A DNA stretch of 64,000 bases from a virus, in IMG/VR virus record IMGVR_UViG_3300036770_008700, positions 1-64,000 of that record. The stretch is one strand, 5' to 3'. The translations under genes were made by a program, and so were the position numbers. This document shows positions 1 to 64,000 of the stretch, piece by piece (the first letter of the stretch is position 1; each line of letters starts with the position of its first letter). The notes beneath the pieces were generated by a model. That model did not search any database. It was given only the letters and a program-made list of their open reading frames with translations, and was not told the DNA's origin.

Positions 1-216
1 ATGACTGAAAACGTATGGATTCCAAAACAAGTTATTAAAACCGGTCCTTGGGTAGCTGTTCAATATCACGAAGTTAATGTATTAAATCTAGAACAAGCTG
101 TGGTTGATGCTCAAGTTGCTTTAGAGCAAGAAGCTGAAAAACATACCGACGATTGTACTTGGTGGGGTGATTGGAATAATTGTAGCTGTGGTTCTTTCGA
201 CACAAAAGAAAAGTAA
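1..216 (+). CDS. Small hypothetical protein
   Basis: A 71-residue acidic protein that begins with ATG at the first base of the window. The upstream ribosome site is outside the window, so a longer N-terminus cannot be excluded. Residues 50-65 are rich in Trp and Cys (DDCTWWGDWNNCSC), which could bind a metal or form a compact loop. It converges on the next gene with one base between the stop codons. Family not recognised. Confidence 0.6.
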   Translation: MTENVWIPKQVIKTGPWVAVQYHEVNVLNLEQAVVDAQVALEQEAEKHTDDCTWWGDWNNCSCGSFDTKEK

Positions 217-217
217 A

Positions 218-535
218 TTACTTTTTAAGGCTTTTGAGAGTTTTTGCTAATCTTGCTCTTTTGGCAGTTTTGCCGCCCATATCTTCCAGTTTTTCTAGAT
301 CTGTTTTAGAAAGAGGTTCATCACCTTTAACTAAACCTTTTCTCTTGGCAGTCGCACGTAGAGAACCAGGTTTCTTTACAGCCTTTTTAATCCAGTTTTT
401 CTTAGCTTCAGCGAGATATTCTTCTAATGCTTCTTCTTCCTCGTGAATACCTTCCTCATAACCGCATTCCATGCAAGCATCTTCGTAGGTTTCACGAATT
501 ATACGCTGTAGAGAAGCTTTTGTTAGTTTCGTCAT
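218..535 (-). CDS. Hypothetical basic protein with IIRE-type N-terminus
   Basis: 105 residues. The start is supported by AGGAG 8 nt upstream of ATG. It opens with a short helix (MTKLTKASLQRIIRE), a kind of N-terminus common on phage proteins and loosely like the MKLxxILFE tag seen later in this window. An acidic stretch follows (EEGIHEEEEALEEYL, about residues 27-41), then a Lys/Arg-rich second half. A DNA-associated or packaged protein is possible. Function not recognised. Confidence 0.7.
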   Translation of the reverse strand: MTKLTKASLQRIIRETYEDACMECGYEEGIHEEEEALEEYLAEAKKNWIKKAVKKPGSLRATAKRKGLVKGDEPLSKTDLEKLEDMGGKTAKRARLAKTLKSLKK

Positions 536-562
536 AATAAAACACTCCTATGAATATATAGC

Positions 563-591
563 TTTATTTGTTTATTTTGAGATGTTATCCT
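563..591 (+). promoter_or_regulatory. Sigma70-like promoter with SD leader
   Basis: TTTATT, 17 bp, TATCCT with an extended -10 TG (TGT before TATCCT). The predicted start at about 598 gives a roughly 12 nt leader that begins with AAGGAG, a strong ribosome site for the ATG at 610. Confidence 0.55.
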
Positions 592-609
592 ATAGCAAAG
601 GAGCGATGT

Positions 610-828
610 ATGAGGTATAACTTTGTGAAGTTTGTTAATATGGACAAGGCAGTTTTGGAAAAGAATGGGAATTATTTTCTTGCATCGTTTGCAAACGTGC
701 CTGTGTCTGGTCCAGAAATTCTTGTTTTCCCAGCGGATAAAAACGGTTGTGTTACTGACTGGGGTGAGATTGATGGTGGTAGAAGTTATGAAAACCTAGC
801 AGAGTTTATTTCTAAAAAGTGTGTCTGA
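610..828 (+). CDS. Small hypothetical protein
   Basis: 72 residues. The ATG at 610 is chosen because AAGGAG lies 6-7 nt upstream; a longer TTG-initiated reading frame from 568 would begin inside the promoter. The protein is mixed alpha/beta in character with no membrane segment. Family not recognised. Confidence 0.65.
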   Translation: MRYNFVKFVNMDKAVLEKNGNYFLASFANVPVSGPEILVFPADKNGCVTDWGEIDGGRSYENLAEFISKKCV

Positions 829-845
829 ACTGAACAAGGTAGCCA

Positions 846-1382
846 ATGAAAGTCTTTAAAAGCATCTTTGGTGTTTCTAATGCCAAAACTGAAAAGCAAC
901 CAAAAACTGAAAAGCCAAAAGCTAAAGACAAGCCAAAGGGCAAAACAAAAGGCAAGGAAAAGGTTGAGCCTAAAAAGCGTGGACGGCCAACTAATGCCGA
1001 GCTAGCTGCAAAAGCACGTATTGAAAAGGAAGCTGATATCGCCTTTCGTAAAGAACTGCTTGAACGGCAGAAAGCTGCGGTATCTGGGTCATTGGTAGTA
1101 ACTGCAAGTGTTGATGATAGCACAGTTGCAACAAATAACCCAAATTGGGTGCCTCCATGGCCTATATTTCTCCCTGGTCAACGTGTTGAATCCATCTTCA
1201 AACGTGGTGATGGGAAAACAGAAAAAGGAACAGTTGGTAAAGATGATGTGAATTGTCCATCTATTCGAGTTAAATGGGATGACGGAAGTTCACAGTATGC
1301 AGCCAAACTTTCTCTGAAGCTTATTGTTAGAAAAACATACGAAAAGGTTTTTACCAAAAGTCGGTCCAAAAAGGAAGCATGA
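846..1382 (+). CDS. Lysine-rich protein with an AT-hook-like motif
   Basis: 178 residues. Residues about 13-45 are a Lys/Pro/Glu low-complexity tail. It is followed by KKRGRPTNAEL, a canonical AT-hook core (RGRP) that binds the minor groove of AT-rich DNA. The C-terminal part (about 98-160, including GQRVESIFKRGDGKTEKGTV and IRVKWDDGSSQY) looks like a small beta-barrel of Tudor/SH3 type. A nucleoid-like or transcription-associated DNA-binding protein is plausible (inference). It is followed after 2 nt by the next gene, so the two are probably co-transcribed. Confidence 0.7.
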   Translation: MKVFKSIFGVSNAKTEKQPKTEKPKAKDKPKGKTKGKEKVEPKKRGRPTNAELAAKARIEKEADIAFRKELLERQKAAVSGSLVVTASVDDSTVATNNPNWVPPWPIFLPGQRVESIFKRGDGKTEKGTVGKDDVNCPSIRVKWDDGSSQYAAKLSLKLIVRKTYEKVFTKSRSKKEA

Positions 1383-1384
1383 TT

Positions 1385-1549
1385 ATGTCGCTAACCAGAA
1401 ACGACAAACAACAAAACGACTATCTTAAAGTGATTCTTGAAGAAGTTCGTGGTTTGGCTTCTCAAATAAAAAAGCTAGATAACGAAATCAAAGAACTCAA
1501 AAAACAACTTGCCACTCAAGCCCCTTCAAACACCGAGAAAAAAACTTAA
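1385..1549 (+). CDS. Short coiled-coil protein
   Basis: 54 residues, starting 2 nt after the previous stop. Residues 14-42 form an obvious amphipathic, probably coiled-coil helix (VILEEVRGLASQIKKLDNEI, then KELKKQL), followed by a polar tail. The size and helix suggest a small oligomerising adaptor, but no family is recognised. The call rests on the tight spacing and clean heptad pattern. Confidence 0.55.
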   Translation: MSLTRNDKQQNDYLKVILEEVRGLASQIKKLDNEIKELKKQLATQAPSNTEKKT

Positions 1550-1581
1550 ATCAAGAAACTAGAAACCTAGTTATTCTCAAC

Positions 1582-2271
1582 ATGAGAAGACTATCCTTGG
1601 TTTCTATTTTGTTTGAAGAACCAGAACAAGGGCCAGATGCCTTGTTCGGTAAATATATGTTTGACGATCAACGCAAAGATATCAAAAAAAGTGAAAAAGA
1701 AAAACCAACCGAAGAAGAAGAAAATGCACTTTCAGCATTAGCTCGGTATGTTGGATTCAACGTCAAATCAGACTTGGATGATGTTGCTCCAACCCTGTTA
1801 GCGTTAAAACAAAAAAATATGTATGCTCCATTGCTTGACCCTCTTAGGGGTGGCAGAGTAAACGTATACCGCATACTATTCCTAAATCCAGAAACAGCAA
1901 AATCAGTCTTTAATGTTAATGTGTCTCAACAAAAAGGAATGTTGCCACCTGGAACATTAAACCCAACCGGCACATCTCAGGTTCAAGGATGGACAACCGA
2001 TCCATCCATGTTCTATACCATTCTTAGAAAAGAAAAAGACAAACCAGTTTACATCATACTAAAAGCTAGCTTGAAAAAGAATGACAACTTCTTTGGAAAC
2101 CCAAAACGTCTTGCTGGAACAGTTGATGATGATTTTAAACATGAACGAGAAACATTGGCTCTTGGTTCAGTAAATTACGACAAAGGAATTTACTTTGTTT
2201 CTGAACCAACACAGGATAGCTCGGAAGACTTAAACCAAAAACTTTCCTTTGCTATTGCTACAATAAAATAA
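1582..2271 (+). CDS. Tagged protein, possible ADP-ribosyltransferase-like fold
   Basis: 229 residues. It starts with MRRLSLVSILFEEPEQ, a version of the shared ILFE tag. The body shows features that can be read as an R-S-E ADP-ribosyltransferase: VYRIL (Arg, about residue 93), GWTTDPSMF (STS-like strand, about 135), and HERETLALGSV (ExE, about 192). These motifs are spaced plausibly, but the assignment is by eye only. If correct, and if the tag directs packaging, it could be an injected host-modifying enzyme like T4 Alt (inference). Confidence 0.6.
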   Translation: MRRLSLVSILFEEPEQGPDALFGKYMFDDQRKDIKKSEKEKPTEEEENALSALARYVGFNVKSDLDDVAPTLLALKQKNMYAPLLDPLRGGRVNVYRILFLNPETAKSVFNVNVSQQKGMLPPGTLNPTGTSQVQGWTTDPSMFYTILRKEKDKPVYIILKASLKKNDNFFGNPKRLAGTVDDDFKHERETLALGSVNYDKGIYFVSEPTQDSSEDLNQKLSFAIATIK

Positions 2272-2353
2272 ATCACTATAAATAATCTGTTAATTCAACA
2301 TATCTCCTCTTCATTCTATTCTCTTGGTTATCTTCCACAGCCAATACAATACC

Positions 2354-2382
2354 TTTATTTCTTGTTTTATTCTTGATAATAT
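2354..2382 (+). promoter_or_regulatory. Promoter for a leaderless dnaE transcript
   Basis: TTTATT, 17 bp, TAATAT with extended -10 (TGA), then 6 nt (AGGATT) before ATG 2389. The predicted +1 is the A of the start codon. AGGA just before the ATG is too close to act as a normal Shine-Dalgarno site. Confidence 0.55.
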
Positions 2383-2388
2383 AGGATT

Positions 2389-4263
2389 ATGACAAACTCA
2401 ATCAAGCCTTCAAGGTTCGTAGGTCTTCACGCTCATAGCACAGTTGGGAGCATTGGAGATGCTATCGGCCTTCCACAAGAGCATATCGATTATGCTATTT
2501 CCAACAACATGGATGCTCTTGCTCTTACCGATCACGGTTCTATGGCTGGAGTATCTCACCAGCAAATCCATGCCAAGAAGCTCAAAGATAAGGGAGTTAA
2601 GTTTAAGTCTATTCCCGGCGTTGAAGCTTATTTCATCGATTCACTTTCTGAGTGGTCAAAGCTTGTTAAGATGCAAAAGGCCAACAAGGTTTTGGCCAAA
2701 GCTCTTGCTAATAATGAAACAATTGGAAATGAGCTAGCTGATACAGAAGCTGACATGGATGCCAAGCATGGCAAAGAAGTTTTGGAAGAGGAAGAAGGTG
2801 GAACTGTTGTAGAAATCGAAGCAGAATCAAAGAACAACAAGTTTTCTGATCCAATTGCTCAACGTAACCATATTGTTCTTCTGCCCAAGAACAATGCTGG
2901 GCTCAAGAGCCTTTTCCAAATGGTATCGGAAAGTTATATCGATGGCTTTTACCGTTATCCTCGCATTGACTTTGATATCCTAAAGCGTCATGCCAAGGGA
3001 AACATCATCGCTAGCTCTGCATGTATTGGTGGCCGTCTTGCAAAGGTTGTGTTTGATAATCAAGATCCTTCTCTTCAATGGAGAACCTGGGAAGTAACAA
3101 ACTATAATTTTGAAAAGATTCAATCTGAGCTTAAGAGCATTACAGATCGATTTGTTGATGCTCTTGGTGCACCAGAGAACTATTACATTGAACTCCAGAT
3201 GAATCGTCTTGTTCCTCAACATTTGGTAAATTATCATCTTATTGAGCTATCAAAGCGAACAGGACTTAAGCTTGTTGTTACCGTAGATTCTCACTATTCT
3301 AATCCTAATCACTGGAAGGAGCGTGAGGTTTACAAGGCTATGGCTTGGGCTTCAAAGACCAAGGGAACCATTGATCCCAACACTCTTCCTCAAACTGTTG
3401 AAGAGCTTAAGTGTGAGCTTTATCCAAAGAATGCCGATCAGCTTTGGAATACCTACCTTGAGCAAAAGGCGGTATATCCAGAACTTTATAACGACGATCA
3501 ACTTATTTGTGATGCTATTGAACGCACCCATGATATTGCTCACCAGCTTATTGGTGACGTTTCTGTTGACCGTTCTGTGAAGCTTCCCGGCATTGGTCGT
3601 CTTATTGAAAAGAATGCCCTAGAAAAGCTTCTAGAGGCTTCTACGGGCATGTCTGAGGATGATGTAGCATTCAAGCAGTTGGTGCAGCTAGCAATTAATG
3701 GTTTGCGTAACGTTGGACGCAATCATGATGATGTTTACATTAAGCGATTGAAGTATGAACTTGATACCATCAAGCATCTTCGCTTTGCAAAATACTTTCT
3801 CACATATCACAAGATTATGGATATTGCTGGAAAGGAAATGCTTATCGGGAATGGTCGTGGTTCTGCTGCTGGCTCGCTGCTATCATATGTTTTGAATATT
3901 ACGCAGGTTGATCCTATTCGTTTTGGTTTGCTATTCGAACGTTTCTTGGTTAAGTCTAAAAAGTGTTTGCTCCCCACTACTTATGTATTGGCACATGATC
4001 ATCGTCTAGTAACACTTAAAGATGTAAAAATGTTAAAAGATTTGGAAGTTGGGGATATGGTGTATACACATACAAAAGCATGGAAACCAGTTGTAAGCAA
4101 AGAAGAAACACTGCATAAAACACTTGTAGAATTTGAACTAGAAGACGGTACTATGCTTACAAGCAGCCCCAACCATCTTTGGATTGTTATTCGTGAAGGA
4201 AAAGAAATAGAGGTTAGGGCCGATGAAATCAGAGAAACCGACGAGTTTATTAAAATGCTGTAA
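2389..4263 (+). CDS. dnaE: DNA polymerase III alpha, N-terminal part fused to split-intein N-half
   Basis: 624 residues. Residues 1-525 are the N-extein: a PHP domain ([24 protein letters not shown], with further His/Asp metal ligands) followed by the start of the C-family polymerase domain ([16 protein letters not shown], then LLFERFL). Residues 526-624 are an intein N-half starting with Cys1 (CLLPTTYVL), with the GDMVYTH region and the block-B motif TSSPNHLW. The frame ends in a stop after 99 intein residues, so this is a complete gene, not a frameshift. The partner half is on the gene starting at 5130. The extein breaks directly before the catalytic PDIDSDF motif, so neither half should polymerise alone. 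Confidence 0.9.
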
Positions 4264-5258
4264 AAACTGTGGAAATGAGTTTGAGCTAATAATTCCAGAA
4301 AAAAATGGGAGTGGTAGCTCAAACTCACTTAGACGAGTTTTTTGCAATGACAAATGCAAAAATCAGTTTGGTAGGAATAAAGAAGAAGGAAAAGTAAATC
4401 GTATTTGCAAAATATGTGACAAAACTTTTCTTAGCTATCCTTCACAGAAACGCTCTTACTGTTCTAGAAAATGTCAAAATGAAAGTAAAAAAGTAGCACA
4501 CGTTGAAAGAAAGTGTGAATACTGTAATAGTATTTTTGAAGGCAAGCCAAGTGATTTGAATGTGTATTTCTGCTCTAGAGAATGCTTCCATAAAGCCGGA
4601 AGAGAAGTAAAAACTTGCATTACCTGTAAAAAACAGTTTGAAATAAAAAAATCTGATAATCATATTCAACGATGCAGTCGTCAATGTCAGTTCGTTGATC
4701 AGTCGAACGGTAAAATCAAAATACACCTAAATGGCAGAACAGGTTATCGCATTGATTTAGGAATGAAAGATTATTTCAAAAGTGCTCTAGAGGCAGATTA
4801 TGCAAGGTTCCTTGAATATTTTGGGATTCAATACATTTATGAAGGTAAAACGTTCCTAACAGCTATAGGGGCATATACTCCCGACTTCTTCTTGCCAGAA
4901 CTAAACTTATTTGTTGAACTCAAAGGTGTAGAGGATAATGGAAAACCATTCGAAAAAATGATGACAAAGAATCTTTTAAAGCACCAATCGGTACTAGAAC
5001 AAGCCAGCAAAATAATAACAATAACACAAAAAGAGTTTATAGCTGGAATAAAAGCTGCTAATCTATGGTCAACTATTCCCAACCTAGAACAAAGAAACTA
5101 TAAAAAAACAAAAGGATTGGTTGTCACATATGAAGATCAAACAAATCAACAAAGTAAACCTAGCAACTCCAATCAAGCTGGTTGATATTGGAGTTGAAGG
5201 CGATCACACGTTTTTTGTAAGCGACAAACCAAACGGAAACTTTTTCCTTACACATAAC
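3964..5258 (+). mobile_element. Split intein with nested endonuclease gene, inserted in dnaE
   Basis: The insert runs from intein Cys1 codon (3964) to the Asn codon before the +1 Ser (5259). It consists of IntN (99 residues plus stop), a separate endonuclease gene in another frame overlapping both intein halves, and IntC (about 43 residues ending HN). This is the fractured-gene arrangement known from environmental phage sequences: split inteins around a freestanding homing endonuclease. Lysine codons switch from mostly AAG in the exteins to mostly AAA in the insert. Confidence 0.88.
4223..5185 (+). CDS. Homing endonuclease nested in the split intein (zinc-finger array + PD-(D/E)XK)
   Basis: 320 residues. 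Four or five Cys4-type zinc fingers occupy residues about 12-155 ([32 protein letters not shown], each followed by a CSRxC-type pair). A nuclease domain follows: [15 protein letters not shown], then [18 protein letters not shown], the E...PD...ExK signature of Vsr-like PD-(D/E)XK enzymes such as the I-Bth0305I family. AGAGG lies upstream of the ATG. It overlaps IntN by 41 nt and the IntC gene by 56 nt (from the ATG at 5130). It presumably cleaves intein-free dnaE near the PDIDSDF codons (inference). Confidence 0.85.
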
Positions 5259-7370
5259 TCATTTCCCGACATTGATTCAGATTTTTCTGATCGTGATCGT
5301 GCTGTAAAACTTCTTATTGAGTTCTTCGGCAGCGAGAACGTTATTCCTGTAACCAACTTTGCACAGCTTCAACTTCGTTCTCTTATTAAGGATGTTGCAC
5401 GTTTGCACAATCTTCCATTTGAGACAATCAACGCTGCAACAGGAAAGATTGAGAAAGAAGTGTTGGATGTTGCCAAGCAAGTAGAAGGTTTTGACCGTGG
5501 CACATGGGTATTGACCTTTGAAGCTGCTATGAATGATAGTCCCACATTCCAAGAGCTTATGGAAACTTATCCAGAGTTTCAAACCACCATCAAGGTGCTA
5601 TTCAAGCAAATGCGTGGATTGTCTCGTCACGCTGGAGGAGTGATTATTACCGAGAACAGTCGTGAAGGTATGCCGCTTATCAAAGCTGGTGGTGAGCTAC
5701 AAACACCATGGCCAGAAGGTGTTAACTTTCGTCATCTTGAAGAGTTTGGTTTGCTGAAGTTCGATATTCTTGGACTTGGTACACTCCGTATGTTCGAACA
5801 ATGTGTGCGACGTATTCTGCAAAAGCAGGGCAACAAGCATCCAACTTTCAAACAAATCAAGCAATGGTTTTGGGATAACTTGCATCCAGACAACAATCTT
5901 ATGGATGATAAGAAGGTATACGAGCACGTTTTCTGGAATGGAAACTACACAGGAATCTTTCAGTTTATTAACGACAAAACACAAAACTTCATGCGTCACA
6001 TGAAGCCGAAGTCTGTAACAGATATTGCTGTAGCTACATCTATCTTTCGTCCTGGTCCTCTATCTCTCAAGGTAGATCAACGATTCTTGAATAACCGTTC
6101 TAATCCAGATTCGGTTGTATACAAGCATCCTCTTCTCAAAGAAGTGTTTGCTGAAACTTCTGGATTGCTTGTGTTTCAAGAGCAGCTTCAAATGATTTAT
6201 CACAAGCTCGCTGGTGTTCCTCTAGAGGACACAGACGGTATTCGTAAGGCATTTACCAAGAAGGAAATCAACAATAAGGAAAAGGCACAAGCAGAGCGTA
6301 ACAAGCTACGTCAAAGCTTTATTGATGCTTGCAACAAGGCTAATGGAATTGATGCCAAGGATTGTGGTGACATCTTTGATGAAATGGAAAAGCTTGTCGC
6401 TTATTCGTTCAATAAGTCTCACGCTGTATGCTACGCAATTACTACATGGCAATGCGCTTGGTTTCTAACCTATTATCCAGACGAATGGATTGCTACATAT
6501 ATTGATTATTGTGCAATTTCTAAGGGCAAGGTAACAGGCAAGGAAGATCCAAAGGCTATTGCGATTAAAGAAGCTAAGGCTCTTGGTTATGAGCTAACCA
6601 AGCCAGACATTAACGTGTCTGAATATGAGATTATCTCACATCCTGTTTTTGACAAGACTCTTGTGCCAAGCTTTAGCTCACTCAAGCATGTTGGTAAGAC
6701 TGCGGTTTCTGAGATTCAACAGTTTCGTCCATATAATTCTGTAAATGATTTGCTTGTTAATCCAGATGGTTCATGGAGACACAGCAAGTTTAACAAGAGT
6801 GCGTTGTCAGCGTTGATTAAGCTTGAGGCACTAGGTTCCATGAATATTGTTGGTGAAGGTAAGCTGTTTAAGAACTACAAGCAGGTTCATGCTGTTCTTG
6901 TAGAACGATATGACGAGTTTAAGCGTATTACCTCACGTAAGAAGAATAATGATATTGCTCAACCTCTTGCTGCTGCTATTGCAGAGGTTCAAGGCATGGA
7001 AGACTGGACCAAGGCAGAGAAGATGGAGTTTACCAAGGAGCTTGCTGGGTCTGTTGATTTTGATTTGCTTCTTTCCAAGGAAGCTCGTGAGAAGCTTGAT
7101 GAACTTGGTTTTGAATCTATTGATAACTGGAGTGAGAAGGGAAATTACTGGGCCATCGTGGCTTCTGCTGGTCTAGCTAAAACCAAAACAGGCAAGACTT
7201 ATCTTAAGCTTCGGTTGTTTGCTGAAGCTAACAAGGAAGTAACTTGCTTTATTTGGGGTTGGAGAGGTGAAGTAAACCTTGCGCAAAACGATGTTATTGT
7301 TGGATTGTTTGATAAAAGTGATTTTGGATTTTCTTGTTATCAGAACAAGATTTACAAGATTTCAAGCTAA
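5130..7370 (+). CDS. dnaE: DNA polymerase III alpha, split-intein C-half fused to C-terminal part
   Basis: 746 residues from ATG 5130 (a TTG nine bases upstream is possible). Residues 1-43 are Int[16 protein letters not shown] is block F and NFFLTHN is block G, ending in Asn with Ser as +1. The C-extein begins SFPDIDSDF, containing two catalytic aspartates, and continues through the polymerase palm/fingers (MRGLSRHAGGVII, ATSIFRPGPLSL, GLLVFQEQLQMI, AYSFNKSHAVCYA), a helix-hairpin-helix-like region, and an OB-like C-terminus (TCFIWGWRGEV). After trans-splicing the enzyme would be about 1,228 residues, normal for DnaE. Confidence 0.9.
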   Translation: MKIKQINKVNLATPIKLVDIGVEGDHTFFVSDKPNGNFFLTHNSFPDIDSDFSDRDRAVKLLIEFFGSENVIPVTNFAQLQLRSLIKDVARLHNLPFETINAATGKIEKEVLDVAKQVEGFDRGTWVLTFEAAMNDSPTFQELMETYPEFQTTIKVLFKQMRGLSRHAGGVIITENSREGMPLIKAGGELQTPWPEGVNFRHLEEFGLLKFDILGLGTLRMFEQCVRRILQKQGNKHPTFKQIKQWFWDNLHPDNNLMDDKKVYEHVFWNGNYTGIFQFINDKTQNFMRHMKPKSVTDIAVATSIFRPGPLSLKVDQRFLNNRSNPDSVVYKHPLLKEVFAETSGLLVFQEQLQMIYHKLAGVPLEDTDGIRKAFTKKEINNKEKAQAERNKLRQSFIDACNKANGIDAKDCGDIFDEMEKLVAYSFNKSHAVCYAITTWQCAWFLTYYPDEWIATYIDYCAISKGKVTGKEDPKAIAIKEAKALGYELTKPDINVSEYEIISHPVFDKTLVPSFSSLKHVGKTAVSEIQQFRPYNSVNDLLVNPDGSWRHSKFNKSALSALIKLEALGSMNIVGEGKLFKNYKQVHAVLVERYDEFKRITSRKKNNDIAQPLAAAIAEVQGMEDWTKAEKMEFTKELAGSVDFDLLLSKEAREKLDELGFESIDNWSEKGNYWAIVASAGLAKTKTGKTYLKLRLFAEANKEVTCFIWGWRGEVNLAQNDVIVGLFDKSDFGFSCYQNKIYKISS

Positions 7371-7424
7371 AAAACCTCAAAATCATATCGTGAAATATCA
7401 TTTGGAAAAGCATATATATGGCAT

Positions 7425-8762
7425 ATGACCAACCTAATTTCCATTCTTTACGAAATAACCCGATATGAAAGAGAGACAGGAGAAAGTCTTCCTAGCTCGC
7501 AAGAACAAATCATTAAATACGAGGAACAAGGTGGATACTTTATCCATTTTTCTAATGTTCCAAGAATAGGATTATACATTGTAAACAAATACAATACCCC
7601 TATTGGATTTTATGCCTATCCTTTAAATAGAAAGAAGATGGCTGACTTTGCTGTAGACAGACCTTATGCCATTATCTTCAAACCTAAGCCAGAAGCAAAA
7701 ATTTTAGATACTAAGAAGTATGGTGAAGGTGACTACAAGGCAGATGTTGATGAACTTGTTGATATGGGCTATTCTTTAGATGATATCAATGAGGCAGCAA
7801 GAAATGCCAGAAGGCCAAGACCTGCTGGAAAAATCTGGAATGTTACAAGAGTTTTGAGTGGTTCTGATAAAAAAACTGATGATGATTCAGCAACAAGAGG
7901 TGGAGGACCAACAGGTAAATGGTCAATGCTTCTTAAAAAACTTGGTTACGATGGAGTTAATGACGATTGTTTTAGCATCATCCATCCATCCGAGCCTTGT
8001 CAAGCTGTGTTTTTTGATACAGGCAAGCTTGATTTAATCAAAATACTTGACATGAAGGGCACAGGCATAAAATATAAGAGTGACTTATTTGAACCCGAAA
8101 ACCAAGACTTAAAACAAGCAGCTAATTCAAAAACTTCACCGAAACGTTTAGCAATGCTTGCAAAAAGTAAAAACAATCAGGTTCGTAGAAATGTTGCTAA
8201 GAATCCAAACACTTCACCAGAAACTTTGAGAGATTTAGCAAACCCAGAAATAGAAAGCAATGAAGATGTTCGTGAGTATGTATATTCAAATCCAAACTGT
8301 CCACCAGATATTTTAACAGCAGTTGCTGAAAGTTCAGATGGTAGATTAGATACTATTATTGCAGAAAACCCAAACACTCCACCAGAAACGTTAAGAAAGC
8401 TTGCAACAAAAGGACGAGGTGATAATTTTTGGCTTCGTAGAAGTGTTGTTGGTAATGAAAACTGTCCACCAGATATTTTAAGTGACCTTGCAAAAAATGA
8501 CCCCGAATTATTCGTTCGTGTTGTAGCTATATCCAATCCAAGTATTCCAGTAGAAGCATTGGAATTCCTAGCAAATGACACAGAAAAGCAAATTCGTATG
8601 AATGTTGCAAAGAACAATAAAACTCCAAGGGATATTTTGATTAAACTTAGCAAAGACCCATCACATTTCGTTTCAGATGCTGCTGAAAGAACACTTAAAA
8701 ATCTTGGTATTACCGAAGCTTTGATCATGCAAAAAGTATTTAACAAGCTGCTTGGGTATTAA
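7425..8762 (+). CDS. ART-like domain protein with LRV repeats
   Basis: 445 residues. The N-terminus (MTNLISILYE) is a variant of the shared tag. Residues about 35-225 carry a conserved phage module: YFIHFSNVPRIGLY, TPIGFYAYPL, YAIIFKPKP, then GYDGVNDD and IHPSEPCQAVFF; the pattern is reminiscent of ADP-ribosyltransferase-like domains, but this is by eye. Residues about 230-435 are six or seven leucine-rich-variant repeats (NPNTSPETLRDLA, NPNCPPDILTAVA and so on), an alpha/3-10 solenoid for protein binding. A diverged full-length paralogue lies at 42503-43918. Confidence 0.75.
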   Translation: MTNLISILYEITRYERETGESLPSSQEQIIKYEEQGGYFIHFSNVPRIGLYIVNKYNTPIGFYAYPLNRKKMADFAVDRPYAIIFKPKPEAKILDTKKYGEGDYKADVDELVDMGYSLDDINEAARNARRPRPAGKIWNVTRVLSGSDKKTDDDSATRGGGPTGKWSMLLKKLGYDGVNDDCFSIIHPSEPCQAVFFDTGKLDLIKILDMKGTGIKYKSDLFEPENQDLKQAANSKTSPKRLAMLAKSKNNQVRRNVAKNPNTSPETLRDLANPEIESNEDVREYVYSNPNCPPDILTAVAESSDGRLDTIIAENPNTPPETLRKLATKGRGDNFWLRRSVVGNENCPPDILSDLAKNDPELFVRVVAISNPSIPVEALEFLANDTEKQIRMNVAKNNKTPRDILIKLSKDPSHFVSDAAERTLKNLGITEALIMQKVFNKLLGY

Positions 8763-8794
8763 TCAAAATAGCTCTTTGTTGATACTTATCAACC

Positions 8795-9658
8795 ATGAAG
8801 CTATATCCAATACTTTTTGAAGCAGCAACTCCACCTCCACTACCAATAACAAAAAAAACTTTAACTTCATATACAGCACCAGACTTTGCTCTTTTTGTAT
8901 ATGAAGATGCAGAAACACGCTTGGTATTGGTTCATACCAATTCATTGCTAGACTACCTAAGCAACCCAGATGGTGATGTTCCATTTGAAGATATCTGTGC
9001 TGCTATGATTGAATGCGAAGAAAGAGGAAGCGATTGTCTTGGTGTTATGCAAGTAACCCTTGCTGTTGGCAGTCCAAAATGGAAAGGTGCTGGAATAAGC
9101 ATTTATGGTATTGCTAGCAATTATTTTGGAGCGCCATTAATAAGCGATAGAGATCACAGTAGCTCTGTGGCTTCTAGAGAAACATGGGCAAAAATTGAGA
9201 AAAGTTCAGAGTGGACAAAAGCTGGAGAAGGTTTGGACAACTATGCCAAAACACCCAAAGGAAATATCTACGTTGATATTGAAGGCACTTATCCCAAGCG
9301 TTTAGCAGAACCAAGAATCAAACAAGATAAAAAACTTTCCATCACATCTTTTAAAGATATAACACCAGATAAGACATTTCCAAAAACATCAACAACTGTT
9401 GATGATTGCCCATTACCATCAAAAGGTGGTTTTATTTTAGATCCAGAAGAAATGGCCGACCTTGTTGGAACAGCAGATGCATATCGCTATACAGGTCCAC
9501 TCAATGCTGAACCATTAGTTAAACAAGGAGAAAAGCTGCTTCAACTAACAAGAGATGCAAAAGTAAATCCAAAAGACATTTACGTAAAAGAGGTTCTTCT
9601 TACTATGTCTACAGAGCTATTTAGAAGTCGCTACAGAGGATCGGAAACAGCACGATGA
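8795..9658 (+). CDS. Tagged GNAT-like protein, copy 1
   Basis: 287 residues, beginning MKLYPILFEAATPPP, the consensus tag. The central part (about 85-115) has KWKGAGISIYGIASNYFG, resembling the strand-GxG-helix acyl-CoA loop of GNAT acetyltransferases, then SDRDHSSS and an ETWAKIE helix. The C-terminal third is unfamiliar (DDCPLPS, LVGTADAYRYTG). It is a tandem paralogue of the next gene and overlaps it by 4 nt (ATGA). No substrate can be inferred. Confidence 0.65.
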   Translation: MKLYPILFEAATPPPLPITKKTLTSYTAPDFALFVYEDAETRLVLVHTNSLLDYLSNPDGDVPFEDICAAMIECEERGSDCLGVMQVTLAVGSPKWKGAGISIYGIASNYFGAPLISDRDHSSSVASRETWAKIEKSSEWTKAGEGLDNYAKTPKGNIYVDIEGTYPKRLAEPRIKQDKKLSITSFKDITPDKTFPKTSTTVDDCPLPSKGGFILDPEEMADLVGTADAYRYTGPLNAEPLVKQGEKLLQLTRDAKVNPKDIYVKEVLLTMSTELFRSRYRGSETAR

Positions 9659-10479
9659 TTAAGCTTTACAAAATTTTGTTCGAACAACAAGAACAACTTA
9701 AACTTTTAAGTCCAGAACAAATGAAAGCACCAGAAAGTGCTTTCAGCCATCTAAAAACACCCAAAGTGTTCAAAAGCTACGCTGCGCCAACTTTTGCAGT
9801 GCACAAATGGAAATCTGGTAGTGAGCATGGATTCGCATTGTTTCATGTTGATATGTTACGAAAATGGATTGAAAGTCAAAAGTCGTTTCCATACGAAAAA
9901 TGGCTTTGTGCATACGCTGCTACATACAATGAACACCAAGGCGATTGTAGCGATGCGGTAGAAGTCAACTACATTGCAAGAAGCCCAGAGTTTCCCGGTG
10001 CTGGTTCAGTAATGTATGCCTTGGTTTCAGATTACTTTGGAGCACCAATCACAAGCGACAGACAAAGCTCAACAAGTAACTCAGCCAAAAAAGCTTGGGC
10101 AAATATTGAATCAAGTTCAGACTGGACAAAAGTTGCGTTAGATAACTTTAAAGATGGGCCGACTTGGTATAGAATCGATGGCAATTGGCCAAACCGAAAA
10201 GTAAAAGCTGCTGACGAACCAGCAACTCCAGGTGATGATTCCGATGATTGCAATCTACCAGTTGCGGCTGATGAAGAAGGTATAAACAAAAAACTAGGAA
10301 CAGCCGACGCTTGGTTGTATAAAGGCAATATAGACTCAAGTAGTCTCATAGATCGTGGCTATAGTGCTATAAGCGAAATAGCTGATGAAACAGGAGGGTA
10401 CATCACTGATATCGAAAAGGATATAGAGAGTCTCTCAAATAGTCTATTTGTGAAATACTACAAAGGTATTAGTGGATGA
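9655..10479 (+). CDS. Tagged GNAT-like protein, copy 2
   Basis: 274 residues, beginning MIKLYKILFEQQEQ. It is collinear with its upstream neighbour: FPGAGSVMYALVSDYFGAP, SDRQSSTSNSAKKAWANIES, DDCNLPV and LGTADAWLYKG match equivalent blocks there. The conserved spine and divergent surface suggest an old tandem duplication. A GNAT-like fold is inferred from the GAGxxxYxxxSxYFGAP block only. It converges on the minus-strand gene at 10537 across about 57 bp with no clear terminator. Confidence 0.65.
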   Translation: MIKLYKILFEQQEQLKLLSPEQMKAPESAFSHLKTPKVFKSYAAPTFAVHKWKSGSEHGFALFHVDMLRKWIESQKSFPYEKWLCAYAATYNEHQGDCSDAVEVNYIARSPEFPGAGSVMYALVSDYFGAPITSDRQSSTSNSAKKAWANIESSSDWTKVALDNFKDGPTWYRIDGNWPNRKVKAADEPATPGDDSDDCNLPVAADEEGINKKLGTADAWLYKGNIDSSSLIDRGYSAISEIADETGGYITDIEKDIESLSNSLFVKYYKGISG

Positions 10480-10536
10480 AGCTGTCGTTCAACTATCAAA
10501 AGATGGTACCAGCATAATGGGTTTGTAATCTGATAC

Positions 10537-11133
10537 TTAAGAGTTGGTTTCGGGTTTAACAAGTTCTTTGTTTTTCAAAACATAACCCTCAACTCTTCCT
10601 ATGTTTTTATAGTCAAATCCTTTAAGGATTGCCACTTTCTGCACACCAAATGCTCCTTTTTTGGTTTGATAACACACTTGACCAATGATTTCTGTAAACA
10701 ATGCTGGCCAAGTTGATGGTGGAAACATTTTTATGTGAGTGTTATATGCACTTAACTCACCTTTGCGTGTAAAAGGTTGCTTGGTTATTACGTGTGTAAA
10801 CCAATCGTGAACAGCTCTAAATTTCCAGTTCTCTTCTTGAGAAAAAAACGGATGCTCAGAAAAATCTTTCATAACCTTTAACGTCTTTGTTTCCTTTATC
10901 TCTTCTCGCATTTGTTCCGCTGTTTGATAAGGATCGCCATCAACAAACTCAACCTTGACTTTCGATTCAATAATGTTGAAAAACTTGTTCACAGAATCAC
11001 GCATGGCAGAAAAAGATTTTATCGCCTCGGGATCGTTATCAGGTGCATTCTCATAAGCCTCTGCAACCAAATCACAATACAAATCCCAGTTCACAAGCTC
11101 TAGCTTCTCAAACAATATCTCACTTAACTTCAT
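10537..11133 (-). CDS. Tagged conserved phage protein of unknown function
   Basis: 198 residues, starting MKLSEILFEKLELV. The most conserved-looking part is about 105-185: FRAVHDWFTHVITKQPFTRK, GELSAYNTH, PALFTEIIGQVCYQT, GAFGVQKVAIL. The spaced H-D-W-F-T-H, H and E residues could form a metal site, so a hydrolase is conceivable, but I do not recognise the family. Its start overlaps nothing but lies 8 nt past the stop of the Nudix gene upstream, suggesting one transcript. Confidence 0.65.
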   Translation of the reverse strand: MKLSEILFEKLELVNWDLYCDLVAEAYENAPDNDPEAIKSFSAMRDSVNKFFNIIESKVKVEFVDGDPYQTAEQMREEIKETKTLKVMKDFSEHPFFSQEENWKFRAVHDWFTHVITKQPFTRKGELSAYNTHIKMFPPSTWPALFTEIIGQVCYQTKKGAFGVQKVAILKGFDYKNIGRVEGYVLKNKELVKPETNS

Positions 11134-11141
11134 TGTGTCTT

Positions 11142-11546
11142 CTAACCCTCCAATACCTTAACTATCAATTCTCTCATACCATCAATCATATCATATCCAT
11201 CCATATCACCAACACCAACCATCTCCCAATCACTATGCTCACCATAATCTAAACTAATACACTCTTCTGGAGCAGTTGGTAACTCACCCACAAACCATGT
11301 TATACGCCCGTTCTGTGACAACTTCCTAACTCCTATAGGTCTTACCCCTATCTCCTCCTCACACTCCCTTAAAACAGCTTCCAACGCCGTTTCACCACTA
11401 TCTATACCACCACCAGGAAATCCCCACTTCAATGGATTAGAACCACCAGCAGTCCTCTTCAAAATTAATACCTTGTTGTCATATATTAAAACGGCAAGAG
11501 ATACCTTCCGCATATCACTCTCAAACAATATATCAAATAATTTCAT
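11142..11546 (-). CDS. Tagged Nudix hydrolase
   Basis: 134 residues. After the tag MKLFDILFESDMRK comes a compact Nudix domain. The Nudix box is complete: G, five residues, E, seven residues, then RECEEEIGV (consensus REUxEExGU), giving the Mg2+-binding helix. Flanking strands LAVLIYDNKVLILKR and KWGFPGGG are typical. Nudix enzymes hydrolyse nucleoside diphosphate-X compounds; the substrate here is unknown. A tag in front of an otherwise minimal Nudix domain is unusual and argues that the tag is a separate functional signal. Confidence 0.88.
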   Translation of the reverse strand: MKLFDILFESDMRKVSLAVLIYDNKVLILKRTAGGSNPLKWGFPGGGIDSGETALEAVLRECEEEIGVRPIGVRKLSQNGRITWFVGELPTAPEECISLDYGEHSDWEMVGVGDMDGYDMIDGMRELIVKVLEG

Positions 11547-11567
11547 AACAAAAACTAATTAGACTTC

Positions 11568-12422
11568 ATGAAACTTTATAAACTACTCTTTGAAAACGTT
11601 AACGAAGATGATACCCTTAAAGCAATCCTTGATATGCTTAAATCAAACACAAGCACAGCAAAATACCTTAAAACATTTATAGACCATCCATTACTAGCAT
11701 CAGTTTCCAATACCTCAAACAAAGGTATGGCTTTAGCCAAATATTTCTACACTCAAACCAAAGACGAATGGGACAAAATCCTAAAAAATGCAACAAGCAT
11801 TCAACACTTAGGAGGTGGTTCAAAAGGTAATGCCTTCAATGTCGAAACCGAGGATAAAAACTATATCCTTAAACTAGAACTTGAAACTCCTTGGGATACA
11901 AGATTCTCCGCTAAAAAACGTGCAACAACAGCTAGTACAGCATTGTTCGGTGAACCAAAACCAAAAACTTCAACCCCAACCCCAACCCCAACCGATTTAA
12001 AAACAGTTCGTGAAAACAAAGATGCAAGTATCGGAAAAGCCGTGCCAATGATATATGACCAAGGAACCATGAGATTTCCAAACATAGAAGGTGGACAGGA
12101 AATATCATGGACACTAATGGAAAAGTTCGAAATCCCAACCCAAAAAGATCAAGATAAACTCAATGACTTGTTAGACGAAATAAGCGACGAATTATATGCT
12201 GGAATGTCATTAGAATACGTTAAAGACTTAGACAATTATTCAGATAATCTAAAACGTGATGTTAAAAAACTAAGCTCCTCACTAAGACTTAAAGATAACT
12301 GGTTCGAAGAACTTGTTACCCATATGTGGAACCTACAACAAAAAGGTATCACAGACTTTCATGCAGGTAATATCGGTGTGCGTAGATCTGGTGGAGAAGG
12401 TACGTTGGTTTTCTTTGACTGA
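11568..12422 (+). CDS. Tagged kinase-like protein ending at the DFG-type Asp
   Basis: 284 residues, starting MKLYKLLFENVNED. A nucleotide-binding loop is visible at about 83-110 (HLGGGSKGNAFNV, then NYILKLE with the putative Lys), a hinge-like WTLMEKFEIP at about 180, and a catalytic loop ITDFHAGNIGV near the end (His/Asn of HxxN). The protein stops at LVFFD, so the metal-binding Asp is the last residue. This matches phage kinase-like or aminoglycoside-phosphotransferase-like proteins, although most continue past the Asp. A Thr/Pro tract (STPTPTPTD) is a linker. Confidence 0.7.
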   Translation: MKLYKLLFENVNEDDTLKAILDMLKSNTSTAKYLKTFIDHPLLASVSNTSNKGMALAKYFYTQTKDEWDKILKNATSIQHLGGGSKGNAFNVETEDKNYILKLELETPWDTRFSAKKRATTASTALFGEPKPKTSTPTPTPTDLKTVRENKDASIGKAVPMIYDQGTMRFPNIEGGQEISWTLMEKFEIPTQKDQDKLNDLLDEISDELYAGMSLEYVKDLDNYSDNLKRDVKKLSSSLRLKDNWFEELVTHMWNLQQKGITDFHAGNIGVRRSGGEGTLVFFD

Positions 12423-12438
12423 AATACATCCACAAGGT

Positions 12439-13686
12439 CTAATTGAATAAAATCGTTGAAAGATAAACGTGTTTTGATTCTCCCATCAAAAAATCCGCTG
12501 CCTTTTCTAACACTTCATCACTTGGTTCTTCATCACTTGTTTCCTTCATTTGTTTTTTAACAGCATCAACCAAGATCTTTAAAAGCTGCTTAACAACATC
12601 TTTTGCTGCCCCAGCATCTCCACCAGCAGCACGAATAAGCATCTCTGCATTAGAACCTTTTATCAAACCAACAATCGCCCCTGTAATCGAATCAAAGTTT
12701 TTAACCAACAAAGCTATAAAACTACTTTTGATTTCCAACAAAAACTCCTTGTATTCACGAAACAAACTTATTTTACCAGCAGCTTTTGCCGCTCCGTGTT
12801 TGATCGTGTTAACAATCTGCTGAACGAAATCAACAAGCACTTCAAAACTTAAACCACCAGAAGCTTGAGCCAAAGGTATCATCAACGTTATACCAACCGC
12901 TTCCATTGAAGCAGAGTTAAACGGAAACAAGGTTTCTACGATTTGTTGTTTTATCTTGTCGGATAGTAAATCTGTTATTGTTTTAAATGCATTTTCCACC
13001 AAGTTCGCCACGGTTTCTCTTGGATTCCCTCCAGAATCTTCACCTCCACCAGCAACAAGATTAGCGCCTTTTATAGCCGCACCAACAATGCCTTCCTTTA
13101 CTTGCTGCTGCGGTTGATTCGTTTGTGCAGGTTCTAAACCAGTGTTTATACCAGCTTGCTTGCAAGCTGTAACAATCTGATTGTATAAATTCACGTTCTT
13201 TGGATAAATCACCTTGAGAATCAAATTTAATACGTTTGCAACAAGTTGGGCCTTGCCATTCTCAATAAACTGCTTTGCCTTGTCAACACAATCAGTCATC
13301 CACTTATAAGCATTCCCAGCAAGTGAACTGATAAACTCCCAAATCTTTTTCCCAGCTTCACCAAGTTTACTTAAACCAACAAGAAAACTACCAGGAACAA
13401 GATTGCCAGCAATGTTCTTTATCCCATCTAAAAAACCTTTTGTTTTCTCTTTCGCTGAATTCCACCAACTCTTAACCGTAGAAGCTAATCCCTCAAACAA
13501 TAACAAATTACGATGCTCAGAAATAAAAGCTTTGCGATACCTTTTGTTGCAATAAAATTTTATCGCAATCCATTCCCGCTCCGCTAGTTTTTCATCAATC
13601 ATCATGGTCTTTTCATTAATGTCTTCTGGAGGATGCCTTGTCATGTTATAGCTAGATTCAGAAATCAATCTCTTTGATAACTTCAT
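12439..13686 (-). CDS. Large tagged, helix-rich hypothetical protein
   Basis: 415 residues from ATG 13686 (MKLSKRLISESS). The start is chosen by the tag and because the upstream leader is nearly identical to that of the gene starting at 14725. Residues 65-105 and several later stretches are amphipathic or glycine-rich helices (GFLDGIKNIAGNLVPGSF, AAIKGANLVAGGG, ITGAIVGLIKG), which could be membrane-active. An internal NLLLFEGLAS is a second LFE motif, like a protease processing site. Family not recognised. Confidence 0.65.
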   Translation of the reverse strand: MKLSKRLISESSYNMTRHPPEDINEKTMMIDEKLAEREWIAIKFYCNKRYRKAFISEHRNLLLFEGLASTVKSWWNSAKEKTKGFLDGIKNIAGNLVPGSFLVGLSKLGEAGKKIWEFISSLAGNAYKWMTDCVDKAKQFIENGKAQLVANVLNLILKVIYPKNVNLYNQIVTACKQAGINTGLEPAQTNQPQQQVKEGIVGAAIKGANLVAGGGEDSGGNPRETVANLVENAFKTITDLLSDKIKQQIVETLFPFNSASMEAVGITLMIPLAQASGGLSFEVLVDFVQQIVNTIKHGAAKAAGKISLFREYKEFLLEIKSSFIALLVKNFDSITGAIVGLIKGSNAEMLIRAAGGDAGAAKDVVKQLLKILVDAVKKQMKETSDEEPSDEVLEKAADFLMGESKHVYLSTILFN

Positions 13687-13786
13687 AAAGGTTAAATACA
13701 AAAGTTTCTCAAACATAAACAAAACTTCTAAGAAAAAACCTTTTGCGGAATACGGAAATCTAGCCCCTTCTGCTATGCTGAAACCA
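13684..13786 (-). repeat. Duplicated 5' leader, copy 1
   Basis: The region upstream of ATG 13686 is closely related to that upstream of ATG 14725. Shared blocks read on the minus strand: a pyrimidine-rich stretch around CTAG and CGCAAAAGG, AGTTTTGTTT, then GTATTTAACCTTTATG directly at the start codon. It may carry a common promoter (TATTTA 6 nt before ATG). Confidence 0.5.
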
Positions 13787-13796
13787 CTCAAATAAT

Positions 13797-14315
13797 TTAT
13801 AAACCTTCAGCGTTGTACTCCACCCCAGTTTCGTCAAACTCTTCTGCCTTCTCAACAACATCATCAACAAACTCAACATCATACCCATTCTGCTCCATAA
13901 ACCCAACAGCATCCGTTATCTGATCTTGCTTTATCGGTTCTTTGGGGCTAGAACTAACATACTCGTTACTATCTTCCAAATATCTAAAATCATCGCCGTC
14001 AAACACACTTAACCAAGCTTTATGGCTTCTTATCGCACGTTCATCTGATTTGTTGAAATACAACGTGTTATCTGTCCATATACGACTTACCTCTCTTGGT
14101 GCCATATATGGAACAACATCTCTCTTGTCTCCAACAGCAAACAATACTTTGCTTTTATGCATTCCTTCTGGAACTTCTTCATCCTCTCCAGCTAAACCAG
14201 ATTCAATCCAATCTGGAGAATGATGATAAGTTCTTAATGAACCACCAAAACTCTTGATCTTGTCAGAGTCCAAACGGTATACATCACTCTCAAACAATAT
14301 CTTTGATAGTTTCAT
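13797..14315 (-). CDS. Tagged hypothetical protein, possibly ART-like
   Basis: 172 residues from ATG 14315 (MKLSKILFESDVYRLD); an in-frame upstream start lacks the tag. SLRTYHHSPDW, KVLFAVGDKRDVVPYMAP, and SNEYVSSSPKEPI form a pattern seen in phage domains with an ADP-ribosyltransferase-like arrangement (His/Arg strand, central strand, late Glu), but the evidence is weak. The acidic C-terminus is probably flexible. It overlaps the upstream gene by 4 nt, so translation is likely coupled. Confidence 0.6.
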   Translation of the reverse strand: MKLSKILFESDVYRLDSDKIKSFGGSLRTYHHSPDWIESGLAGEDEEVPEGMHKSKVLFAVGDKRDVVPYMAPREVSRIWTDNTLYFNKSDERAIRSHKAWLSVFDGDDFRYLEDSNEYVSSSPKEPIKQDQITDAVGFMEQNGYDVEFVDDVVEKAEEFDETGVEYNAEGL

Positions 14316-14725
14316 TTTGCCTTGTACCTCAACTCCCATACTTCTAAAGGAATCTTCTTGTAGTTAGCATATGTAACTCTTCCCCTGCCATCTCCAACCA
14401 TAGAAAAGTTATCTCCAGTAACCACAACAATAGGAGGTGGAGTGTTCCCCCATGTGTCCGATAACTTCTTCCATCTCTCCCCACGAAATGACTTTAACTC
14501 ATCTTCGTCTTCAACATCTTCCATCCATGAATCAATGTCATCGTACTGCTTTAAATCATCCACAGAAAGCATACCAAGATAGTTTAACTCGAAATCTGAA
14601 CGTGAGGTATCATCACTGAACTCTTCTGGATATGTTTCCATAGCCGTTTCTATCGCATCATCTACATCCGAAACTTTAGGTGGCCTCTGTGATTCTACCT
14701 CAAACAATATCTTTGATAACTTCAT
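14312..14725 (-). CDS. Tagged hypothetical protein with GDGRGRVTYA motif
   Basis: 137 residues from ATG 14725 (MKLSKILFEVESQR). Residues 20-90 are highly acidic. The C-terminal 40 residues contain PPIVVVTGDNFSMVGDGRGR and VTYAN, a strand-turn-strand pattern similar to small ParB/sulfiredoxin-like phage domains in which a DGRGR loop is conserved. No catalytic assignment is made. It is the first gene of a minus-strand group that runs down to 12439. Confidence 0.6.
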   Translation of the reverse strand: MKLSKILFEVESQRPPKVSDVDDAIETAMETYPEEFSDDTSRSDFELNYLGMLSVDDLKQYDDIDSWMEDVEDEDELKSFRGERWKKLSDTWGNTPPPIVVVTGDNFSMVGDGRGRVTYANYKKIPLEVWELRYKAK

Positions 14726-14858
14726 AAAGGTTAAATACAAAAAGTTTCCCAAGAAATTTTTTCCCCAAAAAAATTTTTGAACCACAAACAAAACTTCCAA
14801 GAAAAAAACCTTTTGCGAGTTGCGGGGATCTAGCCCCTTCTGCTGCTGAAACCCCTGC
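14723..14858 (-). repeat. Duplicated 5' leader, copy 2
   Basis: Related to 13684-13786, with an extra 30-odd bp of A/T-rich sequence inserted in the middle. Both copies end with GTATTTAACCTTTATG at the start codon, and both contain AAAAGGTTTTTT-like tracts upstream on the minus strand. Confidence 0.5.
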
Positions 14859-14915
14859 ATATCATGTCCGGCCTACCCCCGGATAAACACCCGTGGCTCA
14901 AAGCCCAGCCCCCCT

Positions 14916-14947
14916 ACCCCCCTGCTTAGAAGGCATATGAGGGGGGT
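14916..14947. other. GC-rich hairpin in divergent intergenic region
   Basis: ACCCCCCT and AGGGGGGT form a perfect 8 bp stem around a 16 nt loop. It lies in a C/G-rich patch (14870-14990) between a minus-strand operon and the plus-strand HNH gene, in an otherwise AT-rich genome. No T-run follows, so a simple terminator is unlikely; it may be regulatory. Confidence 0.45.
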
Positions 14948-15012
14948 CAGGATATGACACTCAACATGGGTAGGGGTGTGGTGAAGGTAATATATATGGA
15001 AAGGAGTCATAT

Positions 15013-15453
15013 ATGAAAAAGTGTTATCGATGCTGTCTGGAGTTGGTGGAAGAAGAGTTTCCTATGCGTCGAGGAAGCCGCATAGGTGTATGTAGAGATT
15101 GCTATAAGGCACATTATGGTGATCCTGATCAGCTTGATCGTGCATATAGTGAGAAGGTTAGAAACACAAATCATAAAAGAAAAGAAAGATGTCGTTCATA
15201 TCTTTATGATATTTTGCTTAAATCTAGTTGCGTCGATTGTGGTTTATCTGATCCGATTGTATTAGAGTTTGATCATAGAAATCCAGAGGAAAAATACCGA
15301 GACGTATCTTTGCTGGTGCAGCAAGGATCAATCGAGTTATTAAAAACAGAGGTGAGTAAATGTGATATTGTATGTGCCAACTGTCACCGGCGTCGAACAG
15401 TTAAAGCACATACGCATTGGAGAGTTCGCTTCACCGATACATTACCGGTTTAA
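15013..15453 (+). CDS. HNH endonuclease
   Basis: 146 residues with AAAGGAG upstream of ATG. An N-terminal Cys pair set (CYRCCLELVEEEF ... CRDCYKAHYG) probably forms a zinc ribbon. The nuclease core is CVDCGLSDPIVLEFDHRNP ... CANCHRRRTVKAH: metal-binding Cys pairs framing the H-N-H-type DH and CANCH motif. Probably a free-standing homing endonuclease. It is the only plus-strand gene between 12.4 and 34.2 kb. Confidence 0.85.
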   Translation: MKKCYRCCLELVEEEFPMRRGSRIGVCRDCYKAHYGDPDQLDRAYSEKVRNTNHKRKERCRSYLYDILLKSSCVDCGLSDPIVLEFDHRNPEEKYRDVSLLVQQGSIELLKTEVSKCDIVCANCHRRRTVKAHTHWRVRFTDTLPV

Positions 15454-15643
15454 TCACAAAAGGATGGATAGGTGGCAACCAAACACTTATAGCCCTCGGG
15501 CATATACATCCTTTGGGCTTACTTTGATGGTGGGCCTAATCCACCCTAAACTGGTTTGATCTCTTTCTATCTCTCGTCACTCATATCTAGCATTAAGCGC
15601 CGTTAGTCCTTAGAGAGAAACAAAGCTATCACTGGATAAGTAG
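15454..15643. other. Intergenic region with inverted repeats
   Basis: No coding sequence is supported. It contains the inverted pair AAAGGATG (15459-15466) and CATCCTTT (15507-15514), a short GGTGG/CCACC pair at about 15530, and GATAAGTAGTTA near 15637, a sequence also seen next to endonuclease genes further right. It may hold converging terminators. Confidence 0.35.
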
Positions 15644-15970
15644 TTAACCGTTATAGATTCTTAACAAGAAAAGCTTGCCAGTGCTAATCCCAGAATAATG
15701 CATGTCACCAATAATAGGATTTTCTACCATGGTTAGAACCTTAATGGATTCACAGCCAGTTGTTTTCAGAAACACAACATAGTCTCCACATTTAACTCTG
15801 TGCGCTTCTGTCCACCACATACCATCATGAGTTTCCAACAATGTGTAAGATCTAGGAAACGATTCTGAAATATTGTGATCACATTTGGAGCAACGTTCGA
15901 TATCGTTTCCTCGCATATTGCACCGCCAACGATAAACTTTGCCGGTCTTAAGTTTGTCACGCTTCAACAT
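15644..15970 (-). CDS. KLY-related small protein, WRC subfamily
   Basis: 108 residues. It has TGKVYRWRC near the N-terminus, CGDYVVFLK in the middle and IKVLTMVENPIIGDM near the end, so it has the same three-block plan as the KLY family but with extra Cys residues (CSKCDH) and a WRC signature. It overlaps the next upstream gene by 7 nt. Function unknown. Confidence 0.7.
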   Translation of the reverse strand: MLKRDKLKTGKVYRWRCNMRGNDIERCSKCDHNISESFPRSYTLLETHDGMWWTEAHRVKCGDYVVFLKTTGCESIKVLTMVENPIIGDMHYSGISTGKLFLLRIYNG

Positions 15971-16287
15971 ACGTTAGAACTTTCTGAAGAGTGAGCCAGA
16001 AGAAGTTTACCATCTTTAGATGATGATTCATAGTACATCTTTCCAACACAAGGATCAGCTGTCATGGTTAATACAATAATGGATTCATTGTGGATTGGTG
16101 AGATAGGAATAACGTAGTCTCCACAATATACAACGTCTTCATCATTGATTCCTGTTTGGAGAACAATGTAATTTGACCAGTCTGGTATTGTTATATCACA
16201 TCCACAATGATTGAGATTATTATTCGTCAGGCCACACCGCCACCGATATATCTTTCCATAAGCAAGTGTGTCACGAATCTTATTCAT
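15964..16287 (-). CDS. KLY-related small protein, WRC subfamily
   Basis: 107 residues: YGKIYRWRCG, HCGCD, VVYCGDYVIPIS, IIVLTMTADPCVGKMYY. It is collinear with both neighbours, a tandem duplication. Cys positions are conserved among the three, so zinc binding or disulphide formation is possible. It overlaps the upstream gene by 8 nt. Function unknown. Confidence 0.7.
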   Translation of the reverse strand: MNKIRDTLAYGKIYRWRCGLTNNNLNHCGCDITIPDWSNYIVLQTGINDEDVVYCGDYVIPISPIHNESIIVLTMTADPCVGKMYYESSSKDGKLLLAHSSESSNVC

Positions 16288-16585
16288 GGTCCATGAACAG
16301 TTTTATATCATCAGACGACATAATACCAACAACAGGGTCATCATTCATTGTTAATACCCTTATTCCTACAGTTCCGTATTTAGCTAAGGGAACAATGAAA
16401 TCGCCGCAATAAATACTGTCTACCGCTCTCATCATACCTGATGGGAGTGCTTTACCTAAAACACAGTAATCCTTCCAATTATACCTTTCTTTATCACAAG
16501 CACAATCGTTATAGGAATTGTTTGTTTTACCACACCGCCAACGATATATCTTTCCATAAAGAAGTGATTCATGTTTCTTATTCAT
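16280..16585 (-). CDS. KLY-related small protein, WRC subfamily
   Basis: 101 residues: LLYGKIYRWRCGKTNN, DCACDKERYNW, IYCGDFIVPLAKYG, IRVLTMNDDPVVGIM. It is the first of three tandem paralogues. No strong ribosome site or leaderless-type -10 is visible, so its promoter is unclear. Confidence 0.7.
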   Translation of the reverse strand: MNKKHESLLYGKIYRWRCGKTNNSYNDCACDKERYNWKDYCVLGKALPSGMMRAVDSIYCGDFIVPLAKYGTVGIRVLTMNDDPVVGIMSSDDIKLFMDHE

Positions 16586-16626
16586 GTGATATCACCATAT
16601 AGGAAAGATTCTTGTGATTATATCTC

Positions 16627-16959
16627 TCAATCAAATTCGATACTTACACGAACATGCTTGTGTGCATTCCATGGATTGTCAAACCATTCTCCAGCATCAT
16701 TCTCGTTGCTTGCTGGATAATCATAACATGCATCGATTACAATGAAACTTGAACGTTCAAGACTCCTCAGAAAGCTATACAACTCGCCAACATCAGTGTT
16801 GTGTGATGGATACCATTTCACATCTTCTATGTTGTATGCGGTACCTTCTGCATTCTCCAGAACCTCTGCTTCGAAACTGGTAACCAGCATCTCAGAGATA
16901 TGCTGTGGAAGCTTCACGCCAACTTTGTGAGCAAAGAATACATGAGAGCGACTTGACAT
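16627..16959 (-). CDS. Hypothetical protein
   Basis: 110 residues with a weak AGGT ribosome site 7 nt upstream of ATG. Mixed alpha/beta with SFIVIDACYDYPASNENDAG near the C-terminus and several His/Trp residues. It is separated from the RadA-like gene by about 116 bp that contain the pair TGGGCC/GGCCCA (17040-17059). Family not recognised. Confidence 0.6.
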   Translation of the reverse strand: MSSRSHVFFAHKVGVKLPQHISEMLVTSFEAEVLENAEGTAYNIEDVKWYPSHNTDVGELYSFLRSLERSSFIVIDACYDYPASNENDAGEWFDNPWNAHKHVRVSIEFD

Positions 16960-17075
16960 TGGATTACCTGATTTTGTTTTGTTGTTTGTCGGAGACTGAG
17001 CGTTATTCCTTCAGTATGCGCTCCCCACTGTTAGTCTCATGGGCCACAGTCCCGGCCCACAGACCGCAAGACCAA

Positions 17076-17966
17076 TCACTGAGCGAACTCAATACCCTTG
17101 CTGGAAATCTCGTAAGGGAAGAACAGACCCGAAGTCCCAAATCGATTCTTCTGCATCTCGGCAACACGCTGACGATAAGTCTCAGACTTCTTATCAGTAT
17201 CCATCGCAAGGTGCAGGTGACAGTCAACAGCGTGCTTGACTTCCTGCTTACCAGCGAACGTACCATCCTTGGTAACCTGACCAATAATCATGGCAACCGT
17301 CATGTTATCCTTGCACCAAGCAGCGATATCCCACATCGCATCACACTGCTGCTGAGCAGGACCAGCAGGACGACCAGCACCCTTGCTTGCACGCTCAATC
17401 GTCTGAAGAGAATCGACGAAGAGGAAAAAACCCTTTCCAGCCGCAAGAGTGTGCTTCTTCCGAACCTTATCTGCAAAACCAATGATATCAGAGATATCGT
17501 AGAAAGAGCTAAAGTAAGCGTTATCCGACTCCAGAAGAGCGTTAAACTCCATCTTCTCAAGCTTCATCTTGATCTGAGCACCGGACTCTTCGCAAGAGTT
17601 ATACAGCACCACATGACCCTGCTCTGCAAGGCTGTTAGCAAGCTGGAGAGAGATCGTGGTCTTGCCACCACCAGGAAGACCCGTCACCATGCAGCAAGTT
17701 GAAGGACGGATACCCTCACCAGTGAAGAGAGCATCGATGTACTCCCAACCAGTCTTAAGCGTGGTACGCAGAGCATCAGGCACCTTGATATCCGAGAAAC
17801 GACCCGCTTCAACGGATTGAGCGAGACGACCAGCAGCAGCAACCTCAACGTTCTTCTTGGAATTCTTCTTCATAGTCGTGGAAACCTTCTTTGCAGTGGC
17901 ACGCTTCACAACAGCCTTGGTGGTGGTGGTGGTCTTAGCAGCAGCCTTGGTCGTCGTCTTCTTCAT
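17076..17966 (-). CDS. radA: RadA/Sms-like recombination ATPase
   Basis: 296 residues. Residues 1-45 are a Lys/Thr/Ala-rich tail. The RecA-type core follows: Walker A GLPGGGKTT, the RadA-like LYNSCEESGAQIKMKLEKM, Walker B GFFLFVDSLQT, and KNRFGTSGL, matching the KNRFG motif that distinguishes RadA from RecA. It lacks the N-terminal zinc finger and the C-terminal Lon-like domain of bacterial RadA, so it is a minimal version. Probable role: branch migration in phage recombination. It is GC-richer than the surrounding genes. A leaderless-type promoter precedes it. Confidence 0.8.
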   Translation of the reverse strand: MKKTTTKAAAKTTTTTKAVVKRATAKKVSTTMKKNSKKNVEVAAAGRLAQSVEAGRFSDIKVPDALRTTLKTGWEYIDALFTGEGIRPSTCCMVTGLPGGGKTTISLQLANSLAEQGHVVLYNSCEESGAQIKMKLEKMEFNALLESDNAYFSSFYDISDIIGFADKVRKKHTLAAGKGFFLFVDSLQTIERASKGAGRPAGPAQQQCDAMWDIAAWCKDNMTVAMIIGQVTKDGTFAGKQEVKHAVDCHLHLAMDTDKKSETYRQRVAEMQKNRFGTSGLFFPYEISSKGIEFAQ

Positions 17967-18043
17967 GTTCTAAGAATACCAAACGAGGAGGATTTTCTAA
18001 AGATTATTCTGATTTTTTTATTTCGCTGGAATTCCAGGGGTTT
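17967..18043 (-). repeat. 77 bp promoter repeat, copy 1
   Basis: Matches 18827-18903 at 76 of 77 positions. It contains the promoter, an A/T-rich upstream element, and the palindrome CTGGAATTCCAG (18026-18037) about 25 bp upstream of the -35. A related, more diverged version lies at 21276-21352. Confidence 0.85.
17973..18001 (-). promoter_or_regulatory. Leaderless-type promoter for radA-like gene
   Basis: Read on the minus strand: TTTAGA, 17 bp, TATTCT with TGG before it, then 6 nt (TAGAAC) to ATG 17966. The predicted +1 coincides with the start codon. Confidence 0.7.
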
Positions 18044-18067
18044 TCTGACGACGAGTGTTTCAGTTTT

Positions 18068-18268
18068 TCAGTCCCAATGCCAAGGATTGCCCATGTGATT
18101 GGTTCCAAACACCATATCATCATCACCAGCAACCATAAGCGCAAGCACCGCACGATCCCAACGACGACGATCACGATTGCTCTCATGCTTCAGAAGCGAA
18201 GAGCGAAAGAAATAGTTGCTCTTGAAATCTTGACGCTTCACATCGTTGCGCTGGTGGTTGATCTTCAT
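18068..18268 (-). CDS. Small basic hypothetical protein
   Basis: 66 residues. The start at 18268 is fixed by a leaderless-type promoter. The N-terminal half is basic (DVKRQDFKSNYFFR, NRDRRRWDR); the C-terminal half (MVFGTNHMGNPWHWD) is aromatic and His-rich. It appears monocistronic, with its own promoter. Unknown function; typical of early phage host-takeover genes (inference from position and expression signals). Confidence 0.6.
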   Translation of the reverse strand: MKINHQRNDVKRQDFKSNYFFRSSLLKHESNRDRRRWDRAVLALMVAGDDDMVFGTNHMGNPWHWD

Positions 18269-18274
18269 GTTCCT

Positions 18275-18303
18275 ACCTTATCAGAGATTGTTGGAGAAGT
18301 AAA
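18275..18303 (-). promoter_or_regulatory. Leaderless-type promoter
   Basis: TTTACT, 17 bp, TAAGGT preceded by TGA, then AGGAAC and ATG 18268: the -10 ends 6 nt before the start codon. Confidence 0.65.
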
Positions 18304-18311
18304 GGTATTGT

Positions 18312-18806
18312 TCAGGAACAATCCTCGCAATCATGGGAATCGTCAACCATATCGTTCAAGTTGAAGATTTCCACAATAGTTTCCGGCAATCCTTCCAAAC
18401 CGTCGAAGGTGTATTCAATGTCGTTGTAATCCGTTACCTCGCCATTCTCAAACTCACCAGCGAAGCACATTCCACCCTCATGCCAGTACGCATGAACATC
18501 AAACCCATGATGTACAAGCTCACGGAACACACCAAGGGGAGGAGCCCATGCCGTGTCAACGTACCCACTAACGGTGTTGGCATCACCATCAAAATCGCCA
18601 CCAAAATCCCACTTTACACCCCAGTTTCCCACCCTCCAGTAAAACTCACTGTCAGAGAGAAAGCCCTGCTCGCCTTGAGGGAGCGAGGTATCTTGAGGGA
18701 AGAAAGTCTCTGCAATCTTTTCCTGCTTTGCAGCCTCGACAAACTTCTGGATCATCGCAGGGTCGTTGTGGGTGACGGTCACGTAGTTGCTGCACCAGTT
18801 CGGCAT
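18312..18806 (-). CDS. YubB/Api92-like protein (DUF1281-type)
   Basis: 164 residues. The opening MPNWCSNYVTVTH is the hallmark of the YubB/Api92 ferredoxin-like family found on phages and plasmids. Further family-like features are YWRVGNWGVKWD, a WAPPLGVFREL block, and HAYWHEGGMCFAGEF. The function of the family is unknown. It is preceded by AAAGGAAG, so unlike its neighbours it has a 16 nt SD-containing leader although its promoter is a near-exact copy of the radA one. Confidence 0.8.
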   Translation of the reverse strand: MPNWCSNYVTVTHNDPAMIQKFVEAAKQEKIAETFFPQDTSLPQGEQGFLSDSEFYWRVGNWGVKWDFGGDFDGDANTVSGYVDTAWAPPLGVFRELVHHGFDVHAYWHEGGMCFAGEFENGEVTDYNDIEYTFDGLEGLPETIVEIFNLNDMVDDSHDCEDCS

Positions 18807-18826
18807 TGTTCTTTCTTCCTTTCGAT

Positions 18827-18903
18827 GTTCTTAGAATACCAAACGAGGAGGATTTTCTAAAGATTATTCTGATTTTTTTATTTCGCTGGAATTCCAGGGG
18901 TTT
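18827..18903 (-). repeat. 77 bp promoter repeat, copy 2
   Basis: One mismatch to 17967-18043. It carries the same palindrome CTGGAATTCCAG at 18886-18897. Confidence 0.85.
18833..18861 (-). promoter_or_regulatory. Promoter with SD leader
   Basis: TTTAGA, 17 bp, TATTCT (TGG before it). In the radA copy ATG follows 6 nt later; here that triplet is ATC, and an SD (AAAGGAAG) plus ATG follow further down at 18806. Confidence 0.65.
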
Positions 18904-18928
18904 GAGAGCTTCTGACGGCAAAGGATTA

Positions 18929-19165
18929 TTACGATCCCAAGCGAGAGCGAAGCCTCGTCAAGGTCTTTTCGTTGTAAGGCAATGCCTCCCTGCACTCATT
19001 CGGTCGCATACGCTCTTGCTCAAAACAAACAAGAGCGTCTGTTCCAAGCGTTACCCGAAAGATGCTTCGACGTTCAAACCTGAGATAAACACCATCACCA
19101 TCATAATCAAGAAGATTGTCACTCAGAAGTCCGTCCAGATATGCCTTGATTGTTTCCTTGTTCAT
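18929..19165 (-). CDS. Small hypothetical protein
   Basis: 78 residues from ATG 19165, fixed by a promoter ending 6 nt upstream. It begins with a helix (NKETIKAYLDGLLSDNLLDY) followed by short strands (DGVYLRFERRSIFRVTLG). GC-richer than the KLY genes, like its neighbours. Family not recognised. Confidence 0.6.
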   Translation of the reverse strand: MNKETIKAYLDGLLSDNLLDYDGDGVYLRFERRSIFRVTLGTDALVCFEQERMRPNECREALPYNEKTLTRLRSRLGS

Positions 19166-19171
19166 GTTCTT

Positions 19172-19200
19172 ACCTTATCAGAGTGTTGGGAGTAAAGTCT
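19172..19200 (-). promoter_or_regulatory. Leaderless-type promoter (weak -35)
   Basis: Extended -10 TGATAAGGT, then AAGAAC and ATG 19165. At 17 bp spacing the -35 is AGACTT; a better TTTACT sits only 13 bp away. The extended -10 may compensate. Confidence 0.5.
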
Positions 19201-19201
19201 T

Positions 19202-19387
19202 TTACTTGAGAAGATCCATGTCAACCTCGATGTTGGAGAGTTGCATCTCCACATCGCAGTCGTGGCACATGGGAGCCCCATTAGAAGCAATCGCTTCCGG
19301 CCCAATCCCGTGAGCCTCCGCACCACACTCGGAACAGGCGAACGTGCAGGAAACGCCGATCTCAGGGATGTTCTTCCAGCTAGCCAT
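19202..19387 (-). CDS. Small zinc-ribbon protein
   Basis: 61 residues. CTFACSECG and CHDC give two Cys pairs about 22 residues apart, a typical treble-clef or zinc-ribbon arrangement. An acidic helix (MQLSNIEVDMDLLK) ends the protein. AGAGAGAAG upstream is a probable ribosome site. Confidence 0.65.
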   Translation of the reverse strand: MASWKNIPEIGVSCTFACSECGAEAHGIGPEAIASNGAPMCHDCDVEMQLSNIEVDMDLLK

Positions 19388-19411
19388 CTTCTTCTCTCTC
19401 TTTCTGAATCT

Positions 19412-19440
19412 ACTCTACCAGACGGGTTTGAGAAAGTAAA
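19412..19440 (-). promoter_or_regulatory. Promoter for zinc-ribbon gene
   Basis: TTTACT, 17 bp, TAGAGT with TGG before it; a 16 nt purine-rich leader follows to ATG 19387. Confidence 0.55.
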
Positions 19441-19447
19441 AGATTAT

Positions 19448-19693
19448 TCAAAACGACTCGAAAACGAAATCTGCGAGTCGGGAATAAGAACGGTCAAGGA
19501 TGCTCTGATGCGTGCTGGTGGTACGAGAATACTTCCTGTCGTTGTAGTAAATCTTTCCAGCTTCATGGTCTACACGGAAGATCAGAACACCATAGCTACG
19601 AACCTCGTTACCCTTCATCTCAAGGGCACCATGACGGCAAGCAAGACCATCACGCACAAAAGCAACGAACTCGTTGTCTCGGATCTTTGCCAT
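19448..19693 (-). CDS. Small hypothetical protein
   Basis: 81 residues from ATG 19693, with AGAGAGAAG upstream. Predicted mostly beta (YGVLIFRVDHEAGKIYYNDR) with a basic C-terminal helix. It has its own promoter. Family not recognised. Confidence 0.6.
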   Translation of the reverse strand: MAKIRDNEFVAFVRDGLACRHGALEMKGNEVRSYGVLIFRVDHEAGKIYYNDRKYSRTTSTHQSILDRSYSRLADFVFESF

Positions 19694-19717
19694 CTGTTCT
19701 TCTCTCTTTCTATACTC

Positions 19718-19746
19718 ATAATATCACCCACCTTCGATATTCTAAA
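19718..19746 (-). promoter_or_regulatory. Promoter with SD leader
   Basis: TTTAGA, 17 bp, TATTAT with TGA before it; an 18 nt leader with AGAGAGAAG runs to ATG 19693. Confidence 0.6.
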
Positions 19747-19763
19747 ACTTATTCCTCATTTTA

Positions 19764-19794
19764 CTCAAAACGCTGGATTTACAGGGGTTTTGAG
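19764..19794. terminator. Inverted repeat between minus-strand genes
   Basis: CTCAAAAC and GTTTTGAG form a perfect 8 bp stem around 15 nt. It lies about 40 bp after the stop of the upstream minus-strand gene and just upstream of the next promoter. It could end transcription, although there is no long U-run; a related half-site sits in the 77 bp repeats. Confidence 0.4.
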
Positions 19795-19834
19795 AGCTTG
19801 GTGGGGTTTTTACTTCCATTGAAGTCAATTTATA

Positions 19835-20116
19835 TTAGCGAACCTTCCAACGAATTTGTGGGTTTGCCAGCACCCACAAACGGAGTTTTTCATAAGATGC
19901 TGTAACTTCCGTTACTTCTGCTTCATAAGCAGCAACAAGGAATTGATTTCTGGAATCTTTCTCGCTCAAAGGCTTTGGAAGCCTAGAATCAATATATTCT
20001 GCTTTATATGCAGGCAATGTTTCAATAATGGATTTATTGTGCCATTTGTAAGTAAATTCAGTGGTTGTCTGACAAATTGTATAAGGACAGCCCGGAATTA
20101 CAAGATTCATGCTCAT
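19835..20116 (-). CDS. Small hypothetical protein
   Basis: 93 residues from ATG 20116 (a second ATG two codons later is possible). The N-terminal NLVIPGCPYTICQTTTEFTY contains two Cys; the rest is helical and charged. The promoter predicts a leader of only 6 nt, so it is almost leaderless. Family not recognised. Confidence 0.6.
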   Translation of the reverse strand: MSMNLVIPGCPYTICQTTTEFTYKWHNKSIIETLPAYKAEYIDSRLPKPLSEKDSRNQFLVAAYEAEVTEVTASYEKLRLWVLANPQIRWKVR

Positions 20117-20128
20117 GTTCTTGTTCTT

Positions 20129-20157
20129 ACCTTATCAGGGTTTCTGGAGAAAGTAAA
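20129..20157 (-). promoter_or_regulatory. Near-leaderless promoter
   Basis: TTTACT, 17 bp, TAAGGT preceded by TGA. AAGAAC occurs twice between the -10 and ATG 20116, which lengthens the usual 6 nt gap to 12 nt, as if by duplication. Confidence 0.6.
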
Positions 20158-20166
20158 GGATTTGTT

Positions 20167-20361
20167 TCAGCGAGACAAACGCTGCTTGAGCATTAGATCG
20201 GCAATCAAACGCTCTGTGTCGCACCAAAGAGTCTCTGTAAACTTTACCTTCTCCAGCGCAGAGCGAACACTGCTAGGAAGAGCATCATAGAAAATCTCTG
20301 AACGCTGTCCATGAACCTTGACATACTCAGAAATAATCTTCTCTTGACGCTTCAACAACAT
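20167..20361 (-). CDS. Small helical hypothetical protein
   Basis: 64 residues, all predicted helix, basic (LLKRQEKIISEYVKVHGQR, SVRSALEKVKF). AGGAAAGAGG upstream is a good ribosome site. Family not recognised. Confidence 0.6.
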   Translation of the reverse strand: MLLKRQEKIISEYVKVHGQRSEIFYDALPSSVRSALEKVKFTETLWCDTERLIADLMLKQRLSR

Positions 20362-20400
20362 GACTTTCTACCTCTTTCCTTCTTTGTGTTTTATAGCTTC

Positions 20401-20814
20401 TCAGCTAGCGACGTTACGCCAACAGTTTGGCTTGCTAGCATCCCAGACTGGCCTATTGCCCCATGCAGGAACCGACAAAGCTACACCACCAAACTTCGCA
20501 CGCATCTTCACAAGATAACCATTCGGCATATCAGCATGATATGATGAACCTAGAGCAGTGCAGCCCTTAGCAGAAAGATATACATGCTCACGCTCATAAA
20601 GATGAAACGTGAAAAAATCACGCTCAATCTTGCTAGGCTCACGATCAAACATCATATCGAACGCAACAATAAAACCATTCACATTCTGAAGAGAATAATG
20701 AAGAGGTTGATTAAACCCTTCACCCGAAACCATCCTATTCCAAAGCTTATCAGCATAAGCAGCAATGAACTTTGAAACGTTGGAATCAATCGTGTTCATA
20801 TCGATGGTCTTCAT
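20401..20814 (-). CDS. Hypothetical protein
   Basis: 137 residues with an AAGGAAAG ribosome site. It looks globular, mixed alpha/beta (NGFIVAFDMMFDREPSKIER, then LSVPAWGNRPVWD with several Trp). The leader shares the segment AAAGAAGGAAAGA with the gene at 20167, suggesting duplicated regulatory DNA. Family not recognised. Confidence 0.6.
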   Translation of the reverse strand: MKTIDMNTIDSNVSKFIAAYADKLWNRMVSGEGFNQPLHYSLQNVNGFIVAFDMMFDREPSKIERDFFTFHLYEREHVYLSAKGCTALGSSYHADMPNGYLVKMRAKFGGVALSVPAWGNRPVWDASKPNCWRNVAS

Positions 20815-20861
20815 GGCTTTCTTTCCTTCTTTGTGTTGTGTTTGTTCTTACAGCTTCTCAA

Positions 20862-21275
20862 TCACCAAGGACGATCATCCATACCATCGCTGCTAAGACC
20901 ATTCCTCGCAGCAACAGTGCTGCCTGACTGCACCGGAGAAAACTTTACATGGGAGATTACAGGCTTTGCCTTGAAAATTTCACCGGTCTTCATGTTGTAA
21001 TAAATCACCTGATACCCTCTCGTTCCAAAGCTGAAACCGAAACCTGTCAACAAAAGACTCTCCAGCGCCCGACGCTTAACTTCTGCTTCATTGCAGGTAT
21101 AAATGCTGTGGTCTACACCACGAAGAGTGTTCCAACTAGTAAGCTCAAGCCATTCATGATTGGCATTAAACTTCGATGCCTTGTTAAGAGGATTGCTCTT
21201 CAAAAGATTTTCAATCACAGGATGAAGAGTTGTAGTCATGGGAGCCTTCTTGCTGGTCTTGCTCGTCTTCTTCAT
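20862..21275 (-). CDS. Hypothetical protein with basic N-terminal tail
   Basis: 137 residues. ATG 21275 is preferred because the promoter's predicted +1 falls on it; a longer in-frame start would lie upstream of transcription. It begins MKKTSKTSKKAPMTTT, a Lys/Thr tail like that of the RadA-like protein, then a globular part with FGFSFGTRGYQVIYYN. Family not recognised. Confidence 0.6.
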   Translation of the reverse strand: MKKTSKTSKKAPMTTTLHPVIENLLKSNPLNKASKFNANHEWLELTSWNTLRGVDHSIYTCNEAEVKRRALESLLLTGFGFSFGTRGYQVIYYNMKTGEIFKAKPVISHVKFSPVQSGSTVAARNGLSSDGMDDRPW

Positions 21276-21281
21276 GTTCTT

Positions 21282-21310
21282 AGAATACCACCCAATCATG
21301 ATTTTCTAAA
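21282..21310 (-). promoter_or_regulatory. Leaderless-type promoter
   Basis: TTTAGA, 17 bp, TATTCT with TGG before it, then AAGAAC and ATG 21275. An upstream 14 bp palindrome ACTGGAATTCCAGT (21334-21347) matches the palindrome of the 77 bp repeats. Confidence 0.7.
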
Positions 21311-21390
21311 GGATTATTTTCTTTTTTTATTTCACTGGAATTCCAGTGGTTTTTTGGTCATGCAGCTTGACTAGTCTAGGATTTAATCCC

Positions 21391-21460
21391 TCCCCCTTGC
21401 TACCCCTTGCTACCCCTTGCTACCCCTTACTCCCTCTTGCTCCCCCTTACTACCCCTTGC
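21391..21460. repeat. Seven phased 10 bp iterons, consensus TACCCCTTGC
   Basis: Seven contiguous decamers in exact register (TCCCCCTTGC, TACCCCTTGC twice, TACCCCTTAC, TCCCTCTTGC, TCCCCCTTAC, TACCCCTTGC). They are flanked by the direct repeat CTAGTCTA at 21371-21378 and 21460-21467. A 10 bp period places each unit on the same face of the helix, suggesting cooperative protein binding. It may be a replication origin or regulatory array. Confidence 0.85.
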
Positions 21461-21467
21461 TAGTCTA

Positions 21468-21727
21468 TGTTATTTTGTGGCTAAGTGTTTTTTAGTATGA
21501 TTTTGTTTATTGTGTTATGTGACGATACACTACATCACGTTATGATTTTTTTGATTTTATTTTGGAAGAAGTTTATGGTTGTGACTATTTACCATATTAC
21601 TGGATTACGAGTTTATGAAAACCTAGTGATTTACCTATGTAAATCGTGGTTTTTGAAAACTGGCGTTATTAGCTTACCAGAGGCAATCTGCATCAGCCGT
21701 GTGAATGGCGTTGTTCAGAGGGGCAAT
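21468..21727. other. Non-coding AT-rich region with long hairpin
   Basis: No convincing gene: an 84-codon plus-strand frame here has no ribosome site or promoter. It contains a 36 nt inverted repeat at 21618-21653: outer arms AAAACC/GGTTTT and inner arms GATTTAC/GTAAATC around a CTAT loop. Together with the iterons it makes a structured, roughly 350 bp intergenic region. Confidence 0.5.
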
Positions 21728-21997
21728 TTAGAGGTATAGTTGTTTATTTCTGACGATTGAGAGGAAGTGAGAAGCTATATTTTTTGTGTTATGAGAGTTT
21801 GTTGAGTTATTATTGAGCAGTGCATTTTTCATGATTTCGACTGCTTGTTGGTTTGATGTAGCTTTTATAGCTTGTATGAGTGCATTTGTTAGGTTGTTAG
21901 CTAGTTTAAGTTTATGGGGGTTATTGGGATGTAGCTTCCATTCGGAAGGTGTTTCTGGGATAGCGAGAGAGAATTCGTTTACGGCGATTATTTTCAT
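21728..21997 (-). CDS. Small hypothetical protein, Asn-rich
   Basis: 89 residues. Mostly helical with many Asn residues (HPNNPHKLKLANNLTNALIQ, LLNNNSTNSHNTKN). A leaderless-type promoter ends 6 nt before ATG. It is the last minus-strand gene before the iteron region. Family not recognised. Confidence 0.55.
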   Translation of the reverse strand: MKIIAVNEFSLAIPETPSEWKLHPNNPHKLKLANNLTNALIQAIKATSNQQAVEIMKNALLNNNSTNSHNTKNIASHFLSIVRNKQLYL

Positions 21998-22003
21998 GAT
22001 AGA

Positions 22004-22033
22004 GTTATACTGGTTTAATAATGTTGGATTAAA
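22004..22033 (-). promoter_or_regulatory. Leaderless-type promoter
   Basis: TTTAAT, 18 bp, TATAAC, then TCTATC and ATG 21997 (6 nt). The -10 is not of the extended type (CAG before it), so it is somewhat weaker than the others. Confidence 0.5.
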
Positions 22034-22139
22034 GGTTTTGTTTTTTTATGAGATTGATTGTGAAGATTGTTGAGTATAGTACGATTGGGAATGAGAGGAA
22101 TCCGTAGATGAAAGCGATTGAGTGAGATAGTATGTTCAT
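22029..22139 (-). CDS. Tiny membrane protein
   Basis: 36 residues starting at an ATG that overlaps the previous stop (TAATG), so it is probably translated by re-initiation. One long hydrophobic helix (about residues 8-29: IAFIYGFLSFPIVLYSTIF and beyond) is followed by a basic end (IKKQNL). Likely a single-span inner-membrane protein. Function unknown. Confidence 0.55.
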   Translation of the reverse strand: MNILSHSIAFIYGFLSFPIVLYSTIFTINLIKKQNL

Positions 22140-22390
22140 TATTCTAGTTTTGCTTCTTGGAATGCGTTAGTGTTTAGGTAGACGTTTAGTTCCCATTTGA
22201 TCCATCCAACGATTCCTTTTGGTGTTAGGATTTTTGAGCTACTTTGGTCTAGAGAGTGTTGTAGCAGTACGAATGGGATATTTGGACTGAGTTGATCAAC
22301 AATTTTTTGTTCTTGATTCCACACGATTCTTGTTCGTGAGTTCTGAGGTGTAACATACATTTTACCTACTTTGAGTTCGGAGAGGGTCAT
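22139..22390 (-). CDS. KLY family protein
   Basis: 83 residues: VGKMYVTP, then PFVLLQ, then SKILTPKGIVGWI. The family plan suggests a small all-beta (SH3-like) barrel: an opening strand with GKLY, a middle FVVLE strand, and a closing hairpin KILTxxGxxGW. This is one of the shorter members. It overlaps the upstream family gene by 4 nt (ATGA). Function unknown. Confidence 0.7.
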   Translation of the reverse strand: MTLSELKVGKMYVTPQNSRTRIVWNQEQKIVDQLSPNIPFVLLQHSLDQSSSKILTPKGIVGWIKWELNVYLNTNAFQEAKLE

Positions 22391-22728
22391 AGTTTGGTTA
22401 AGTGTATATGTGAGTATTGTGGATGGTTTACCACCATGTATTTTACTTCACCTTCTGATGTTAGGATTTTTAGGATATTGTTATTTAGGTGATTTAGTAC
22501 AACGAAGGTATTATTTGGGTACAAGGGTTTGATGGATGTGTTAGTTGTGTATCCATGTGTTTTGAAGTTGATATCTGTTGCTTTATGCATCATGTTTGCG
22601 GCGATATTTGGGTTTGAGAAGTATGTTAGTATTGCTTGAGCTGCCCGTTCTGGTGTTTCGAACAGCAGCCAAACGTTTTCACTGATTGTTTGGTACAATG
22701 CTCCTGAATCAAAGTTTGATGTATTCAT
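22387..22728 (-). CDS. KLY family protein
   Basis: 113 residues: SGALYQTI, FVVLNHL, LKILTSEGEVKYMVV. The usual GW after the turn is replaced by KY. A longer variable segment (about 20-65) carries helical sequence (ETPERAAQAILTYF). It overlaps the upstream gene by 4 nt. Confidence 0.7.
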   Translation of the reverse strand: MNTSNFDSGALYQTISENVWLLFETPERAAQAILTYFSNPNIAANMMHKATDINFKTHGYTTNTSIKPLYPNNTFVVLNHLNNNILKILTSEGEVKYMVVNHPQYSHIHLTKL

Positions 22729-23018
22729 TGATTTGCGTTTTTAATGAGTTTGAAAGTAGACTTGTCTAAGATAAGCCATCCAACAACTCCATTTGTTGTT
22801 AGCACTTTAACACAAAAAAGTGGTTGTCGTTTTGGGTGGGAAAAGCTTGTTTTATCTTTATCCAGCACGACAAAAGGTTGCAAGGCTTTGATTGTGTCAA
22901 CAGTGTCAACAAATCCATCATACCAACGATTATCTTTTGGATGGAATTGACGCATATCGAGATCGATTTTACAGGCATACAGTTTGCCTATTTGCAGGTT
23001 TTCTTGTGTTGTAATCAC
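22725..23018 (-). CDS. KLY family protein, GTG start
   Basis: 97 residues: IGKLYACK, PFVVLDKD, VKVLTTNGVVGWL. It starts at GTG 23018 and is preceded by its own leaderless-type promoter inside the KLY operon, so transcription is probably reinforced here. No Shine-Dalgarno site is visible. Confidence 0.7.
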   Translation of the reverse strand: MITTQENLQIGKLYACKIDLDMRQFHPKDNRWYDGFVDTVDTIKALQPFVVLDKDKTSFSHPKRQPLFCVKVLTTNGVVGWLILDKSTFKLIKNANQ

Positions 23019-23024
23019 ATTCTT

Positions 23025-23053
23025 AGTTTAACATGGTATAATCGGCACATAAA
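23025..23053 (-). promoter_or_regulatory. Internal leaderless-type promoter (GTG start)
   Basis: TTTATG, 17 bp, TAAACT with TGT before it, then AAGAAT and GTG 23018. It obeys the same 6 nt rule although the start codon is GTG, which argues that the spacing is selected. Confidence 0.55.
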
Positions 23054-23359
23054 CTAAATCTGTGTTTTGTCATAGGAAAACACATAAGGCAAATCACTAT
23101 CTTCAAGTGATAACCAACCTACTTCACCTGTTGTTGTTAGAATTTTTACACGATGGACATGGAACGTAGTTTTCTTGTATTTCCTATAGGCAAATATTAC
23201 AGTATGAAGCTCTAACGGAACAAAAGCAAGATCTGGTGATAGCAGTTTGTTTGTGCTTAGTGTGGCATCAGGTTGTTTTGGATCAACCATATCATACATT
23301 GCCATGTAATGTGGAATATGATATAAGCCGCCGAGTTTGATATCCGAGATATTTTTCAT
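23054..23359 (-). CDS. KLY family protein
   Basis: 101 residues: LGGLYHIP, AFVPLELH, VKILTTTGEVGWL. The variable middle is rich in Asp, Pro and Lys. It overlaps the upstream member by 4 nt (ATGA). Confidence 0.7.
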   Translation of the reverse strand: MKNISDIKLGGLYHIPHYMAMYDMVDPKQPDATLSTNKLLSPDLAFVPLELHTVIFAYRKYKKTTFHVHRVKILTTTGEVGWLSLEDSDLPYVFSYDKTQI

Positions 23360-23619
23360 GTTATGATTTCCTCAACGGTTTCACCTTCCCAAAAACGAAG
23401 ATAACCAACCAATCCAGTTTCTGTAAGCACTTTTACAAGAAAGGTTTCATGATACGTATCATGACGAATCACGCTACCAAGTGTTACAAAAGGTGATTGT
23501 TCTTCTATGCGGCCTAATAGATATAGTTTCTCCAAAGTCGGCTTTGTTGCGTCAGCGAGCAACGCTTTAGGAATATCGCAGCAGTATATTTTACCAACTT
23601 TTATTTCTTTGGGGTTCAT
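23356..23619 (-). CDS. KLY family protein
   Basis: 87 residues from ATG 23619, chosen over a longer frame because AAAGAG lies upstream and the family N-terminus starts here. Motifs: VGKIYCCD, PFVTLGS, VKVLTETGLVGYL. Confidence 0.7.
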   Translation of the reverse strand: MNPKEIKVGKIYCCDIPKALLADATKPTLEKLYLLGRIEEQSPFVTLGSVIRHDTYHETFLVKVLTETGLVGYLRFWEGETVEEIIT

Positions 23620-23629
23620 TAATACTCTT

Positions 23630-23902
23630 TCACTCTTTAAGTTCTTTGAACCAATGAGTGCCTGTTGTAAAGTATGCCCAACCAACTTGACCTTTACTTG
23701 TTAGAAGTTTGCAATACCAAGTCATCTTATTTGGATCTTGTTCCTTTTCTAATAGAACCAAACATTCCATAGAAACAAGACTTACTCCTTCTGGAGTAAT
23801 AAGAAGCCATATGTCGGTCATAGCTTCATTCATCATACTAAGCCATATACCTTTATAGAGCTTCCCAACTTCTAAATCTTCTGGAGATAAAGGCAATCTC
23901 AT
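23630..23902 (-). CDS. KLY family protein
   Basis: 90 residues: VGKLYKGI, CLVLLEKE, CKLLTSKGQVGWA. It overlaps the upstream member by 4 nt. The middle segment includes VSLVSMECLVLLEK, more hydrophobic than usual. Confidence 0.7.
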   Translation of the reverse strand: MRLPLSPEDLEVGKLYKGIWLSMMNEAMTDIWLLITPEGVSLVSMECLVLLEKEQDPNKMTWYCKLLTSKGQVGWAYFTTGTHWFKELKE

Positions 23903-24201
23903 GGTTGTGTTACTTGTTTGAAGCAGTAAGGATAATCAAATAGATCGTAATGAAGTTCTGAGGTCCAACCAATGTTACCAGATGTTGTAAGAAGTTTCAA
24001 GCAAAACTGACTATCATGGATTAGTTTTACTTCCAAGACAACAAACCAATCATTTGGTAAAAGCAATGAACCGTAGGTTGAATGTAGGTGTGCCCGAGCG
24101 TATATGGAATGAGGTTTTTTGAATAGTTCAATCGTGTTCATGCGTTCTTCAACCGTATCGTATAAGCCACCAACTTTTAGTTCATGAATATACGTATACA
24201 T
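23899..24201 (-). CDS. KLY family protein
   Basis: 100 residues: VGGLYDTV, WFVVLEVK, LKLLTTSGNIGWT. It overlaps the first gene of this operon by 20 nt. Confidence 0.7.
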   Translation of the reverse strand: MYTYIHELKVGGLYDTVEERMNTIELFKKPHSIYARAHLHSTYGSLLLPNDWFVVLEVKLIHDSQFCLKLLTTSGNIGWTSELHYDLFDYPYCFKQVTQP

Positions 24202-24517
24202 GCTTTACTTCCTCAATGCAACCCTTGGTCCATTCAGCGTCTTCTGGATAAAAAATCCAACCAATCTCTCCATTAGTCGTAAGAATCTTGCAAACCTTAT
24301 CCGTCTGTTCCAACAGCATAAACATGCTGTTTGGTTCAATATGAGAAACATTGCAGTTTAATCGATTGCTCCAATAATCAGTCCATCCTTCGGCGGCGCT
24401 CTCGACGACGGCGTAGGGGTTGGTTATGTCTGCGTGGGCGACGGCAGCAACAATATCCTTCGAAGGATAAAGCATCCAAAAGTATTTCTTGAACTGAAAA
24501 AGCTTTCCAATGTTCAT
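24182..24517 (-). CDS. KLY family protein with GC-rich linker
   Basis: 111 residues: IGKLFQFKKYFWMLYPSKDI, then an Ala-rich linker (about 24-45) encoded by unusually GC-rich DNA (24388-24452), then NCNVSHIEPNSMFMLLEQ and CKILTTNGEIGWI. It is much closer to the four genes at 40883-42061 than to its operon neighbours. First gene of an eight-member KLY operon, driven by a leaderless-type promoter. Confidence 0.75.
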   Translation of the reverse strand: MNIGKLFQFKKYFWMLYPSKDIVAAVAHADITNPYAVVESAAEGWTDYWSNRLNCNVSHIEPNSMFMLLEQTDKVCKILTTNGEIGWIFYPEDAEWTKGCIEEVKHVYVYS

Positions 24518-24523
24518 ACATCC

Positions 24524-24552
24524 AGTATATCACACCATAAACCGTTTATAAA
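24524..24552 (-). promoter_or_regulatory. Leaderless-type promoter of the KLY operon
   Basis: TTTATA, 17 bp, TATACT with TGA before it, then GGATGT and ATG 24517 (6 nt). Confidence 0.7.
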
Positions 24553-24574
24553 GACTTAGATTATGAGGTAGAAG

Positions 24575-24790
24575 TTACTTCCTGCGTCGTCCAAGAACCG
24601 TGCCAATCTCACCATCGGGAACAAACTTGTTGTCCTTGTGGTAAATAAACTGCCGTGCGGTAATGTTTCCTTCTTCTTCCTCCTCACGGCACTCCATCCA
24701 ATCCCAATATGACTGCTCGCCTTGTCCACAAAGCCAAGAAGCAAAGTGACGGGCTGCGGCTTCATTCTCAAATTTGATCGTGATGTTCAT
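24575..24790 (-). CDS. Small protein with CGQGEQSYWDWME motif
   Basis: 71 residues. It begins with a strand and helix (MNITIKFENEAAARHFASWL), then CGQGEQSYWDWMECREEEEE, a motif I associate with small conserved phage proteins. A truncated relative lies at 25871-25945. A leaderless-type promoter precedes it. Function unknown. Confidence 0.65.
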   Translation of the reverse strand: MNITIKFENEAAARHFASWLCGQGEQSYWDWMECREEEEEGNITARQFIYHKDNKFVPDGEIGTVLGRRRK

Positions 24791-24796
24791 GTTCTT

Positions 24797-24825
24797 GTTA
24801 TATCACAAGGTTCTGGGGAAGTAAA
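24797..24825 (-). promoter_or_regulatory. Leaderless-type promoter
   Basis: TTTACT, 17 bp, TATAAC with TGA before it, then AAGAAC and ATG 24790. Confidence 0.7.
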
Positions 24826-24836
24826 GTATTTGTTTT

Positions 24837-25178
24837 TCACATTGTCAGAGAACGCTTCCAAGACTCCATGAAAGAGATAATGTTCTTTGCACCAACAGGA
24901 TTGGCACTATGAACAACATAACTTGGAATAACCATATATTCTGGATTATATTGATTGGCATACCACTTAAGAAACTCCATTGTGGTATCTTTCCCACCAA
25001 GATCATGATCAAACGAACAAAATGCTGGATCACCACAAGTTTCAATAATGTCTTTGGCATCATTGGTTGAGCGAGCAATCAGAATATGCATTCCATCCGG
25101 CCATAAAGATCGGTCAACCATCTCAATGGTTCGTTCGTCATCCAAAAAGAGAATATATTTTCCGTTAAAATCCATCAT
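24837..25178 (-). CDS. Receiver-like protein of the cyclic-phosphate-processing (cREC) type
   Basis: 113 residues. ILFLDDERTIE is the acidic pocket of a receiver fold. CSFDHDLGGKDTTMEFLKW and VVHSANPVGAKNI are motifs I associate with the stand-alone cREC family (named for predicted cyclic-phosphate processing). The histidines are unlike classical response regulators, so phosphotransfer is unlikely. It may act on a cyclic phosphate end of a nucleotide or RNA (inference). Two adjacent ATG codons; the first matches the promoter. Confidence 0.75.
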   Translation of the reverse strand: MMDFNGKYILFLDDERTIEMVDRSLWPDGMHILIARSTNDAKDIIETCGDPAFCSFDHDLGGKDTTMEFLKWYANQYNPEYMVIPSYVVHSANPVGAKNIISFMESWKRSLTM

Positions 25179-25184
25179 GGATTA

Positions 25185-25213
25185 ATAATAACAGTAGGTT
25201 CTGGAGAACTAAA
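25185..25213 (-). promoter_or_regulatory. Leaderless-type promoter
   Basis: TTTAGT, 17 bp, TATTAT with TGT before it, then TAATCC and ATG 25178. Confidence 0.65.
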
Positions 25214-25236
25214 GGAATATTCGCTGTTGCAAAGGA

Positions 25237-25821
25237 TCAAACTTCATATTTGATTGTGCGAACAATTTCTTCCAGATTCTTTTGACGATGCATTAGAGCG
25301 AAATAGAAAACAAGAGTGTTATACGCATCTACATCAGCACGATGAGGCTCGCCTTTGAAAGTAAGCTTGTATCGTCCCATACAAGAACGTAGACCACCCT
25401 TAACACTGTTTTCCTTTGCCATTTGCAGAAATGTGTAAATGGTTTTCACATCAATGGCACGGTGACCAAAGTAAGGAAACTCCACATTGTTTTCTTTGAA
25501 CTCTGCTTTTAGCTCGTCTGCGTCTCCGAATCCCCATTGAACAGGATTTACAAACGTGTTGTGTTGTACGATAAGTTCACCAAGTTCTGCAGCAACTTGT
25601 GATAGAGGAACAGCTTTGGTATCGATATCTTCTTGTGTGATGCCTGTGAGTTCTGTGATGAAAGGTGTTAGTGGCTCTTTGGGATTAACGTACCACTTAT
25701 ACGTTTGAATGTTGTTGATATTTGATCCAATGGCAACACCAACTTGAATGATTTTGGTGACGTTTCCTTCGCCGTTGCTGTTGAGTTCCAGATCAATTGC
25801 TAGATAGTTTTGCGTATTCAT
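25237..25821 (-). CDS. DEDDh-type 3'-5' exonuclease
   Basis: 194 residues. AIDLELNSNG supplies the first Asp/Glu pair, WGFGDADELK the second acidic motif, and HRADVDAYNT the H-x4-D motif, the DnaQ/RNase T layout. TELTGITQEDI is also typical of DnaQ-like enzymes. Possible roles are proofreading for the phage DnaE or RNA/DNA end trimming; the distance from dnaE does not decide this. It has its own leaderless-type promoter. Confidence 0.82.
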   Translation of the reverse strand: MNTQNYLAIDLELNSNGEGNVTKIIQVGVAIGSNINNIQTYKWYVNPKEPLTPFITELTGITQEDIDTKAVPLSQVAAELGELIVQHNTFVNPVQWGFGDADELKAEFKENNVEFPYFGHRAIDVKTIYTFLQMAKENSVKGGLRSCMGRYKLTFKGEPHRADVDAYNTLVFYFALMHRQKNLEEIVRTIKYEV

Positions 25822-25827
25822 GCTTTT

Positions 25828-25856
25828 ATCATATCACACATTAATCAGTATCTAAA
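25828..25856 (-). promoter_or_regulatory. Leaderless-type promoter
   Basis: TTTAGA, 17 bp, TATGAT with TGA before it, then AAAAGC and ATG 25821. Confidence 0.7.
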
Positions 25857-25870
25857 CGTTTTCGTAATAT

Positions 25871-25945
25871 TCAAGCTCGAAAGGCAACCATCCAATCCCA
25901 ATAGTTTTGTTCGCCATGGCAGCAAAGCCACGAAATAGAAGTCAT
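25871..25945 (-). pseudogene. Truncated relative of the GEQxYWDWM protein
   Basis: 24 residues starting in an ATGA overlap with the upstream gene: SWLCCHGEQNYWDWM matches SWLCGQGEQSYWDWM of the protein at 24575-24790, then the frame stops. The N-terminal strand and the acidic tail are missing. Either a decayed duplicate or a minimal peptide. Confidence 0.5.
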
Positions 25946-26244
25946 GACATGTCTTCAAAAAGCTCGCAGGAGTGCGTATAATCGGTTTCTTTCAACCAAT
26001 CAACGAACCATTCACAGATATCATCTCCATCCTTTGCTGAGGCTCCTACGCTCAGGAATGAGGCTTCATATTGCTCACTCCTCCAATGCCAGAAGTTATA
26101 ACATTCCGCAATGCTAAGAGTTACTCCAAATCCATCTTGAATAGCCTTTTGAATGATCTTGCAATAATCGTAAGCGTAATCAACGTTACCATGTCCAGAA
26201 CAACAAAGAAAGTGTAAGTCAATATACTTTTGGTTGATATTCAT
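25942..26244 (-). CDS. Hypothetical protein
   Basis: 100 residues, rich in aromatic residues, Cys and His (LHFLCCSGHGNVDYAYDYC, CYNFWHWRSEQYEASF). AAGGA upstream of ATG. It overlaps a KLY gene by 26 nt at its 5' end. The Cys/His content suggests possible metal binding. Family not recognised. Confidence 0.6.
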   Translation of the reverse strand: MNINQKYIDLHFLCCSGHGNVDYAYDYCKIIQKAIQDGFGVTLSIAECYNFWHWRSEQYEASFLSVGASAKDGDDICEWFVDWLKETDYTHSCELFEDMS

Positions 26245-26461
26245 TTTTCAAATCCTTTAGATGTTTAGCGTATTGAACATATCCAACCAATCCAGTTGGT
26301 GTTAGTACCTTTAACCAAGTAACACAATGAGTTTCGTTTACTTCCAACATAACAAAAGGTGTGTGTTCTTCAGCAATAGAAAAATCTGAAATAGGAGTAA
26401 TCTGATTGTAAATCCTTACAGGATAAGGATACGCATACAGGCTGCCAAGCTTTAAATTCAT
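26219..26461 (-). CDS. KLY family protein
   Basis: 80 residues from ATG 26461, supported by AAAAGAGG upstream and by the family N-terminus. Motifs: LGSLYAYP, PFVMLEV, LKVLTPTGLVGYV. Confidence 0.7.
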   Translation of the reverse strand: MNLKLGSLYAYPYPVRIYNQITPISDFSIAEEHTPFVMLEVNETHCVTWLKVLTPTGLVGYVQYAKHLKDLKNEYQPKVY

Positions 26462-26715
26462 CTGGCCTCTTTTAAATGTTTTCGAGCACAAAGAACATAA
26501 CTCGTGTCTCCATCTGGAGTTAGAATCTTTAGCCAAAGATGCCAGGGTTTTTCTTTTGATGGACGAGGTTCTGATGACTCAGATATTTCTAATGCAACAA
26601 AAGGAGTATGAGCTTTTAGAAGCTTTTTGATGTTGAAGTCTATTGCTGGTGACCTTCTCAAGTTGCAACTAAAAGGATATTGGTATAACTTGCCAACTTT
26701 TACATCATGATCCAT
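26458..26715 (-). CDS. KLY family protein
   Basis: 85 residues: VGKLYQYP, PFVALEI, LKILTPDGDTSYV. GW is replaced by SY. It overlaps the next member by 4 nt and the upstream one by 11 nt; these three genes are recent-looking tandem relatives (LYxYP signature). Confidence 0.7.
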   Translation of the reverse strand: MDHDVKVGKLYQYPFSCNLRRSPAIDFNIKKLLKAHTPFVALEISESSEPRPSKEKPWHLWLKILTPDGDTSYVLCARKHLKEAR

Positions 26716-26950
26716 ACTCGGTTACCTTTTTTAGAAAAGATGGAGCATGACTAACATGCCCAATTTCACCTTTTGCAGTTAACACTTTTAAATATTTAAT
26801 ACTGGACCAGATGGGTGTTGTAAGCTCCAACACAACAAATGGTGTTGCTTTTGGTATGGTAGGTAATAGTGTTGGCTTTCTATCAGCGGGCCAGAGAGTT
26901 ACATCCATAGTAGGATAACAATAAAAACTTCCAAACTTGATATCGCTCAT
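26705..26950 (-). CDS. KLY family protein
   Basis: 81 residues from ATG 26950, with AAAGG upstream. Motifs: FGSFYCYP, PFVVLEL, LKVLTAKGEIGHV. It overlaps the upstream non-family gene by 4 nt. Confidence 0.7.
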   Translation of the reverse strand: MSDIKFGSFYCYPTMDVTLWPADRKPTLLPTIPKATPFVVLELTTPIWSSIKYLKVLTAKGEIGHVSHAPSFLKKVTEYGS

Positions 26951-27261
26951 GGCACAACAACCTTTTGTGTGCAAGGTGTTTTATCTTCAATTGGATTCGG
27001 TCCTCTTAAATCGCTCCAATAACAAAAATGATCGTTGTTTGAAATGGTAAAACATTCTTGACCATCAGAAAAACTAATATCACCATTCATATGAAGAGTT
27101 CGTTGCCAGCATCCAAAAGGTTTCGTGGCAAGAAACTTTTCAAACTGATCGGCAACCGTTCTATGGTTCTGTGCTGTGAGAACAAGAGCTAGATCACCGT
27201 CCCCACCTTCACAAAGTACAGATTCGTAGATAAACTCAAAAAGCTTTGTATTGTCTTGCAT
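26947..27261 (-). CDS. Hypothetical protein
   Basis: 104 residues, not of the KLY family. LFEFIYESVLCEGGDGDLAL is followed by a strand-rich section (WQRTLHMNGDISFSDGQECF, FCYWSDLRG). It is the first gene of an operon that continues into three KLY genes, and it has the window's best -35 box. Family not recognised. Confidence 0.6.
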   Translation of the reverse strand: MQDNTKLFEFIYESVLCEGGDGDLALVLTAQNHRTVADQFEKFLATKPFGCWQRTLHMNGDISFSDGQECFTISNNDHFCYWSDLRGPNPIEDKTPCTQKVVVP

Positions 27262-27267
27262 GGTTAT

Positions 27268-27296
27268 AAGTTACCAACTTATAAACAAAAAGTCAA
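27268..27296 (-). promoter_or_regulatory. Leaderless-type promoter, strong -35
   Basis: TTGACT, 17 bp, TAACTT with TGG before it, then ATAACC and ATG 27261. Confidence 0.65.
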
Positions 27297-27490
27297 GCTT
27301 TATCTGCTCTCCAGCCGGGACCATCTGGATAATCCCAATCAATAAACATTGGACCGATTCCACATTCATCACAAGTTTGACGATTCACATAATCTCCAGC
27401 CTCAACCTCTGAACGGTGAACCTCAAACCCATTTCCGCATTGGCTACATTGAATCCAACCAAGATCTTTTGTGCTTTCAGATATCCCCAT
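27293..27490 (-). CDS. Small zinc-ribbon protein
   Basis: 65 residues. CSQCG and CDECG, about 24 residues apart, form a zinc-ribbon-like pair. The C-terminus is acidic and Trp-rich (IDWDYPDGPGWRADKA). It overlaps another Cys-rich small gene by 14 nt. Confidence 0.65.
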   Translation of the reverse strand: MGISESTKDLGWIQCSQCGNGFEVHRSEVEAGDYVNRQTCDECGIGPMFIDWDYPDGPGWRADKA

Positions 27491-27641
27491 TTGGTTCCTC
27501 GTATTCCTTCAAGCCCCACTCTCGGCGTCTGTAACAATCTTGACAAAACATGTCGTTACAAAGATCACAACACCAAATCCATCTGCAACCTTTTCCGGTA
27601 TCATCACAAGGCTCTTCCATCTTGGTTTCTGTGTCCGTCAT
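27477..27641 (-). CDS. Tiny cysteine-rich protein
   Basis: 54 residues: CDDTGKGCRWIWCCDLCNDM followed by FCQDCYRRREWG gives eight Cys, enough for two zinc sites (treble-clef or B-box-like). Its end overlaps the next zinc-ribbon gene by 14 nt, suggesting coupled translation. Likely a protein- or nucleic-acid-binding finger. No clear promoter or SD was found. Confidence 0.55.
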   Translation of the reverse strand: MTDTETKMEEPCDDTGKGCRWIWCCDLCNDMFCQDCYRRREWGLKEYEEPNGDI

Positions 27642-27748
27642 TTATTGTTATTCCTCAACTACATCAAACTCATCATAACAACAATCTTCATTCATCTCAA
27701 CTTCATGAATCTGCTTTAGTAAAAAGAAGCCTCTCTTAAGCCTGCTAA
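27642..27748. other. Short gap without an assigned gene
   Basis: On the minus strand a reading frame encodes CCYDEFDVVEE-type sequence, but its only ATG gives 15 residues and there is no convincing start. Nothing else is seen. Confidence 0.3.
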
Positions 27749-28054
27749 TTACACCACTGCTTTGACAATCTTTTCAAAGTCATCATGCAGGTATAGATAC
27801 CCAACAATTCCTTTTTTTGTGATAACCTTTGGATACGAAGATCCACGGCCAACATCATTTATCTCCAACAACACAAATATGTCATTTTCAAAACTAACAT
27901 AGTCTACTGCATAAGGAACCCAATGCTCATTTAACATTGATTGCTCTGGTCTATCAGAGAAAACAGTACGTGGCGCTTGATAGGAAATTTTATCAGACAA
28001 ACTGATTCCTCTAACGAGTTGACACAAATCACCAATGTTAGCTTTACAATCCAT
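27749..28054 (-). CDS. KLY family protein
   Basis: 101 residues: IGDLCQLV, IFVLLEI, PKVITKKGIVGYL. The GKLY block is degenerate (GDLC). It lies 12 nt after the next upstream gene. Confidence 0.65.
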   Translation of the reverse strand: MDCKANIGDLCQLVRGISLSDKISYQAPRTVFSDRPEQSMLNEHWVPYAVDYVSFENDIFVLLEINDVGRGSSYPKVITKKGIVGYLYLHDDFEKIVKAVV

Positions 28055-28066
28055 GTGTCATTGCTT

Positions 28067-28258
28067 TCAGTAAGCTATGTGGTCGTCGTGTTTGTATTCT
28101 CTTACAGCTTGAATCAATAGCTTAATCAATGATTCGTTGTAATGAGCGTAGATGTCATAATAAAGAATCCAACATGGTCCTTCACTAATAACTCCAGCTT
28201 CTTCCCTAGACAAATGAAACCAGCGATTGTTAAACAGTGTAAGATTAGGTTTGTTCAT
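28067..28258 (-). CDS. Small hypothetical protein
   Basis: 63 residues with AGGAG upstream of ATG. Aromatic and His-rich (NNRWFHLSREEAGVI, CWILYYDIYAHY), ending in a charged helix. Family not recognised. Confidence 0.6.
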   Translation of the reverse strand: MNKPNLTLFNNRWFHLSREEAGVISEGPCWILYYDIYAHYNESLIKLLIQAVREYKHDDHIAY

Positions 28259-28300
28259 TTTTGTTTCTCCTTGTTCAAGTTGTTGTAAGTAAGTAAAGTT

Positions 28301-28477
28301 TTAGGGCATTTGAATAGGTTCGGGTGACAAAGTACGAAGTCTTGTTGCATCCTGTAAACCCTTTGCGTATCCAGCATCTGCTCCAAATGCATAACCAATG
28401 CAACCAGCAAAGATTAACATAACAAGAACAATCAATGCAGTAGACTTGTTAACAGTTTCTGGAATGTTAGTTTTCAT
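28301..28477 (-). CDS. Small single-span membrane protein
   Basis: 58 residues from ATG 28477. A hydrophobic segment (ALIVLVMLIFAGCIGYAFGA, about 13-32) is followed by GYAKGLQDA. Likely anchored in the inner membrane with a short cytoplasmic N-terminus. A TTG start four codons upstream is possible. Function unknown. Confidence 0.6.
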   Translation of the reverse strand: MKTNIPETVNKSTALIVLVMLIFAGCIGYAFGADAGYAKGLQDATRLRTLSPEPIQMP

Positions 28478-28481
28478 CTTG

Positions 28482-28799
28482 TTACTCAATATCTTGCGGG
28501 TTAATAACTTCTTGCCACTCTGTCAAACACACACTTAGTATACCAATCTCTCCATCTGGAAGTAAAGCTTTTATCTTGCGCCAATCCTTGTCAGGACCAA
28601 AAACAGTAATATCGTATACCTCTAACACAACAATATGCAAGTCAAAGGTATACGTTTTTGCTCGGCTGGTATCATGTATACGTATTGGAAATGTTTCCGG
28701 CCAGTTAAGCTTTTTAGCCTGCGTCGCAAGCAGCTTTCTGGCTTTCTTGGTAAAACAATAAATCCTACCAACCTTCATTTCAAACTTGGATGCTCTCAA
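28482..28799 (-). CDS. KLY family protein, divergent
   Basis: 105 residues: VGRIYCFT, then helical KKARKLLATQAKKL, IVVLEVY, IKALLPDGEIGIL. It and the next upstream gene share the ALLxDxxIGxL ending and the LSxxEWxxV tail, forming a subfamily. It overlaps that gene by 20 nt. Confidence 0.65.
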   Translation of the reverse strand: MRASKFEMKVGRIYCFTKKARKLLATQAKKLNWPETFPIRIHDTSRAKTYTFDLHIVVLEVYDITVFGPDKDWRKIKALLPDGEIGILSVCLTEWQEVINPQDIE

Positions 28800-29106
28800 C
28801 TTGCTCCCATTCCTGTGTGCTTAAATAAATCGTGCCAATACTGGAATCTTCCAATAAAGCTATGACCCTACAGGAATTCTTTCCACTAAGCAAACTTCCA
28901 TTATGATGTGCTTTGTGCACTTCCAACACAACAATCCTTGAATCTAATGGAAAGTACTTGTAATCAACAACATCAATTTTGTAATACCTGTCATACCTGT
29001 CGAAAGAGATGTAGTGCACAAGATAACCTTTTTCGCCTGCTAGCCGATTATTTTGGATAGTTTTTTTTGCAGCGGCTGTTAAACCATACATCTTTCCAAC
29101 CATCAT
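28780..29106 (-). CDS. KLY family protein, divergent
   Basis: 108 residues: VGKMYGLT, helical AAKKTIQNNRL, RIVVLEVHK, VIALLEDSSIGTI, and a tail STQEWEQVE like its downstream neighbour. It overlaps the upstream gene by 4 nt. Confidence 0.65.
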   Translation of the reverse strand: MMVGKMYGLTAAAKKTIQNNRLAGEKGYLVHYISFDRYDRYYKIDVVDYKYFPLDSRIVVLEVHKAHHNGSLLSGKNSCRVIALLEDSSIGTIYLSTQEWEQVESIQV

Positions 29107-29417
29107 AGCTTACTCAACCTAACAACATTATCATAAGACCAAGGAGCGTGGTATGCATACCTAATCCAACCAATACCTCCAGAACTTAAAACCTTTACAA
29201 CTCTTTCTTCAACATCCAAAGGAACAAATAAATCGTCTGGCAAAAGAATTGAAATATTCGTGCCATAATAGTTTTTCAACTGTTTTGCTATGTGATTTGC
29301 ACTTTCTAAGTCATCATGATATGTGCCTGCCTTAGTACCATTGGCACATGCTAGCTTTTTGTCCTCATAACACAACCAATAATGAGTTTTAAATTTGTAA
29401 AGTTTTCCTACTTGCAT
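29103..29417 (-). CDS. KLY family protein
   Basis: 104 residues: VGKLYKFKTHYWLCYEDKKL, LFVPLDV, VKVLSSGGIGWI. With its upstream neighbour it belongs to the same subfamily as the 24182 and 40883-42061 genes (HYW/YFW after the first strand), but its linker is not GC-rich. Confidence 0.7.
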   Translation of the reverse strand: MQVGKLYKFKTHYWLCYEDKKLACANGTKAGTYHDDLESANHIAKQLKNYYGTNISILLPDDLFVPLDVEERVVKVLSSGGIGWIRYAYHAPWSYDNVVRLSKL

Positions 29418-29692
29418 ACAATTTCCTCAAAATATGGAAAACACCAGTCGTGATATGCAATCCAACCAATATCTCCATTTGGCAGCAGAACTTCTTTGCA
29501 AAGATTTCCCTCCTTAAGCAACACAACTACATCATTTGGTTTAAGATAGCTTGTGTGTGCGTTGAATTCCTTGGTCATCAAAGTAGATTCATAAACTGAA
29601 TAAGCACTAGGAGCAACCATTGCCATATGCCTATCAGGAAACACATACCAATAATGTCTCTTCACAGAATATAGCTTTCCAATGTTATCCAT
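29408..29692 (-). CDS. KLY family protein
   Basis: 94 residues: IGKLYSVKRHYWYVFPDRHM, VVVLLKE, KEVLLPNGDIGWI. First gene of a minus-strand operon, with a leaderless-type promoter. It overlaps the next gene by 10 nt. Confidence 0.7.
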   Translation of the reverse strand: MDNIGKLYSVKRHYWYVFPDRHMAMVAPSAYSVYESTLMTKEFNAHTSYLKPNDVVVLLKEGNLCKEVLLPNGDIGWIAYHDWCFPYFEEIVCK

Positions 29693-29698
29693 AGTATC

Positions 29699-29727
29699 AG
29701 TTTAGCATATTAGACAGTTTATCTAAA
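29699..29727 (-). promoter_or_regulatory. Leaderless-type promoter
   Basis: TTTAGA, 17 bp, TAAACT with GC (not TG) before it, then GATACT and ATG 29692. Confidence 0.65.
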
Positions 29728-29738
29728 GAAATTAAGTT

Positions 29739-29828
29739 TTAGCATCGTGCGAAATAAATCCCAGCAGCATATGCACAAATAATTATGCATATAAAGGCTA
29801 TAACGCTGAGTTCATTACGAAATGTCAT
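29739..29828 (-). CDS. Tiny membrane protein
   Basis: 29 residues, start overlapping the upstream stop (ATGA), so probably translationally coupled. Almost all of it is one transmembrane helix (LSVIAFICIIICAYAAGIYF) with a basic end. Function unknown. Confidence 0.55.
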   Translation of the reverse strand: MTFRNELSVIAFICIIICAYAAGIYFARC

Positions 29829-30022
29829 GTAGAAACAATGATTTCTGTATCTTCTGTGATTGTGATTTGAGTTAGTGGAGTCAAAACAACACTTAGTTTT
29901 GGTGCATTTAATGGCCCACCACGAGCTATCGTAACCCTGCAAACTTTGTTGTTGTAGGTGATTAACTCACCTTCCGCAAGATGAGCATTAATCAGATCTT
30001 TTTGCTTTTCATATCTGCGCAT
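29825..30022 (-). CDS. Small basic beta-rich protein
   Basis: 65 residues with a strong AGGGAGG ribosome site. A basic N-terminal helix (RRYEKQKDLINAHLAEGE) leads into strands (ELITYNNKVCRVTIARGG, KLSVVLTPL). Family not recognised. Confidence 0.6.
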   Translation of the reverse strand: MRRYEKQKDLINAHLAEGELITYNNKVCRVTIARGGPLNAPKLSVVLTPLTQITITEDTEIIVST

Positions 30023-30326
30023 TGTTACCTCCCTCTACTTTTACCAAAGCTAAACCGTAAAATGACATACGATTTAACATGTACGTGCTTATACTTCCAA
30101 CAGTGCCATTAGGAAGCAAAAAATTTGCTTTATCAACTTCGGTTGAACCTAAATACAACACCAACTGCCCAATGTTGATATAAGACATATTGTAGTTATG
30201 TTTAATGTCATGAAAGCCTAATGAGTTATCTTTCCACAATACTTCTGTTTTTTTCCTCCTAAGTTCATAAAGAGAACCTGGAGTTTCTTTGCAATTGAAA
30301 TCAATAACACGTTTTTTTTGTTTCAT
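30009..30326 (-). CDS. KLY family protein, divergent
   Basis: 105 residues: PGSLYELR, QLVLYLGS, NFLLPNGTVGSI. It begins with a basic MKQKKRV. Assignment to the family rests on the three-block order only. It overlaps a tiny Cys-rich membrane gene by 26 nt. Confidence 0.6.
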   Translation of the reverse strand: MKQKKRVIDFNCKETPGSLYELRRKKTEVLWKDNSLGFHDIKHNYNMSYINIGQLVLYLGSTEVDKANFLLPNGTVGSISTYMLNRMSFYGLALVKVEGGNNAQI

Positions 30327-30435
30327 GACACTTACAACAACATTTCTGATTGGTTACTAGTGGACAAGTAAAAACCCACATTAGGAAAAAACAAATAGCA
30401 CCCGCTATCGATAATGCCGTTTGCATGGTCGTCAT
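30301..30435 (-). CDS. Tiny membrane protein with cysteine-rich tail
   Basis: 44 residues. A hydrophobic helix (about 7-26: ALSIAGAICFFLMWVFTCPL) is followed by KCCCKCHETKKTCY, with five Cys and one His. It is reached from a promoter with extended -10 TGGTATAAC 12 nt upstream, so the leader would be only about 6 nt. Possibly a membrane-anchored metal-binding peptide. Confidence 0.5.
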   Translation of the reverse strand: MTTMQTALSIAGAICFFLMWVFTCPLVTNQKCCCKCHETKKTCY

Positions 30436-30471
30436 GATCTTAACTAGGTTATACCATCCAGATATTCAAAA

Positions 30472-30813
30472 CTATAAATTTTCCTCAAAGTCCTCAATAC
30501 GATATTCACGAAAATATATTCCAAGTATTTTTAAGTCATCGTCATGCAGTGATAACCAACATAACACACCATTACAAGTCAATATCTTGTAATCATACAT
30601 TGGATCGGTGTCGCTATAACGATAATCACTCAATAATCGTTCTAAAAACACAAATGGTTCTAATGGATATAATGGAATTAACTTGCTGGTTTTATTCAAC
30701 TCTGGACGATTGAGATAAGCTGGCCATGCACCAGAATTCGTGCTAGGATTTCCATGCAAAATATAGAGTTTGCCAGGAATTAGTTTAGAACTTTGAATTC
30801 CCTTGTTAGTCAC
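30472..30813 (-). CDS. KLY family protein, GTG start
   Basis: 113 residues: PGKLYILH, PFVFLERL, YKILTCNGVLCWL. GTG 30813 almost abuts the upstream stop (TGATGTG), so re-initiation is likely. Its C-terminus extends further than in most members (EYRIEDFEENL). Confidence 0.65.
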   Translation of the reverse strand: MTNKGIQSSKLIPGKLYILHGNPSTNSGAWPAYLNRPELNKTSKLIPLYPLEPFVFLERLLSDYRYSDTDPMYDYKILTCNGVLCWLSLHDDDLKILGIYFREYRIEDFEENL

Positions 30814-30814
30814 A

Positions 30815-31105
30815 TCATATAACTATACTGAAACTTTTACCGTAATCAATCCCACGAATTTTTGAAAACGTAATGTAATACAAATTTCCATCCTCAAACA
30901 AGATTTTGTAGGAATCCCATACAGACCCTAAATTGTCCACATACTCAATTGCTACAAATGTATTGGATGGATCTAAATACCTTCCTTTCACTACCGCAAA
31001 ACATTCATTCTTTAAAACATAAAATGGCCAAGCAACATCTTGTTCAATGTTTTTATACATCTTTCCAAGCTTAAACAAGTCGCTGTTGTTTTTAATCTTT
31101 GTCAT
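30815..31105 (-). CDS. KLY family protein
   Basis: 96 residues: LGKMYKNI, TFVAIEY, YKILFEDGNLYYI. It shares KNI, SW(D)SYKILFEDGNLY with the next upstream gene, a recent duplicate pair. It overlaps that gene by 14 nt. Confidence 0.7.
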   Translation of the reverse strand: MTKIKNNSDLFKLGKMYKNIEQDVAWPFYVLKNECFAVVKGRYLDPSNTFVAIEYVDNLGSVWDSYKILFEDGNLYYITFSKIRGIDYGKSFSIVI

Positions 31106-31358
31106 TAGACATAATCTCTCGAAATAGAATGTCGAAGTTATGTGTGTCTTTTTTAAAAGTTATCTGATACAGATTTCCATCCTCAAACAAGATTTCGTAG
31201 GAATCCCATGTATAGTTAGGGTAATGTTTAAACCCCAAAACCACGAAACAATTGCCTGGATTTAGATAACCAAGTATTTTTTGGTAATCCAAAGAATACA
31301 ATGTCCAAGACGAGCATTCAGTTATATTTTTATACAACTTACCAATCTTGAGTGACAT
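31092..31358 (-). CDS. KLY family protein
   Basis: 88 residues from ATG 31358, supported by GAAAGG upstream. Motifs: IGKLYKNI, CFVVLGF, YEILFEDGNLYQI. It is the duplicate partner of the downstream gene; nucleotide similarity is obvious in the segment encoding SYEILFEDGNLY. Confidence 0.7.
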   Translation of the reverse strand: MSLKIGKLYKNITECSSWTLYSLDYQKILGYLNPGNCFVVLGFKHYPNYTWDSYEILFEDGNLYQITFKKDTHNFDILFREIMSNDKD

Positions 31359-31363
31359 ACCTT

Positions 31364-31693
31364 TCAGCCCCAACAAATTCTTTCTGAGTCATCAAACACA
31401 ACCAAAAGCCTGCTAATTTTACCTTTAAGTGAAATACAAATTTCAAAACAGTTTGTTTTGACATTGAATTGCATCATATCAATCACAGAAAGTGCTCTAA
31501 TGCAATTCTTTCGGAATGTGTCACCGTCCAAATCACCAAACATATCGTGATTATCTGGTCCACACATTCCCATCAACATTAGAATGCCATATGCGTTATG
31601 ATTGTTAAAGTTGACTTCGGTGCCCCCGCCAACTTGATCTCCATCATCATTGTATACCGCTGGATTGTTCGGGTCAAAGAATGTTACTGACAT
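31364..31693 (-). CDS. Hypothetical protein
   Basis: 109 residues, not of the KLY family. MSVTFFDPNNPAVYNDDGDQ and an Asn/Gly-rich stretch precede MCGPDNHDMFGDLDGDTFRK and C-terminal strands (ISRLLVVFDDSERICWG). The acidic loop could bind calcium. Family not recognised. Confidence 0.6.
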   Translation of the reverse strand: MSVTFFDPNNPAVYNDDGDQVGGGTEVNFNNHNAYGILMLMGMCGPDNHDMFGDLDGDTFRKNCIRALSVIDMMQFNVKTNCFEICISLKGKISRLLVVFDDSERICWG

Positions 31694-31694
31694 A

Positions 31695-32015
31695 TTAGAT
31701 TATCCTTTTCCAGTCGCCTGGAAACCAAATTATCCATCCACAGCTACCATCCTCAGTCAACACCTTTATGAAGTTTTGACGAATTACACCGTTTTCCTTC
31801 AAATCAAATTCTAACACAACGTTATTCAAATACACAACGTTTTTGTTTTTTTCTATCAAAGCTATCATTGAGTAACTGCAATGATCTAAATCATAAAAAT
31901 GGATTAAGTGTTCAAAGGTGAGCAGCTCCCGCAACGTCAAGCTTTCATATAGCTTGCCGGGAATCATTGGATTCTTTTGCCATTTAGCTAGCTCTCGTTG
32001 AAACAGATAACTCAT
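31695..32015 (-). CDS. KLY family protein
   Basis: 106 residues: PGKLYESL, NNVVLEFD, IKVLTEDGSCGWI, with an extra N-terminal helix (SYLFQRELAKWQ). It follows the tiny zinc-ribbon gene after about 19 nt. Confidence 0.65.
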   Translation of the reverse strand: MSYLFQRELAKWQKNPMIPGKLYESLTLRELLTFEHLIHFYDLDHCSYSMIALIEKNKNVVYLNNVVLEFDLKENGVIRQNFIKVLTEDGSCGWIIWFPGDWKRII

Positions 32016-32034
32016 TTTATCGTCTATGGCTAAT

Positions 32035-32202
32035 TTACTTCAATGTAGATACTTCAAAACTATAACCACACTTCTCACAAGCTAGCTTTGTTTTAGTTTT
32101 GTCAAGCTTCATCATGTGCTGCAACGCACATTCAGTGTTGTTGCTGTTCATGCGCTTAATTAGGCCAGACGCAGCGTTACTAGCAAATATCGTTGTTTCC
32201 AT
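32035..32202 (-). CDS. Tiny zinc-ribbon-like protein
   Basis: 55 residues with AAAGAG upstream of ATG. A helical N-terminus (SGLIKRMNSNNTECALQHMM) leads to CEKCGYSFEV, half of a zinc ribbon; a distant Cys and His may complete the site. Function unknown. Confidence 0.55.
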   Translation of the reverse strand: METTIFASNAASGLIKRMNSNNTECALQHMMKLDKTKTKLACEKCGYSFEVSTLK

Positions 32203-32218
32203 ACTTTCTCTTTCATAT

Positions 32219-32602
32219 TCAAATTTTCTTGCGTTGGCTTTTAGTAACCTTGCGAATGTTTGCTTCCATCAAAGCTAGCTCACCAACCTCTACATTCTTT
32301 CCAGCTTCCGCATGACGCTTCTTGAGATGATAGCTCTTGTGACAACTAGAATGACACAACACCATCCCAGCCACATATTCAAGATTCTCCCAATCATCAA
32401 CCTCTCGTGAGCCGATCACGTGATGCAATGTAAGACTTTTACCGGGATAACGAGGATTGTAACCTTCTGCCAACGAACCTCCACAAATCGCACAAGGATG
32501 CATTCTAATGACAAACTGCATAATCCAGTCAAGCTGCTTAACCTTGCTCGTCACAGACCCCTTGCGACGTACAACAGCCTTCTTGACAATATCCTTTTTC
32601 AT
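32219..32602 (-). CDS. HNH endonuclease-like protein
   Basis: 127 residues. CAICGGSL and CHSSCHKSYH frame LTLHHVIGSREVDDWENLEY, giving the Cys-supported HNH fold with HH as the first catalytic motif and Asn in WENLEY. Both termini are basic. It has a leaderless-type promoter, so unlike the late-region endonucleases it is probably expressed early. Either a homing enzyme or a DNA-degrading/packaging-type HNH. Confidence 0.8.
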   Translation of the reverse strand: MKKDIVKKAVVRRKGSVTSKVKQLDWIMQFVIRMHPCAICGGSLAEGYNPRYPGKSLTLHHVIGSREVDDWENLEYVAGMVLCHSSCHKSYHLKKRHAEAGKNVEVGELALMEANIRKVTKSQRKKI

Positions 32603-32608
32603 ACCAAA

Positions 32609-32637
32609 AGAATATCACAGTAAATAGATTATCTAAA
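32609..32637 (-). promoter_or_regulatory. Leaderless-type promoter
   Basis: TTTAGA, 17 bp, TATTCT with TGA before it, then TTTGGT and ATG 32602. Confidence 0.7.
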
Positions 32638-32938
32638 GATTTAGGTTGATTTTTTTTGGATTAACTTTTTTCCAGTAACCTAAACCAGCTTCGCTAACTT
32701 GTATCCACACTGGACATGCATCGCCAGTTAATACCTTCATCCAGTAATAGTTTACAGATGATGTTGTATACTCAGATATCGATGGCCATATGTCAGCTTG
32801 ATTTTTAATCTCAAGCAAAACAACATATGAACCATCTTCAATATGAACACGATCAAAGTAGTATGAAACACTGCCTGGATTGCCAACATGACCATGAAAC
32901 TTCCAGGGCGCTTTATACAACTTTCCTATCTCCAACAT
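32633..32938 (-). CDS. KLY family protein
   Basis: 101 residues from ATG 32938 (MLEIGKLYKAP); an in-frame ATG at 32953 would add MKKTK. Motifs: IGKLYKAP, YVVLLEI, MKVLTGDACPVWI. Neither start has a clear ribosome site. It lies just downstream of the amidoligase gene and may be co-transcribed with it. Confidence 0.65.
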   Translation of the reverse strand: MLEIGKLYKAPWKFHGHVGNPGSVSYYFDRVHIEDGSYVVLLEIKNQADIWPSISEYTTSSVNYYWMKVLTGDACPVWIQVSEAGLGYWKKVNPKKINLNL

Positions 32939-32994
32939 CTTGGTTTTCTTCATTTGACTGGTAAAAGTAATCAGTAATGTTAAGTAACTTACCT

Positions 32995-34062
32995 TCACAT
33001 AGAAAGGTTCTGAGCCGTGAATCCAGAAAGCTCTTGAATACGCTCCACGTAATAAGCCTTGAGAGACTTGCTAATACCCCGCCAAACTTCATCGGCAACT
33101 GTGGCAGTTGTACGAAGAGAGGTAGGAGTAGGGTCAACACGAGGCTGTGCATACGGGTTGGTAATAGTATAAGACGGATTAGTGTTACCACGCTGGCCGG
33201 GAAGCTTCTTGATAAGAATTCCATGCATGGTCTTGAGTTGTGAGATAGCAACCTTGATACTGCTAGGAGCAAGACCACTGCGATTAGCAATCGTAGCAAG
33301 AAACAACGTGCCACCACCATTGCGGTGACTTGCCATAAACACATCATAAACCTTCTGGCAACCAGAAGTCATGCCAATCCAAGACGCACGAGGACGACCA
33401 CGGCGAGCAGCAGGTTGAGCAACAGTCGCAGCAGAACCCTTTGAAGCTTTAATAAAGGATGAAAGAAATTCAACCCAATTCAGAATGGTATCACCATTGA
33501 TAGAACCAGAATGCTGGCGAAATTCAATCGTGTTATGCTTGGCAAGCGCATGAAGGTTAACCTTGTAATAACGATCAGGCAAAACACGCTGGAGAGCGTG
33601 CATAGTTTGGCAACTTTCAACCATATTAACTACATTAGAACCGCCCTTTGTGTAATACACATCAGAACCACGACGATTGGTAGGCATCATAAGATCAATG
33701 GTGCTCTCAAATTTAGTGTAACGATGGAAAACAGTCTTAACCTCTTCAACGCTAAGATCGCTTGCGTCAATATGAACATGCAATCCACAACTGCGATTAA
33801 CGAATGCACCCATCGCTTGAAGTGTTGCACATACCTTGCGCACAGTGCGCAAATCAGAAGCCTCTTCGGTGTCAAGAACAGGAGACACAAGCTCCATGCT
33901 GAAAAAACCATCAACATCAGACAATGAACCATCGTGCACAATACGCCATTCCGTACCATACCACTTTTCAATCATCAACCCACGCACATGCTTGCGCAAA
34001 TTCTCCACAGTGTTGAGAACGTTCTTGGGGCTGTAGAACTCGATCTCAATTCCGAACTTCAT
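32995..34062 (-). CDS. Amidoligase with AT-hook and winged-helix-like C-terminus
   Basis: 355 residues. Residues 1-205 match the amidoligase (COOH-NH2 ligase, ATP-dependent) family: FGIEIEFYSP at the start, GLHVHIDASD in the middle, and NTIEFRQHSGSIN near the end. These enzymes are thought to join amino groups to carboxylates of peptides or cell-wall components. Residues 218-225 hold RRGRPR, an AT-hook core. Residues 230-290 resemble a winged helix (TLFLATIANRSGLAPSSIKV). A ligase fused to DNA-binding elements is unusual. GC-richer than the neighbours. Confidence 0.75.
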   Translation of the reverse strand: MKFGIEIEFYSPKNVLNTVENLRKHVRGLMIEKWYGTEWRIVHDGSLSDVDGFFSMELVSPVLDTEEASDLRTVRKVCATLQAMGAFVNRSCGLHVHIDASDLSVEEVKTVFHRYTKFESTIDLMMPTNRRGSDVYYTKGGSNVVNMVESCQTMHALQRVLPDRYYKVNLHALAKHNTIEFRQHSGSINGDTILNWVEFLSSFIKASKGSAATVAQPAARRGRPRASWIGMTSGCQKVYDVFMASHRNGGGTLFLATIANRSGLAPSSIKVAISQLKTMHGILIKKLPGQRGNTNPSYTITNPYAQPRVDPTPTSLRTTATVADEVWRGISKSLKAYYVERIQELSGFTAQNLSM

Positions 34063-34068
34063 ACAACT

Positions 34069-34097
34069 AGAATACCAAACGTTAAGAAATTTCTAAA
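34069..34097 (-). promoter_or_regulatory. Leaderless-type promoter of amidoligase gene
   Basis: TTTAGA, 17 bp, TATTCT with TGG before it, then AGTTGT and ATG 34062. It overlaps the inverted repeat AACGTTAAGA (34078-34087) / TCTTAACGTT (34116-34125), whose left arm lies in the spacer and right arm upstream of -35, an operator-like layout. Confidence 0.7.
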
Positions 34098-34125
34098 GGA
34101 ATTCTTTCTTTTTTATCTTAACGTT

Positions 34126-34225
34126 TTTTTAGCTGCTTTACAGGCAAAAATTTAGTAAACAAACTGAACCATTGAATGATAGCAAACAAAAAAACAAGCA
34201 AGTGAATTATTTGTGGATGTTTATC
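34126..34225. other. AT-rich divergent intergenic region
   Basis: No gene is supported. It separates the leftward amidoligase promoter from the rightward promoter at 34226. T-rich and A-rich blocks only. Confidence 0.3.
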
Positions 34226-34254
34226 TTTAAAGTTTAGGTGTGACTTGTTATGAT
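34226..34254 (+). promoter_or_regulatory. Plus-strand promoter
   Basis: TTTAAA, 17 bp, TATGAT with TGT before it. The predicted start is about 34261, three bases before an ATG at 34264. Confidence 0.6.
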
Positions 34255-34263
34255 AGAGTTTAT

Positions 34264-34359
34264 ATGGGCGACAACGTTTTGGAAGATACGATTGCAGGAG
34301 TGTATTTTTGCATGGTGATTCCATTTGTTATTGTTTTGGCATACAACGTTTTCAACTGA
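34264..34359 (+). CDS. Possible tiny membrane protein
   Basis: 31 residues; GVYFCMVIPFVIVLAYNVF is a plausible transmembrane helix. The ATG lies about 3 nt after the predicted transcript start, which fits the near-leaderless habit of this genome but leaves no room for a ribosome site. It could equally be non-coding leader. Confidence 0.35.
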   Translation: MGDNVLEDTIAGVYFCMVIPFVIVLAYNVFN

Positions 34360-34375
34360 TTGAAAGGTGAAATAC

Positions 34376-34582
34376 ATGAGTAACGATGTTTTTGTTGTAA
34401 TGGAAGGTGCAAAGATTGCTGGCGTTTATCGTTATAGAGAGGATGCTGTTAGTCATGCACAAGCCTGTGGAGGAAATTTTATCGTGCAACCTATTCGTAA
34501 CGAGATTCCTGGTTGGGTTCAAGTTATGGTAGATTCAGCAAAGAAAAAGGCTCAAATGCAAAGCTCGGGAGTAATAAGATGA
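34376..34582 (+). CDS. Small hypothetical protein
   Basis: 68 residues from ATG 34376 with AAAGG upstream. DVFVVMEGAKIAGVYRYRED reads as a strand-turn-strand followed by helix AVSHAQACGG; this resembles small phage proteins but no family is named. It overlaps the next gene by 4 nt (ATGA). Confidence 0.65.
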   Translation: MSNDVFVVMEGAKIAGVYRYREDAVSHAQACGGNFIVQPIRNEIPGWVQVMVDSAKKKAQMQSSGVIR

Positions 34583-35025
34583 GTAAAGAAACATTTAAAC
34601 CATCAAAGAATGCTGCCGAAATGTTAGCAGAAATGCATGACATGAGTGATGAAGAACTTGAATGGTTTAGTGATATGGGAATGGGTATTGCTGCCACAAT
34701 GGAAGACTTAACCGCTCAAATTGAGAATCCACCAAAAAAGCGTGTTAAAGGCTGCGAAGTGATTCACTTGGGAGCAGAGTTGTTTTTACCAATGCGTGCC
34801 TTAAAACAAAGGCTAGAAGCCGGTGGTTTAGAACTAGAAGATTATGTCCGAGAACTTGACCAAATTGTTGATAGGTTGAGTTTTGTTGTAACAGAAAATC
34901 AAAAAGTACTAAGCAACCCCAAGGTTCGTAACCATATGAAACAATTAGCAAACGCTGTTGTGCTTCACCTGGAAGCTGGTCCAGTGCTCAATAATATGTT
35001 TGGTATTCTTAGTCAAGAACAGTGA
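34579..35025 (+). CDS. Helical hypothetical protein
   Basis: 148 residues from ATG 34579, coupled to the previous gene. Strongly acidic helical N-terminus (AEMLAEMHDMSDEELEWFSD) and long C-terminal helices (LKQRLEAGGLELEDYVREL). No catalytic motif is visible. It converges on the minus-strand structural-like pair. Confidence 0.65.
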   Translation: MSKETFKPSKNAAEMLAEMHDMSDEELEWFSDMGMGIAATMEDLTAQIENPPKKRVKGCEVIHLGAELFLPMRALKQRLEAGGLELEDYVRELDQIVDRLSFVVTENQKVLSNPKVRNHMKQLANAVVLHLEAGPVLNNMFGILSQEQ

Positions 35026-35044
35026 CAGGTCATGTTTTGTTCAA

Positions 35045-35479
35045 CTACCCCAATCCTGGCGAATAAACGATAAAGTTTTCAAAACTAGCTGAACCTGTGT
35101 GATAAGGGTCACTTGCATTAAATGTGAATGACCCCGTAAGCGTTGGTATGCTTGCTGTTGGAATGCCTGTTAATCCAGCTAAAATCTGAAAATTAACTGA
35201 TCCGCTGCCACTTGGTTTCTTAAGATATATTTCTTTTACACGAACTTCAAATGTAGCATATCCATTGCTACCGATTGTAAAATGATTGGAATTACTGACT
35301 CCGAACGCTGTAAATCCAACATCTAAAGAACTAGTATTGGAATGAATCGTTATAAACTTGGTAACGTAGGGAAAGCTTATTTTAACTGGCGTTGTTGAAG
35401 CAGATGATGCTGTAACATATGGCAAACCAGATGCTAGGTAAGCTGGAACATCATTATAGCCGGGAGAGGGATATTGCAT
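35045..35479 (-). CDS. Beta-sandwich virion-type protein, copy A
   Basis: 144 residues, Ser/Thr/Gly-rich, all beta. SFPYVTKFITIHSN, VGFTAFGVSNSNHF and FEVRVKEIYLKK align with the downstream-strand neighbour. The ending ILAGLTGIPTASIPTLTGSF is nearly identical in both. These features suggest a capsid decoration, fibre or neck protein. Confidence 0.7.
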   Translation of the reverse strand: MQYPSPGYNDVPAYLASGLPYVTASSASTTPVKISFPYVTKFITIHSNTSSLDVGFTAFGVSNSNHFTIGSNGYATFEVRVKEIYLKKPSGSGSVNFQILAGLTGIPTASIPTLTGSFTFNASDPYHTGSASFENFIVYSPGLG

Positions 35480-35482
35480 AAA

Positions 35483-35902
35483 TCAACCGATACCTTCATA
35501 AGTTAAAACATTAGTGAATGAATTGCTGCCAGTAAAATAAGGATCAGACGAGCTAAATGGATATGAGCCTGTGAGTGTTGGAATGCTTGCTGTTGGAATA
35601 CCTGTTAATCCAGCAATGATATGAAAAGTATGAGCACCATCAATATACATTTCTTTTACTCGAACTTCAAATGTAACGGTATCATTGTTGGAAATACTGA
35701 AATAGTTTGTCCCTGCAACACCGTTTGCTGTGAATCCAATCTTTAAAGATCCACCGTCAGCTTTCACTGTAATAAACTTGGTCACGTAAGGAAACTGCAC
35801 ATGATATGCAGGTGCTGATGTTGCGGTGCCTGTGAGAGCATATGGTAGTCCAGAAATTTGATAAGCTGGAGTAAAGTTAAAGCCGGGCTGTGGCCATTGC
35901 AT
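35483..35902 (-). CDS. Beta-sandwich virion-type protein, copy B
   Basis: 139 residues, paralogous to copy A: QFPYVTKFITVKADGGSLKI, GFTANGVAGTNYFSI, FEVRVKEMYIDG, and the shared GLTGIPTASIPTLTGS. The gap between the two genes is 3 nt. Same likely role: a surface-exposed structural protein. No clear promoter is seen. Confidence 0.7.
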   Translation of the reverse strand: MQWPQPGFNFTPAYQISGLPYALTGTATSAPAYHVQFPYVTKFITVKADGGSLKIGFTANGVAGTNYFSISNNDTVTFEVRVKEMYIDGAHTFHIIAGLTGIPTASIPTLTGSYPFSSSDPYFTGSNSFTNVLTYEGIG

Positions 35903-35969
35903 GTTGCTTATACCTTTTTTGTTGGTTGAACATAACTATTCAATAAACCAGAAAAGGATTTACAATCTC

Positions 35970-36092
35970 ATGCATGACAAACTTACTCTAGAAAAATGTT
36001 GCTCTGTGTTCGGTGACTCAAAATGGGCACCCCTCGCTGGCTTCCTAGCGGTTACAGAAGGTCTGCAAACCCTACACCACAGTCATCACTAA
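35970..36092 (+). pseudogene. N-terminal fragment of a Dps-like gene
   Basis: 40 residues: FGDSKWAPLAGFLAVTEGLQ and TLHHSHH match FGPNEYAPLAAFLAATEALQ and MIAHSHH of the intact protein at 36736. The frame stops right after HSHH, at the site where the minus-strand HNH gene ends. The codons have diverged considerably, so it is not a recent copy. It keeps an AAAAGGA site and ATG, so a short peptide could still be made. Confidence 0.65.
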
Positions 36093-36691
36093 CCTTCCCA
36101 TCTATTGTTCTTTTTCAAGTTATCAAACGCTGGAAGAGGTTGTAAATTTTCAAGAGCCCAGCACGCTTTAAACTCTGATGAATCTGTCGAATCGTAATTA
36201 AACCAAGAATCTGGTCTTATGTGGTCGATATGCCAATAAGTTCCATGATTTTCCCACGACATTTCTGGCGTAAATTGTTTTTCTAAATGTTCTTTTAACT
36301 GCTCTAAAGTGTAACCTACAAGATCAATCCAGCTTGTCCTATTTTTCGTTAAAAATCTAGTTTTAAGAGCATGGTTCATTCGTCTGCTCATGTTTTCTCT
36401 TAAACGAAACTGTGGATCAGTTGCTCTTCTTATTCTATTTTGTTCGTTCAGTTGTTCTTTTAATCTTTCACGACGTTCACGTTGCTTTTGAACGTAATGA
36501 TCTCTTCGTTTATGTCTGATTTCTTTCTTTTTCTCACGCAGTTTAACTTTGTTTTTTTGACAATATTCACGGCATGGCTCTTTTCTGCAAATTTTGCATA
36601 TGCTAAGATGGCCATCTTTTGATTTTTTATTTTTGTGATAATCAGTTAATGGTTTTTCAATCGAACACGAACTGCACTTTTTCAACGTCAT
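36089..36691 (-). CDS. HNH homing endonuclease
   Basis: 200 residues. An N-terminal zinc ribbon (CSSCSIEKPLTDYHKN, CKICRKEPC) and a very basic linker (KLREKKKEIRHKRRDHYVQK) lead to the HNH core: YWHIDHIRPDSWF, then WALENLQPLPAFDNLKKNN. It sits between a Dps-like gene fragment and the intact Dps-like gene, so that gene is its probable target. TATAGATAGG upstream of ATG may be a late-type promoter. Confidence 0.88.
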   Translation of the reverse strand: MTLKKCSSCSIEKPLTDYHKNKKSKDGHLSICKICRKEPCREYCQKNKVKLREKKKEIRHKRRDHYVQKQRERRERLKEQLNEQNRIRRATDPQFRLRENMSRRMNHALKTRFLTKNRTSWIDLVGYTLEQLKEHLEKQFTPEMSWENHGTYWHIDHIRPDSWFNYDSTDSSEFKACWALENLQPLPAFDNLKKNNRWEG

Positions 36692-36735
36692 ATACCTATC
36701 TATAAGTATTCTAAAAATAACTTAAAGGGATTTAT

Positions 36736-37233
36736 ATGGACAGTATTGATAATGTTTGGGAATCTATGGTTGAGATCTTTGGTCCAAATGAATATGCACC
36801 ATTAGCTGCATTTTTAGCTGCTACAGAAGCTCTTCAAATGATAGCGCACAGTCACCATTGGCAAACCAAAGGTGAAAACTTCTATGGCGATCACCTTCTT
36901 TATCAACGTCTGTATGAAGCTATCCTGCCTGAGATAGATTTGATTGGTGAAAAACTGATTGGTGTCAGCCAAGATGTTTCTCTTACCAACTACTTCAAAC
37001 GTGTTAAAGCAATGGAAATGTTTCTTAAAGCTGTAACACACAGCGATCAACCATATATTGTTGTAAGCCATGATGCAGAACTAACATACGTTCGTATGGG
37101 TGGCGAACTAATGGACCAACTAGAACAAGCTGGTTTGCTCACAAGAGGCTTGGAACAAATGCTAGGCAACGTTCTTGACAAACATGAAGAACATATCTAC
37201 TTGCTTGACCAAAGAGTTAAAAGCAACAAATGA
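36736..37233 (+). CDS. Dps/ferritin-like protein
   Basis: 165 residues with AAAGGGA upstream of ATG. HSHHWQTKGENFYGDHLLYQ followed by RLYEAILPEIDLIGEKLI is the Dps-type ferroxidase region (H...D...E on two helices). A four-helix bundle is likely. Dps proteins store iron and protect DNA from oxidants; in a phage it might be a virion-associated or host-protective factor. It overlaps the next gene by 4 nt. Confidence 0.7.
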   Translation: MDSIDNVWESMVEIFGPNEYAPLAAFLAATEALQMIAHSHHWQTKGENFYGDHLLYQRLYEAILPEIDLIGEKLIGVSQDVSLTNYFKRVKAMEMFLKAVTHSDQPYIVVSHDAELTYVRMGGELMDQLEQAGLLTRGLEQMLGNVLDKHEEHIYLLDQRVKSNK

Positions 37234-37856
37234 AACTATATCCAATATTATTTGAGCAACAAGAAACAGAGCATCCTTTCTCTCCAGAGTTGTTTGATGC
37301 TTTAAAAGAGTTTGTTGACAAAAACAATATTGAAAAGCTTGAAGCATTGATGCCAGAAATTAAAGAGTTGGTTTCATCAAACAAGTATCCAAATATAACA
37401 GATCCAAGTGATGTTAAAGTATATCGTGGAATGAAAATCAGCTTTAAACGAGCAGAAGAGCTATGCAAAACTTATCAATGCATAGAAGAAGAAACAAGTA
37501 AAAACAACGTTGTTTATAAGACGTTTAAAGGTTCTGTTGTTGTTCCTACTAAACGTAACGTACAAAGTTGGTCTGGAAATGTTAACGTTGGCATTCAATT
37601 TGCTATGGACCCAGAAATTGGTGGTGAAGTTCCAATCGTGTTCTCGGCAATAGCTTCAAAAGACAAGTTTTTCGGTAAGCCGGGAGAAATTGCAAGAATT
37701 GTTTTGCCAAGACGAGCGAGTGAAATGGAAACAATATCTATTTCTCCAGTAGAATCAGATGGTTTTGTTTTGGCAATTCCACCAGATGATTTCTTTGGAA
37801 GGAATCCAAGTTTAACCGATCCATATACCCTCAAGAAATTGACTTTAAAGCTCTGA
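37230..37856 (+). CDS. Tagged ADP-ribosyltransferase-like protein
   Basis: 208 residues, beginning MKLYPILFEQQETE, the consensus tag. VKVYRGMKISFKRAEEL supplies the Arg of an R-S-E ART, NVQSWSGNVNVGIQFAMD the SxS strand and following helix, and EMETISISPVESDGFVLAIP the late acidic strand. This is the clearest ART in the window. With the tag, an injected host-modifying enzyme is an attractive guess. Translation is coupled to the Dps-like gene (ATGA). Confidence 0.72.
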   Translation: MKLYPILFEQQETEHPFSPELFDALKEFVDKNNIEKLEALMPEIKELVSSNKYPNITDPSDVKVYRGMKISFKRAEELCKTYQCIEEETSKNNVVYKTFKGSVVVPTKRNVQSWSGNVNVGIQFAMDPEIGGEVPIVFSAIASKDKFFGKPGEIARIVLPRRASEMETISISPVESDGFVLAIPPDDFFGRNPSLTDPYTLKKLTLKL

Positions 37857-37888
37857 AATTATTTTGACACAAAAGGAGTATAAAACCC

Positions 37889-38542
37889 ATGCTTTTGTCT
37901 GATATATGGAAACTTCAAGGTTCGGCAAAACAAGAACAAGCATTGTTAGAAGAGCTAACTAAAGCTCCACTGGTGTTTAAAGAAGTAACGTTGCAAGACG
38001 CAACCAACGTTTTAGTTCTTCAAGTTACAAATGATTACTTGTGCTTGGAAACCATAAGAGTTTCCTTGTTGCCAGCAACAGCTCAAAAAGTTGCCAACCA
38101 TTTCAATTGTATACTTCCAACCAAAAACCTTGTTGATAAGATTTGGAAAGCTTGTGACTTAAAGTTAAACCCAAAGTCTATGTCAACCAATCGTGGTTCT
38201 TATGACACACTCAAAGCACACAATGACTCAATAAATACTCAAGTAAACAACCGAGAGTTTGTTTTGATTGGTGGTCATAAGAAAGACATTGTAATCAATA
38301 GCAAAATGCCAAAAGGCAAAGTAATCATATATGGCTGGCATTACCCTAATGGTAAACCTATTCAACCAGAAACAACTGTTCATGGTGATTTCTACAAAGA
38401 CTATTCACATGGAACAAGACTTGTAAGTAAAACTGTAATGTTGAATGGTGAAGTTAAAAATATCTGGGATGTGATTAACAGTGCTGTTTGGGAAAAACTG
38501 GTTGGAGATAAACCCTTTTTAGAAACTGGATATAGAGTTTAA
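37889..38542 (+). CDS. Conserved protein of unknown function
   Basis: 217 residues with AAAGGAG about 10 nt upstream of ATG. The C-terminal half has a recognisable conserved block: LIGGHKKDIVINSKM, VIIYGWHYPNGKPIQP, VHGDFYKDYSHGTRLVSKT. The His/Asp residues (GHKKD, VHGD, DYSHG) could form an active site. I have a sense of this block in phage and bacterial hypothetical proteins, but know no function. Confidence 0.7.
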   Translation: MLLSDIWKLQGSAKQEQALLEELTKAPLVFKEVTLQDATNVLVLQVTNDYLCLETIRVSLLPATAQKVANHFNCILPTKNLVDKIWKACDLKLNPKSMSTNRGSYDTLKAHNDSINTQVNNREFVLIGGHKKDIVINSKMPKGKVIIYGWHYPNGKPIQPETTVHGDFYKDYSHGTRLVSKTVMLNGEVKNIWDVINSAVWEKLVGDKPFLETGYRV

Positions 38543-38575
38543 ACTTTATCCTTTTGTTTTAAGAACAAATTTAGG

Positions 38576-38677
38576 TTATTTGGTGGTTCGCAATCCACCA
38601 ACACAAATGACCCACGAATCTGTGGCGTCTTTCATTTCTGTGTTGTGGATTTTAGTTGTGTTTGGTTTTCCAATTTT
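38576..38677 (-). pseudogene. C-terminal fragment of a RuvC-like gene
   Basis: The minus strand reads KIGKPNTTKIHNTEMKDATD and SWVICVGGLRTTK, then stop. This aligns without gaps to KTGKSANQEVFNSEMKDACD and AWVVVVGGKRL, the C-terminus of the intact RuvC-like protein at 39739-40299. There is no start codon. It lies directly downstream of the GIY-YIG gene, and includes the 7 bp hairpin TTGGTGG/CCACCAA (38580-38601), which may also serve as a terminator. Confidence 0.75.
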
Positions 38678-38690
38678 CAGTATATTGTTT

Positions 38691-39716
38691 TTACTCAATA
38701 CTGTTTGTGGGCAAAGTTGTAGAAACATTTTCTTTCTCTTCCTGATCTAATAAAATCCAACCCTTATAAGCCTTTCTTTTACCTTTAATCAAATCATGCA
38801 TTGATGATTGAGACAAACCATGTTCTTTGCAGAATTGGTTTAGGTTTGAAATAGGTCCAAAAACTTTATTTGTTGGGGATTGAATTCTCACATCATATGT
38901 ATTGCTTATTTTTGAGATTCTGTCAGTTTTTATTGAATCTTTTGTGATATGCTTATTTTCCAAAAGTCTCCAACCTTGGCAAATTTTAGCATAGCCATTA
39001 ATCATTGATCTAAAGTTTTTATCATTGATTCCATGCTCTCTGCAAAATGCTCTAAGATTAGTGATAGGACCATACTCTTTATTATTCGGGCACACAACCC
39101 GCACATCGTATACTTTTTGTAATTTTTGAGCTAGTAAATCTTTTGCTGGAATGTATGGAATGTCTTTATTTATTGCTAATCTCCAACCTTTACAAGTTTT
39201 TACTTTACCCTTTCTTAACTGCAAAAGATGCGAATAAAATATGTTGTTTTCTATGCAAAATTTACGTAAGTTAACCACCGACACAAATTTACCATTTGGA
39301 TCAATCAAATCTACTGATAGTTTTTTCTTGGAATTCGACAACTTTTGTTTAGTTTGCTCTGAGAGTTTTAAACCCAAATTAGAATAAGCAGTTGGATTAA
39401 TATTGTAACATTCATTTTGATTGTCATAATATTGATCAAGCCAATATTGCTCTCTCTGAACGATGTTGTCAACAGTGCAATGTTCTAAAACACGCATCTC
39501 AAAACTATCAAAATACTTCAAGTATTCTTTTTGCAGGTAAGGGCTTGCTCGTCCTTTTCTTAAATTTGTATTATGCACCCCAAGTCTTTTGGTAATCGAC
39601 AAACAACTTCCTATGTAAATTTTATTGTTTCTGACATTGCGTATTTGGTATATGGCTGGTGTTTTTGGAGTGTATTCACCATTCAATATAATTGGCCCTA
39701 GTAATCTTCTTGTCAT
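38691..39716 (-). CDS. GIY-YIG homing endonuclease with three DNA-binding repeats
   Basis: 341 residues. The catalytic domain (about 18-110) has AIYQIRNVRNNKIYIGSC (GIY-YIG motifs), KRLGVHNTNLRKG with catalytic Arg region, and EQYWLDQY with the metal-binding Glu. Then come three homologous repeats of about 60 residues, each with an N-terminal strand, a helix-turn-helix-like NLRxFCxEHG segment and a xGWRLL ending (about 135-180, 205-255, 275-325). A promoter-like TATAAC lies 12 nt before ATG. Confidence 0.9.
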   Translation of the reverse strand: MTRRLLGPIILNGEYTPKTPAIYQIRNVRNNKIYIGSCLSITKRLGVHNTNLRKGRASPYLQKEYLKYFDSFEMRVLEHCTVDNIVQREQYWLDQYYDNQNECYNINPTAYSNLGLKLSEQTKQKLSNSKKKLSVDLIDPNGKFVSVVNLRKFCIENNIFYSHLLQLRKGKVKTCKGWRLAINKDIPYIPAKDLLAQKLQKVYDVRVVCPNNKEYGPITNLRAFCREHGINDKNFRSMINGYAKICQGWRLLENKHITKDSIKTDRISKISNTYDVRIQSPTNKVFGPISNLNQFCKEHGLSQSSMHDLIKGKRKAYKGWILLDQEEKENVSTTLPTNSIE

Positions 39717-39738
39717 GCGAGATAAGTAGTTATACCAT

Positions 39739-40299
39739 TTATTTTATCCCGTCAAGTCTCTTTCCTCCAACGACAACCACCCATGCATCACAAGCATCTT
39801 TCATTTCCGAGTTAAAAACTTCTTGATTGGCACTTTTACCTGTTTTTGCCACATGTTTTTTCCAAGGAAATTCTGGATGTAGTGCTGTGATAAAATCAAA
39901 CACTTTCTCTTTAACGGGACGTTTATCGGCTTTGTTATTCTTAAACCCTACAGCTTTTCTAGCAGAAGTTACGTTAACATCAACAACTTCTGCATTAAAA
40001 GCTTTATGGGAAAGATAGGAAATGATTCCATTAAATTTTGATAAGACTGCAAGTGTATCTGCGCTGCTAAAACCCTTACTAAACATCTTAGCATTAGCTT
40101 CAACATAGATACGTTCTACTTTTTTATCACCAACTAGTTTCTTTATCTCTTCAATACCTCTATCTGCTTTGTCCCACATAGTATGTAGTGTGCTGGAAGT
40201 CAATTTTACAGCATCAAATACAACAACTTGTTCATTTTCATCAACCAAACAAACTCCAGTGCAACTCGTGCTGATATCAAGTCCTAAGAAATATTTCAT
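39739..40299 (-). CDS. RuvC-like Holliday junction resolvase
   Basis: 186 residues from ATG 40299, supported by AAAGGA upstream. An RNase H-like fold is seen: YFLGLDISTSCTGVCLVD (first Asp), RIYVEANAKMFSKGF (Glu), and SEMKDACDAWVVVVGG (last two acidic residues). This is the poxvirus/phage RuvC layout. It would resolve branched DNA before packaging and may act with the RadA-like ATPase. Confidence 0.78.
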   Translation of the reverse strand: MKYFLGLDISTSCTGVCLVDENEQVVVFDAVKLTSSTLHTMWDKADRGIEEIKKLVGDKKVERIYVEANAKMFSKGFSSADTLAVLSKFNGIISYLSHKAFNAEVVDVNVTSARKAVGFKNNKADKRPVKEKVFDFITALHPEFPWKKHVAKTGKSANQEVFNSEMKDACDAWVVVVGGKRLDGIK

Positions 40300-40325
40300 A
40301 TTGATTCCTTTAACATCCCAAACAA

Positions 40326-40841
40326 TCATTCGTCATAAACCTCGCAACCATAAAGACGCCTAATCTTGTCAACTGATTGCTTTGGAATCTTGCACGTATA
40401 ACTTACTTGATAGCAATCTTTGTTTGAAGCAGCTAAAACTACATGGTCTTTCCATGTTGGCTTCATGTTAAGAAACTCAACACCTAGTTGCTGTTGAAAC
40501 AACTCAACAACAGCATTTACCCAGCCCCAGCCGGTTTTAAATGCCATTTGCTTGCCTCGTGGAATATTAATGTTTAGTCGTTGTGTTTTGTAACCAGCAA
40601 TGGTTTCATTCGACCATACAGCTTCATTCAAAGCAATCCAATCATTATTCGAGGTACGTGAGTATGCAGCCGCAAAATCCTTGAGACGACGACCTACTTG
40701 AACATAACATTGTTCTGGCAAAGCATCTACTAATGCTTTTCTTTGCTCGGTCATTGCTTGCTCAAGTGTTGAGTAAAAGTTAACTGTAGTGATTGCTTTG
40801 TCTTTATTGCCAACAAGCATGTAATACGATTTTTGAATCAT
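40326..40841 (-). CDS. Hypothetical protein
   Basis: 171 residues with TAAGGAG upstream of ATG. Starts with a strand-rich section (YYMLVGNKDKAITTVNFYS) and continues with a helix, then GKQMAFKTGWGWVNAVVELF. No catalytic motif is visible. The 26 nt gap to the RuvC-like gene suggests co-transcription. Family not recognised. Confidence 0.65.
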   Translation of the reverse strand: MIQKSYYMLVGNKDKAITTVNFYSTLEQAMTEQRKALVDALPEQCYVQVGRRLKDFAAAYSRTSNNDWIALNEAVWSNETIAGYKTQRLNINIPRGKQMAFKTGWGWVNAVVELFQQQLGVEFLNMKPTWKDHVVLAASNKDCYQVSYTCKIPKQSVDKIRRLYGCEVYDE

Positions 40842-40882
40842 AATGGTGACTCCTTACGCTAAGTTATCACACACGTTTTTCT

Positions 40883-41185
40883 TTATAAACCAATATCAAA
40901 ACATTCATTATCACACCAATCATCAGGAACAAAAATCCATCCAAGCTGTCCATTGTTTGAAAGAACTTTTAAACAATTTCTATCTCGCTCAATCAAACAG
41001 AATATACTCTTTGGTTCAAGATAAGAAACGTTGCAGTTTAAATGAAATGAATAATATTTGGCTGCATCGCTGGTGTCTCGAAGACTACATCGTCGAATAG
41101 CAATGCTGCTGTGTAGGATACTATCTTTTGAAGGATACAACAACCAAAAGTATTCCTTGATTTGATAAAGCTTTCCAACATTCAT
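40883..41185 (-). CDS. KLY family protein
   Basis: 100 residues: VGKLYQIKEYFWLLYPSKDS, NCNVSYLEPKSIFCLIER, LKVLSNNGQLGWI. Last of four tandem, closely related members. Its linker is not especially GC-rich. It overlaps the upstream member by 4 nt. Confidence 0.75.
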   Translation of the reverse strand: MNVGKLYQIKEYFWLLYPSKDSILHSSIAIRRCSLRDTSDAAKYYSFHLNCNVSYLEPKSIFCLIERDRNCLKVLSNNGQLGWIFVPDDWCDNECFDIGL

Positions 41186-41475
41186 TGGTTTACTTCCTCA
41201 ATATAGTTCTTGTCCTTGTAAAAATCAGAAAGATAAATCCAACCAAGCTCACCATTAGTTGAAAGGATTTTACAGAACTTACCATCTTGCTCCAAAAAAC
41301 AGAAAATGCTTTTTGGAGAAATATATGAAACGTTGCAGTTATATTCCTTGCTATAATAAGCGGCGGCGGAGGCGGTGGTGTCGAGGGAGGCGAAGAGGAA
41401 GGCGTCAGCAATATCCTTTGAAGGATAAAGTAACCAAAAATACTTCTTGACTTGATAAAGCTTTCCGATGTTCAT
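41182..41475 (-). CDS. KLY family protein with GC-rich linker
   Basis: 97 residues: IGKLYQVKKYFWLLYPSKDI, an Ala/Thr linker (ADAFLFASLDTTASAAAYY) encoded by GC-rich DNA at 41360-41411, NCNVSYISPKSIFCFLEQ, CKILSTNGELGWI. Four-base overlaps on both sides. Confidence 0.78.
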   Translation of the reverse strand: MNIGKLYQVKKYFWLLYPSKDIADAFLFASLDTTASAAAYYSKEYNCNVSYISPKSIFCFLEQDGKFCKILSTNGELGWIYLSDFYKDKNYIEEVNQ

Positions 41476-41768
41476 TGATTTACTTCCTCAATATCGGCTT
41501 TGCACCAATCAGCAAGATTAATCCAACCAAGTTCTCCATTAGTTGAAAGAATCTTGCAACAATACCCATCTTGTTCCAAGAGCATAAAAATGCTGTTTGG
41601 AAAAATATATGAAACGTTGCAGTTGAAACGCTTGCTATAATAATCAGCGCCCTCTACGGCTTCGGTGAAGGAGGCTCCAGCAACAGCGGGGTAGGTGGCG
41701 ACTTCATCCTTTGAAGGAAAAAGAAACCAAAAGTATTTCTTGGCTTGATAAAGCTTTCCAACATTCAT
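41472..41768 (-). CDS. KLY family protein with GC-rich linker
   Basis: 98 residues: VGKLYQAKKYFWFLFPSKDE, a linker TYPAVAGASFTEAVEGADYY (GC-rich DNA at 41646-41702), NCNVSYIFPNSIFMLLEQ, CKILSTNGELGWI. Outside the linker it is nearly identical to its neighbours. Confidence 0.78.
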   Translation of the reverse strand: MNVGKLYQAKKYFWFLFPSKDEVATYPAVAGASFTEAVEGADYYSKRFNCNVSYIFPNSIFMLLEQDGYCCKILSTNGELGWINLADWCKADIEEVNQ

Positions 41769-42061
41769 TGATTTACTTCCTCAATGCAACCCTTTGCCCA
41801 ATCTTTATTTTTTGGATAAATGATCCAACCAAGTTCTCCGTTGGTTGAAAGAATCTTGCAAAATCGTCCATCTTGTTCCAAAAAACAGAAAATGCTTTTT
41901 GGAGAAATGTATGAAATATTGCATTTGAAATACGTGCTCCAATAATCAGCAACAGCGGCGGTGGCGGCGGCGGCCAGATCGTCTTCGGCGGCAGCAATCT
42001 CCTTTGAAGGAAAAAGGAGCCAAAAATACTCCTTGACTTGATAAAGCTTTCCAACATTCAT
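41765..42061 (-). CDS. KLY family protein with GC-rich linker
   Basis: 98 residues from ATG 42061, fixed by a leaderless-type promoter. VGKLYQVKEYFWLLFPSKEI, an Ala-rich linker (AAAEDDLAAAATAAVADYW; GC-rich DNA at 41950-41997), CNISYISPKSIFCFLEQ, CKILSTNGELGWI. First gene of the four-member cluster. Confidence 0.78.
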   Translation of the reverse strand: MNVGKLYQVKEYFWLLFPSKEIAAAEDDLAAAATAAVADYWSTYFKCNISYISPKSIFCFLEQDGRFCKILSTNGELGWIIYPKNKDWAKGCIEEVNQ

Positions 42062-42067
42062 GAATCC

Positions 42068-42096
42068 AGTATACCACATGGAAAAATGAATATAAC
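42068..42096 (-). promoter_or_regulatory. Leaderless-type promoter of KLY cluster
   Basis: GTTATA, 17 bp, TATACT with TGG before it, then GGATTC and ATG 42061. The -10 and spacer end resemble those of the 24517 promoter, whose gene is the closest relative outside the cluster. Confidence 0.65.
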
Positions 42097-42098
42097 GG

Positions 42099-42530
42099 TT
42101 ATTTTTTCGCTTCTAAAAGCTTTGTAAATCCTTCAATAACAGCGTCACTCCAAAATTGATACTCATAATCCTCTAACTTATTCTCTTTTAACCACTTCCT
42201 CGTTGCCGTAGCCTTGGCAATAACTTTTCTGTCAGTCAACTTGTCGGCACGCTTGACTTCCACAATAACCTTTTTACCGGTTTTATACAGAACCAAGAAG
42301 TCAGGAGTATAGTTTCTATACCTGCCAGCTATTGCATACCGGATAATAATGCTCTCATATTCGTAAGAAAGCACATCTGGATTCTGATCTAGATAGAGTG
42401 CAACCGTGTATTCCCAACCTGATCTATATTTTATTGGTGTTGGACATTTAGGAGAATAATGTGTCCCAGTTATGTAATGCTTTTTACGCTTGCGTCGCTT
42501 TTTTACAGTTTTCTTTTTATCAGTTTCCAC
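42099..42530 (-). CDS. TnsA-like PD-(D/E)XK nuclease, possibly head-completion type
   Basis: 143 residues from GTG 42530 with AAAAGG upstream, overlapping the previous gene by 28 nt. A basic tail (KKRRKRKKHY) precedes the nuclease: YRSGWEYTVALYLDQNPDVL (Glu), YTPDFLVLYKTGKKVIVEVK (PD...ExK). This RSxWE...PDF...EVK pattern resembles T4 gp4-like head-completion nucleases and TnsA. Given the virion genes to the right, a head/neck role is more likely than restriction (inference). Confidence 0.68.
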   Translation of the reverse strand: METDKKKTVKKRRKRKKHYITGTHYSPKCPTPIKYRSGWEYTVALYLDQNPDVLSYEYESIIIRYAIAGRYRNYTPDFLVLYKTGKKVIVEVKRADKLTDRKVIAKATATRKWLKENKLEDYEYQFWSDAVIEGFTKLLEAKK

Positions 42531-43918
42531 AATACCTTTTCCATTACCAATGCTTGAGTCATTTCTTGTAACCCAGATAAACGCTGAAAAGCAGAACGAC
42601 GAACAAAGTTGTCTGAATCTTTTGCCAGTTTCTCTAAAATATCCCGAGGAACTTTGGGATTGTCTGCAACAGCTTCCCGTGTTAAAGGGTCTGTAGAATC
42701 ATCAGCAAGATACCTTAAAACTTCCTGTGGTGTGTTTCGATTTCCTGCAACCGCTATTCGAACCACCGGTTGCTTCGCTAACTCAGCTAAAACATCGCCT
42801 GGAGTGTCTTCATTTCGTGCAACAGCAGATCGTACAGTCTCTGCTGGGTCTTTTGAAAAAGTTGTTAAAACCTCTGGTGTAACGTTTAAATGGTTAACCG
42901 CCAGAATACGAATAGTTGTATTCTCAAGGTCGTCTAACTTTGCTAGACTTGCCAAAACTTTTGGCGTTGCTGAGTTGTTGTTTACAACAGCCATTCGAAC
43001 ATTAAAATCTCTATCGTTAGCAAGAGCCACTAATAAATCTTCTGGAGATTTCTTATTCTTTGCCAGAAGCACACGAACACTATCTGTGTCAAATAAAAGC
43101 GACTTCAAAACTTCTGGTGGAGCGTTTTCATTCCCTGCAACAACTTTTCTAATCTTCCAATCAGAATCCTGTGCAAGACTCGCTAACAACTTCGGTGAAG
43201 AAGTTTTTGCAAGCGTAATCTTCCTTTGATAATCTCTTTCCTCTGTGTCAAATAATTGATCAACATCTTTTATGTTGCTACTTTTAAGTTCAATCACTTT
43301 TACTAAATCAAGCTTGCTTGTATCAAAAAATACTGCTTGACAAGGCTCTGAATCATGAATAATAGAAAGGCAATCGTCGTTAACTCCATCATAGCCAAGC
43401 TTCTTGAAAAGAATTGACCATTTACCTGTTGCGCCGCCACCTCTTGCCACTGAATCATCATCAGTTTTTTTGTCAGAACCACTCAAAAGTCTTGTAACAT
43501 TCCAGATTTTTCCAGCAGGAGTTTTTCTTTTAGCTTTTGAAGCTGCTTTCTCAATCACTTCTAACGAGTTGCCCATGTCAACAAGCTTGGCAATGTCTGC
43601 TTTGTAGTCACTCTCACTATACTTCTTAATCTCTAGAATATTAGCTTCTGGTTTAGGCTTAAAGATAATAGCATAAGGTCTATCAATCGCAAAACTTTCC
43701 ATCTTATCTCTATCTAAAGGATATGCGTAAAATCCAATAGGAGTGTTGTACTTGTTAACAATGTATAACCCTATTCTTGGAACATTAGAAAAGTGAATGA
43801 AATATCCACCTTGTTCCTCGTATTTAACAAGCTCTTCTTGCCAACGAGGAAAATTTTCTCCTATCTCTTCTTTGTATCTGGTTATTTCGGATAAACGAAT
43901 GGTTTTTCTCTTGGTCAT
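42503..43918 (-). CDS. ART-like domain protein with LRV repeats, second copy
   Basis: 471 residues. Paralogue of 7425-8762: GGYFIHFSNVPRIGLYIVNK, TPIGFYAYPL, YAIIFKPKPEA, GYDGVNDD, SEPCQAVFFD are shared, the first being identical over 20 residues. The C-terminal half has eight or nine LRV repeats (NENAPPEVLKSLL, NRNTPQEVLRYLA and so on), two or so more than the other copy. The tag is degenerate (TIRLSEITRYKEE). It may bind several protein partners through the solenoid. Confidence 0.75.
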   Translation of the reverse strand: MTKRKTIRLSEITRYKEEIGENFPRWQEELVKYEEQGGYFIHFSNVPRIGLYIVNKYNTPIGFYAYPLDRDKMESFAIDRPYAIIFKPKPEANILEIKKYSESDYKADIAKLVDMGNSLEVIEKAASKAKRKTPAGKIWNVTRLLSGSDKKTDDDSVARGGGATGKWSILFKKLGYDGVNDDCLSIIHDSEPCQAVFFDTSKLDLVKVIELKSSNIKDVDQLFDTEERDYQRKITLAKTSSPKLLASLAQDSDWKIRKVVAGNENAPPEVLKSLLFDTDSVRVLLAKNKKSPEDLLVALANDRDFNVRMAVVNNNSATPKVLASLAKLDDLENTTIRILAVNHLNVTPEVLTTFSKDPAETVRSAVARNEDTPGDVLAELAKQPVVRIAVAGNRNTPQEVLRYLADDSTDPLTREAVADNPKVPRDILEKLAKDSDNFVRRSAFQRLSGLQEMTQALVMEKVLWKLIKRKL

Positions 43919-43952
43919 ACATCATATATATTCTTGGATGTGGAAGATAACC

Positions 43953-43982
43953 AAGAGGAGAGAGGGAGGGGGAGAGAGAGGA
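43953..43982 (+). repeat. 30 nt polypurine tract
   Basis: An uninterrupted run of A and G on the plus strand with partial mirror symmetry around GGGAGGGGG, upstream of the LRV gene's start codon on the template side. Such tracts can form triplex DNA. It could affect transcription or simply be low-complexity drift. Confidence 0.6.
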
Positions 43983-44015
43983 TGATTAAGAGTGTGTATG
44001 GGTGATGATAAGTAG

Positions 44016-44999
44016 TTACAGTATATTCATCTCTTCTAACGTTTGTTTTGTTAGCAGTTTATAAGCATCGATCCCATTTGCTCGACAATACTCTTCGGCT
44101 GCTAACTGCTTTTGCTTAACTTTTTCAGATTCTGAATAAGCTGCTGGCTTGATTTCCCAAAGTTCTTTCCGTCCATCGGTATATTCAATCAGAAAATCTG
44201 GAATATATCGTCGAGCATGTTCTCTGTTTCCTTCGTTTAGTTTGTAGCAGATCACGAACGGTTCATATGTAAACGTTCTAACTGTCAGTTCTTTATCCAA
44301 CCATTCAACTACTGCTTTTTCCCAAGATGACCGATAAAAGACTTCGTTGCCCAATTTTTCAGAAAAAACGTGTCCATTTTTGTGGAAGTTTTTCCCATAG
44401 GCTTGACGCTTTCCTGCAACCATTTCTGAAGAAACAATCTCTGACATTTTTTGTCTAGTCTCTAGTGAATGGTTTTTGCCGTACATCGGATTTCTCTCTC
44501 CACTGAAACAAGCTGTATCTTTATGATGTTTTGAGATTTTTTCTTTTGCTTCCTTTGTATGATGTTTACCAAACATAGGATGTTTCGTTTTGTCTTTCAG
44601 TCTCTCAGTCATAGAAGCACTAAGTTTTCCTTTTACTTCATCGTCCATTCGTGCATTATTAGGAATCAAACCTTCTCTAATCGCCGCACCACGACAAGGT
44701 TTGCTACAAAAATGATGTACGAACTTAGCGATCTGATTTTTCCATTGCAAAACCAACTTTTTGCAATAAAAACATTCAATTTCTGCTTTTCTGGGAGAGG
44801 GCTTATAACTTTTTTCCATAACTCTTCGATGTGCATATGCACATTCAAGTTTACAATAATGATTTTTGTTCTTTAGTTGCTTGTATTCCAGCTTTTTTGG
44901 AGTAAAAACAGTGTGGCAAAAATCACACTCGAAAACAACAATTCGTCGCTTTTGTTTTGGTTTACCAACAACGGCTTCCATCTTGTCTTCTATTATCAT
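44016..44999 (-). CDS. Homing endonuclease: zinc ribbons, NUMOD3 repeats and TnsA-like nuclease
   Basis: 327 residues with AGAGGTGAG upstream. Two zinc-ribbon modules (CDFCHTVFTPKK, CFYCKKLV, with CKLEC and CSKPC partners), two NUMOD3-like motifs (HPMFGKHHTKEAKEKIS, NPMYGKNHSLETRQKMS), then a PD-(D/E)XK domain: FYRSSWEKAVVEWLDKEL, RRYIPDFLIEYTDGRKELWE. The nuclease resembles the phage protein at 42099. Probably a free-standing late-region homing enzyme. Confidence 0.85.
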   Translation of the reverse strand: MIIEDKMEAVVGKPKQKRRIVVFECDFCHTVFTPKKLEYKQLKNKNHYCKLECAYAHRRVMEKSYKPSPRKAEIECFYCKKLVLQWKNQIAKFVHHFCSKPCRGAAIREGLIPNNARMDDEVKGKLSASMTERLKDKTKHPMFGKHHTKEAKEKISKHHKDTACFSGERNPMYGKNHSLETRQKMSEIVSSEMVAGKRQAYGKNFHKNGHVFSEKLGNEVFYRSSWEKAVVEWLDKELTVRTFTYEPFVICYKLNEGNREHARRYIPDFLIEYTDGRKELWEIKPAAYSESEKVKQKQLAAEEYCRANGIDAYKLLTKQTLEEMNIL

Positions 45000-45046
45000 A
45001 TCTCACCTCTATTGTAGTATAGGTGATGATAAATAGTGGGTATAGG

Positions 45047-47467
45047 TCAAAAGTCTATTTTTATCGTGAACTTAAGCTTATCGCCACTGCGCTTCAAAAC
45101 CGGTTGAGCCATTTTTGTTTTTGCCACTATGTTCAAGTTTTCATCGTGAAGATATAAGTCAGTGATATACACATAACGCTTATCAAAATCACTAGCAAAA
45201 TCTGTTGCTTCCAAGTCACGATTCCAGCTTGGGTTACTAGAACTCACAAGCTCTAAAGGATTAGCATAAAGGTCAGCTTTCATAACATGAATGTTGCGCT
45301 CACCTTGAAACGTGCATTCGAATCCGTTTTCACCAAACCAATAAAGACTTGGATTTTTGATTAACACAAGGCCATTGTCATAAAAGATGTTGCCAACAGA
45401 GTTATATTGAGCTTGTGATCCAGAGCAATCTGCTCTGTAAAGACTTCCAAAGCCATCATCCTTTAGTGTTATACCAACTTTACCATAACTGTTTGATACG
45501 TTGTTATCGGTTATTATAAACGTACCGGGAGCTATTTTGTTGCCATAAAACAAGTTGGATATATCGAATATGACAACTTGCAAGCTACCGTTTTCTTGTG
45601 TTCGCTGGAGGATGGTTGGTGTGCGTTGTGGATTAAGTGTTCCTAGTGAGCTTGTTACATCAAAACCAGACAACGCTGCAATAATGCTTTTTGGATTAAG
45701 GTCTGTGTTAAGAGTTGCACTACCGCTTACTGGTGGAACTAAATCGTATATAGAATCCAGAGAATACATGTTTTTTAACGTAACCAAGTTATAAGCTTCT
45801 TGGCCTTTGTCGGTAACAAAGGAGCTTGCGCTTAGGTTACTTAGCAGTTCATAATAGTTTGGTGTGAACTTACCATTATCGTTTGGCAGAACAGTTAAAC
45901 TGTTTCTGCGTACAGAGCCAGTGTTGTAAAGAAACTGGTTTGAGGTTAGTTGTTCTGTGTTACCAACAAGAGCACTGCCGGTTAAGTTGATTAGTCTTGG
46001 ATAATTTCCTGTTGCAAAGTCTCTTGTATAGTTTTCTAGATTGATATAATGTCCACCAGTATCAAAACTCATGTCAACATTAAATGGATGTTCTGTTGTT
46101 CCATTTACACATTGGAATGGGTGAACTAATACACCACCAAGTCCAGCAACCGTGTCAACGCTTCTATAAGGCGATTCTTTTGTGAACATTGGTGGAAGAT
46201 AGAACAATAGATTTGGATCGCCTAATGGGGCTCCTGATAGGCTTCTTGAGGCTATCTCATTTTGACCAAGATACTTGTTATAGATTTTCAGTTCATGCAC
46301 TTCTGCATTAAGAGGATGTGCTAACGTGTATGAAGTTGGTTCATCTTGTGTGGGACTTGTTATGAACGCTGAACCAGTGACAGGTATACCAAATCTTGTT
46401 TGTGCTCTATTGGAGAAAAAGTAGGCTGCTGGACCGTTTTCTGGGCATTCCAAAAAGTTTCCAACAGTTAAAATGCATGGATTTAAAACCAGCGTTTCTT
46501 CTTTGGGAGCAATGCTTGCAGAAGGAATATAGAATGTTCCTTGTTCAACTCCATCAATCATGAAAGAGCCGCTACCAAAGTTATAACTGTTTGTGCCCCA
46601 ACGAACGGTTACATGTTGCCAAGTGTTTCTTGACAAACAGTTGTCGTTCGAAACAAAGTTTAAACCTGTTGTGCTTGCTGGATTGATTGCGGACGGTAAT
46701 GTTTTTGCTGAACTACTAAGTTGCAACAATAACCTATAACCGTCTGTTAGACCATTTGAATCTCTACTTGAGCCAGAGATAAGAGATAACGCATATGCTC
46801 CAGAAAGATGAAAAATTGTTCCTGCTTTAAATTCACTTGTTTGTGAGTCTATTGTATACTTTGGATTTATCCAAAAATCGAAAGAGAATGCACCAGAAGG
46901 AATATAGCTTGAAGAAACAATGGTTCCAGCACCATTCAAAGAAGCAGTAGTGGGATATAGCAAAGCAGAGTTAGATGGAAGACCACTGGCTGTAAAGAAG
47001 TTTAATGAATTATAGTTGGTAAATGCGAAGTTATAGTTTGTACCGAACAAGCTATAGTAAGGCATGAGCACGTTGGTTGTAACAAACTTACGTGTCATGT
47101 TTAGGTCAAGGTTCACACCAGGAGTAAATCTTACAACTTCTTGTTTTTGTGTGTTTCTTGGGTTGGTTGGTTGGTTTTTAACAACCGACAAATATTCGCT
47201 TATTCTTTGGTTTAACTGCGCTGGTGTTTTTGATTGTTTAGCAAACGCAAGAACATCATCTATATCATTGATTTGTTGGAATGAGCCTGTTGGAGCACCA
47301 GATACAACCGACCAATTCACATAATAGTCTTTCATTGCATTTGAGCGGCGAGGATAAACGTATGCTGCTCCAGTTACACCTGTGCTACTTGACACAAAGG
47401 TTGTGCTTGGTACAGTTTGTATTGAGAAGAACTCAATATCACCGGGCTCGAAACGTTGGATAGACAT
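45047..47467 (-). CDS. Large virion protein with LamG-like domain
   Basis: 806 residues, Ser/Thr/Asn/Gly-rich. About residues 190-400 form a concanavalin/LamG-like domain (FSFDFWINPKYTID, TWQHVTVRWG, SFMIDGVEQGTFYIPS). The C-terminal 45 residues (YVYITDLYLHDENLNIVAKT, then a KRSGDKLKFTIKIDF strand) match the end of the protein at 48803. Probably a tail fibre or baseplate component. It is separated from the next structural gene by an endonuclease gene. Confidence 0.75.
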   Translation of the reverse strand: MSIQRFEPGDIEFFSIQTVPSTTFVSSSTGVTGAAYVYPRRSNAMKDYYVNWSVVSGAPTGSFQQINDIDDVLAFAKQSKTPAQLNQRISEYLSVVKNQPTNPRNTQKQEVVRFTPGVNLDLNMTRKFVTTNVLMPYYSLFGTNYNFAFTNYNSLNFFTASGLPSNSALLYPTTASLNGAGTIVSSSYIPSGAFSFDFWINPKYTIDSQTSEFKAGTIFHLSGAYALSLISGSSRDSNGLTDGYRLLLQLSSSAKTLPSAINPASTTGLNFVSNDNCLSRNTWQHVTVRWGTNSYNFGSGSFMIDGVEQGTFYIPSASIAPKEETLVLNPCILTVGNFLECPENGPAAYFFSNRAQTRFGIPVTGSAFITSPTQDEPTSYTLAHPLNAEVHELKIYNKYLGQNEIASRSLSGAPLGDPNLLFYLPPMFTKESPYRSVDTVAGLGGVLVHPFQCVNGTTEHPFNVDMSFDTGGHYINLENYTRDFATGNYPRLINLTGSALVGNTEQLTSNQFLYNTGSVRRNSLTVLPNDNGKFTPNYYELLSNLSASSFVTDKGQEAYNLVTLKNMYSLDSIYDLVPPVSGSATLNTDLNPKSIIAALSGFDVTSSLGTLNPQRTPTILQRTQENGSLQVVIFDISNLFYGNKIAPGTFIITDNNVSNSYGKVGITLKDDGFGSLYRADCSGSQAQYNSVGNIFYDNGLVLIKNPSLYWFGENGFECTFQGERNIHVMKADLYANPLELVSSSNPSWNRDLEATDFASDFDKRYVYITDLYLHDENLNIVAKTKMAQPVLKRSGDKLKFTIKIDF

Positions 47468-47493
47468 AACTATTTGATTTGCTTTCTGCTAAC

Positions 47494-47832
47494 TTAAATA
47501 CTCTCAATGATATTTTCTAGTTTGTTTTCTTTCAATAACGCATGAAGCCTTGGAGCTAATATCGTTGCAACAAGTTCAGAAAGATTTGCACCCTCCTTCA
47601 TCTGCCTAGACACTTCCTCAATCCCAGAGTTATCAAGCATTGTGTGAAGAATCTCATGCATCAATGTTTCTTCTCTTACATCCTTTGCCATCGATCCATT
47701 TACAACAATCTTGCTTTGATAATAGTCTGTGAAACCACAAACTTCTGAGGCATCTCTGCCTGTCATAGCTTCAATCTGTTCTTCAGACCATTGCTGAATG
47801 GAATAACAACGTGTTCCAACTTTCAAGTTCAT
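47494..47832 (-). CDS. HExxH metalloprotease-like protein
   Basis: 112 residues. ETLMHEILHTMLDNSG contains the zinc-binding HEILH helix; VVNGSMAKDVREETLMH precedes it in the way seen in small phage metallopeptidases. A possible third ligand is E in GIEEVSRQ. It overlaps the upstream HNH gene by 4 nt. A role in virion maturation or host-protein cleavage is possible. Confidence 0.7.
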   Translation of the reverse strand: MNLKVGTRCYSIQQWSEEQIEAMTGRDASEVCGFTDYYQSKIVVNGSMAKDVREETLMHEILHTMLDNSGIEEVSRQMKEGANLSELVATILAPRLHALLKENKLENIIESI

Positions 47833-48743
47833 TGTTTCCTCTTTTTATTCCCATATGTTTCTGTTTTCTTGTGACATTCAATACACAAAGTTCTACCATT
47901 GTTTATATCCCATAACTCTTTACAGGCTTCAGCTTGTTCTGTTGTGGCTATATTGTTTTCGTTCATGATATCAGAAAATCTTTTAATATGATCTGCGTTT
48001 ATATCTCTTGATGCATCTCCGCATTGAACGCAAATAAAGTTATCTCTTTTAAACACAGCCAATCGCCACTCTTTGTATGCTTGCAACTGTCTTACGATTG
48101 CATGTATTACAGAAACGCCTTGACCGTTTTTCCAGTTGGGATTTCTTGAACCAACATTGCTTCTTATACCTAGTTTAAACTGCTCTTTTTGCGTAAAGGA
48201 TATTTTTCTTCCAAGATCTGCTATTTCTGGATCATCTTTTGCAGTTTTGCCTTTTGTCCACGGCTCATAACCTTGCGGCATCTCTGGGTGCTTGCCGTAA
48301 AAATGATGGTTTTCTCCAGATTTTGCACATGACCTTGAACAAAATCTAGAAGTTTGCCAATGACTAGACCCAACCTTATACTCTTTCCCACAAGCTTCAC
48401 AAGTTTTTGTTGACGGAACTTTTCTACATTCCCATGAACAATAGTTTTCTTTGTTTACAGCAGAAGCTCTACGCTCAAACTCTTTACCACACCGATTACA
48501 GTTGATCTTTATAGAGTTCTTTCTGGATAATCCAGCAACTTTTCCATGACACTTGTGACCGCAATATTCTTGTTTTTTATGCGAAGGAATATATTTCTCT
48601 CCGCAACCAACACAAGACCTTTCAACTTTCCACGTTTCTGCTATCGCAACAAAATAGCACTTTTTGGAGCAATAAACTTTGTCTGGTTTGCGATGTTGAA
48701 AAGGAGTATTACAAGACTTGCAAACGTAATCATATATCTTCAT
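47829..48743 (-). CDS. HNH homing endonuclease with zinc-ribbon array
   Basis: 304 residues. Four zinc-ribbon modules (CKSCNTPFQHRK, CVGCGEKYIPSH, CNRCGKEFERRA, CEACGKEYKVG, each with a matching C-x3-C partner), then NUMOD3-like sequence (NHHFYGKHPE, DLGRKISFTQK), then HNH: FKRDNFICVQCGDA, DINADHIKRFSDI, NNGRTLCIECHKK. CACTATATATC about 30 nt upstream of ATG may be a late promoter. It lies between structural genes. Confidence 0.88.
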   Translation of the reverse strand: MKIYDYVCKSCNTPFQHRKPDKVYCSKKCYFVAIAETWKVERSCVGCGEKYIPSHKKQEYCGHKCHGKVAGLSRKNSIKINCNRCGKEFERRASAVNKENYCSWECRKVPSTKTCEACGKEYKVGSSHWQTSRFCSRSCAKSGENHHFYGKHPEMPQGYEPWTKGKTAKDDPEIADLGRKISFTQKEQFKLGIRSNVGSRNPNWKNGQGVSVIHAIVRQLQAYKEWRLAVFKRDNFICVQCGDASRDINADHIKRFSDIMNENNIATTEQAEACKELWDINNGRTLCIECHKKTETYGNKKRKQ

Positions 48744-48802
48744 TGGCTAATGCCTCTAAAGATATATAGTGAGTATACTTTTATAGTATGGCTAGAAAGT
48801 TT

Positions 48803-50041
48803 TTATTTCTTCGAGGAAATACGGATATTTTTCTTTGCAAAATAATCCAAACGTACCTTTACAGTGTATTCACGTTGATAGTTTTTCAAAATCGGGCGTG
48901 AGGTCTTTGCTACAGCCAATAGGTTGTTGTCAGCATCATACAAACCAATGCTAGTGATGAACGCAAAGCTACGTTGAATGTCTTCTTGACCAGCATCAAT
49001 CACAACAATACGCCCATCGCTGTCTGTATAAGTTGGATTGCTGGAATAGTTGAATCTATCTGCTGAAAACTTACAGAAGTAAACGCTGGAGTTGATGTTT
49101 GTTTGGTTTTGAAATGCCATAACTGTGGCATCTGAACCAGTGAAACGAGTAGAACAAACATAGTCAAGAATGTCATCAACAGAAGCTTGATAAAACAAAC
49201 TTCCTGTGCTTGTATACACAGAGCTTGAAAGAAGAGAACCTTCAAACGGTTGTGTGAGAGTTGTTACGCTTTCAATTGTTCCTGTAATGCTTTGTGTTAC
49301 GTTAAAGACACGAGATGCATCAACAATAACAATACCTTGATCATGCCAAATAAGACCAACTGCATTGGTTGTTGCTGTGTCTACAAGAGTACCAACAGAA
49401 CCTCCAGGGAATGAATAGTTTACATTTGTTGCAGAACCAAGGTCTGTGTAAATCTTTTCAGCCGTGCCAGAAGAAGAAAGATCGCTCACCGTTGCATTTG
49501 ATCCGCTATAAAACATTCTGAGAGCATATGTTTCACGCTTTAGTTGATCTCTGGAGAACAAACGTTTAAATGAGAAGAACAATGCTTCTTTAATTGATGT
49601 TCCAACAACAGATGTGCCATCGAAAGAACCTGAGATAAACGTAAACGCTTGTGTATCATTTCCGAGAAGTTGTTGAGCAAATGTACGATAGATATCAATC
49701 TTTTCACGCATCATCAATGAGTTGCTTGGAAAGTAATATTGATCGTTTACTGCATCATAGGATGTTGTTGTTTGAGTAACGAGAAGTGAACTTGTGTGAA
49801 GACCAACAGTAACATCGAATACGGGGTTAGCTGTTTGTAGTGAATAATCTTGGTCAAACACAGTTTGGAATAGAGAAGAAGTAACACCGGGACCGGTACC
49901 AGAGCCTGTTACCCAAACTTGATATTTTCTTCTTGTAACAGAAGAAGAAACGTCGTTGCCGATAACGTCAATAAGCTGCTCAAGCACATCGCTTTGAGTT
50001 CTTTTATCTGTTTGAGCATTGAAAAATTCAAATGTAGCCAT
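48803..50041 (-). CDS. Virion structural protein, baseplate/tail type
   Basis: 412 residues with AAAAGGAT upstream. Ser/Thr-rich, mixed fold. The C-terminus (FAFITSIGLYDADNNLLAVA, then KTSRPILKNYQREYTVKVRL) is shared with the 806-residue protein downstream, and resembles phage baseplate assembly domains. Possibly part of a wedge or tail tube-associated assembly. No enzymatic motif. Confidence 0.72.
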   Translation of the reverse strand: MATFEFFNAQTDKRTQSDVLEQLIDVIGNDVSSSVTRRKYQVWVTGSGTGPGVTSSLFQTVFDQDYSLQTANPVFDVTVGLHTSSLLVTQTTTSYDAVNDQYYFPSNSLMMREKIDIYRTFAQQLLGNDTQAFTFISGSFDGTSVVGTSIKEALFFSFKRLFSRDQLKRETYALRMFYSGSNATVSDLSSSGTAEKIYTDLGSATNVNYSFPGGSVGTLVDTATTNAVGLIWHDQGIVIVDASRVFNVTQSITGTIESVTTLTQPFEGSLLSSSVYTSTGSLFYQASVDDILDYVCSTRFTGSDATVMAFQNQTNINSSVYFCKFSADRFNYSSNPTYTDSDGRIVVIDAGQEDIQRSFAFITSIGLYDADNNLLAVAKTSRPILKNYQREYTVKVRLDYFAKKNIRISSKK

Positions 50042-50061
50042 CTTGATATTATCCTTTTATT

Positions 50062-50772
50062 TCACTTTGAAATGGAAGCAACGAACTCTTTTACAGCGCC
50101 GCTGCTCATACCTGTTACTCTAACAACAGATCTAATGTTGTTTTTGTTGCTGGGTTGACCGAAAATAAGAAACTGAGCGTTTGTAATAGCTTTTGCTGAG
50201 ATTGCAATGCTAACGGAAGCTCCGCCTTGAGAGCTTGGAGCAGCATTCCTTGTAAGAACATACGTTGCCATGCGGTTGCGATCAATAACAGGTGTACTTC
50301 CAGCAATAAACAAGAATCGATCATCACACATAACCAAGAACTGATTGTCAACAAGTTCTTGTGGAAGAGTTTCACCGCCTGTAAGAGTTTGTTGAATGGT
50401 TACGCTTTGTTGCTGTGGTGATGTTGATGTTGTACTATTAACACCAAGAGTAAGTGTATCCCCAGTTAGTCCAGCAGTTGCAGACAAGGTAAGTAAAGGC
50501 AAGGTATAACGATTTGGATCAGGAAGAGAAACCAATGGATGTACCAAAGCTAGTTTGTTGTTTGTGATAGCTTCGAATACTGGTGTATTCTTTTCAATCT
50601 TTTCTTGACCTACAGTACGTCCGTATCTTACAATCATACCATAATCAACTTCATCGTCTCCAGCAGCAAACTTGATAACATTGAATGTACCTTGTGCCAG
50701 CTTTTGACGACCTAAATCTGTAAGAACGGCGTCTACTATAATGTTGTTTGTATCTTGTTGCAAAAAGCCCAT
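50062..50772 (-). CDS. Virion structural protein
   Basis: 236 residues with AAAAGGAAC upstream. The N-terminus IIVDAVLTDLGRQKLAQGTF, then FAAGDDEVDYG, is a module I associate with phage structural proteins; a related version opens the protein at 58834 (IITDEGRRQLGTGQF). The rest is beta-rich. Tail or baseplate location is inferred from the neighbourhood. Confidence 0.72.
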   Translation of the reverse strand: MGFLQQDTNNIIVDAVLTDLGRQKLAQGTFNVIKFAAGDDEVDYGMIVRYGRTVGQEKIEKNTPVFEAITNNKLALVHPLVSLPDPNRYTLPLLTLSATAGLTGDTLTLGVNSTTSTSPQQQSVTIQQTLTGGETLPQELVDNQFLVMCDDRFLFIAGSTPVIDRNRMATYVLTRNAAPSSQGGASVSIAISAKAITNAQFLIFGQPSNKNNIRSVVRVTGMSSGAVKEFVASISK

Positions 50773-50807
50773 TGTTTAGTTCCTTTTCGTATACTACTAG
50801 TTATGGT

Positions 50808-52619
50808 TCAAGCTGGATTTCTATCATCCATAATGGTTATATCTACAAACTGATCGGTTTGTAGATCTGTGTTAATCAATTGAATCCTGTATTTGTTTTC
50901 TGGTCCAAAGTTCACAATCTTTACATTGTCTCCATTACGCTGTGTTAACTCGTAGTATTCTGGATTAAACACAACAGTCATTTGGGAATAACCTTCGTTT
51001 TTTATTGTGTCAACAAAAGCATCTTTGTTCAAATATAGGTTTGGATAAGGCTTTGGTGCATTTGGTGCCGATGCATCAATACGTTCAATCGTGTTTCGTT
51101 GCTTGTTAAAGTTTATACCGATTTGATTGCTGTAGTTGCTGGTTATGCCATGAGCATCAACACATGCAACAGCGTAAATGTAATAACTTTCTCTGTCAAA
51201 ATCATCATCAATATAACAGGTTGGAGAAAAAACGTCTAGGTTAGTGATTGTTGTTTGGTTAATTACAACATTGTTATCGATGTTTCCTTCACCTTGTATA
51301 AACTGAAACAAACCAGTTGTGCCGGGAGGAGGAGCTACGAAAAACGTTTCAAAACCATTTTGCAAGTCATTAAAATCGTACATTCTAACAAGTTCAAAAG
51401 GACGTTGTGCTGGTCTTACGTCTCCAATATTCTTTCTTCTAAACACTTGAAAATACTTAATGTGTCTTCTTGTATCAATAGGAAAGTTCCAAGTAAGAAC
51501 AGGCTTCTTTAATCCATAATCCCAACGAATAAAAAAATCTGTTGGAGGTTCTGGAGGTGTTAAGTCTTCACACATCACCATTGTTCTTGTTGACTTGCTG
51601 CCAACCAAAAACGTTGAGATAACATTTACACGATTTTCAGGGTCAAATGTTAGTGTTTGGAGCGCAGTAATCACTCTGATAAAGTAAACATAACGTTGGT
51701 TGTAAAGTACCTGTGTGTCAAAGAACTCGGTTGTGTTTGGATCTTCAACGTAAAACGTTGTTTTCTCTACCAGCTCACCTCTTGCAAGTTGACGGTATCT
51801 ATCAATCACATACCCAGTTGTTTGAAACACTAAACCAAAGTCAACTTGTAAATCACTAATTGTTACAGATATCGGATTATCCAGCGATATATCGTATTGC
51901 GAGCCATTAAATCTATTTGCGTACTCTTTAACTGTATTTTGTGTAGAAAACAGTTTTGAAACACCATCTACCATTGACGGTGTGATTGCTAACAATGAAT
52001 CGTTTGTAAGCTTTTCATGAAACAAAGTACCAAACGCTTTATTTGCTACAGGAACAACAGTTGCTATGTTTTCTAGTGAGTTTGCTGGGTCAACTTCTGT
52101 TGTATCAGTGTTTGTTGTGTATGCATAGTTCAAATATTTGTTAAGGTATTCTTGAGTTACTCCTTCTGGAGTTATTTCATGCAAGGCTCTAACAGCGTCT
52201 GTAAGCCCAGCATTAACACGATTATAGTTTATTTGTCCGTACAACCGACTTAAATACTTTTGACGTTCGGTAACAAAACTGTTTTCTTGTTGTTTGAATG
52301 TGTCAAAGTAAGCAAGAGATAAATCGTCTTCGTCTAATATCTTGTTTGCATTAGCTTCAATTGAAATATCAATAAACTCTTGCTTTACAACTGTGTTTGA
52401 TCCAACGTTTACTTTATTCCATGAAAGCCGCACGTATCTTGGTACATTTCTGGAGAAGTCAACTGTGTTTGGCCGAGCGTTAGTTGCAATAGAAGGATTT
52501 ATTAGCTCGTCTGGACGATAAAAGTTGTAGTTGAACGTTGCATCAAACGTTTGAATCTCTGGAATGTCTGCGATTGTGATTGGCAGAGAAGGTAAGGATT
52601 CTCCTATTGTTACAGCCAT
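50808..52619 (-). CDS. Large tail/baseplate protein
   Basis: 603 residues, mostly beta with FN3-like sections: DLTPPEPPTDFFIRWDYGLK followed by PVLTWNFP and KYFQVFRRK is a clear FN3 pattern, and YIYAVACVDAHGITSNYSN is a closing strand. The N-terminal part is unfamiliar. The gene overlaps the next upstream gene by one base. Confidence 0.75.
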   Translation of the reverse strand: MAVTIGESLPSLPITIADIPEIQTFDATFNYNFYRPDELINPSIATNARPNTVDFSRNVPRYVRLSWNKVNVGSNTVVKQEFIDISIEANANKILDEDDLSLAYFDTFKQQENSFVTERQKYLSRLYGQINYNRVNAGLTDAVRALHEITPEGVTQEYLNKYLNYAYTTNTDTTEVDPANSLENIATVVPVANKAFGTLFHEKLTNDSLLAITPSMVDGVSKLFSTQNTVKEYANRFNGSQYDISLDNPISVTISDLQVDFGLVFQTTGYVIDRYRQLARGELVEKTTFYVEDPNTTEFFDTQVLYNQRYVYFIRVITALQTLTFDPENRVNVISTFLVGSKSTRTMVMCEDLTPPEPPTDFFIRWDYGLKKPVLTWNFPIDTRRHIKYFQVFRRKNIGDVRPAQRPFELVRMYDFNDLQNGFETFFVAPPPGTTGLFQFIQGEGNIDNNVVINQTTITNLDVFSPTCYIDDDFDRESYYIYAVACVDAHGITSNYSNQIGINFNKQRNTIERIDASAPNAPKPYPNLYLNKDAFVDTIKNEGYSQMTVVFNPEYYELTQRNGDNVKIVNFGPENKYRIQLINTDLQTDQFVDITIMDDRNPA

Positions 52620-55600
52620 TATCTTACAAGCTCCACGTTGATAAAGTACGAATCAAGTAAAAGACCTTCAGACTTCTTATAAGTCTCGCCGTTATTAGTG
52701 TATGTTTGACCTGTATTAACTAGCTTCTGTAATAAAGCATCACCTTCAAACGTTTGACTCATTGCATTAGTATCAATAGGAAACCTATCAATATCGTACA
52801 AGATGTTGAAAACACGGTCGTAATCCTTTTGACGAAATACAGTTTTTGGAATGTCGTTGCAAAGAGTTAGCATTAGCTTTAAATCATCTTGACTTGCTTG
52901 AAACGCTGATAGAAGTTCACGATATTCTGGTGTCATAAACTTAACCTTGGTCAAGTCTGCGGTGCCAAGTTGTATCTTTTGCATTTCAGTTACAAACTGA
53001 GTTGTTTCCGCTTCTGTGTAGGATATAAACGTTTCTTCACTAGTATTCAATCCAGTAGTAACATGAACATACATGTCTAGAATAAAGCTACGATACAAGT
53101 TCTCTGCTACTTCTGCTCCCAGCTTTCTTCTATCAATTGATGCGTTGTAATATCCATCAGAACCAACAAACTGCGTTGTTGTTTTTGCAGTAACTTCATC
53201 AAATGGTTGGTCTTCGTCAAAATCATAAAACTGAAACAAATCTCTTAGTGAATAATAGTTCTCTCTTGATAGCTGTTCTACCGGATATGCATCAAACCCT
53301 CTGGCAAATAAGGATAAATCAAATTTGAACTGTTGTGGTTTATAAATTATTCCATCGTTGTTCTTGTCAAGTTTGTAAACCTTTATGTTAATCAAGTCGC
53401 TGGTGCTTTCCTCCAGCTTACCATTGTTTACTTCACTCTTGTTTAGTCGGGCTCCAAGTGCTGATTTTACAAACCCATATGGTATTCCAACAGTAACAAT
53501 CTTTTTCTTGCTACTACCAACAAAATCGTTTTGTTTCATAGCAGCCTTAACAGCTGCCCAGTTTCTATCGCTCACAGCTTTACCCGCTGGCAAATAGAAA
53601 TCCAAAGCTCTAGAGTTGTTTGGATTATATACAGCTCTTTTATTCACTATGTTTGCAAGAATACCTTTTGCAGTTCTCGTTGTACTCAATGAGTTAGGAT
53701 TATTAGTGTTAACTTCCTTTATTACTAACAACTCTTGATTTGTTGGAGATACCACATTAGTAAAGCGATTGTTTAACTGCTCAAAAAACATCAATATGTT
53801 TTCAATGATACGATCTTCCTGTGATAGCTTGGTTCCATAGTCAGTGAGAATCTCGCTATACTGTGGAGCACCACGCACAAAGTTTCTTATATCAGCAGAT
53901 ACTTGCGACAATGCATTTCCAACAAAGTTAAGCTGAATATATTGTGTTGTTGGCAGTTTTGTGTTTTGATTGCTTTCTACTAAGTTATACGTTATGTTCT
54001 TGGTTGCAAACTGATCAACTAAGTTAGAAAACATCTCAAACATAAGCAGAACAAAGCCTGATAGGGTTAAACCGTTGTATCGTGTAACACTTGTCCCAGG
54101 AAATAAATGATATGCTATTTCGTTTGTGCTAGCTGCTGCAAACATTTCCTTGCACATATCCAAAACGTTCTTGAACAAGTTGTCGGTTGTTCTTAATGCG
54201 TAAATCAAATTAGAAAACTGTTGGATCTGAACTTGTGCAATGTTGTTTTCTGGATTCCTGTTATTTGAAGGAGGTGCAGGTACTCCTTTTCCAAGTTGTT
54301 GCTTTTGTTGGTTTTGCTGTTTTATTATTGATTGATTTTTTGACAGCCCAGTTCCTGTTTTGTTGACAGAAGTAGAAGGAGGAAGCGGAGCTACGTTCTT
54401 AAGAACCAACTGCCTTACAACAGCTATCTGATTGTCTAAAAGGTTGGGAATATTGTTTTCGTTAAGATTCTCAGAAAATCCTTGAATGTTTTGTTGTGAC
54501 AGTTCACTTAGCAACAAGTCTCTGAATTTATCAGTTTGTGCAACATCTTGAGTAACAGTTTTGCGTGTGTCATACAAAGCAACAAGAAGTAAAAGTTTAT
54601 AAACTTCAAATTTGATTTTTGGACTTGAGTTGCCCAAAGAAAACAACACAAAGCTTAACAGGTTTGTCGAATCGTTGTTGTTACCACGAACAAGGTCTTG
54701 TGAAGATACGTAATACTGCAACATTGAACTCAACATACGGCTTGATAACAAACCATTTGATGTACTATCAAAAGAATCTTGTTGCAGTAAAAGCTTATTG
54801 AAAACGTTTCGTGCTTTTGTAATACGTTCAGAAAACGTTTCACGGTAACTATTGTATGTAGTAAAGTCTCCGTTCAAGATGCCGTCAGAAAAGTAGTTTG
54901 TTCCTGGGACAAATACAGTTTCACCATCGCCAGCAACTTGACGACTCTCAAAAGGCAATACAACAGCATTTTGTGTGCTTGTTTTCAGATAAAACAATGT
55001 AGACAAACTGTTGCTACCAAGAGGAGCAACAAATATGTCTGATGGAGGACTGCCAATCAGATTATCAAAAGGATTGCCTTGGTTACCAAAACCAAAAAAG
55101 CTCGCTTCTGGGATTTTATACTTACCTAAACCTTTTGATACTCTAAACTCCTTAGATAACAGGTTAACTAAGAACTTAAACCTGTCGGTGCTAGTAGCTG
55201 GCAAAACGTTTAAAACGCCGTTAAACGTTACGTAATCAACAATGTACTTACCACGAATAGCATTCGAGGTATATAAAAGGTTATCGCCGTATGTCAAGTC
55301 AAGAGTTATAGAGTCTTGTACTCTTTGCTGACGAGAAGAAACTGGATTGCTAACATATGCAGAACGATCTGCGTCAGTGAAGTTAGACAAAAGATTAAAT
55401 GAACACTTCTCCAGTATACCACTCAAATCAAACAATAATTGATAAAGTATTTTTGTATCAGAAAACCCATTATAGGATTGCTCTGAAAATAACATTCGTT
55501 GACTAACAAAGTTTCTTAAACCAAGATAAGGTGTTTTGAATGCATATGCTGCATCCATGTTGTTTTTCAAATCCAAAACATTGTTGATTTCCTTGATTTT

Positions 55601-56368
55601 TCTTATTAGTCCATCCAGGGTTCTTATGGTTCCTCTAGAACGTTCTACATCTTGATTTACTCTTGTTGATATTGAGTTTAAAACCGAGCTAAACTGCGTA
55701 TCAACCGTTGCACGATTAAGAATCAAATACTTTCGCAAAGTGTCTCGTATCAAGCTTGATTGATACAAGTCGTCAAAATAGTTACCAAATCTTGTTTTAA
55801 CGGTGTATTGATATAGATCGTAGATAGGTTTAAAATCGGTTAGTGTAATAATCTCACCACGTAATCTTGATATATCCAAAACAGGCTGACCATTAACAAA
55901 AGTATGGGTATCCAACGACAATGTTTCTTCTACCATGTCGCTTTGAGTTAACAATTTAACAGGGTTTGGCTTTGGTTTGAATATTACAGGCGGTGCAATA
56001 AATGGCTCTGCCCTCCCAGTGAGTGCAATGATAGGTACAAGCACAGTATTTTGCCTGGCATCCATTACCATAGAAACACCAAAACTTCTTGGTGTAGGAG
56101 TTACTCTTGTTGTATTAATCGTTAATACTGGCAAAGGAATGTTTGCGCTTGAGACACTATCGGAAATCGGAGATGGTCCAACTGGAACTGTTACCACAGG
56201 AGATGATAATGGGGAAGGAACTGTGGTTGATGAAAATGGTGTTATAGAACCAGCGACTTGAGGAGTGTTTGTTGTGGTTGTAGTTGCTGTAGGAACCAAT
56301 GTAGGAGTGTAAGCAGGTTGTATAGCTATATTTGTTCTTGTTTGGTTACCATTTCTTGTTGCACCCAT
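52619..56368 (-). CDS. Very large virion protein
   Basis: 1,249 residues, the longest gene in the window. Residues 1-130 are a Thr/Pro/Val/Ser-rich, probably disordered tail (TPTATTTTTNTPQVAG-like). The remainder is Asn/Gln-rich and mostly helical, without enzymatic motifs. It sits among FN3-type baseplate proteins. Likely a baseplate hub or tail-tip protein. One base separates it from the next upstream gene. Confidence 0.72.
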   Translation of the reverse strand: MGATRNGNQTRTNIAIQPAYTPTLVPTATTTTTNTPQVAGSITPFSSTTVPSPLSSPVVTVPVGPSPISDSVSSANIPLPVLTINTTRVTPTPRSFGVSMVMDARQNTVLVPIIALTGRAEPFIAPPVIFKPKPNPVKLLTQSDMVEETLSLDTHTFVNGQPVLDISRLRGEIITLTDFKPIYDLYQYTVKTRFGNYFDDLYQSSLIRDTLRKYLILNRATVDTQFSSVLNSISTRVNQDVERSRGTIRTLDGLIRKIKEINNVLDLKNNMDAAYAFKTPYLGLRNFVSQRMLFSEQSYNGFSDTKILYQLLFDLSGILEKCSFNLLSNFTDADRSAYVSNPVSSRQQRVQDSITLDLTYGDNLLYTSNAIRGKYIVDYVTFNGVLNVLPATSTDRFKFLVNLLSKEFRVSKGLGKYKIPEASFFGFGNQGNPFDNLIGSPPSDIFVAPLGSNSLSTLFYLKTSTQNAVVLPFESRQVAGDGETVFVPGTNYFSDGILNGDFTTYNSYRETFSERITKARNVFNKLLLQQDSFDSTSNGLLSSRMLSSMLQYYVSSQDLVRGNNNDSTNLLSFVLFSLGNSSPKIKFEVYKLLLLVALYDTRKTVTQDVAQTDKFRDLLLSELSQQNIQGFSENLNENNIPNLLDNQIAVVRQLVLKNVAPLPPSTSVNKTGTGLSKNQSIIKQQNQQKQQLGKGVPAPPSNNRNPENNIAQVQIQQFSNLIYALRTTDNLFKNVLDMCKEMFAAASTNEIAYHLFPGTSVTRYNGLTLSGFVLLMFEMFSNLVDQFATKNITYNLVESNQNTKLPTTQYIQLNFVGNALSQVSADIRNFVRGAPQYSEILTDYGTKLSQEDRIIENILMFFEQLNNRFTNVVSPTNQELLVIKEVNTNNPNSLSTTRTAKGILANIVNKRAVYNPNNSRALDFYLPAGKAVSDRNWAAVKAAMKQNDFVGSSKKKIVTVGIPYGFVKSALGARLNKSEVNNGKLEESTSDLINIKVYKLDKNNDGIIYKPQQFKFDLSLFARGFDAYPVEQLSRENYYSLRDLFQFYDFDEDQPFDEVTAKTTTQFVGSDGYYNASIDRRKLGAEVAENLYRSFILDMYVHVTTGLNTSEETFISYTEAETTQFVTEMQKIQLGTADLTKVKFMTPEYRELLSAFQASQDDLKLMLTLCNDIPKTVFRQKDYDRVFNILYDIDRFPIDTNAMSQTFEGDALLQKLVNTGQTYTNNGETYKKSEGLLLDSYFINVELVR

Positions 56369-56369
56369 G

Positions 56370-58760
56370 TTATATCACCACTTCATTGCTAGTATAATCT
56401 GGACTAAGGTTTAAGTTGAAATATTGCATCGTTATGATGTACCTAAATACCCCAGAATCTGTATACCTCACAGCATCAGTAAACAAATAGTTGTTCAGCA
56501 CGTTAATCCCATGAGCTTTTCCAATCAAGTCCAACTTGCCTGTTGCTACGTTCTGTCTGCGAATAATAAAATGGCTTATGTGAGATTGATCACCGTTAAC
56601 ACTCCACGTTAAATCAACTTGCTTGCTGTTAAAAGCACTTGCTTTTAAGTTGTTGATGCTGGGAGATGGTGGCTTAAGGTCCAAAGAAATATAGCTGATA
56701 TCTGTAATGTCTGCAAACTCTAGTTGATCAAAACCATATTGTAGAACAAACTCATCTCCACTTTTCTTTGGGTTGGTTCCTGTAAGCAAACCATATGGAT
56801 TGTTGACGTTGTAAGGTGTGTAAGTATAAGAAGGTGGACTTAGCTTGCCGTTTGTTCTTGGTGTGGAAGAACCAGTTAGAACAACTGCTTGCAAAAGAGT
56901 TGCAGGGTTTCTAACAAACGTTGTTAATTCGTAAACATATTGTGAACCACGATTCAAAGGACCATATTTCGTTGTGCTTTGCACGTAGTTTCCATCGATA
57001 TAAGCCATAAATAACTTATCGTTTGTTTCCAAGTCACGAAGTTCTACCTTGGTCACCAATAACTCCTTGAGACGTTCACGCTTGATATCGTCACCAAAGT
57101 ACTGAATCAATCCTTGATTGACAAGAAACTGTTTAACGTTGTCCTCTAGCTTGTTCGTAATAGCATAGTTGATATTAAAACTTACATCGTAATATTGCGT
57201 GCTGCTTCCTGGCAACTGGATTGGTGTAATGTTTGGTGAGGTTGCTGTTACTGTTGCATAATCTTGTGTTTGAGGAAGATAAGCAAACTCAATAACCCCA
57301 GAAGATTCAAAACGTTGACCTCTTATGTCAACCAAAGCACAACGATACCGATATGATTTGTATCGATCCAATCCTGTATCAAGATATGCATAACTTGCAT
57401 TGCTGCCTTGGCCTCCAATAAAAAACGTTGAAAGCATAGTTTCAATGTTGTTAGTTAGGTTAGTACGATAAAGCTCTAAAAATGCTATATCGTCTGGAAT
57501 TTGACTTATTGAAAGTCTTAGACCTTCTCGATTGTATTCGGGACTCAAACTAACAAACACGTTATCTTTTGTTGATGTTACTTCGCTCGCTTCTACTTCA
57601 ACTATTTGACTTGTGAAGTCACTGCTTGTATCAGAGTTTGCGTTGTAAGACAATGCACGAAACAATAAAAGACCAACGCTAGAGTTTTGAATGTTGAATA
57701 TTCTTGTTTCTCCAGCTGGGAGATCAAAACTACCGATTACTTCTTGTGTGACTTCGTTTGTTTTTACACTTGGATTGTAAACAGTTTTGTATATCTTTAC
57801 ACCAGTGCCGTTTACATCTCTTTGCTTAACTGTTACCAATAGTTGTCCACCAGCAAGTTTCACAACATTAAAATCTGGTGGTATTGTAGCTCTTTGCAAA
57901 CGTGACAAATTTGTTTTATGTTTAACAAGCTTTACAAACTCTTGCACCAAATTGTTTTTTGTGTCATAAATTGAAAACATCAAGTAAAAGTCTTGTGTCC
58001 CTACTGATTCAGCTGGGAATAAGAACTCTGGATGAATATTGATAACATCACGTTCAACAACGCTATATGATTGCAATCTAGGTTCAGAATTGTTATCAAT
58101 ATTGTTTGTTGTCATTAAGCTTTCAGCAATTAATGATTCAATTTTGTTTTGGTTGCTATTGTAGAACTTTCCTACCAAACCGTTATTTGATTCGTAAGAA
58201 GTATTGACGGAATATATTAGTTTGATTGAGTCTGCTGGGTCTGTTTTGTATTGATTCAGCAACTCTTTACTTAGCTGCACAACTGTTCTATCTTCGTTTA
58301 AAGGTTGTTGTGCTATGCTGTTTGGGGCTGCATATACTTCGTTTCTTACTGCGTCTTTGGGGTTGTTTGTTACAACGGTATAACCAACACCATGATTGAA
58401 CTTATCAATTAAGTCTTTGAGTGTGTAAGTTTGAGAAGCAAGGGTATTGTTTCTGGTAGTTGTTATGCTTGTGGTTATGTTGAATGCACGTTTTTGAATG
58501 TTTTTAACCAACTGTGTAGAGTTTTGGTTTAAAACGTTAAGCACTTGCATATCTTGATTGAACACGGACAAGGGAACAGCGTTCTTTGGATTTTCTTTGT
58601 ATGCACGAAGTATTAGTTGTGTTGCTACAGAGTTGAGTGCAGCTGTTTTGCTTATTTGCAAGTTAAAACGATACAAATAATTTTCTGACGTTGCGTATTC
58701 TAGAGACGCAAAATCATCTGAGGTAGCTATAACTTGAACGGTATTTATTTTTACTTGCAC
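56370..58760 (-). CDS. Large tail/baseplate protein with FN3-like domains
   Basis: 796 residues from GTG 58760. Several FN3-like segments are visible (ISQIPDDIAFLELYRTNLTN, then YRYRCALVDIRGQRFESSG; and near the C-terminus LDLKPPSPSINNLKASAF, VDLTWSVNGD, ISHFIIRRQNV). Similar in style to the 603-residue protein. CACTATATATGG upstream could be a late-type promoter. Confidence 0.72.
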   Translation of the reverse strand: MQVKINTVQVIATSDDFASLEYATSENYLYRFNLQISKTAALNSVATQLILRAYKENPKNAVPLSVFNQDMQVLNVLNQNSTQLVKNIQKRAFNITTSITTTRNNTLASQTYTLKDLIDKFNHGVGYTVVTNNPKDAVRNEVYAAPNSIAQQPLNEDRTVVQLSKELLNQYKTDPADSIKLIYSVNTSYESNNGLVGKFYNSNQNKIESLIAESLMTTNNIDNNSEPRLQSYSVVERDVINIHPEFLFPAESVGTQDFYLMFSIYDTKNNLVQEFVKLVKHKTNLSRLQRATIPPDFNVVKLAGGQLLVTVKQRDVNGTGVKIYKTVYNPSVKTNEVTQEVIGSFDLPAGETRIFNIQNSSVGLLLFRALSYNANSDTSSDFTSQIVEVEASEVTSTKDNVFVSLSPEYNREGLRLSISQIPDDIAFLELYRTNLTNNIETMLSTFFIGGQGSNASYAYLDTGLDRYKSYRYRCALVDIRGQRFESSGVIEFAYLPQTQDYATVTATSPNITPIQLPGSSTQYYDVSFNINYAITNKLEDNVKQFLVNQGLIQYFGDDIKRERLKELLVTKVELRDLETNDKLFMAYIDGNYVQSTTKYGPLNRGSQYVYELTTFVRNPATLLQAVVLTGSSTPRTNGKLSPPSYTYTPYNVNNPYGLLTGTNPKKSGDEFVLQYGFDQLEFADITDISYISLDLKPPSPSINNLKASAFNSKQVDLTWSVNGDQSHISHFIIRRQNVATGKLDLIGKAHGINVLNNYLFTDAVRYTDSGVFRYIITMQYFNLNLSPDYTSNEVVI

Positions 58761-58833
58761 AGTGTCTTAGACCTATTCCATATATAGTGATTTATACAAA
58801 TCAGAATAGATTGTGGAGGGAACGTTTTGCAAA

Positions 58834-59910
58834 CTATTGGAAAATGAGGCTGAACATGTTTATGAATTTATCGTTACCTGTAGCGTCTGTTAAAACTTTA
58901 CCAACAAAGTAAACATGAATTTTTGTTGTGGCTGTTACAAGGTCTGGATTTAAAGGCGTCGGTATAGCATCTGGAAACAATGGAAGTAATGGTGAGTTGT
59001 TGGCTACGCTAAACACACCAAAGTCAACAACGTCCAGCTTTGTTACTTTACCGTTTGCCATCTCAAACATTTGTCCAACAATTCTGTTGGTGATTGTTGT
59101 TTCACTAAATCCAATTGTTGTGCGTTGTAGTTGAACACGCTCTTGAACTGTACCATTCGCAACAACAATGTTGTTAAACTCGTTCTTTAAATCACTGAAT
59201 GTTAAGATCTGACGGTTACCGTTAATGGCACCTGCATAGTTTCCTATAGGTTGTGTAGCTGCGCTAGCACCATCTGCTCTATTAACAGGAGGCAAATAGG
59301 AAAAGTTGTCTATGTGAGATAACCTGCGGTCAAAGAAAAGGTTTTCTGTACCCTCTAAATTACCAACTGTTACACCTCCAGCTAATATAGAGTTGTTTGT
59401 TATATGGTAGGTTACCGAACTAGTGGTAACGATAAACTCATCACGATTGGTATAAAGCAAGTCAGGACTTTTCAATATCATTAACTTGCGAAAGTTGTTG
59501 GTGTTGTCTCCAAGAACCGTTGATGCAACAGAAGCAAAAGTCGCAGAACTTGATAGAATCTCTGGCGTGCCATTCTCCCAGCCCTTAACAAGTTGTCCAC
59601 CTATAACACGAACTGTACCTTGAGAGCTTGTAAAATAGTTGTTGTTGCCGGAAACTCTTAAACCACCACTATCATCTGCTTCAAAGGTAATTTGATCTTG
59701 TGGAAGTGGAAAAGCTTCAAAGGTTAAAATGGTTCTTATGCTGGAATCTGGAACTGTACCTGTGACGTATGTATCTAATGATGAATACACAGCACTAGAA
59801 TCACCAAACGAATAAAATGCTGGGATAAACTGACCTGTTCCTAGTTGTCTTCTACCTTCATCTGTGATGATGGTATCTAAGATTCTTGTTTTGTTGTCAA
59901 TAAGTCCCAT
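58834..59910 (-). CDS. Virion structural protein
   Basis: 358 residues with AGGAAC upstream. N-terminal module ILDTIITDEGRRQLGTGQFI, FYSFGDSSAVY matches that of the 236-residue protein at 50062; the rest differs. Beta-rich, Asn/Ser/Thr-rich. A common assembly or anchoring module with different tops is the simplest reading. Confidence 0.72.
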   Translation of the reverse strand: MGLIDNKTRILDTIITDEGRRQLGTGQFIPAFYSFGDSSAVYSSLDTYVTGTVPDSSIRTILTFEAFPLPQDQITFEADDSGGLRVSGNNNYFTSSQGTVRVIGGQLVKGWENGTPEILSSSATFASVASTVLGDNTNNFRKLMILKSPDLLYTNRDEFIVTTSSVTYHITNNSILAGGVTVGNLEGTENLFFDRRLSHIDNFSYLPPVNRADGASAATQPIGNYAGAINGNRQILTFSDLKNEFNNIVVANGTVQERVQLQRTTIGFSETTITNRIVGQMFEMANGKVTKLDVVDFGVFSVANNSPLLPLFPDAIPTPLNPDLVTATTKIHVYFVGKVLTDATGNDKFINMFSLIFQ

Positions 59911-59911
59911 T

Positions 59912-61138
59912 TTATGTTCCTACTCTTGGATCATCGTCATGCCACGGTTGAGATGCACGATATTCCTTATCGAATATACCTGATCCATATGGATTAACTG
60001 TGTAAGCTGCTGTAACATTTGTAGATTGATATATTGATGCTGTAAGATAGTTGTTGCTTTCGCCGGATAAAGCACTTCCAGAGATGAAGTTTATACCTCC
60101 ATCTGTATCCATTGGTCCACCGATTTCTTTGTTGTTATATGTTTTTGTGTATGGCCTACCTTCAAGCATGTCTCTTGGTTGACCATAATGGTTTTGACGA
60201 AACACACAAGAAAAGTTGGTTGGAACACCGTTGTACAACCCATACTTCCAGCCTTCACAGTCTACTGTATAAGAAAGTTGATAGGAATAGTTTTCATATG
60301 TACCAAGCGTTGAAGGCGCAGGAACAATTAAATCTACATAACTAGGCTTGATACCATAAACTAGTTTTCTGCCGAAATTATTCGTCATTGATCCGAAAAA
60401 TAAGCCATAGGAATATTCATGCCAATCTTCTGGGAACAAAGGGTCAGTATATCCAGGGTCATAGTAACCAGGAATGTCCAGAAGGAGATCTAAGCTTTTT
60501 GTATATGGCGAGACTGTATCAATATATGCACTTCCAACTATGATACTCCTTTTGTTGAATGAAATATTTTGATTAGCAACTGTTTGAAATATGTTCTCAA
60601 ATGAATAGTCTACTTCATAATAGTCAACTGTCAATTCGTATGTGTCACGATCAACACTTCTTGGTACGTAATTGTATTTCTTCTCAAACGGATATGAATT
60701 AATCCATTCATAATTGCTAACAACACCGCTATCACTTCCAGTAATAGCTGGAAAAGAGCTAGTTGCGAATAAAATCCACAAAAAATCTACACCGGCCCCA
60801 GCAAAGTCTCGATCTACAGCTGGTTTACCTGCGCCATATGTGCCTGTTGCATGCAAACTGATGACATCAGGAACAAAACTATCTTCTATTTGTTGTGTGC
60901 TGCTTGCGATTCGCAAGTATCGAACTTCGCCGGACTTATAGAAAGGATGTGTCCGCTGGTATACGAAATCGCTTGCAACAGTCGCAGCTTTAAATTCTTC
61001 CGAACCACTTACAACACTCCCAGAAACTGCTCTAAGCCATGTTGTATCACCCATTTTTGGTTTTGGTGGACCAACAAGAATATTATCTGAGTAGCTTTTA
61101 TAGTAAGAGAATCTATTTTCTACGTCGTAGATTGGCAT
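59912..61138 (-). CDS. Virion structural protein
   Basis: 408 residues with GGAGAAT upstream. Tyr/Asp/Gly/Ser-rich, all beta (DFLWILFATSSFPAITGSDS, YGLYNGVPTNFSCVFRQNHY). No recognised domain. Two bases separate it from the next gene. Tail fibre or baseplate plate component by context. Confidence 0.7.
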   Translation of the reverse strand: MPIYDVENRFSYYKSYSDNILVGPPKPKMGDTTWLRAVSGSVVSGSEEFKAATVASDFVYQRTHPFYKSGEVRYLRIASSTQQIEDSFVPDVISLHATGTYGAGKPAVDRDFAGAGVDFLWILFATSSFPAITGSDSGVVSNYEWINSYPFEKKYNYVPRSVDRDTYELTVDYYEVDYSFENIFQTVANQNISFNKRSIIVGSAYIDTVSPYTKSLDLLLDIPGYYDPGYTDPLFPEDWHEYSYGLFFGSMTNNFGRKLVYGIKPSYVDLIVPAPSTLGTYENYSYQLSYTVDCEGWKYGLYNGVPTNFSCVFRQNHYGQPRDMLEGRPYTKTYNNKEIGGPMDTDGGINFISGSALSGESNNYLTASIYQSTNVTAAYTVNPYGSGIFDKEYRASQPWHDDDPRVGT

Positions 61139-61146
61139 GATAGTAA

Positions 61147-63423
61147 CTATTCTCCAATCACTTCATGAACGCTGTTTGAAGAAAGAAGCTGATTTAATGT
61201 ATCATGATATTCTTCAAGTTGATTTGTTTCTGGATTAAGTCTTAATGTTGATCCGTAAAGAATGATTTTGTTGACACCAGTTGTGAGAAAACTTAAACTG
61301 TTACTGCTTATAGCATTATCATTATCCCAAGGTAGTTGAAATCCGAATGTGAGCTTATCTGTTGGTAGCAATATATAAGGATTGGGTTTTGTATATACGT
61401 TGTTGATTGCGATGGGATTATCATAGTTATTTATGAAATACGAGCCGTTGCCTATGATATTTGGTGAACTAAATGTGCTAACCCAATCCCGACCGTTCGC
61501 TGGTTCAATTTGATTTCTACCTGATAGATTAAGTGTTGGAATGACATATCTGCTGTTTGGGAACGAGATAGTAGAGCCAGAAAAAATATAAGCAACGCCT
61601 TCTTCAAAAGCTACAGAGGATTTAACAGAAGAACTCATTATCCACTGGCCATTAAAAAATGTTCCATTATCATTCGGAATTATAAGTTCTCTTTTTAAGT
61701 ATCCTGCACTGTCTCCAGAGGCTGAGAGAGCCATTTGAATGATATCAACCACATCATTTATGGTTGATGTTGTCAATGACGACGTAGTAAAAGTGGAAGG
61801 AGCACTGGAGCCACCAAATTGATACTGTATATTTTGAGGAAGAGAAGGCTTGTTTTGCAAATAAGGTCTTTGGTTTAAAAGAAAAAATGTCCAAATAGCT
61901 GGAGAAAACGGCGATTTACCTGGTAAATAGATTGAACTGCTTATTTCTAAGCATATTTTTTCCAACATGAATGGTTCAGACAAATAATCACTCATGTTTA
62001 TTTGCTGTGAACTGGTTGCTTGGAATTTTGGATGATATGGAAAACCAAAATTGCTGATCTGCCTACCATACAAATTGTATTGCTGCGGTAAACCCGATAC
62101 AACGCCACCATAATCAATCGAACTATGAAAACCAAAAGTTTGCTCATCTAAAGAATTCTTTAAACCGTTTAAATCTCCCGAGTAACTATCAATACCTTTC
62201 CCTGTTCCTATGCCCTCATAAAGCTTTGTGTTAGGATTCCAATATCCCATTGGATAACTTCCAACACTTGCGCTCTTGTAAAGAGTAAATGTTTGTTCTG
62301 CGGCTGGAGTTATATCAATCTCTATTCTATTCTTGCTCCAAAGAGGCTGTTGAAATCCTAAACCTGTTGTTTCAACCAAGCTACCTGTTGCAAAAAACTG
62401 ATAATTCGAACTTGTTACGTTCGATATTTTTGCATCAACTTCTGGATTTGCAAAGTCTTGAAAAGGTTCTATGTCTTGTCCTGGTGTAAACGTAACAAAC
62501 GTATCAGATACGTCTTTCTTCATACTCCCAGAAGCTACAATAGGTCGATTAAAGATCTCAGAACCAGAGAAGTATGGCTGTTTGTATAAGTCATTCTTAG
62601 CTTCTTCTGATAGTCCTGCATCAATAGCTTGAGGAGTCATAACAAGGGGATAAACAATACCCTTTACATCAACACTTGCAGTTGTTGGACCAAAACCCAT
62701 GTACTGCAAAGTTATAATGCCATTTACAGTTGAACTGCCAGTAACTTGAATTGATGTGTTTGTACTACCACTTAAACTAGAAGATATATCAGCTAGATTA
62801 CTGTTCGTCGAATCATAAAACGTCACATAATTGTTTGTTGGTATCGTTCCAAAATCTGAAAACGTAACGTATGCGTTATTGGTATCTTTAAATTGAACAT
62901 TTTGATTAACGACCAATGAGTATTGGTCGGTATATCTTGGAGAACGAAGTACGTTTACCGGTGTTCCTGCGGTTGACTGATAAATCGCACGATATGCAAA
63001 GGTTCCTTCGAACGGTGCAGAAAAATTAACGTATGACCCAGTAACAGTTTGATCCTTTATGAAAGCATTTACAGTTGGTGTGTTAGGATTGCTTGTTAAT
63101 TCTGTGATAACAACTGTGGGTAAACCAACAAAAGGATTGTCAAAAACAATACTATAAGACGAGGATGGATATCCCAGAGAACCAACAGTTACAACCTTCT
63201 CTTCATAGTCTGGATAAGTTGTAACAAAAATTCCAGCATCTGTAACAGGTTGATTGAATCGTATAACCTTGTCATCATTAAAGAAAACAGGATAACGACC
63301 TGTACGGTTATCACTTGATGTTCTCCATACTGTTGGAAAGCTACCTGTTGCATCTTGTCTTTGTGACAATAATACTTTGGAAGGTAATCCTCTCGCTCTT
63401 GTTCCTTTAAGAGTTCTTGCCAT
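61147..63423 (-). CDS. Large virion structural protein
   Basis: 758 residues, Ser/Thr/Asn-rich with long beta stretches (SYSIVFDNPFVGLPTVVITE, GSYVNFSAPFEGTFAYRAIY). A polar N-terminus (ARTLKGTRARGLPSKVLLSQ) is basic. No enzymatic motif. Likely tail-associated. Confidence 0.7.
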   Translation of the reverse strand: MARTLKGTRARGLPSKVLLSQRQDATGSFPTVWRTSSDNRTGRYPVFFNDDKVIRFNQPVTDAGIFVTTYPDYEEKVVTVGSLGYPSSSYSIVFDNPFVGLPTVVITELTSNPNTPTVNAFIKDQTVTGSYVNFSAPFEGTFAYRAIYQSTAGTPVNVLRSPRYTDQYSLVVNQNVQFKDTNNAYVTFSDFGTIPTNNYVTFYDSTNSNLADISSSLSGSTNTSIQVTGSSTVNGIITLQYMGFGPTTASVDVKGIVYPLVMTPQAIDAGLSEEAKNDLYKQPYFSGSEIFNRPIVASGSMKKDVSDTFVTFTPGQDIEPFQDFANPEVDAKISNVTSSNYQFFATGSLVETTGLGFQQPLWSKNRIEIDITPAAEQTFTLYKSASVGSYPMGYWNPNTKLYEGIGTGKGIDSYSGDLNGLKNSLDEQTFGFHSSIDYGGVVSGLPQQYNLYGRQISNFGFPYHPKFQATSSQQINMSDYLSEPFMLEKICLEISSSIYLPGKSPFSPAIWTFFLLNQRPYLQNKPSLPQNIQYQFGGSSAPSTFTTSSLTTSTINDVVDIIQMALSASGDSAGYLKRELIIPNDNGTFFNGQWIMSSSVKSSVAFEEGVAYIFSGSTISFPNSRYVIPTLNLSGRNQIEPANGRDWVSTFSSPNIIGNGSYFINNYDNPIAINNVYTKPNPYILLPTDKLTFGFQLPWDNDNAISSNSLSFLTTGVNKIILYGSTLRLNPETNQLEEYHDTLNQLLSSNSVHEVIGE

Positions 63424-63431
63424 GTTGTTAG

Positions 63432-63977
63432 TTATGCTCCACGATAATATCCACCAAATGCAACAGAATCCGTGCCATACAAAGCAACGTTACCATATGT
63501 GAATCCTGCTGTTGCACTTTTTTGATCTCTGGTTTGTAAGTTTGAATCACTTAAGCTATAATTTTCACTAAAAAATGGTTGTATAATGGAACCAACAACT
63601 TCACCGCTTAAATTAACAACACTGGAAGTAACTTGAACACTCAATAAATCGGTTGTGTTTGTTAGTTCTGGAAAGAATGCACCATTAGGTTGATCAACCC
63701 AAGGTTCCATTTTTGGCTGAACTGTTTGATCCATAACGGCGTTAGGTCTTGTATCAATCACTCCAACAACACTGCCATTGCTAGCTGTAACAAGTATGTA
63801 TCCAGCACCATATTCCAAAAACGAACGAACCATTTTAGGTTCTTCACGATAAACCATTTGCTCAACAATATCGGTACCGAATCTACGTTCATCACCAACG
63901 TTACCAGCTTCTAGAAAAGCATAGACACCACGGATTTGCTCTTGTGGACTTTCGTTGGTTGCAAGACGAAAAGGCAT
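63432..63977 (-). CDS. Virion structural protein
   Basis: 181 residues. Globular beta-rich protein (GYILVTASNGSVVGVIDTRP) with TGFTYGN-like C-terminal strands. It lies 8 nt upstream of the 758-residue gene, so it belongs to the same transcript. The true 5' context is outside the window. Family not recognised. Confidence 0.65.
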   Translation of the reverse strand: MPFRLATNESPQEQIRGVYAFLEAGNVGDERRFGTDIVEQMVYREEPKMVRSFLEYGAGYILVTASNGSVVGVIDTRPNAVMDQTVQPKMEPWVDQPNGAFFPELTNTTDLLSVQVTSSVVNLSGEVVGSIIQPFFSENYSLSDSNLQTRDQKSATAGFTYGNVALYGTDSVAFGGYYRGA

Positions 63978-64000
63978 AGGAAACGGTTCTATAATCGATT

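Follow-up and report, generated by a model that had tools for sequence, protein, structure and literature searches.

Promoters adjoining start codons

The question raised by this viral DNA is whether the phage places promoters such that transcription begins on the A of the start codon, in which case the mRNAs would carry no leader. A preliminary description of the window (the whole 64,000-nucleotide stretch analysed here) had listed 16 genes with a -10 box ending 6 nt before the start codon. We recovered all 16 start codons (15 ATG and one GTG) with their upstream sequences, the motif showing small deviations. Fifteen of the sites lie on the minus strand, and 2389 alone is on the plus strand.

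The layout consists of a TTTA -35 element, 17 bp, TGn, the -10 box, 6 nt and the ATG. The hexamer at -12 to -7 fits TANNNT at 14 of the 16 sites (21997 and 24790 have TATAAC), TG occupies -15/-14 at 15 (the exception is 21997), and a TTTA, TTGA or GTTA -35 lies at 17 or 18 bp at 15 sites, the TTTA of 19165 being 4 nt too close. When compared with σ70 extended -10 promoters (-35, 17±1 bp, TGn and -10 hexamer), 14 of 16 sites combine the -35 spacing with TGn, in agreement with the earlier statement that most have a TTTA-type or TTGA -35 at 17 bp and TGn.

On the plus strand, the promoter at 2353–2388 precedes the N-terminal ORF of dnaE (ATG 2389); the orthologous dnaE start is arranged likewise in L005/L009, L006 and L007. 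The minus-strand promoters adjoin ATG 17966 of a KaiC/RadA-like ATPase (17967–18002; the same layout is found at the counterpart in relative G002, L020 7534, paired by eye), ATG 18268 (18269–18304, -10 TAAGGT), ATG 19165 (19166–19201, -10 TAAGGT, with the displaced -35), ATG 21275 (21276–21311), GTG 23018 (23019–23054), ATG 24790 (24791–24826, compared with its G002 orthologue), ATG 25178 of a cREC_REC domain protein (25179–25214), ATG 25821 of an exonuclease-like protein (25822–25857, RNase_T match assigned by eye), ATG 27261 (27262–27297, TTGACT -35), ATG 32602 (32603–32638, weak HNH match) and ATG 34062 of an Amidoligase_2 gene (34063–34098). GKLY-type small proteins follow the promoters at 24518–24553 (ATG 24517, paralogues starting at the same residue), 29693–29728 (ATG 29692) and 42062–42097 (ATG 42061, with a very similar promoter in L018 of G009). 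The promoter of ATG 21997 (21998–22034) is weaker, with TATAAC, no TGn and an 18-bp spacer.

Frequency of the layout compared with chance

The sites had been chosen by eye, and selective reading of chance similarities is one possible explanation. A scan of the window for CTTTA-N16-TGNTATNNT-N6-ATG with at most two mismatches gave 17 matches, while 100 dinucleotide shuffles gave a mean of 1.11 and a largest value of 6. In 13 of the 17 matches the closing ATG is that of a listed gene; those at 562, 18824, 20120 and 58265 do not end in ATG, and 19165, 21997 and 23018 were missed by this pattern. When no -35 was required, TGNTANNNT was located at -12 of 16 of the 401 candidate ORF ATGs in the whole record, compared with 1.3 per offset at -20 to -59, and once each at -11 and -13. 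The corresponding values are 13 of 229 ATGs against 0.75 for the window alone, and 3 of 171 against 0.57 for the rest of the record. Judged by the shuffles and by the peak at -12, the -10-to-start spacing is far above chance.

The rest of the record had been kept out of matrix building. It contains 15 matrix sites with a score of at least 12, and ATG is exactly at +1 in four of them, whereas the other offsets have 0.23 each (p = 8e-5); with a score of at least 14, this was true for 2 of 8 (p = 0.01). Three of the four sites head ORFs of 371, 184 and 64 aa, and the fourth (121160) heads 20 codons only. ATG peaks at offsets -16 and -11 also appeared in the matrix scan; we think that the motif's own TG gives rise to them.

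Spread of the layout among relatives

In relative G002 (260 kb, whole), the pattern matched 25 times, always ending in ATG, and the reversed-pattern control gave no match. ATG was at +1 in 19 of 34 matrix sites of its stretches L019–L021, which were picked after the pattern hits were known, and in 2 of 7 sites of L006, which was fetched independently of the pattern (21 of 41 for these G002 stretches together). L018 (G009) and L023/L028 (G010) were fetched by the pattern, so their matrix counts are not independent. A count of 14 of 58 includes both L005 and L009, which share sites, together with certain ATGs that open very short ORFs.

The more distant relative G011 (86 kb) has a TTGAC version of the layout, with 38 exact matches, all forward, and none in the control. 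Within 46 kb, ATG occupies the +1 position for 50 of 144 plus-strand TTGACs (the next highest offset has 10) and for none of the 69 minus-strand TTGACs. Forty-eight of the 50 hexamers begin with TA, TGn is often absent, and 0.92 of the 50 sites head ORFs of at least 50 aa versus 0.26 of 1094 plus-strand ATGs. At a locus of G011 that was fetched without the pattern, TANNNT is at -12 in 11 of 76 candidate starts against 1.7. The combination of a TARRRT -10 and TTGAC in this genome presumably resembles actinobacterial promoters.

The signal is not uniform. In G003, TGNTANNNT stands at -13 just as often as at -12 (three each), a point against the leaderless reading. There were no matrix sites at the G004 locus and 0 of 5 with a matrix signal at the G006 locus; G004 has no TTTA-type match and two TTGAC-type matches. 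In G004, G006, G007 and G008 pooled, plain TANNNT occurred at -12 nine times against 5.0. A pattern scan of viral contigs, run at one gap length and without a shifted-gap control, found 19 stretches on 14 contigs. Thirteen of these stretches belong to neither G001 nor G002; nine of them head ORFs of at least 122 aa and four head ORFs of 6–18 codons. Without any matrix, the TANNNT signal at -12 was detected in the first 50 kb of Thermus phage φYS40 (9 against 3.0), and there was no such signal in the T4 control.

For the sequence pattern, chance is refuted by the shuffles, by the controls with reversed pattern and with other offsets, by the half of the record that had not been read and by the other genomes, and we give selective reading practically no weight. 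The pattern is genuine, occurs far more often than chance allows and extends further than first reported: the leaderless-type layout is found at 19 genes of the window's record (G000), 16 in the window and three in the rest.

Comparison of orthologous starts

Eight promoter pairs of G000 and G002 are identical at 45 of 48 positions in the -10 core, 41 of 48 in the -35 region and 72 of 112 in the spacer. Only 21 of 48 positions are identical in the gap, and its length is always 6 nt. N-termini are shifted by -7, +3, +1 and +2 codons between orthologues, and the promoter moves with the start codon so that the spacing is kept; the G002 orthologue of 25178, for example, starts 7 codons upstream and has the layout. 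The Amidoligase_2 gene (34062) displays it in G002 (68% identity), in G003 (L007, without TGn; 43%) and in G011 (L044; 37%). Some orthologues differ in mode, being leaderless-type in one genome and SD-led in another, as with 18268 and its L044 relative, and the layout is absent from the G002 relative of 21997 (48% identity). The rule for orthologous starts was loose (TA at -12 and T at -7, up to 15 codons away), and cases were counted only with a TTTA or TTGA -35; for 8 of the 22 genes queried a usable relative was absent. The placement for leaderless mRNAs that had been proposed is thus supported by the 6-nt phase, the second half of the record and the relatives, the φYS40 and T4 controls, and the orthologues.

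Leadered versions and Shine-Dalgarno sites

The same promoters also occur in front of leaders. A near-identical copy of the 17966 promoter (18827–18862, minus strand) has ATC at +1, followed by an SD-like leader with AAAGGA and ATG 18806, as had been described; 1 of 70 upstream bases differs, and 75 of 80 positions are identical over -70 to +10. The 12-nt gap noted before at 20116, 30435 and 39716 is likewise present, although the ORF at 30435 has only 44 aa. At 20116, the layout-type promoter (20117–20158, minus strand) is followed by the 6-nt leader AAGAAC. Further layout-type promoters on the minus strand precede a 13-nt SD leader of ATG 40841 (40855–40890) and an 18-nt purine-rich leader of ATG 19693 (19712–19747). 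Leadered versions start on a purine and carry SD-like sequence; such promoters would feed leaders of 13–23 nt, and the two modes are therefore probably interchangeable modules.

The gene caller had under-called small genes, and the gene list for the SD comparison was completed by hand. Eighteen genes were flagged by the layout rule used there, which passed over 21997 and 24790 and included 113306–116734; the latter is not claimed as a layout gene. An SD 5-mer at -20 to -5 was found in 0 of the 18 layout genes versus 47 of 126 others. SD 4-mers were present at 5 of the 18, which we attribute to overlap with the promoter. AAN as second codon (9 of 18 versus 36 of 126) is a weak trend. As in leaderless genes of the Zheng 2011 and Deinococcus type, TANNNT lies about 12 bp upstream above background and the 6-nt gap contains no SD.

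It could be argued that the element at -12 to -7 serves as a Shine-Dalgarno-type site and not as a -10 box, and that transcripts start further upstream. TAAGGT, found at two window sites (18268 and 19165) and the commonest hexamer in G011 (22 of 50 sites), includes UAAGG, which could pair with the anti-SD at a workable distance if transcription began upstream, and TAGGAT (3 of 50 in G011) also contains AGGA. However, 14 of 16 window hexamers (TATTCT, TATACT, TATAAC etc.) and 26 of the 48 TA-type hexamers of G011 are not TAAGGT, the near-fixed part of the element is the TA at its first two positions, and a -35 at 17 bp accompanies the hexamers. We consider an SD role of this element very unlikely.

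Alternatively, the promoters could be real but the leaderless transcripts minor, most protein being made from read-through operon mRNAs. Intergenic gaps are short and genes overlap; at 9 of the 18 flagged genes an upstream gene is 31–59 nt away, so read-through would also make leadered mRNAs. Against this stand the density of promoter-like sites in G011, where 35 other TTGAC/TANNNT rows occur besides the 50 ATG-adjoining sites in 46 kb (genes there uncounted), and the absence of strong SD sites from the layout genes, which would leave read-through messages without an obvious initiation site. This possibility seems improbable to us, if somewhat less so than the SD reading.

Sigma factor, translation factors and host

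Genes for σ70 region 2 are present in 4 of 8 records (G002, G003, G004 and G010), and the G002 ORF matches PHROG 351, sigma factor. As TTTAGA is not a canonical -35, a phage-encoded σ factor might read the promoters instead of the host σ70. Yet region 2 was the only match when the G002 protein was scanned against all of Pfam, and σ region 4 (PF04545) was over the cut-off in 0 of 10 records searched, a set without G010 (it is weak in G004), although the -35 stands at a fixed spacing. Moreover, G011 uses TTGAC, G004 has a σ gene without the TTTA-type pattern, and no σ70 region-2 gene was found in G000 or G011, though both may be fragments. A phage σ factor is thus a less likely reader, but one to be kept in mind; the host σ70 would presumably serve.

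A host or phage factor may favour the 5'-terminal AUG. Since the window's record yielded no gene for IF3 or S21, the two factors looked for, the phage-factor half of this earlier suggestion is without support here. IF3 is also absent from G002 and is encoded in G004 only (1 of 9 records), S21 was found in 0 of 9 records, and RNAP β/β' in 0 of 8.

Regarding the host, a presumed structural ORF of 1249 aa (52619–56368) had no Pfam, PHROG or named-phage match, and with its profile 0 of 83 stretches of GTDB genomes were confirmed. The strict promoter-ATG pattern was found in 21 stretches of genome contigs. Seven of them represent a single element repeated in Streptococcus merionis; among the remaining 14, ten head ORFs of fewer than 60 codons and four (L050, L053, L066 and L067) longer ones, and this phage was recognised in none of these 14 unannotated stretches. 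Named phages gave DnaE matches below 60% identity throughout, about 24–29% among the matches listed.

Comparison with known leaderless systems

Thermus phage φYS40 has leaderless middle and late mRNAs (Sevostyanova et al. 2007, as cited in PMC3594737), with IF2 reportedly up and IF3 down in the host. It resembles the present phage in having many leaderless-type genes in a systematic layout. In φYS40 these are most middle and late mRNAs, whereas here they are replication-type and small accessory genes, possibly early ones, predicted from sequence; most sites here also have a full -35/17 bp/TGn promoter. Leaderless genes of bacteria carry a TA-like signal some 12 bp upstream of their starts (PMC3160421) and are most frequent in Actinobacteria and Deinococcus-Thermus (PMC3160421; PMC12340547). 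They share with the phage the position of TANNNT, the coexistence with SD-led genes and the change of mode between related genes. In cellular Deinococcus genomes the motif of -10-adjacent ORFs is about 6–7 bp from the ORF (PMC12340547), while the gap in the phage genomes is almost always 6 (G003 excepted). The cI gene of phage λ is likewise read from a 5'-terminal AUG of a leaderless mRNA (PMC9031893), but this is one gene, not dozens. Giant phage AR9, also large, has mapped promoters with leaders of 26–491 nt, although the same source states that phage transcripts "are often leaderless" (PMC5312081); it uses its own RNA polymerases, whereas 8 records analysed here gave no RNAP β/β' match. In the passages of open-licence papers surveyed, φYS40 was the only phage found described with leaderless mRNAs as a system; leaderless mRNA and phages are also mentioned together in other papers, for example PMC4488713 and PMC10986495.

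Conclusions

Most work on leaderless translation has concerned single genes or particular groups, among them Actinobacteria, Deinococcus and archaea. The promoter geometry, its phase, its conservation and the cases of mode change can be read directly from the genomes. They make it very probable that, in this phage clade, σ70-type promoters fire at the A of AUG and yield leaderless mRNAs. In such a mechanism, a promoter with a TTTAGA- or TTGAC-like -35, a 17-bp spacer, usually TGn, and TANNNT would make the A of AUG the first transcribed base. Genes directly behind it would be made from leaderless mRNAs, on whose 5'-terminal AUG 70S ribosomes presumably start, and genes further down the same transcripts would use SD sites or overlapping stop/start coupling. 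We are evenly divided on a broader proposal, that the clade built part of its genome from self-contained "promoter-AUG" cassettes, which would number dozens in each genome (about 48 within 46 kb of G011). In every cassette a gene's start codon would be joined directly to a σ70-type promoter of its own; this would bypass SD-dependent 30S initiation and allow the mode to switch by few base changes downstream of an unaltered promoter.

The leaderless layout, already described in certain bacteria and in a single Thermus phage, looks unusually systematic among these large uncultured phages. It suggests hosts in which leaderless initiation is strong, and gene callers would need a promoter-aware start model. 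A phage clade using leaderless starts for dozens of genes, with mode changes behind the same promoter, would serve as a natural experiment showing when a 5'-terminal AUG is enough.

Promoters abutting start codons in the virus record

The preliminary description listed 16 promoters whose predicted +1 is the start codon itself, and all 16 starts and upstream sequences are present in the window. The hexamer at -12 to -7 reads TANNNT in 14 of them, 15 carry TGn ahead of it, and 15 have a -35-like TTTA, TTGA or GTTA at 17 or 18 bp. The deviating sites (named, like genes below, by start-codon position) are 21997, which lacks TGn and whose hexamer ends in C, 24790, whose hexamer also ends in C, and 19165, where TTTA lies 4 nt too close.

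The spacing had been called systematic, and the chance controls bear this out. With at most two mismatches the pattern occurs 17 times in the window, compared with a mean of 1.11 and a maximum of 6 in 100 dinucleotide shuffles; 13 matches finish on the ATG of a listed gene, and the other 4 lack a terminal ATG. When candidate ORF starts were aligned across the whole record, TGNTANNNT stood at -12 in 16 of 401 (background 1.3) and once each at -11 and -13; this test requires no -35 and no weight matrix, and covers possible ORF starts only. In the 58.9 kb not seen in the preliminary description, a matrix made from the 16 sites scored at least 12 at 15 places. At four of these ATG falls precisely on +1, the expectation for any other offset being 0.23; a threshold of 14 leaves eight places, two with ATG there. 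The ATGs at 113268, 106734 and 100589 head ORFs, while that at 121160 does not.

Gene content

The window comprises bases 1–64000 of a 122,895-base IMG/VR virus record. Fifteen of the 16 promoters lie in a block of small lower-strand genes at about 15–42 kb, and the genes behind the layout, termed early in the preliminary description, are of replication and small-accessory type. A replicase of DNA polymerase III type (2389–7370) is split into a dnaE-type N-terminal/PHP ORF of 624 aa that ends in a weak intein-splicing match, an ORF between the halves (4223–5185) and a C-terminal ORF (5121–7370). In stretches L006 and L007, from the relatives G002 and G003, dnaE is a single ORF of 1227 and 1221 aa. 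In G001 and G005 (L005 1686, L009 6362) a 35-codon ORF follows the leaderless-type dnaE start; the bulk of dnaE restarts downstream, after another stretch resembling an N-terminus, as might result from an insertion. Beyond 43 kb lie large ORFs on the lower strand, which we take for structural genes by their size and order; most of them lack a family match. Baseplate-type PHROG matches are present among 45 further proteins scanned.

We also observed a large set of look-alike proteins of about 100 aa with the form GKLY...VLLE...KVLT.G..GW (15644–32998 and 40883–42061, minus strand), whose genes often overlap by a few bases; the two that were scanned (24182–24517 and 41765–42061) have no Pfam or PHROG match. 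The genes at 12439–13686 and 14312–14725 share an upstream block (13687–13731 and 14726–14770, minus strand) that ends in TTTTGTATTTAACCTTT-ATG with no clear SD, possibly a second promoter or start type.

Distribution among relatives

Relatives were obtained via the polymerase and a 1249-aa ORF and searched as whole records. With at most one mismatch, the TTTA-type pattern gave 16 matches in our record (2 without terminal ATG), 25 in the 260-kb G002, all ending in ATG, 5 in G001 (1 GTG), 3 in G003 (1 ATC) and 2 each in G005, G009 and G010; G001 and G005 have sites in common, so that their counts are not independent. There were no matches in the whole records of G004, G006, G007, G008 and G011. 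The reversed pattern was absent from all ten records in that control (ours and G001 to G009).

In 74 kb of G002, part of which was selected because pattern matches lay there, ATG stands at +1 in 21 of 41 matrix sites (0.68 per other offset). Sequences obtained without the pattern gave 2 of 7 (L006), 4 of 10 (G001) and 3 of 9 (G003). G003 departs from the exact phase, with three sites at -12 and three at -13 in the no-matrix test. G004, G006, G007 and G008 pooled have one TGNTANNNT at -12 against 0.33, and nine plain TANNNT against 5.0; the G007 and G008 loci were obtained around an ORF presumed to be structural, and the genes in question may just not be part of them. When the viral collection was scanned with the pattern, 19 stretches on 14 contigs matched. 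Nine of the 13 outside G001 and G002 head ORFs of at least 122 aa, and the other four look like chance matches. In L050 (MAG 'bacterium isolate Co_bin.90'), neighbouring ORFs at 1212 and 2172 have nearly the same TAGAAATAGGG...TGGTATACT-N6-ATG promoters, and one of them begins like a prepilin.

The distant relative G011 (86.5 kb; amidoligase 37–41% identical) has TTGAC in place of TTTA at -35. At its amidoligase locus, where TGn is mostly absent, TANNNT stands at -12 in 11 of 76 candidate starts against 1.7. TTGAC-N18-TANNNT-N6-ATG occurs 38 times in the whole record, always forward and within the first 44 kb; the reversed control gave none. Dropping the -10 requirement leaves 144 TTGACs on the plus strand of the first 46 kb, 50 of them with ATG at the +1 position (the runner-up offset has 10), and 69 on the minus strand, none with ATG there. 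Of these 50 ATGs, a fraction of 0.92 open an ORF no shorter than 50 aa, compared with a fraction of 0.26 among 1094 ATGs of the plus strand; within 120 nt, 48 of them are the first ATG in frame. Their hexamers begin with TA in 48 cases, most commonly TAAGGT (22) and TATAAC (7). TAAGGT might double as an SD site were transcription to begin upstream; this is only a minor rival, since TATTCT, TATAAC and similar hexamers cannot serve in that way.

In the first 50 kb of φYS40, reported as a phage making leaderless mRNAs (PMC3594737), the no-matrix test gave 9 TANNNT at -12 against 3.0; the same length of T4 gave 2 against 5.4. Leaderless genes are already known from λ cI (PMC9031893) and φYS40 (PMC3594737), and a remark in PMC5312081 has phage transcripts as often leaderless. 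A limited search of open-licence literature turned up no description of a phage clade organised in this way.

Predicted leaderless and SD-led starts from one promoter type

Some promoter sites without ATG at +1 start on a purine, followed by SD-like sequence and an ATG after 13–23 nt (18826, 19711, 40854, 99487, 102256 and 103587 in our record; 12427 in L021 of G002). The 17966 promoter is seen again at 18826 with ATC at +1. Among 35 G011 rows with TTGAC and TANNNT but no ATG at +1, the first ATG follows 13–35 nt on in 19 and not in the other 16. Gene 102240 (tRNA_Me_trans/MnmA-like) is SD-led in our record and leaderless-type in G002, where it was paired by eye with L021 8525 (PHROG label QueC-like); gene 18268 is leaderless-type in our record and SD-led in G011. 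Among 144 listed genes, none of the 18 with the layout has a strong SD 5-mer ahead of it, compared with 47 of the remaining 126 (Fisher p 0.0007), a contrast that is partly by construction because the promoter occupies that space.

Candidate factors

RNA synthesis would begin at the A of AUG, by host σ70 holoenzyme, and ribosomes would bind the 5'-terminal AUG without an SD. The -35 changes between TTTAGA and TTGAC under a constant geometry, a behaviour to be expected from promoters of the σ70 type. It is less likely that a phage σ factor reads them instead: a σ70 region-2 protein is encoded in four of eight records (G002, G003, G004 and G010), with region-2 matches in proteins of 242–292 aa at L074 1193–1972, L075 735–1463 and L076 920–1798, but a full Pfam scan found no region 4 in that of G002 (L074, a 259-aa ORF), which makes it a less convincing reader of promoters whose -35 is fixed. 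The G002 protein may serve other genes, and all three are possibly late-gene σ factors. Searches for β/β' found no RNAP subunit in eight records.

According to a review (PMC9031893), it is mostly 70S particles that take up leaderless mRNAs; in vitro, IF1, IF2 and additional initiator tRNA have a stimulating effect on them. The effect of IF3 is dual, with inhibition when its amount rises. Among nine records IF3 was found only in the 320-kb G004 (L045, C1:27182–27430, C-terminal domain, E 3.5e-21) and S21 in none, so these searches gave no phage translation factor that would account for the pattern.

Conservation of the spacing

Of 22 genes queried against relatives, ten have a layout-bearing relative, eight no usable match, and four (18268, 21997, 23018 and 42061) relatives without the layout. 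In eight pairs with G002, chosen for having the layout (the 17966 pair was made by eye), identical positions number 45/48 in the -10 core, 41/48 in the -35 region and 72/112 in the spacer; the bases between -10 and ATG agree at only 21/48, yet always number six. Where N-termini differ in length, the -10 shifts with the ATG (25178 by 7 codons, 32602 by 3, 106734 by 1, dnaE of L007 by 2). The amidoligase promoter adjoins the ATG in four phages at 37–68% protein identity. This comparison of orthologous sequences is the strongest evidence that selection keeps the spacing to the start codon.

What the first reader, a model, noticed from the sequence alone, without database searches (positions are those of the whole stretch)
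2389..7370. DNA polymerase broken in two by a split intein with a nested endonuclease gene
The dnaE-like gene is divided just before the catalytic PDIDSDF motif. The first gene ends in a 99-residue IntN, the second starts with a 43-residue IntC ending HN before Ser, and an endonuclease gene in another frame overlaps both. An active polymerase therefore requires protein trans-splicing. The arrangement is the known fractured-gene type, but this polymerase and this insertion site in a phage deserve characterisation, and the intein may be a new fast split intein.
Basis: partly seen in the sequence, partly recalled or inferred. Interest (0 to 1): 0.8.

Follow-up and report, generated by a model that had tools for sequence, protein, structure and literature searches.

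The report
Phage DNA polymerase shattered by split inteins
A virus of bacteria makes its main DNA-copying enzyme as two separate halves that most likely weld themselves together, and related viruses go further, encoding the same enzyme in three or even at least five pieces, which as far as I could find has not been described for any natural protein.

Summary
The window encodes a DnaE-type polymerase in two ORFs. The first ends in a 99-residue IntN, the second begins with a 43-residue IntC, and an endonuclease ORF in the third frame overlaps both. This is a 'fractured gene' (Dassa 2009 type); its closest solved relative is the split intein gp41-1. Empty alleles lacking exactly 1,295 bp exist (L002, L003). 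The element is 98.4-99.7% identical to that of another phage while the polymerase around it is 84-86% identical, so it moved recently. The endonuclease resembles T7 endonuclease I (PD-(D/E)xK), not the Vsr-like type usually cited.

Following the polymerase into 28 related contigs gave the larger result. The same gene is a target for at least five further inteins. It is in three pieces in L020 (sites 1+2) and in L074 (sites 3+5, endonucleases lost), and in at least five pieces in L040 (four split inteins plus one cis intein; two partners lie 11 kb apart). Splicing itself is inferred, not shown. Taken alone the window locus is a new member of a known kind. The serially fractured polymerase is a new variant, with no precedent found in the papers searched.

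The parts
2389..3963 (+). DnaE N-extein, 525 aa (PHP domain and first part of the polymerase palm), ends LVKSKK
   Evidence: ORF; Pfam PF02811 1.2e-26, PF07733 1.2e-26; dN/dS 0.09-0.125 against L001-L003
3964..4260 (+). IntN, 99 aa, starts Cys1; stop codon 4261-4263
   Evidence: Pfam PF14890 5.2e-07, TIGR01445 0.015; with IntC, gp41-1 profile match E=1.1e-9; starts exactly where the empty alleles resume
4210..4219 (+). possible ribosome-binding sequence for the endonuclease (GAGGTTAGGG, before ATG 4223)
   Evidence: seen in the sequence; inference only
4223..5185 (+). free-standing homing-endonuclease gene, 320 aa: four CxxC zinc-finger-like units then a T7-endonuclease-I-like PD-(D/E)xK nuclease domain (E190, D221, E232, K234)
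   Evidence: PF05367 0.0017; PDB T7 endonuclease I 1m0d E=1.2e-5 with the family profile; catalytic residues invariant in 6 sequences
5110..5116 (+). possible ribosome-binding sequence (AAAAGGA) for the IntC-polymerase ORF, whose start is TTG 5121 or ATG 5130
   Evidence: seen in the sequence; inference only; the ATG-MKIK/MQIR start is kept in relatives
5130..5258 (+). IntC, 43 aa, ends Leu-Thr-His-Asn; +1 residue is Ser (5259-5261)
   Evidence: TIGR01443 20.5 bits, over its cut-off of 15.6; His-Asn and +1 Ser invariant in all element copies
5259..7370 (+). DnaE C-extein, 703 aa plus stop, begins S-FPDIDSDF (two catalytic Asp), with fingers and HHH domains
   Evidence: PF17657 1.2e-30, PF07733 3.9e-20, PF14579 6.7e-08; dN/dS 0.05-0.065
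3964..5258 (+). the whole mobile element (1,295 bp), absent without trace from empty alleles L002, L003 and L004
   Evidence: alignment of occupied and empty alleles

Best explanation
The window holds a mobile fractured-gene element inserted between Lys525 and Ser526 of a phage DnaE polymerase, immediately before the catalytic PDIDSDF motif. Two polypeptides are made: PHP-palm-IntN and IntC-palm-fingers-HHH. IntN and IntC associate, fold into a Hint (intein) domain and ligate the two exteins with loss of the intein, restoring an unscarred 1,228-residue polymerase with ...VKSKK-SFPDIDSDF. Chemistry expected: class 1 intein with Cys1, block B His, terminal His-Asn and +1 Ser. The endonuclease between them, made from its own overlapping ORF, cuts element-free dnaE alleles of co-infecting phages near this site, and repair copies the element into them. 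Shown by sequence: anatomy, conservation, empty site, recent transfer. Inferred: splicing, cleavage. In the wider family the same gene is hit at several other sites; in L020, L074 and L040 two to four split inteins coexist, so the active polymerase would need two to four serial trans-splicing reactions.
For: Anatomy. Intein profile best matched by gp41-1 6qaz/6riz E=1.1e-9, then NMR/crystal DnaE inteins. Cys1, block B His71, block G His141-Asn142 invariant in 6 element copies, +1 Ser invariant. Empty alleles join exactly. Window vs L001: synonymous difference 0.010-0.016 inside the element, 0.41-0.48 in the exteins; the 263 bp upstream are 95-97% identical to L001 against 78-85% to the empty L002, as co-conversion during homing would leave. 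The element's history differs from the host gene's: endonuclease 67% identical to L016 but 54% to L041, while the C-exteins are 59% and 68% identical. dN/dS of both polymerase halves 0.05-0.125; IntN 0.21 and IntC 0.15 between lineages. Serial fracture.
Against: No splicing or cleavage was observed; nothing here can show it. AlphaFold model of IntN alone is poor (pLDDT 58) and its fold matches, though mostly Hint and intein structures at the top, have E>0.1. The endonuclease model is middling (pLDDT 68) with weak fold matches.
Confidence: 0.87

Rival explanations
1. Genes in pieces without splicing: the two halves work together as a non-covalent two-subunit polymerase, as reported for the ribonucleotide reductase of a phage split by a homing endonuclease (Friedrich 2007, cited in PMC10448857), and the intein ends are passive tails.
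For: Precedent exists for phage enzymes working in two pieces. Both halves are under purifying selection, which two subunits would also show.
Against: Intein catalytic residues are invariant across lineages with 60-63% intein identity, and IntN and IntC are themselves under purifying selection (dN/dS 0.21, 0.15). Passive tails would not keep Cys1, His, His-Asn and +1 Ser. In L040 a 34-residue and a 6-residue extein would have to act as separate subunits or linkers.
Confidence: 0.06
2. The intein is cis after all: two programmed +1 frameshifts would join IntN, endonuclease and IntC in one chain, an ordinary intein with a nested endonuclease domain.
For: The frame order IntN, +1, endonuclease, +1, IntC is the same in all five lineages.
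Against: Each downstream ORF has its own start codon inside the upstream one, and fixed overlaps alone keep frames constant. In L074 homologous split inteins of the same polymerase are separated by stops, gaps of 74 and 105 bp and new starts, and in L040 by 11 kb, so splitting is the state in this family. I did not do a systematic search for slippery sequences.
Confidence: 0.03
3. The element spread by ordinary phage recombination, and the endonuclease is not (or no longer) a homing enzyme.
For: High identity of the insert and of 263 bp of upstream flank could be any gene-conversion tract; no cleavage data.
Against: Identity is confined to the element plus one flank while both exteins are 14-16% diverged. 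The same happens independently for the site-1 element with a GIY-YIG enzyme (100% vs 93-95%). Catalytic E, D, E, K are invariant in six copies.
Confidence: 0.1
4. A decaying polymerase: the gene is broken and the phage uses another one.
For: Only one DnaE was found in the 122.9-kb record, which is a fragment, so another polymerase elsewhere cannot be excluded.
Against: Long intact frames, catalytic motif intact, dN/dS 0.05-0.125 in occupied as in empty alleles; no stops inside.
Confidence: 0.03

Closest known systems
Fractured genes of phages (Dassa et al. 2009, NAR 37:2560; paper not held, described from my knowledge of its abstract)
   Same: Enzyme of DNA synthesis broken in two by a split intein with a free-standing endonuclease gene in between; phage setting.
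   Different: Endonuclease is T7-endonuclease-I-like PD-(D/E)xK with zinc-finger units, not the Vsr-like family; host protein DnaE at the PDIDSDF site; relatives are fractured two to four times, which I do not know from that work.
gp41-1 split intein (PDB 6qaz, 6riz)
   Same: Best sequence match among solved structures (E=1.1e-9 over both halves); typical split near the endonuclease position; SxxH in block B; +1 Ser (the last from my own knowledge).
   Different: Other host protein; fragments 99+43 aa here; splicing rate unknown.
Split PolB of jumbo phage MIJ3 (PMC6892783)
   Same: Phage replicative polymerase in two ORFs, split intein, endonuclease ORF in between.
   Different: B-family polymerase, HNH endonuclease, one break only.
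Cyanobacterial split DnaE intein (Npu, Ssp DnaE)
   Same: Also a split intein in DnaE; distant halves, as for site 3 of L040.
   Different: Inserted elsewhere (before CFNKSH, from my knowledge), +1 Cys, no endonuclease. Site 5 of L074/L040 (FNK|SHA) lies only three residues from it but is a different site.
Fractured uvsW of Salmonella S16-like phages (L012)
   Same: Same three overlapping ORFs: N-IntN, endonuclease, IntC-C; a cultured-phage example annotated only as helicase pieces and a hypothetical protein.
   Different: Helicase host gene; endonuclease of another subfamily (TnsA-like Pfam hit).
Engineered three-segment tandem trans-splicing (PMC12707363)
   Same: Middle segment flanked by IntC and IntN of two orthogonal split inteins, as in L020, L074 and L040.
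   Different: Engineered, not natural.

Membership tests
Fractured gene (Dassa 2009) | Conserved DNA-synthesis enzyme coding region broken in two | tested here: met
   DnaE halves by Pfam and TIGRFAM; empty alleles intact
Fractured gene (Dassa 2009) | Break made by the two halves of a split intein | tested here: met
   PF14890/TIGR01445 on IntN, TIGR01443 on IntC, gp41-1 profile match over both
Fractured gene (Dassa 2009) | Free-standing endonuclease gene between the halves | tested here: met
   ORF 4223-5185 with own start, overlapping both
Fractured gene (Dassa 2009) | Endonuclease of the Vsr-like (EDxHD) family (true of about half the described loci, so not obligatory) | tested here: inconclusive
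   Sequence: T7 endonuclease I, with E, D, ExK motif. Weak fold match lists I-Bth0305I, the Vsr-like representative, at E=0.087
Class 1 split intein | Cys/Ser1, block B His, terminal His-Asn, Ser/Thr/Cys +1 | tested here: met
   invariant in six element copies
Class 1 split intein | Hint fold | tested here: inconclusive
   IntN model pLDDT 58; top fold matches are Hedgehog Hint, MchDnaB-1 and Npu DnaE IntN but with E>0.1
Class 1 split intein | Trans-splicing activity | not testable with these tools
   needs protein
Ultra-fast split intein (gp41-1 group) | Sequence relationship to gp41-1 | tested here: met
   best PDB hit
Ultra-fast split intein (gp41-1 group) | Splicing half-time of seconds | not testable with these tools
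   rates are not predictable from sequence (stated in PMC11923092)
Homing endonuclease, T7-endonuclease-I-like PD-(D/E)xK | E / D / ExK catalytic residues | tested here: met
   E190, D221, E232, K234 invariant
Homing endonuclease, T7-endonuclease-I-like PD-(D/E)xK | Population signature of homing: occupied and empty alleles, element far more similar than its surroundings | tested here: met
Homing endonuclease, T7-endonuclease-I-like PD-(D/E)xK | Cleavage of the empty allele | not testable with these tools
   needs protein
Cyanobacterial split DnaE intein | Insertion before CFNKSH in DnaE | tested here: not met
   insertion is before SFPDIDSDF; ref. residue 525/526 against about 917
Genes-in-pieces enzyme without intein (phage NrdA type) | Endonuclease insertion with no protein-splicing element | tested here: not met
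   intact intein halves present

The most novel reading that the evidence does not exclude
In this phage group the replicative polymerase is a serially fractured gene: it is translated as three (L020; L074) or at least five (L040) separate polypeptides that must be joined by two to four mutually orthogonal split inteins in the right order, with middle pieces carrying IntC at the front and IntN at the back (one middle extein is only 34 residues long). Site 3 shows three stages side by side: halves with an endonuclease between (L061), adjacent halves with none (L074), and halves 11 kb apart (L040), i.e. a route from fractured gene to the scattered split genes of the cyanobacterial kind.
Probability: 0.7. 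Interest if true: 0.88.

Novelty: new variant of a known kind. Interest (0 to 1): 0.72.

Why it matters
A replicative polymerase is about the last enzyme one would expect to be built from fragments. The window locus gives a clean case: occupied and empty alleles, a recent move, a new pairing of split intein and T7-endonuclease-I-like homing enzyme. The relatives make two open questions testable. First, how genes become split: the three stages at site 3 of one gene are candidate intermediates between a fractured gene and widely separated split genes. Second, how orthogonal natural split inteins must be: a middle fragment with IntC in front and IntN behind would circularise itself if the two inteins cross-reacted, so nature has presumably selected sets of orthogonal pairs (identities among the IntN halves in L040 are 15-30%). 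Such sets are wanted for multi-piece protein assembly.

Tried and rejected
(1) Sequencing error or assembly artefact for the window: rejected, same arrangement in independent contigs. (2) The same insertion site in cellular genomes: a degenerate DNA pattern for HN|[STC]-x-PDxDxDF over 84,980 prokaryote species found only a chance match with Trp at +1; in viral contigs it found L015, L016, L019, L020 and the L001/L005 contigs. (3) Gordonia phage Sienna, whose DnaE is annotated in pieces, looked like another case; its ORFs carry no intein ends. (4) PB1-like and Bas100 phages were checked for a DnaE split at this site; their polymerases are single ORFs. PHROG models 7513 and 12219, which end and begin near this site, were not traced to their source phages. 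(5) AlphaFold on IntN alone and on the endonuclease gave only weak fold matches; they are not used as main evidence. (6) Cultured relatives of the endonuclease: only one distant hit, Vibrio phage vB_VnaS-L3. (7) A second contig like L040: none found. (8) Published natural proteins broken by two or more split inteins: none found in eight literature searches, but the 2009 paper itself and subscription journals are not held.
Full report
WHAT IS THERE. ORF 2389-4263 is 525 residues of DnaE (PHP domain, first part of the palm) followed in frame by a 99-residue IntN and a stop. ORF 4223-5185, one base further in frame, is a 320-residue endonuclease. ORF 5121/5130-7370, one further base on, is a 43-residue IntC ending in His-Asn, then Ser-FPDIDSDF and the rest of the polymerase.

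IS IT AN INTEIN. IntN hits PF14890 (5.2e-07) and IntC hits TIGR01443 above its cut-off. A profile of six concatenated IntN+IntC copies finds gp41-1 first among all solved structures (E=1.1e-9, aligned over both halves), then DnaE, PolC and NrdJ-1 inteins. Cys1, the block B His (in a Ser-Pro-Asn-His motif), the terminal His-Asn and the +1 Ser are invariant. A fold model of IntN alone was poor, and its best matches, though Hint proteins and Npu DnaE IntN, are not significant.

THE ENDONUCLEASE. Four CxxC units precede a nuclease domain with E190, D221, E232 and K234 invariant in six copies (one lineage, L019, lacks the fourth unit). Sequence comparison points to T7 endonuclease I (PF05367 E=0.0017; PDB 1m0d E=1.2e-5 with the family profile). 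Fold comparison is weak and lists Bax1 and I-Bth0305I. I therefore call it a T7-endonuclease-I-like PD-(D/E)xK enzyme; a deeper relationship to the Vsr-like family is not excluded.

OCCUPIED AND EMPTY ALLELES. L002 and L003 have 91-95% (C half) identical polymerases that run straight through: window positions 3963 and 5259 are adjacent there. L001 and L005, near-identical to each other, are occupied. Against L001 the element is 98.4-99.7% identical but the exteins 84-86%; synonymous difference is 0.010-0.016 in IntN and endonuclease and 0.41-0.48 in the exteins. The last 263 bp before the element are also 95-97% identical to L001, against 78-85% to empty L002, a one-sided co-conversion tract. 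Trees of host and element disagree: L041 is nearer in the polymerase (68% against 59% for L016), L016 nearer in the endonuclease (67% against 54%). So the element moves between phages on its own.

SELECTION. Both polymerase halves have dN/dS of 0.05-0.125 in occupied-occupied and occupied-empty comparisons, and IntN and IntC 0.21 and 0.15 between window and L024 (the last two rest on high synonymous divergence and are rough). Neither polymerase nor intein looks dead.

THE SAME GENE ELSEWHERE. Twenty-eight related contigs were fetched and mapped against the intact 1,227-residue DnaE of L002. Most are uninterrupted. Inteins occur at these places. Site 1, FNRL|[G/C]AQHL: split, GIY-YIG endonuclease with NUMOD motifs (L020, L025). 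Site 2, KKK|SFPDIDSDF: the window's (window, L001, L005, L016, L019/L072, L020, L024, L040, L041). Site 2b, PDID|SD: contiguous mini-intein (L040). Site 3, RG|S[AG][AG]GSL: split (L061, L062, L074, L040). Site 4, IKS|CGRHAGG: split (L040). Site 5, FN[KA]|SHA: split, Ser1 (L074, and IntN only in L040 because the contig ends). Site 6, PGPL|S: contiguous with HNH (L076).

THREE AND FIVE PIECES. L020 has sites 1 and 2 together: PartA-IntN1, GIY-YIG ORF, IntC1-PartB-IntN2, endonuclease ORF, IntC2-PartC. L025 has site 1 alone and L024 site 2 alone, in near relatives, so the two elements came separately. The site-1 element is 99.7-100% identical between L020 and L025 (exteins B and C 93-95%); IntN2/IntC2 are 100% identical between L020 and L024 (C-extein 91%). 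L074 has sites 3 and 5, both split, with no endonuclease, 74 and 105 bp between ORFs, in-frame stops and new starts; joined exteins restore the intact sequence seen in L069 (NARG+SAGGSLL, FNK+SHAMAY), with pN 0.12-0.22 at saturated pS. L040 has pieces of 511, 34, 6+114 (around the mini-intein) and 273 extein residues, and a missing C-terminal piece; its first and second pieces lie on the same strand 11.3 kb apart with some twenty ORFs between, among them genes that look like dihydrofolate reductase and thymidylate synthase by eye. Its site-3 halves are 44-54% identical to the adjacent halves of L061 and L074, its IntN5 53% to that of L074, so these are true partners, not chance.

LIKELY MECHANISM. 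Shown: anatomy, conserved residues, precise empty alleles, recent transfer, purifying selection. Inferred: IntN and IntC capture each other, splice, and give an unscarred polymerase; the endonuclease cuts empty alleles. For serial cases I infer stepwise joining. A middle piece with IntC in front and IntN behind would circularise if the two inteins cross-reacted; within-phage identity is 15-30% among IntN and 31-35% among IntC halves, compatible with orthogonality but no proof.

KNOWN OR NEW. The window locus is a fractured gene in the sense of Dassa 2009 (paper not held; abstract known to me). A split phage PolB with HNH enzyme is in MIJ3 (PMC6892783), and S16-like Salmonella phages carry a fractured uvsW of the same layout. 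Three-segment trans-splicing is reported as engineering (PMC12707363). In eight searches of the held papers I found no natural gene broken by two or more split inteins; this is absence from one library. I therefore rate the window locus alone a new member, and the serially fractured polymerase family, of which it is one state, a new variant.

CAVEATS. All relatives are metagenomic contigs; L040 is a single contig, though its unusual parts are each matched in other contigs. The site-1 and 5' regions of L020/L025 contain a shared one-base difference that would shorten the DnaE N terminus. Host and taxonomy of the window phage are unknown; the record (122,895 bp) is a fragment.

Noticed in passing
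G000:C1 about 106871-109500 (locus L080, outside the window, same virus record): A second fractured gene in the same phage: recA in two ORFs with a very short IntN (16 residues, CAHPDTFIEYRCISKQ) and a long IntC of about 149 residues (atypical split), and between them a 301-aa ORF with a zinc finger and a motif resembling Vsr-like enzymes by eye. Pfam RecA on both halves, Intein_splicing on the second.
   Followed up: partly
L001:1685-2640, L005:3352-4310, L020 (reverse strand numbering) 543-1410, L025:6275-7142: A T7-endonuclease-I-like homing endonuclease gene (PF05367 1.1e-13) inserted at the 5' end of dnaE. In L001 it sits behind a 70-bp stub of the old gene start (98.6% identical to window 2388-2457) and dnaE restarts with a strongly recoded 5' end, which would destroy its own target.
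   Followed up: partly
L020 and L025, start of dnaE: Both contigs share one extra T that puts the annotated-looking ATG out of frame; the readable frame starts downstream and lacks the first PHP motif.
   Followed up: no
window 1582, 7425, 8795, 9655, 11568, 37230 (+); 11133, 11546 (-) start positions: Eight ORFs share an N-terminal leader like MKLYPILFE, resembling the cleaved capsid-targeting leaders (I/L-x-E) of T4 internal proteins: candidates for proteins packed in the virion.
   Followed up: partly
window 7425-8762 (+) and 42503-43918 (-): Two paralogous ORFs of 445 and 471 aa, each with a conserved N-terminal module (YFIHFSNVPRIGLY...) and a row of short degenerate repeats (NPNTPPETLRKLA); no PHROG match for the first.
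   Followed up: no
window 36089-36691, 38691-39716, 44016-44999, 47829-48743 (all -): At least four more endonuclease-like genes (endonuclease-VII-like, GIY-YIG/NUMOD-like, a zinc-finger one with a nuclease-like C terminus, HNH), two of them between structural genes.
   Followed up: partly
L012 (Salmonella phage vB_SenM-AKM_NP4 and other S16-like phages): uvsW is fractured by a split intein and an overlapping endonuclease ORF, annotated only as helicase pieces and hypothetical protein.
   Followed up: partly
L076:1508-2205: A contiguous intein with an HNH domain in the same DnaE at RPGPL|S.
   Followed up: no
L020 endonuclease of site 2, 3' end: Frameshift near the end removes the overlap with IntC seen in L016 and L024; decay or sequencing error.
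   Followed up: no
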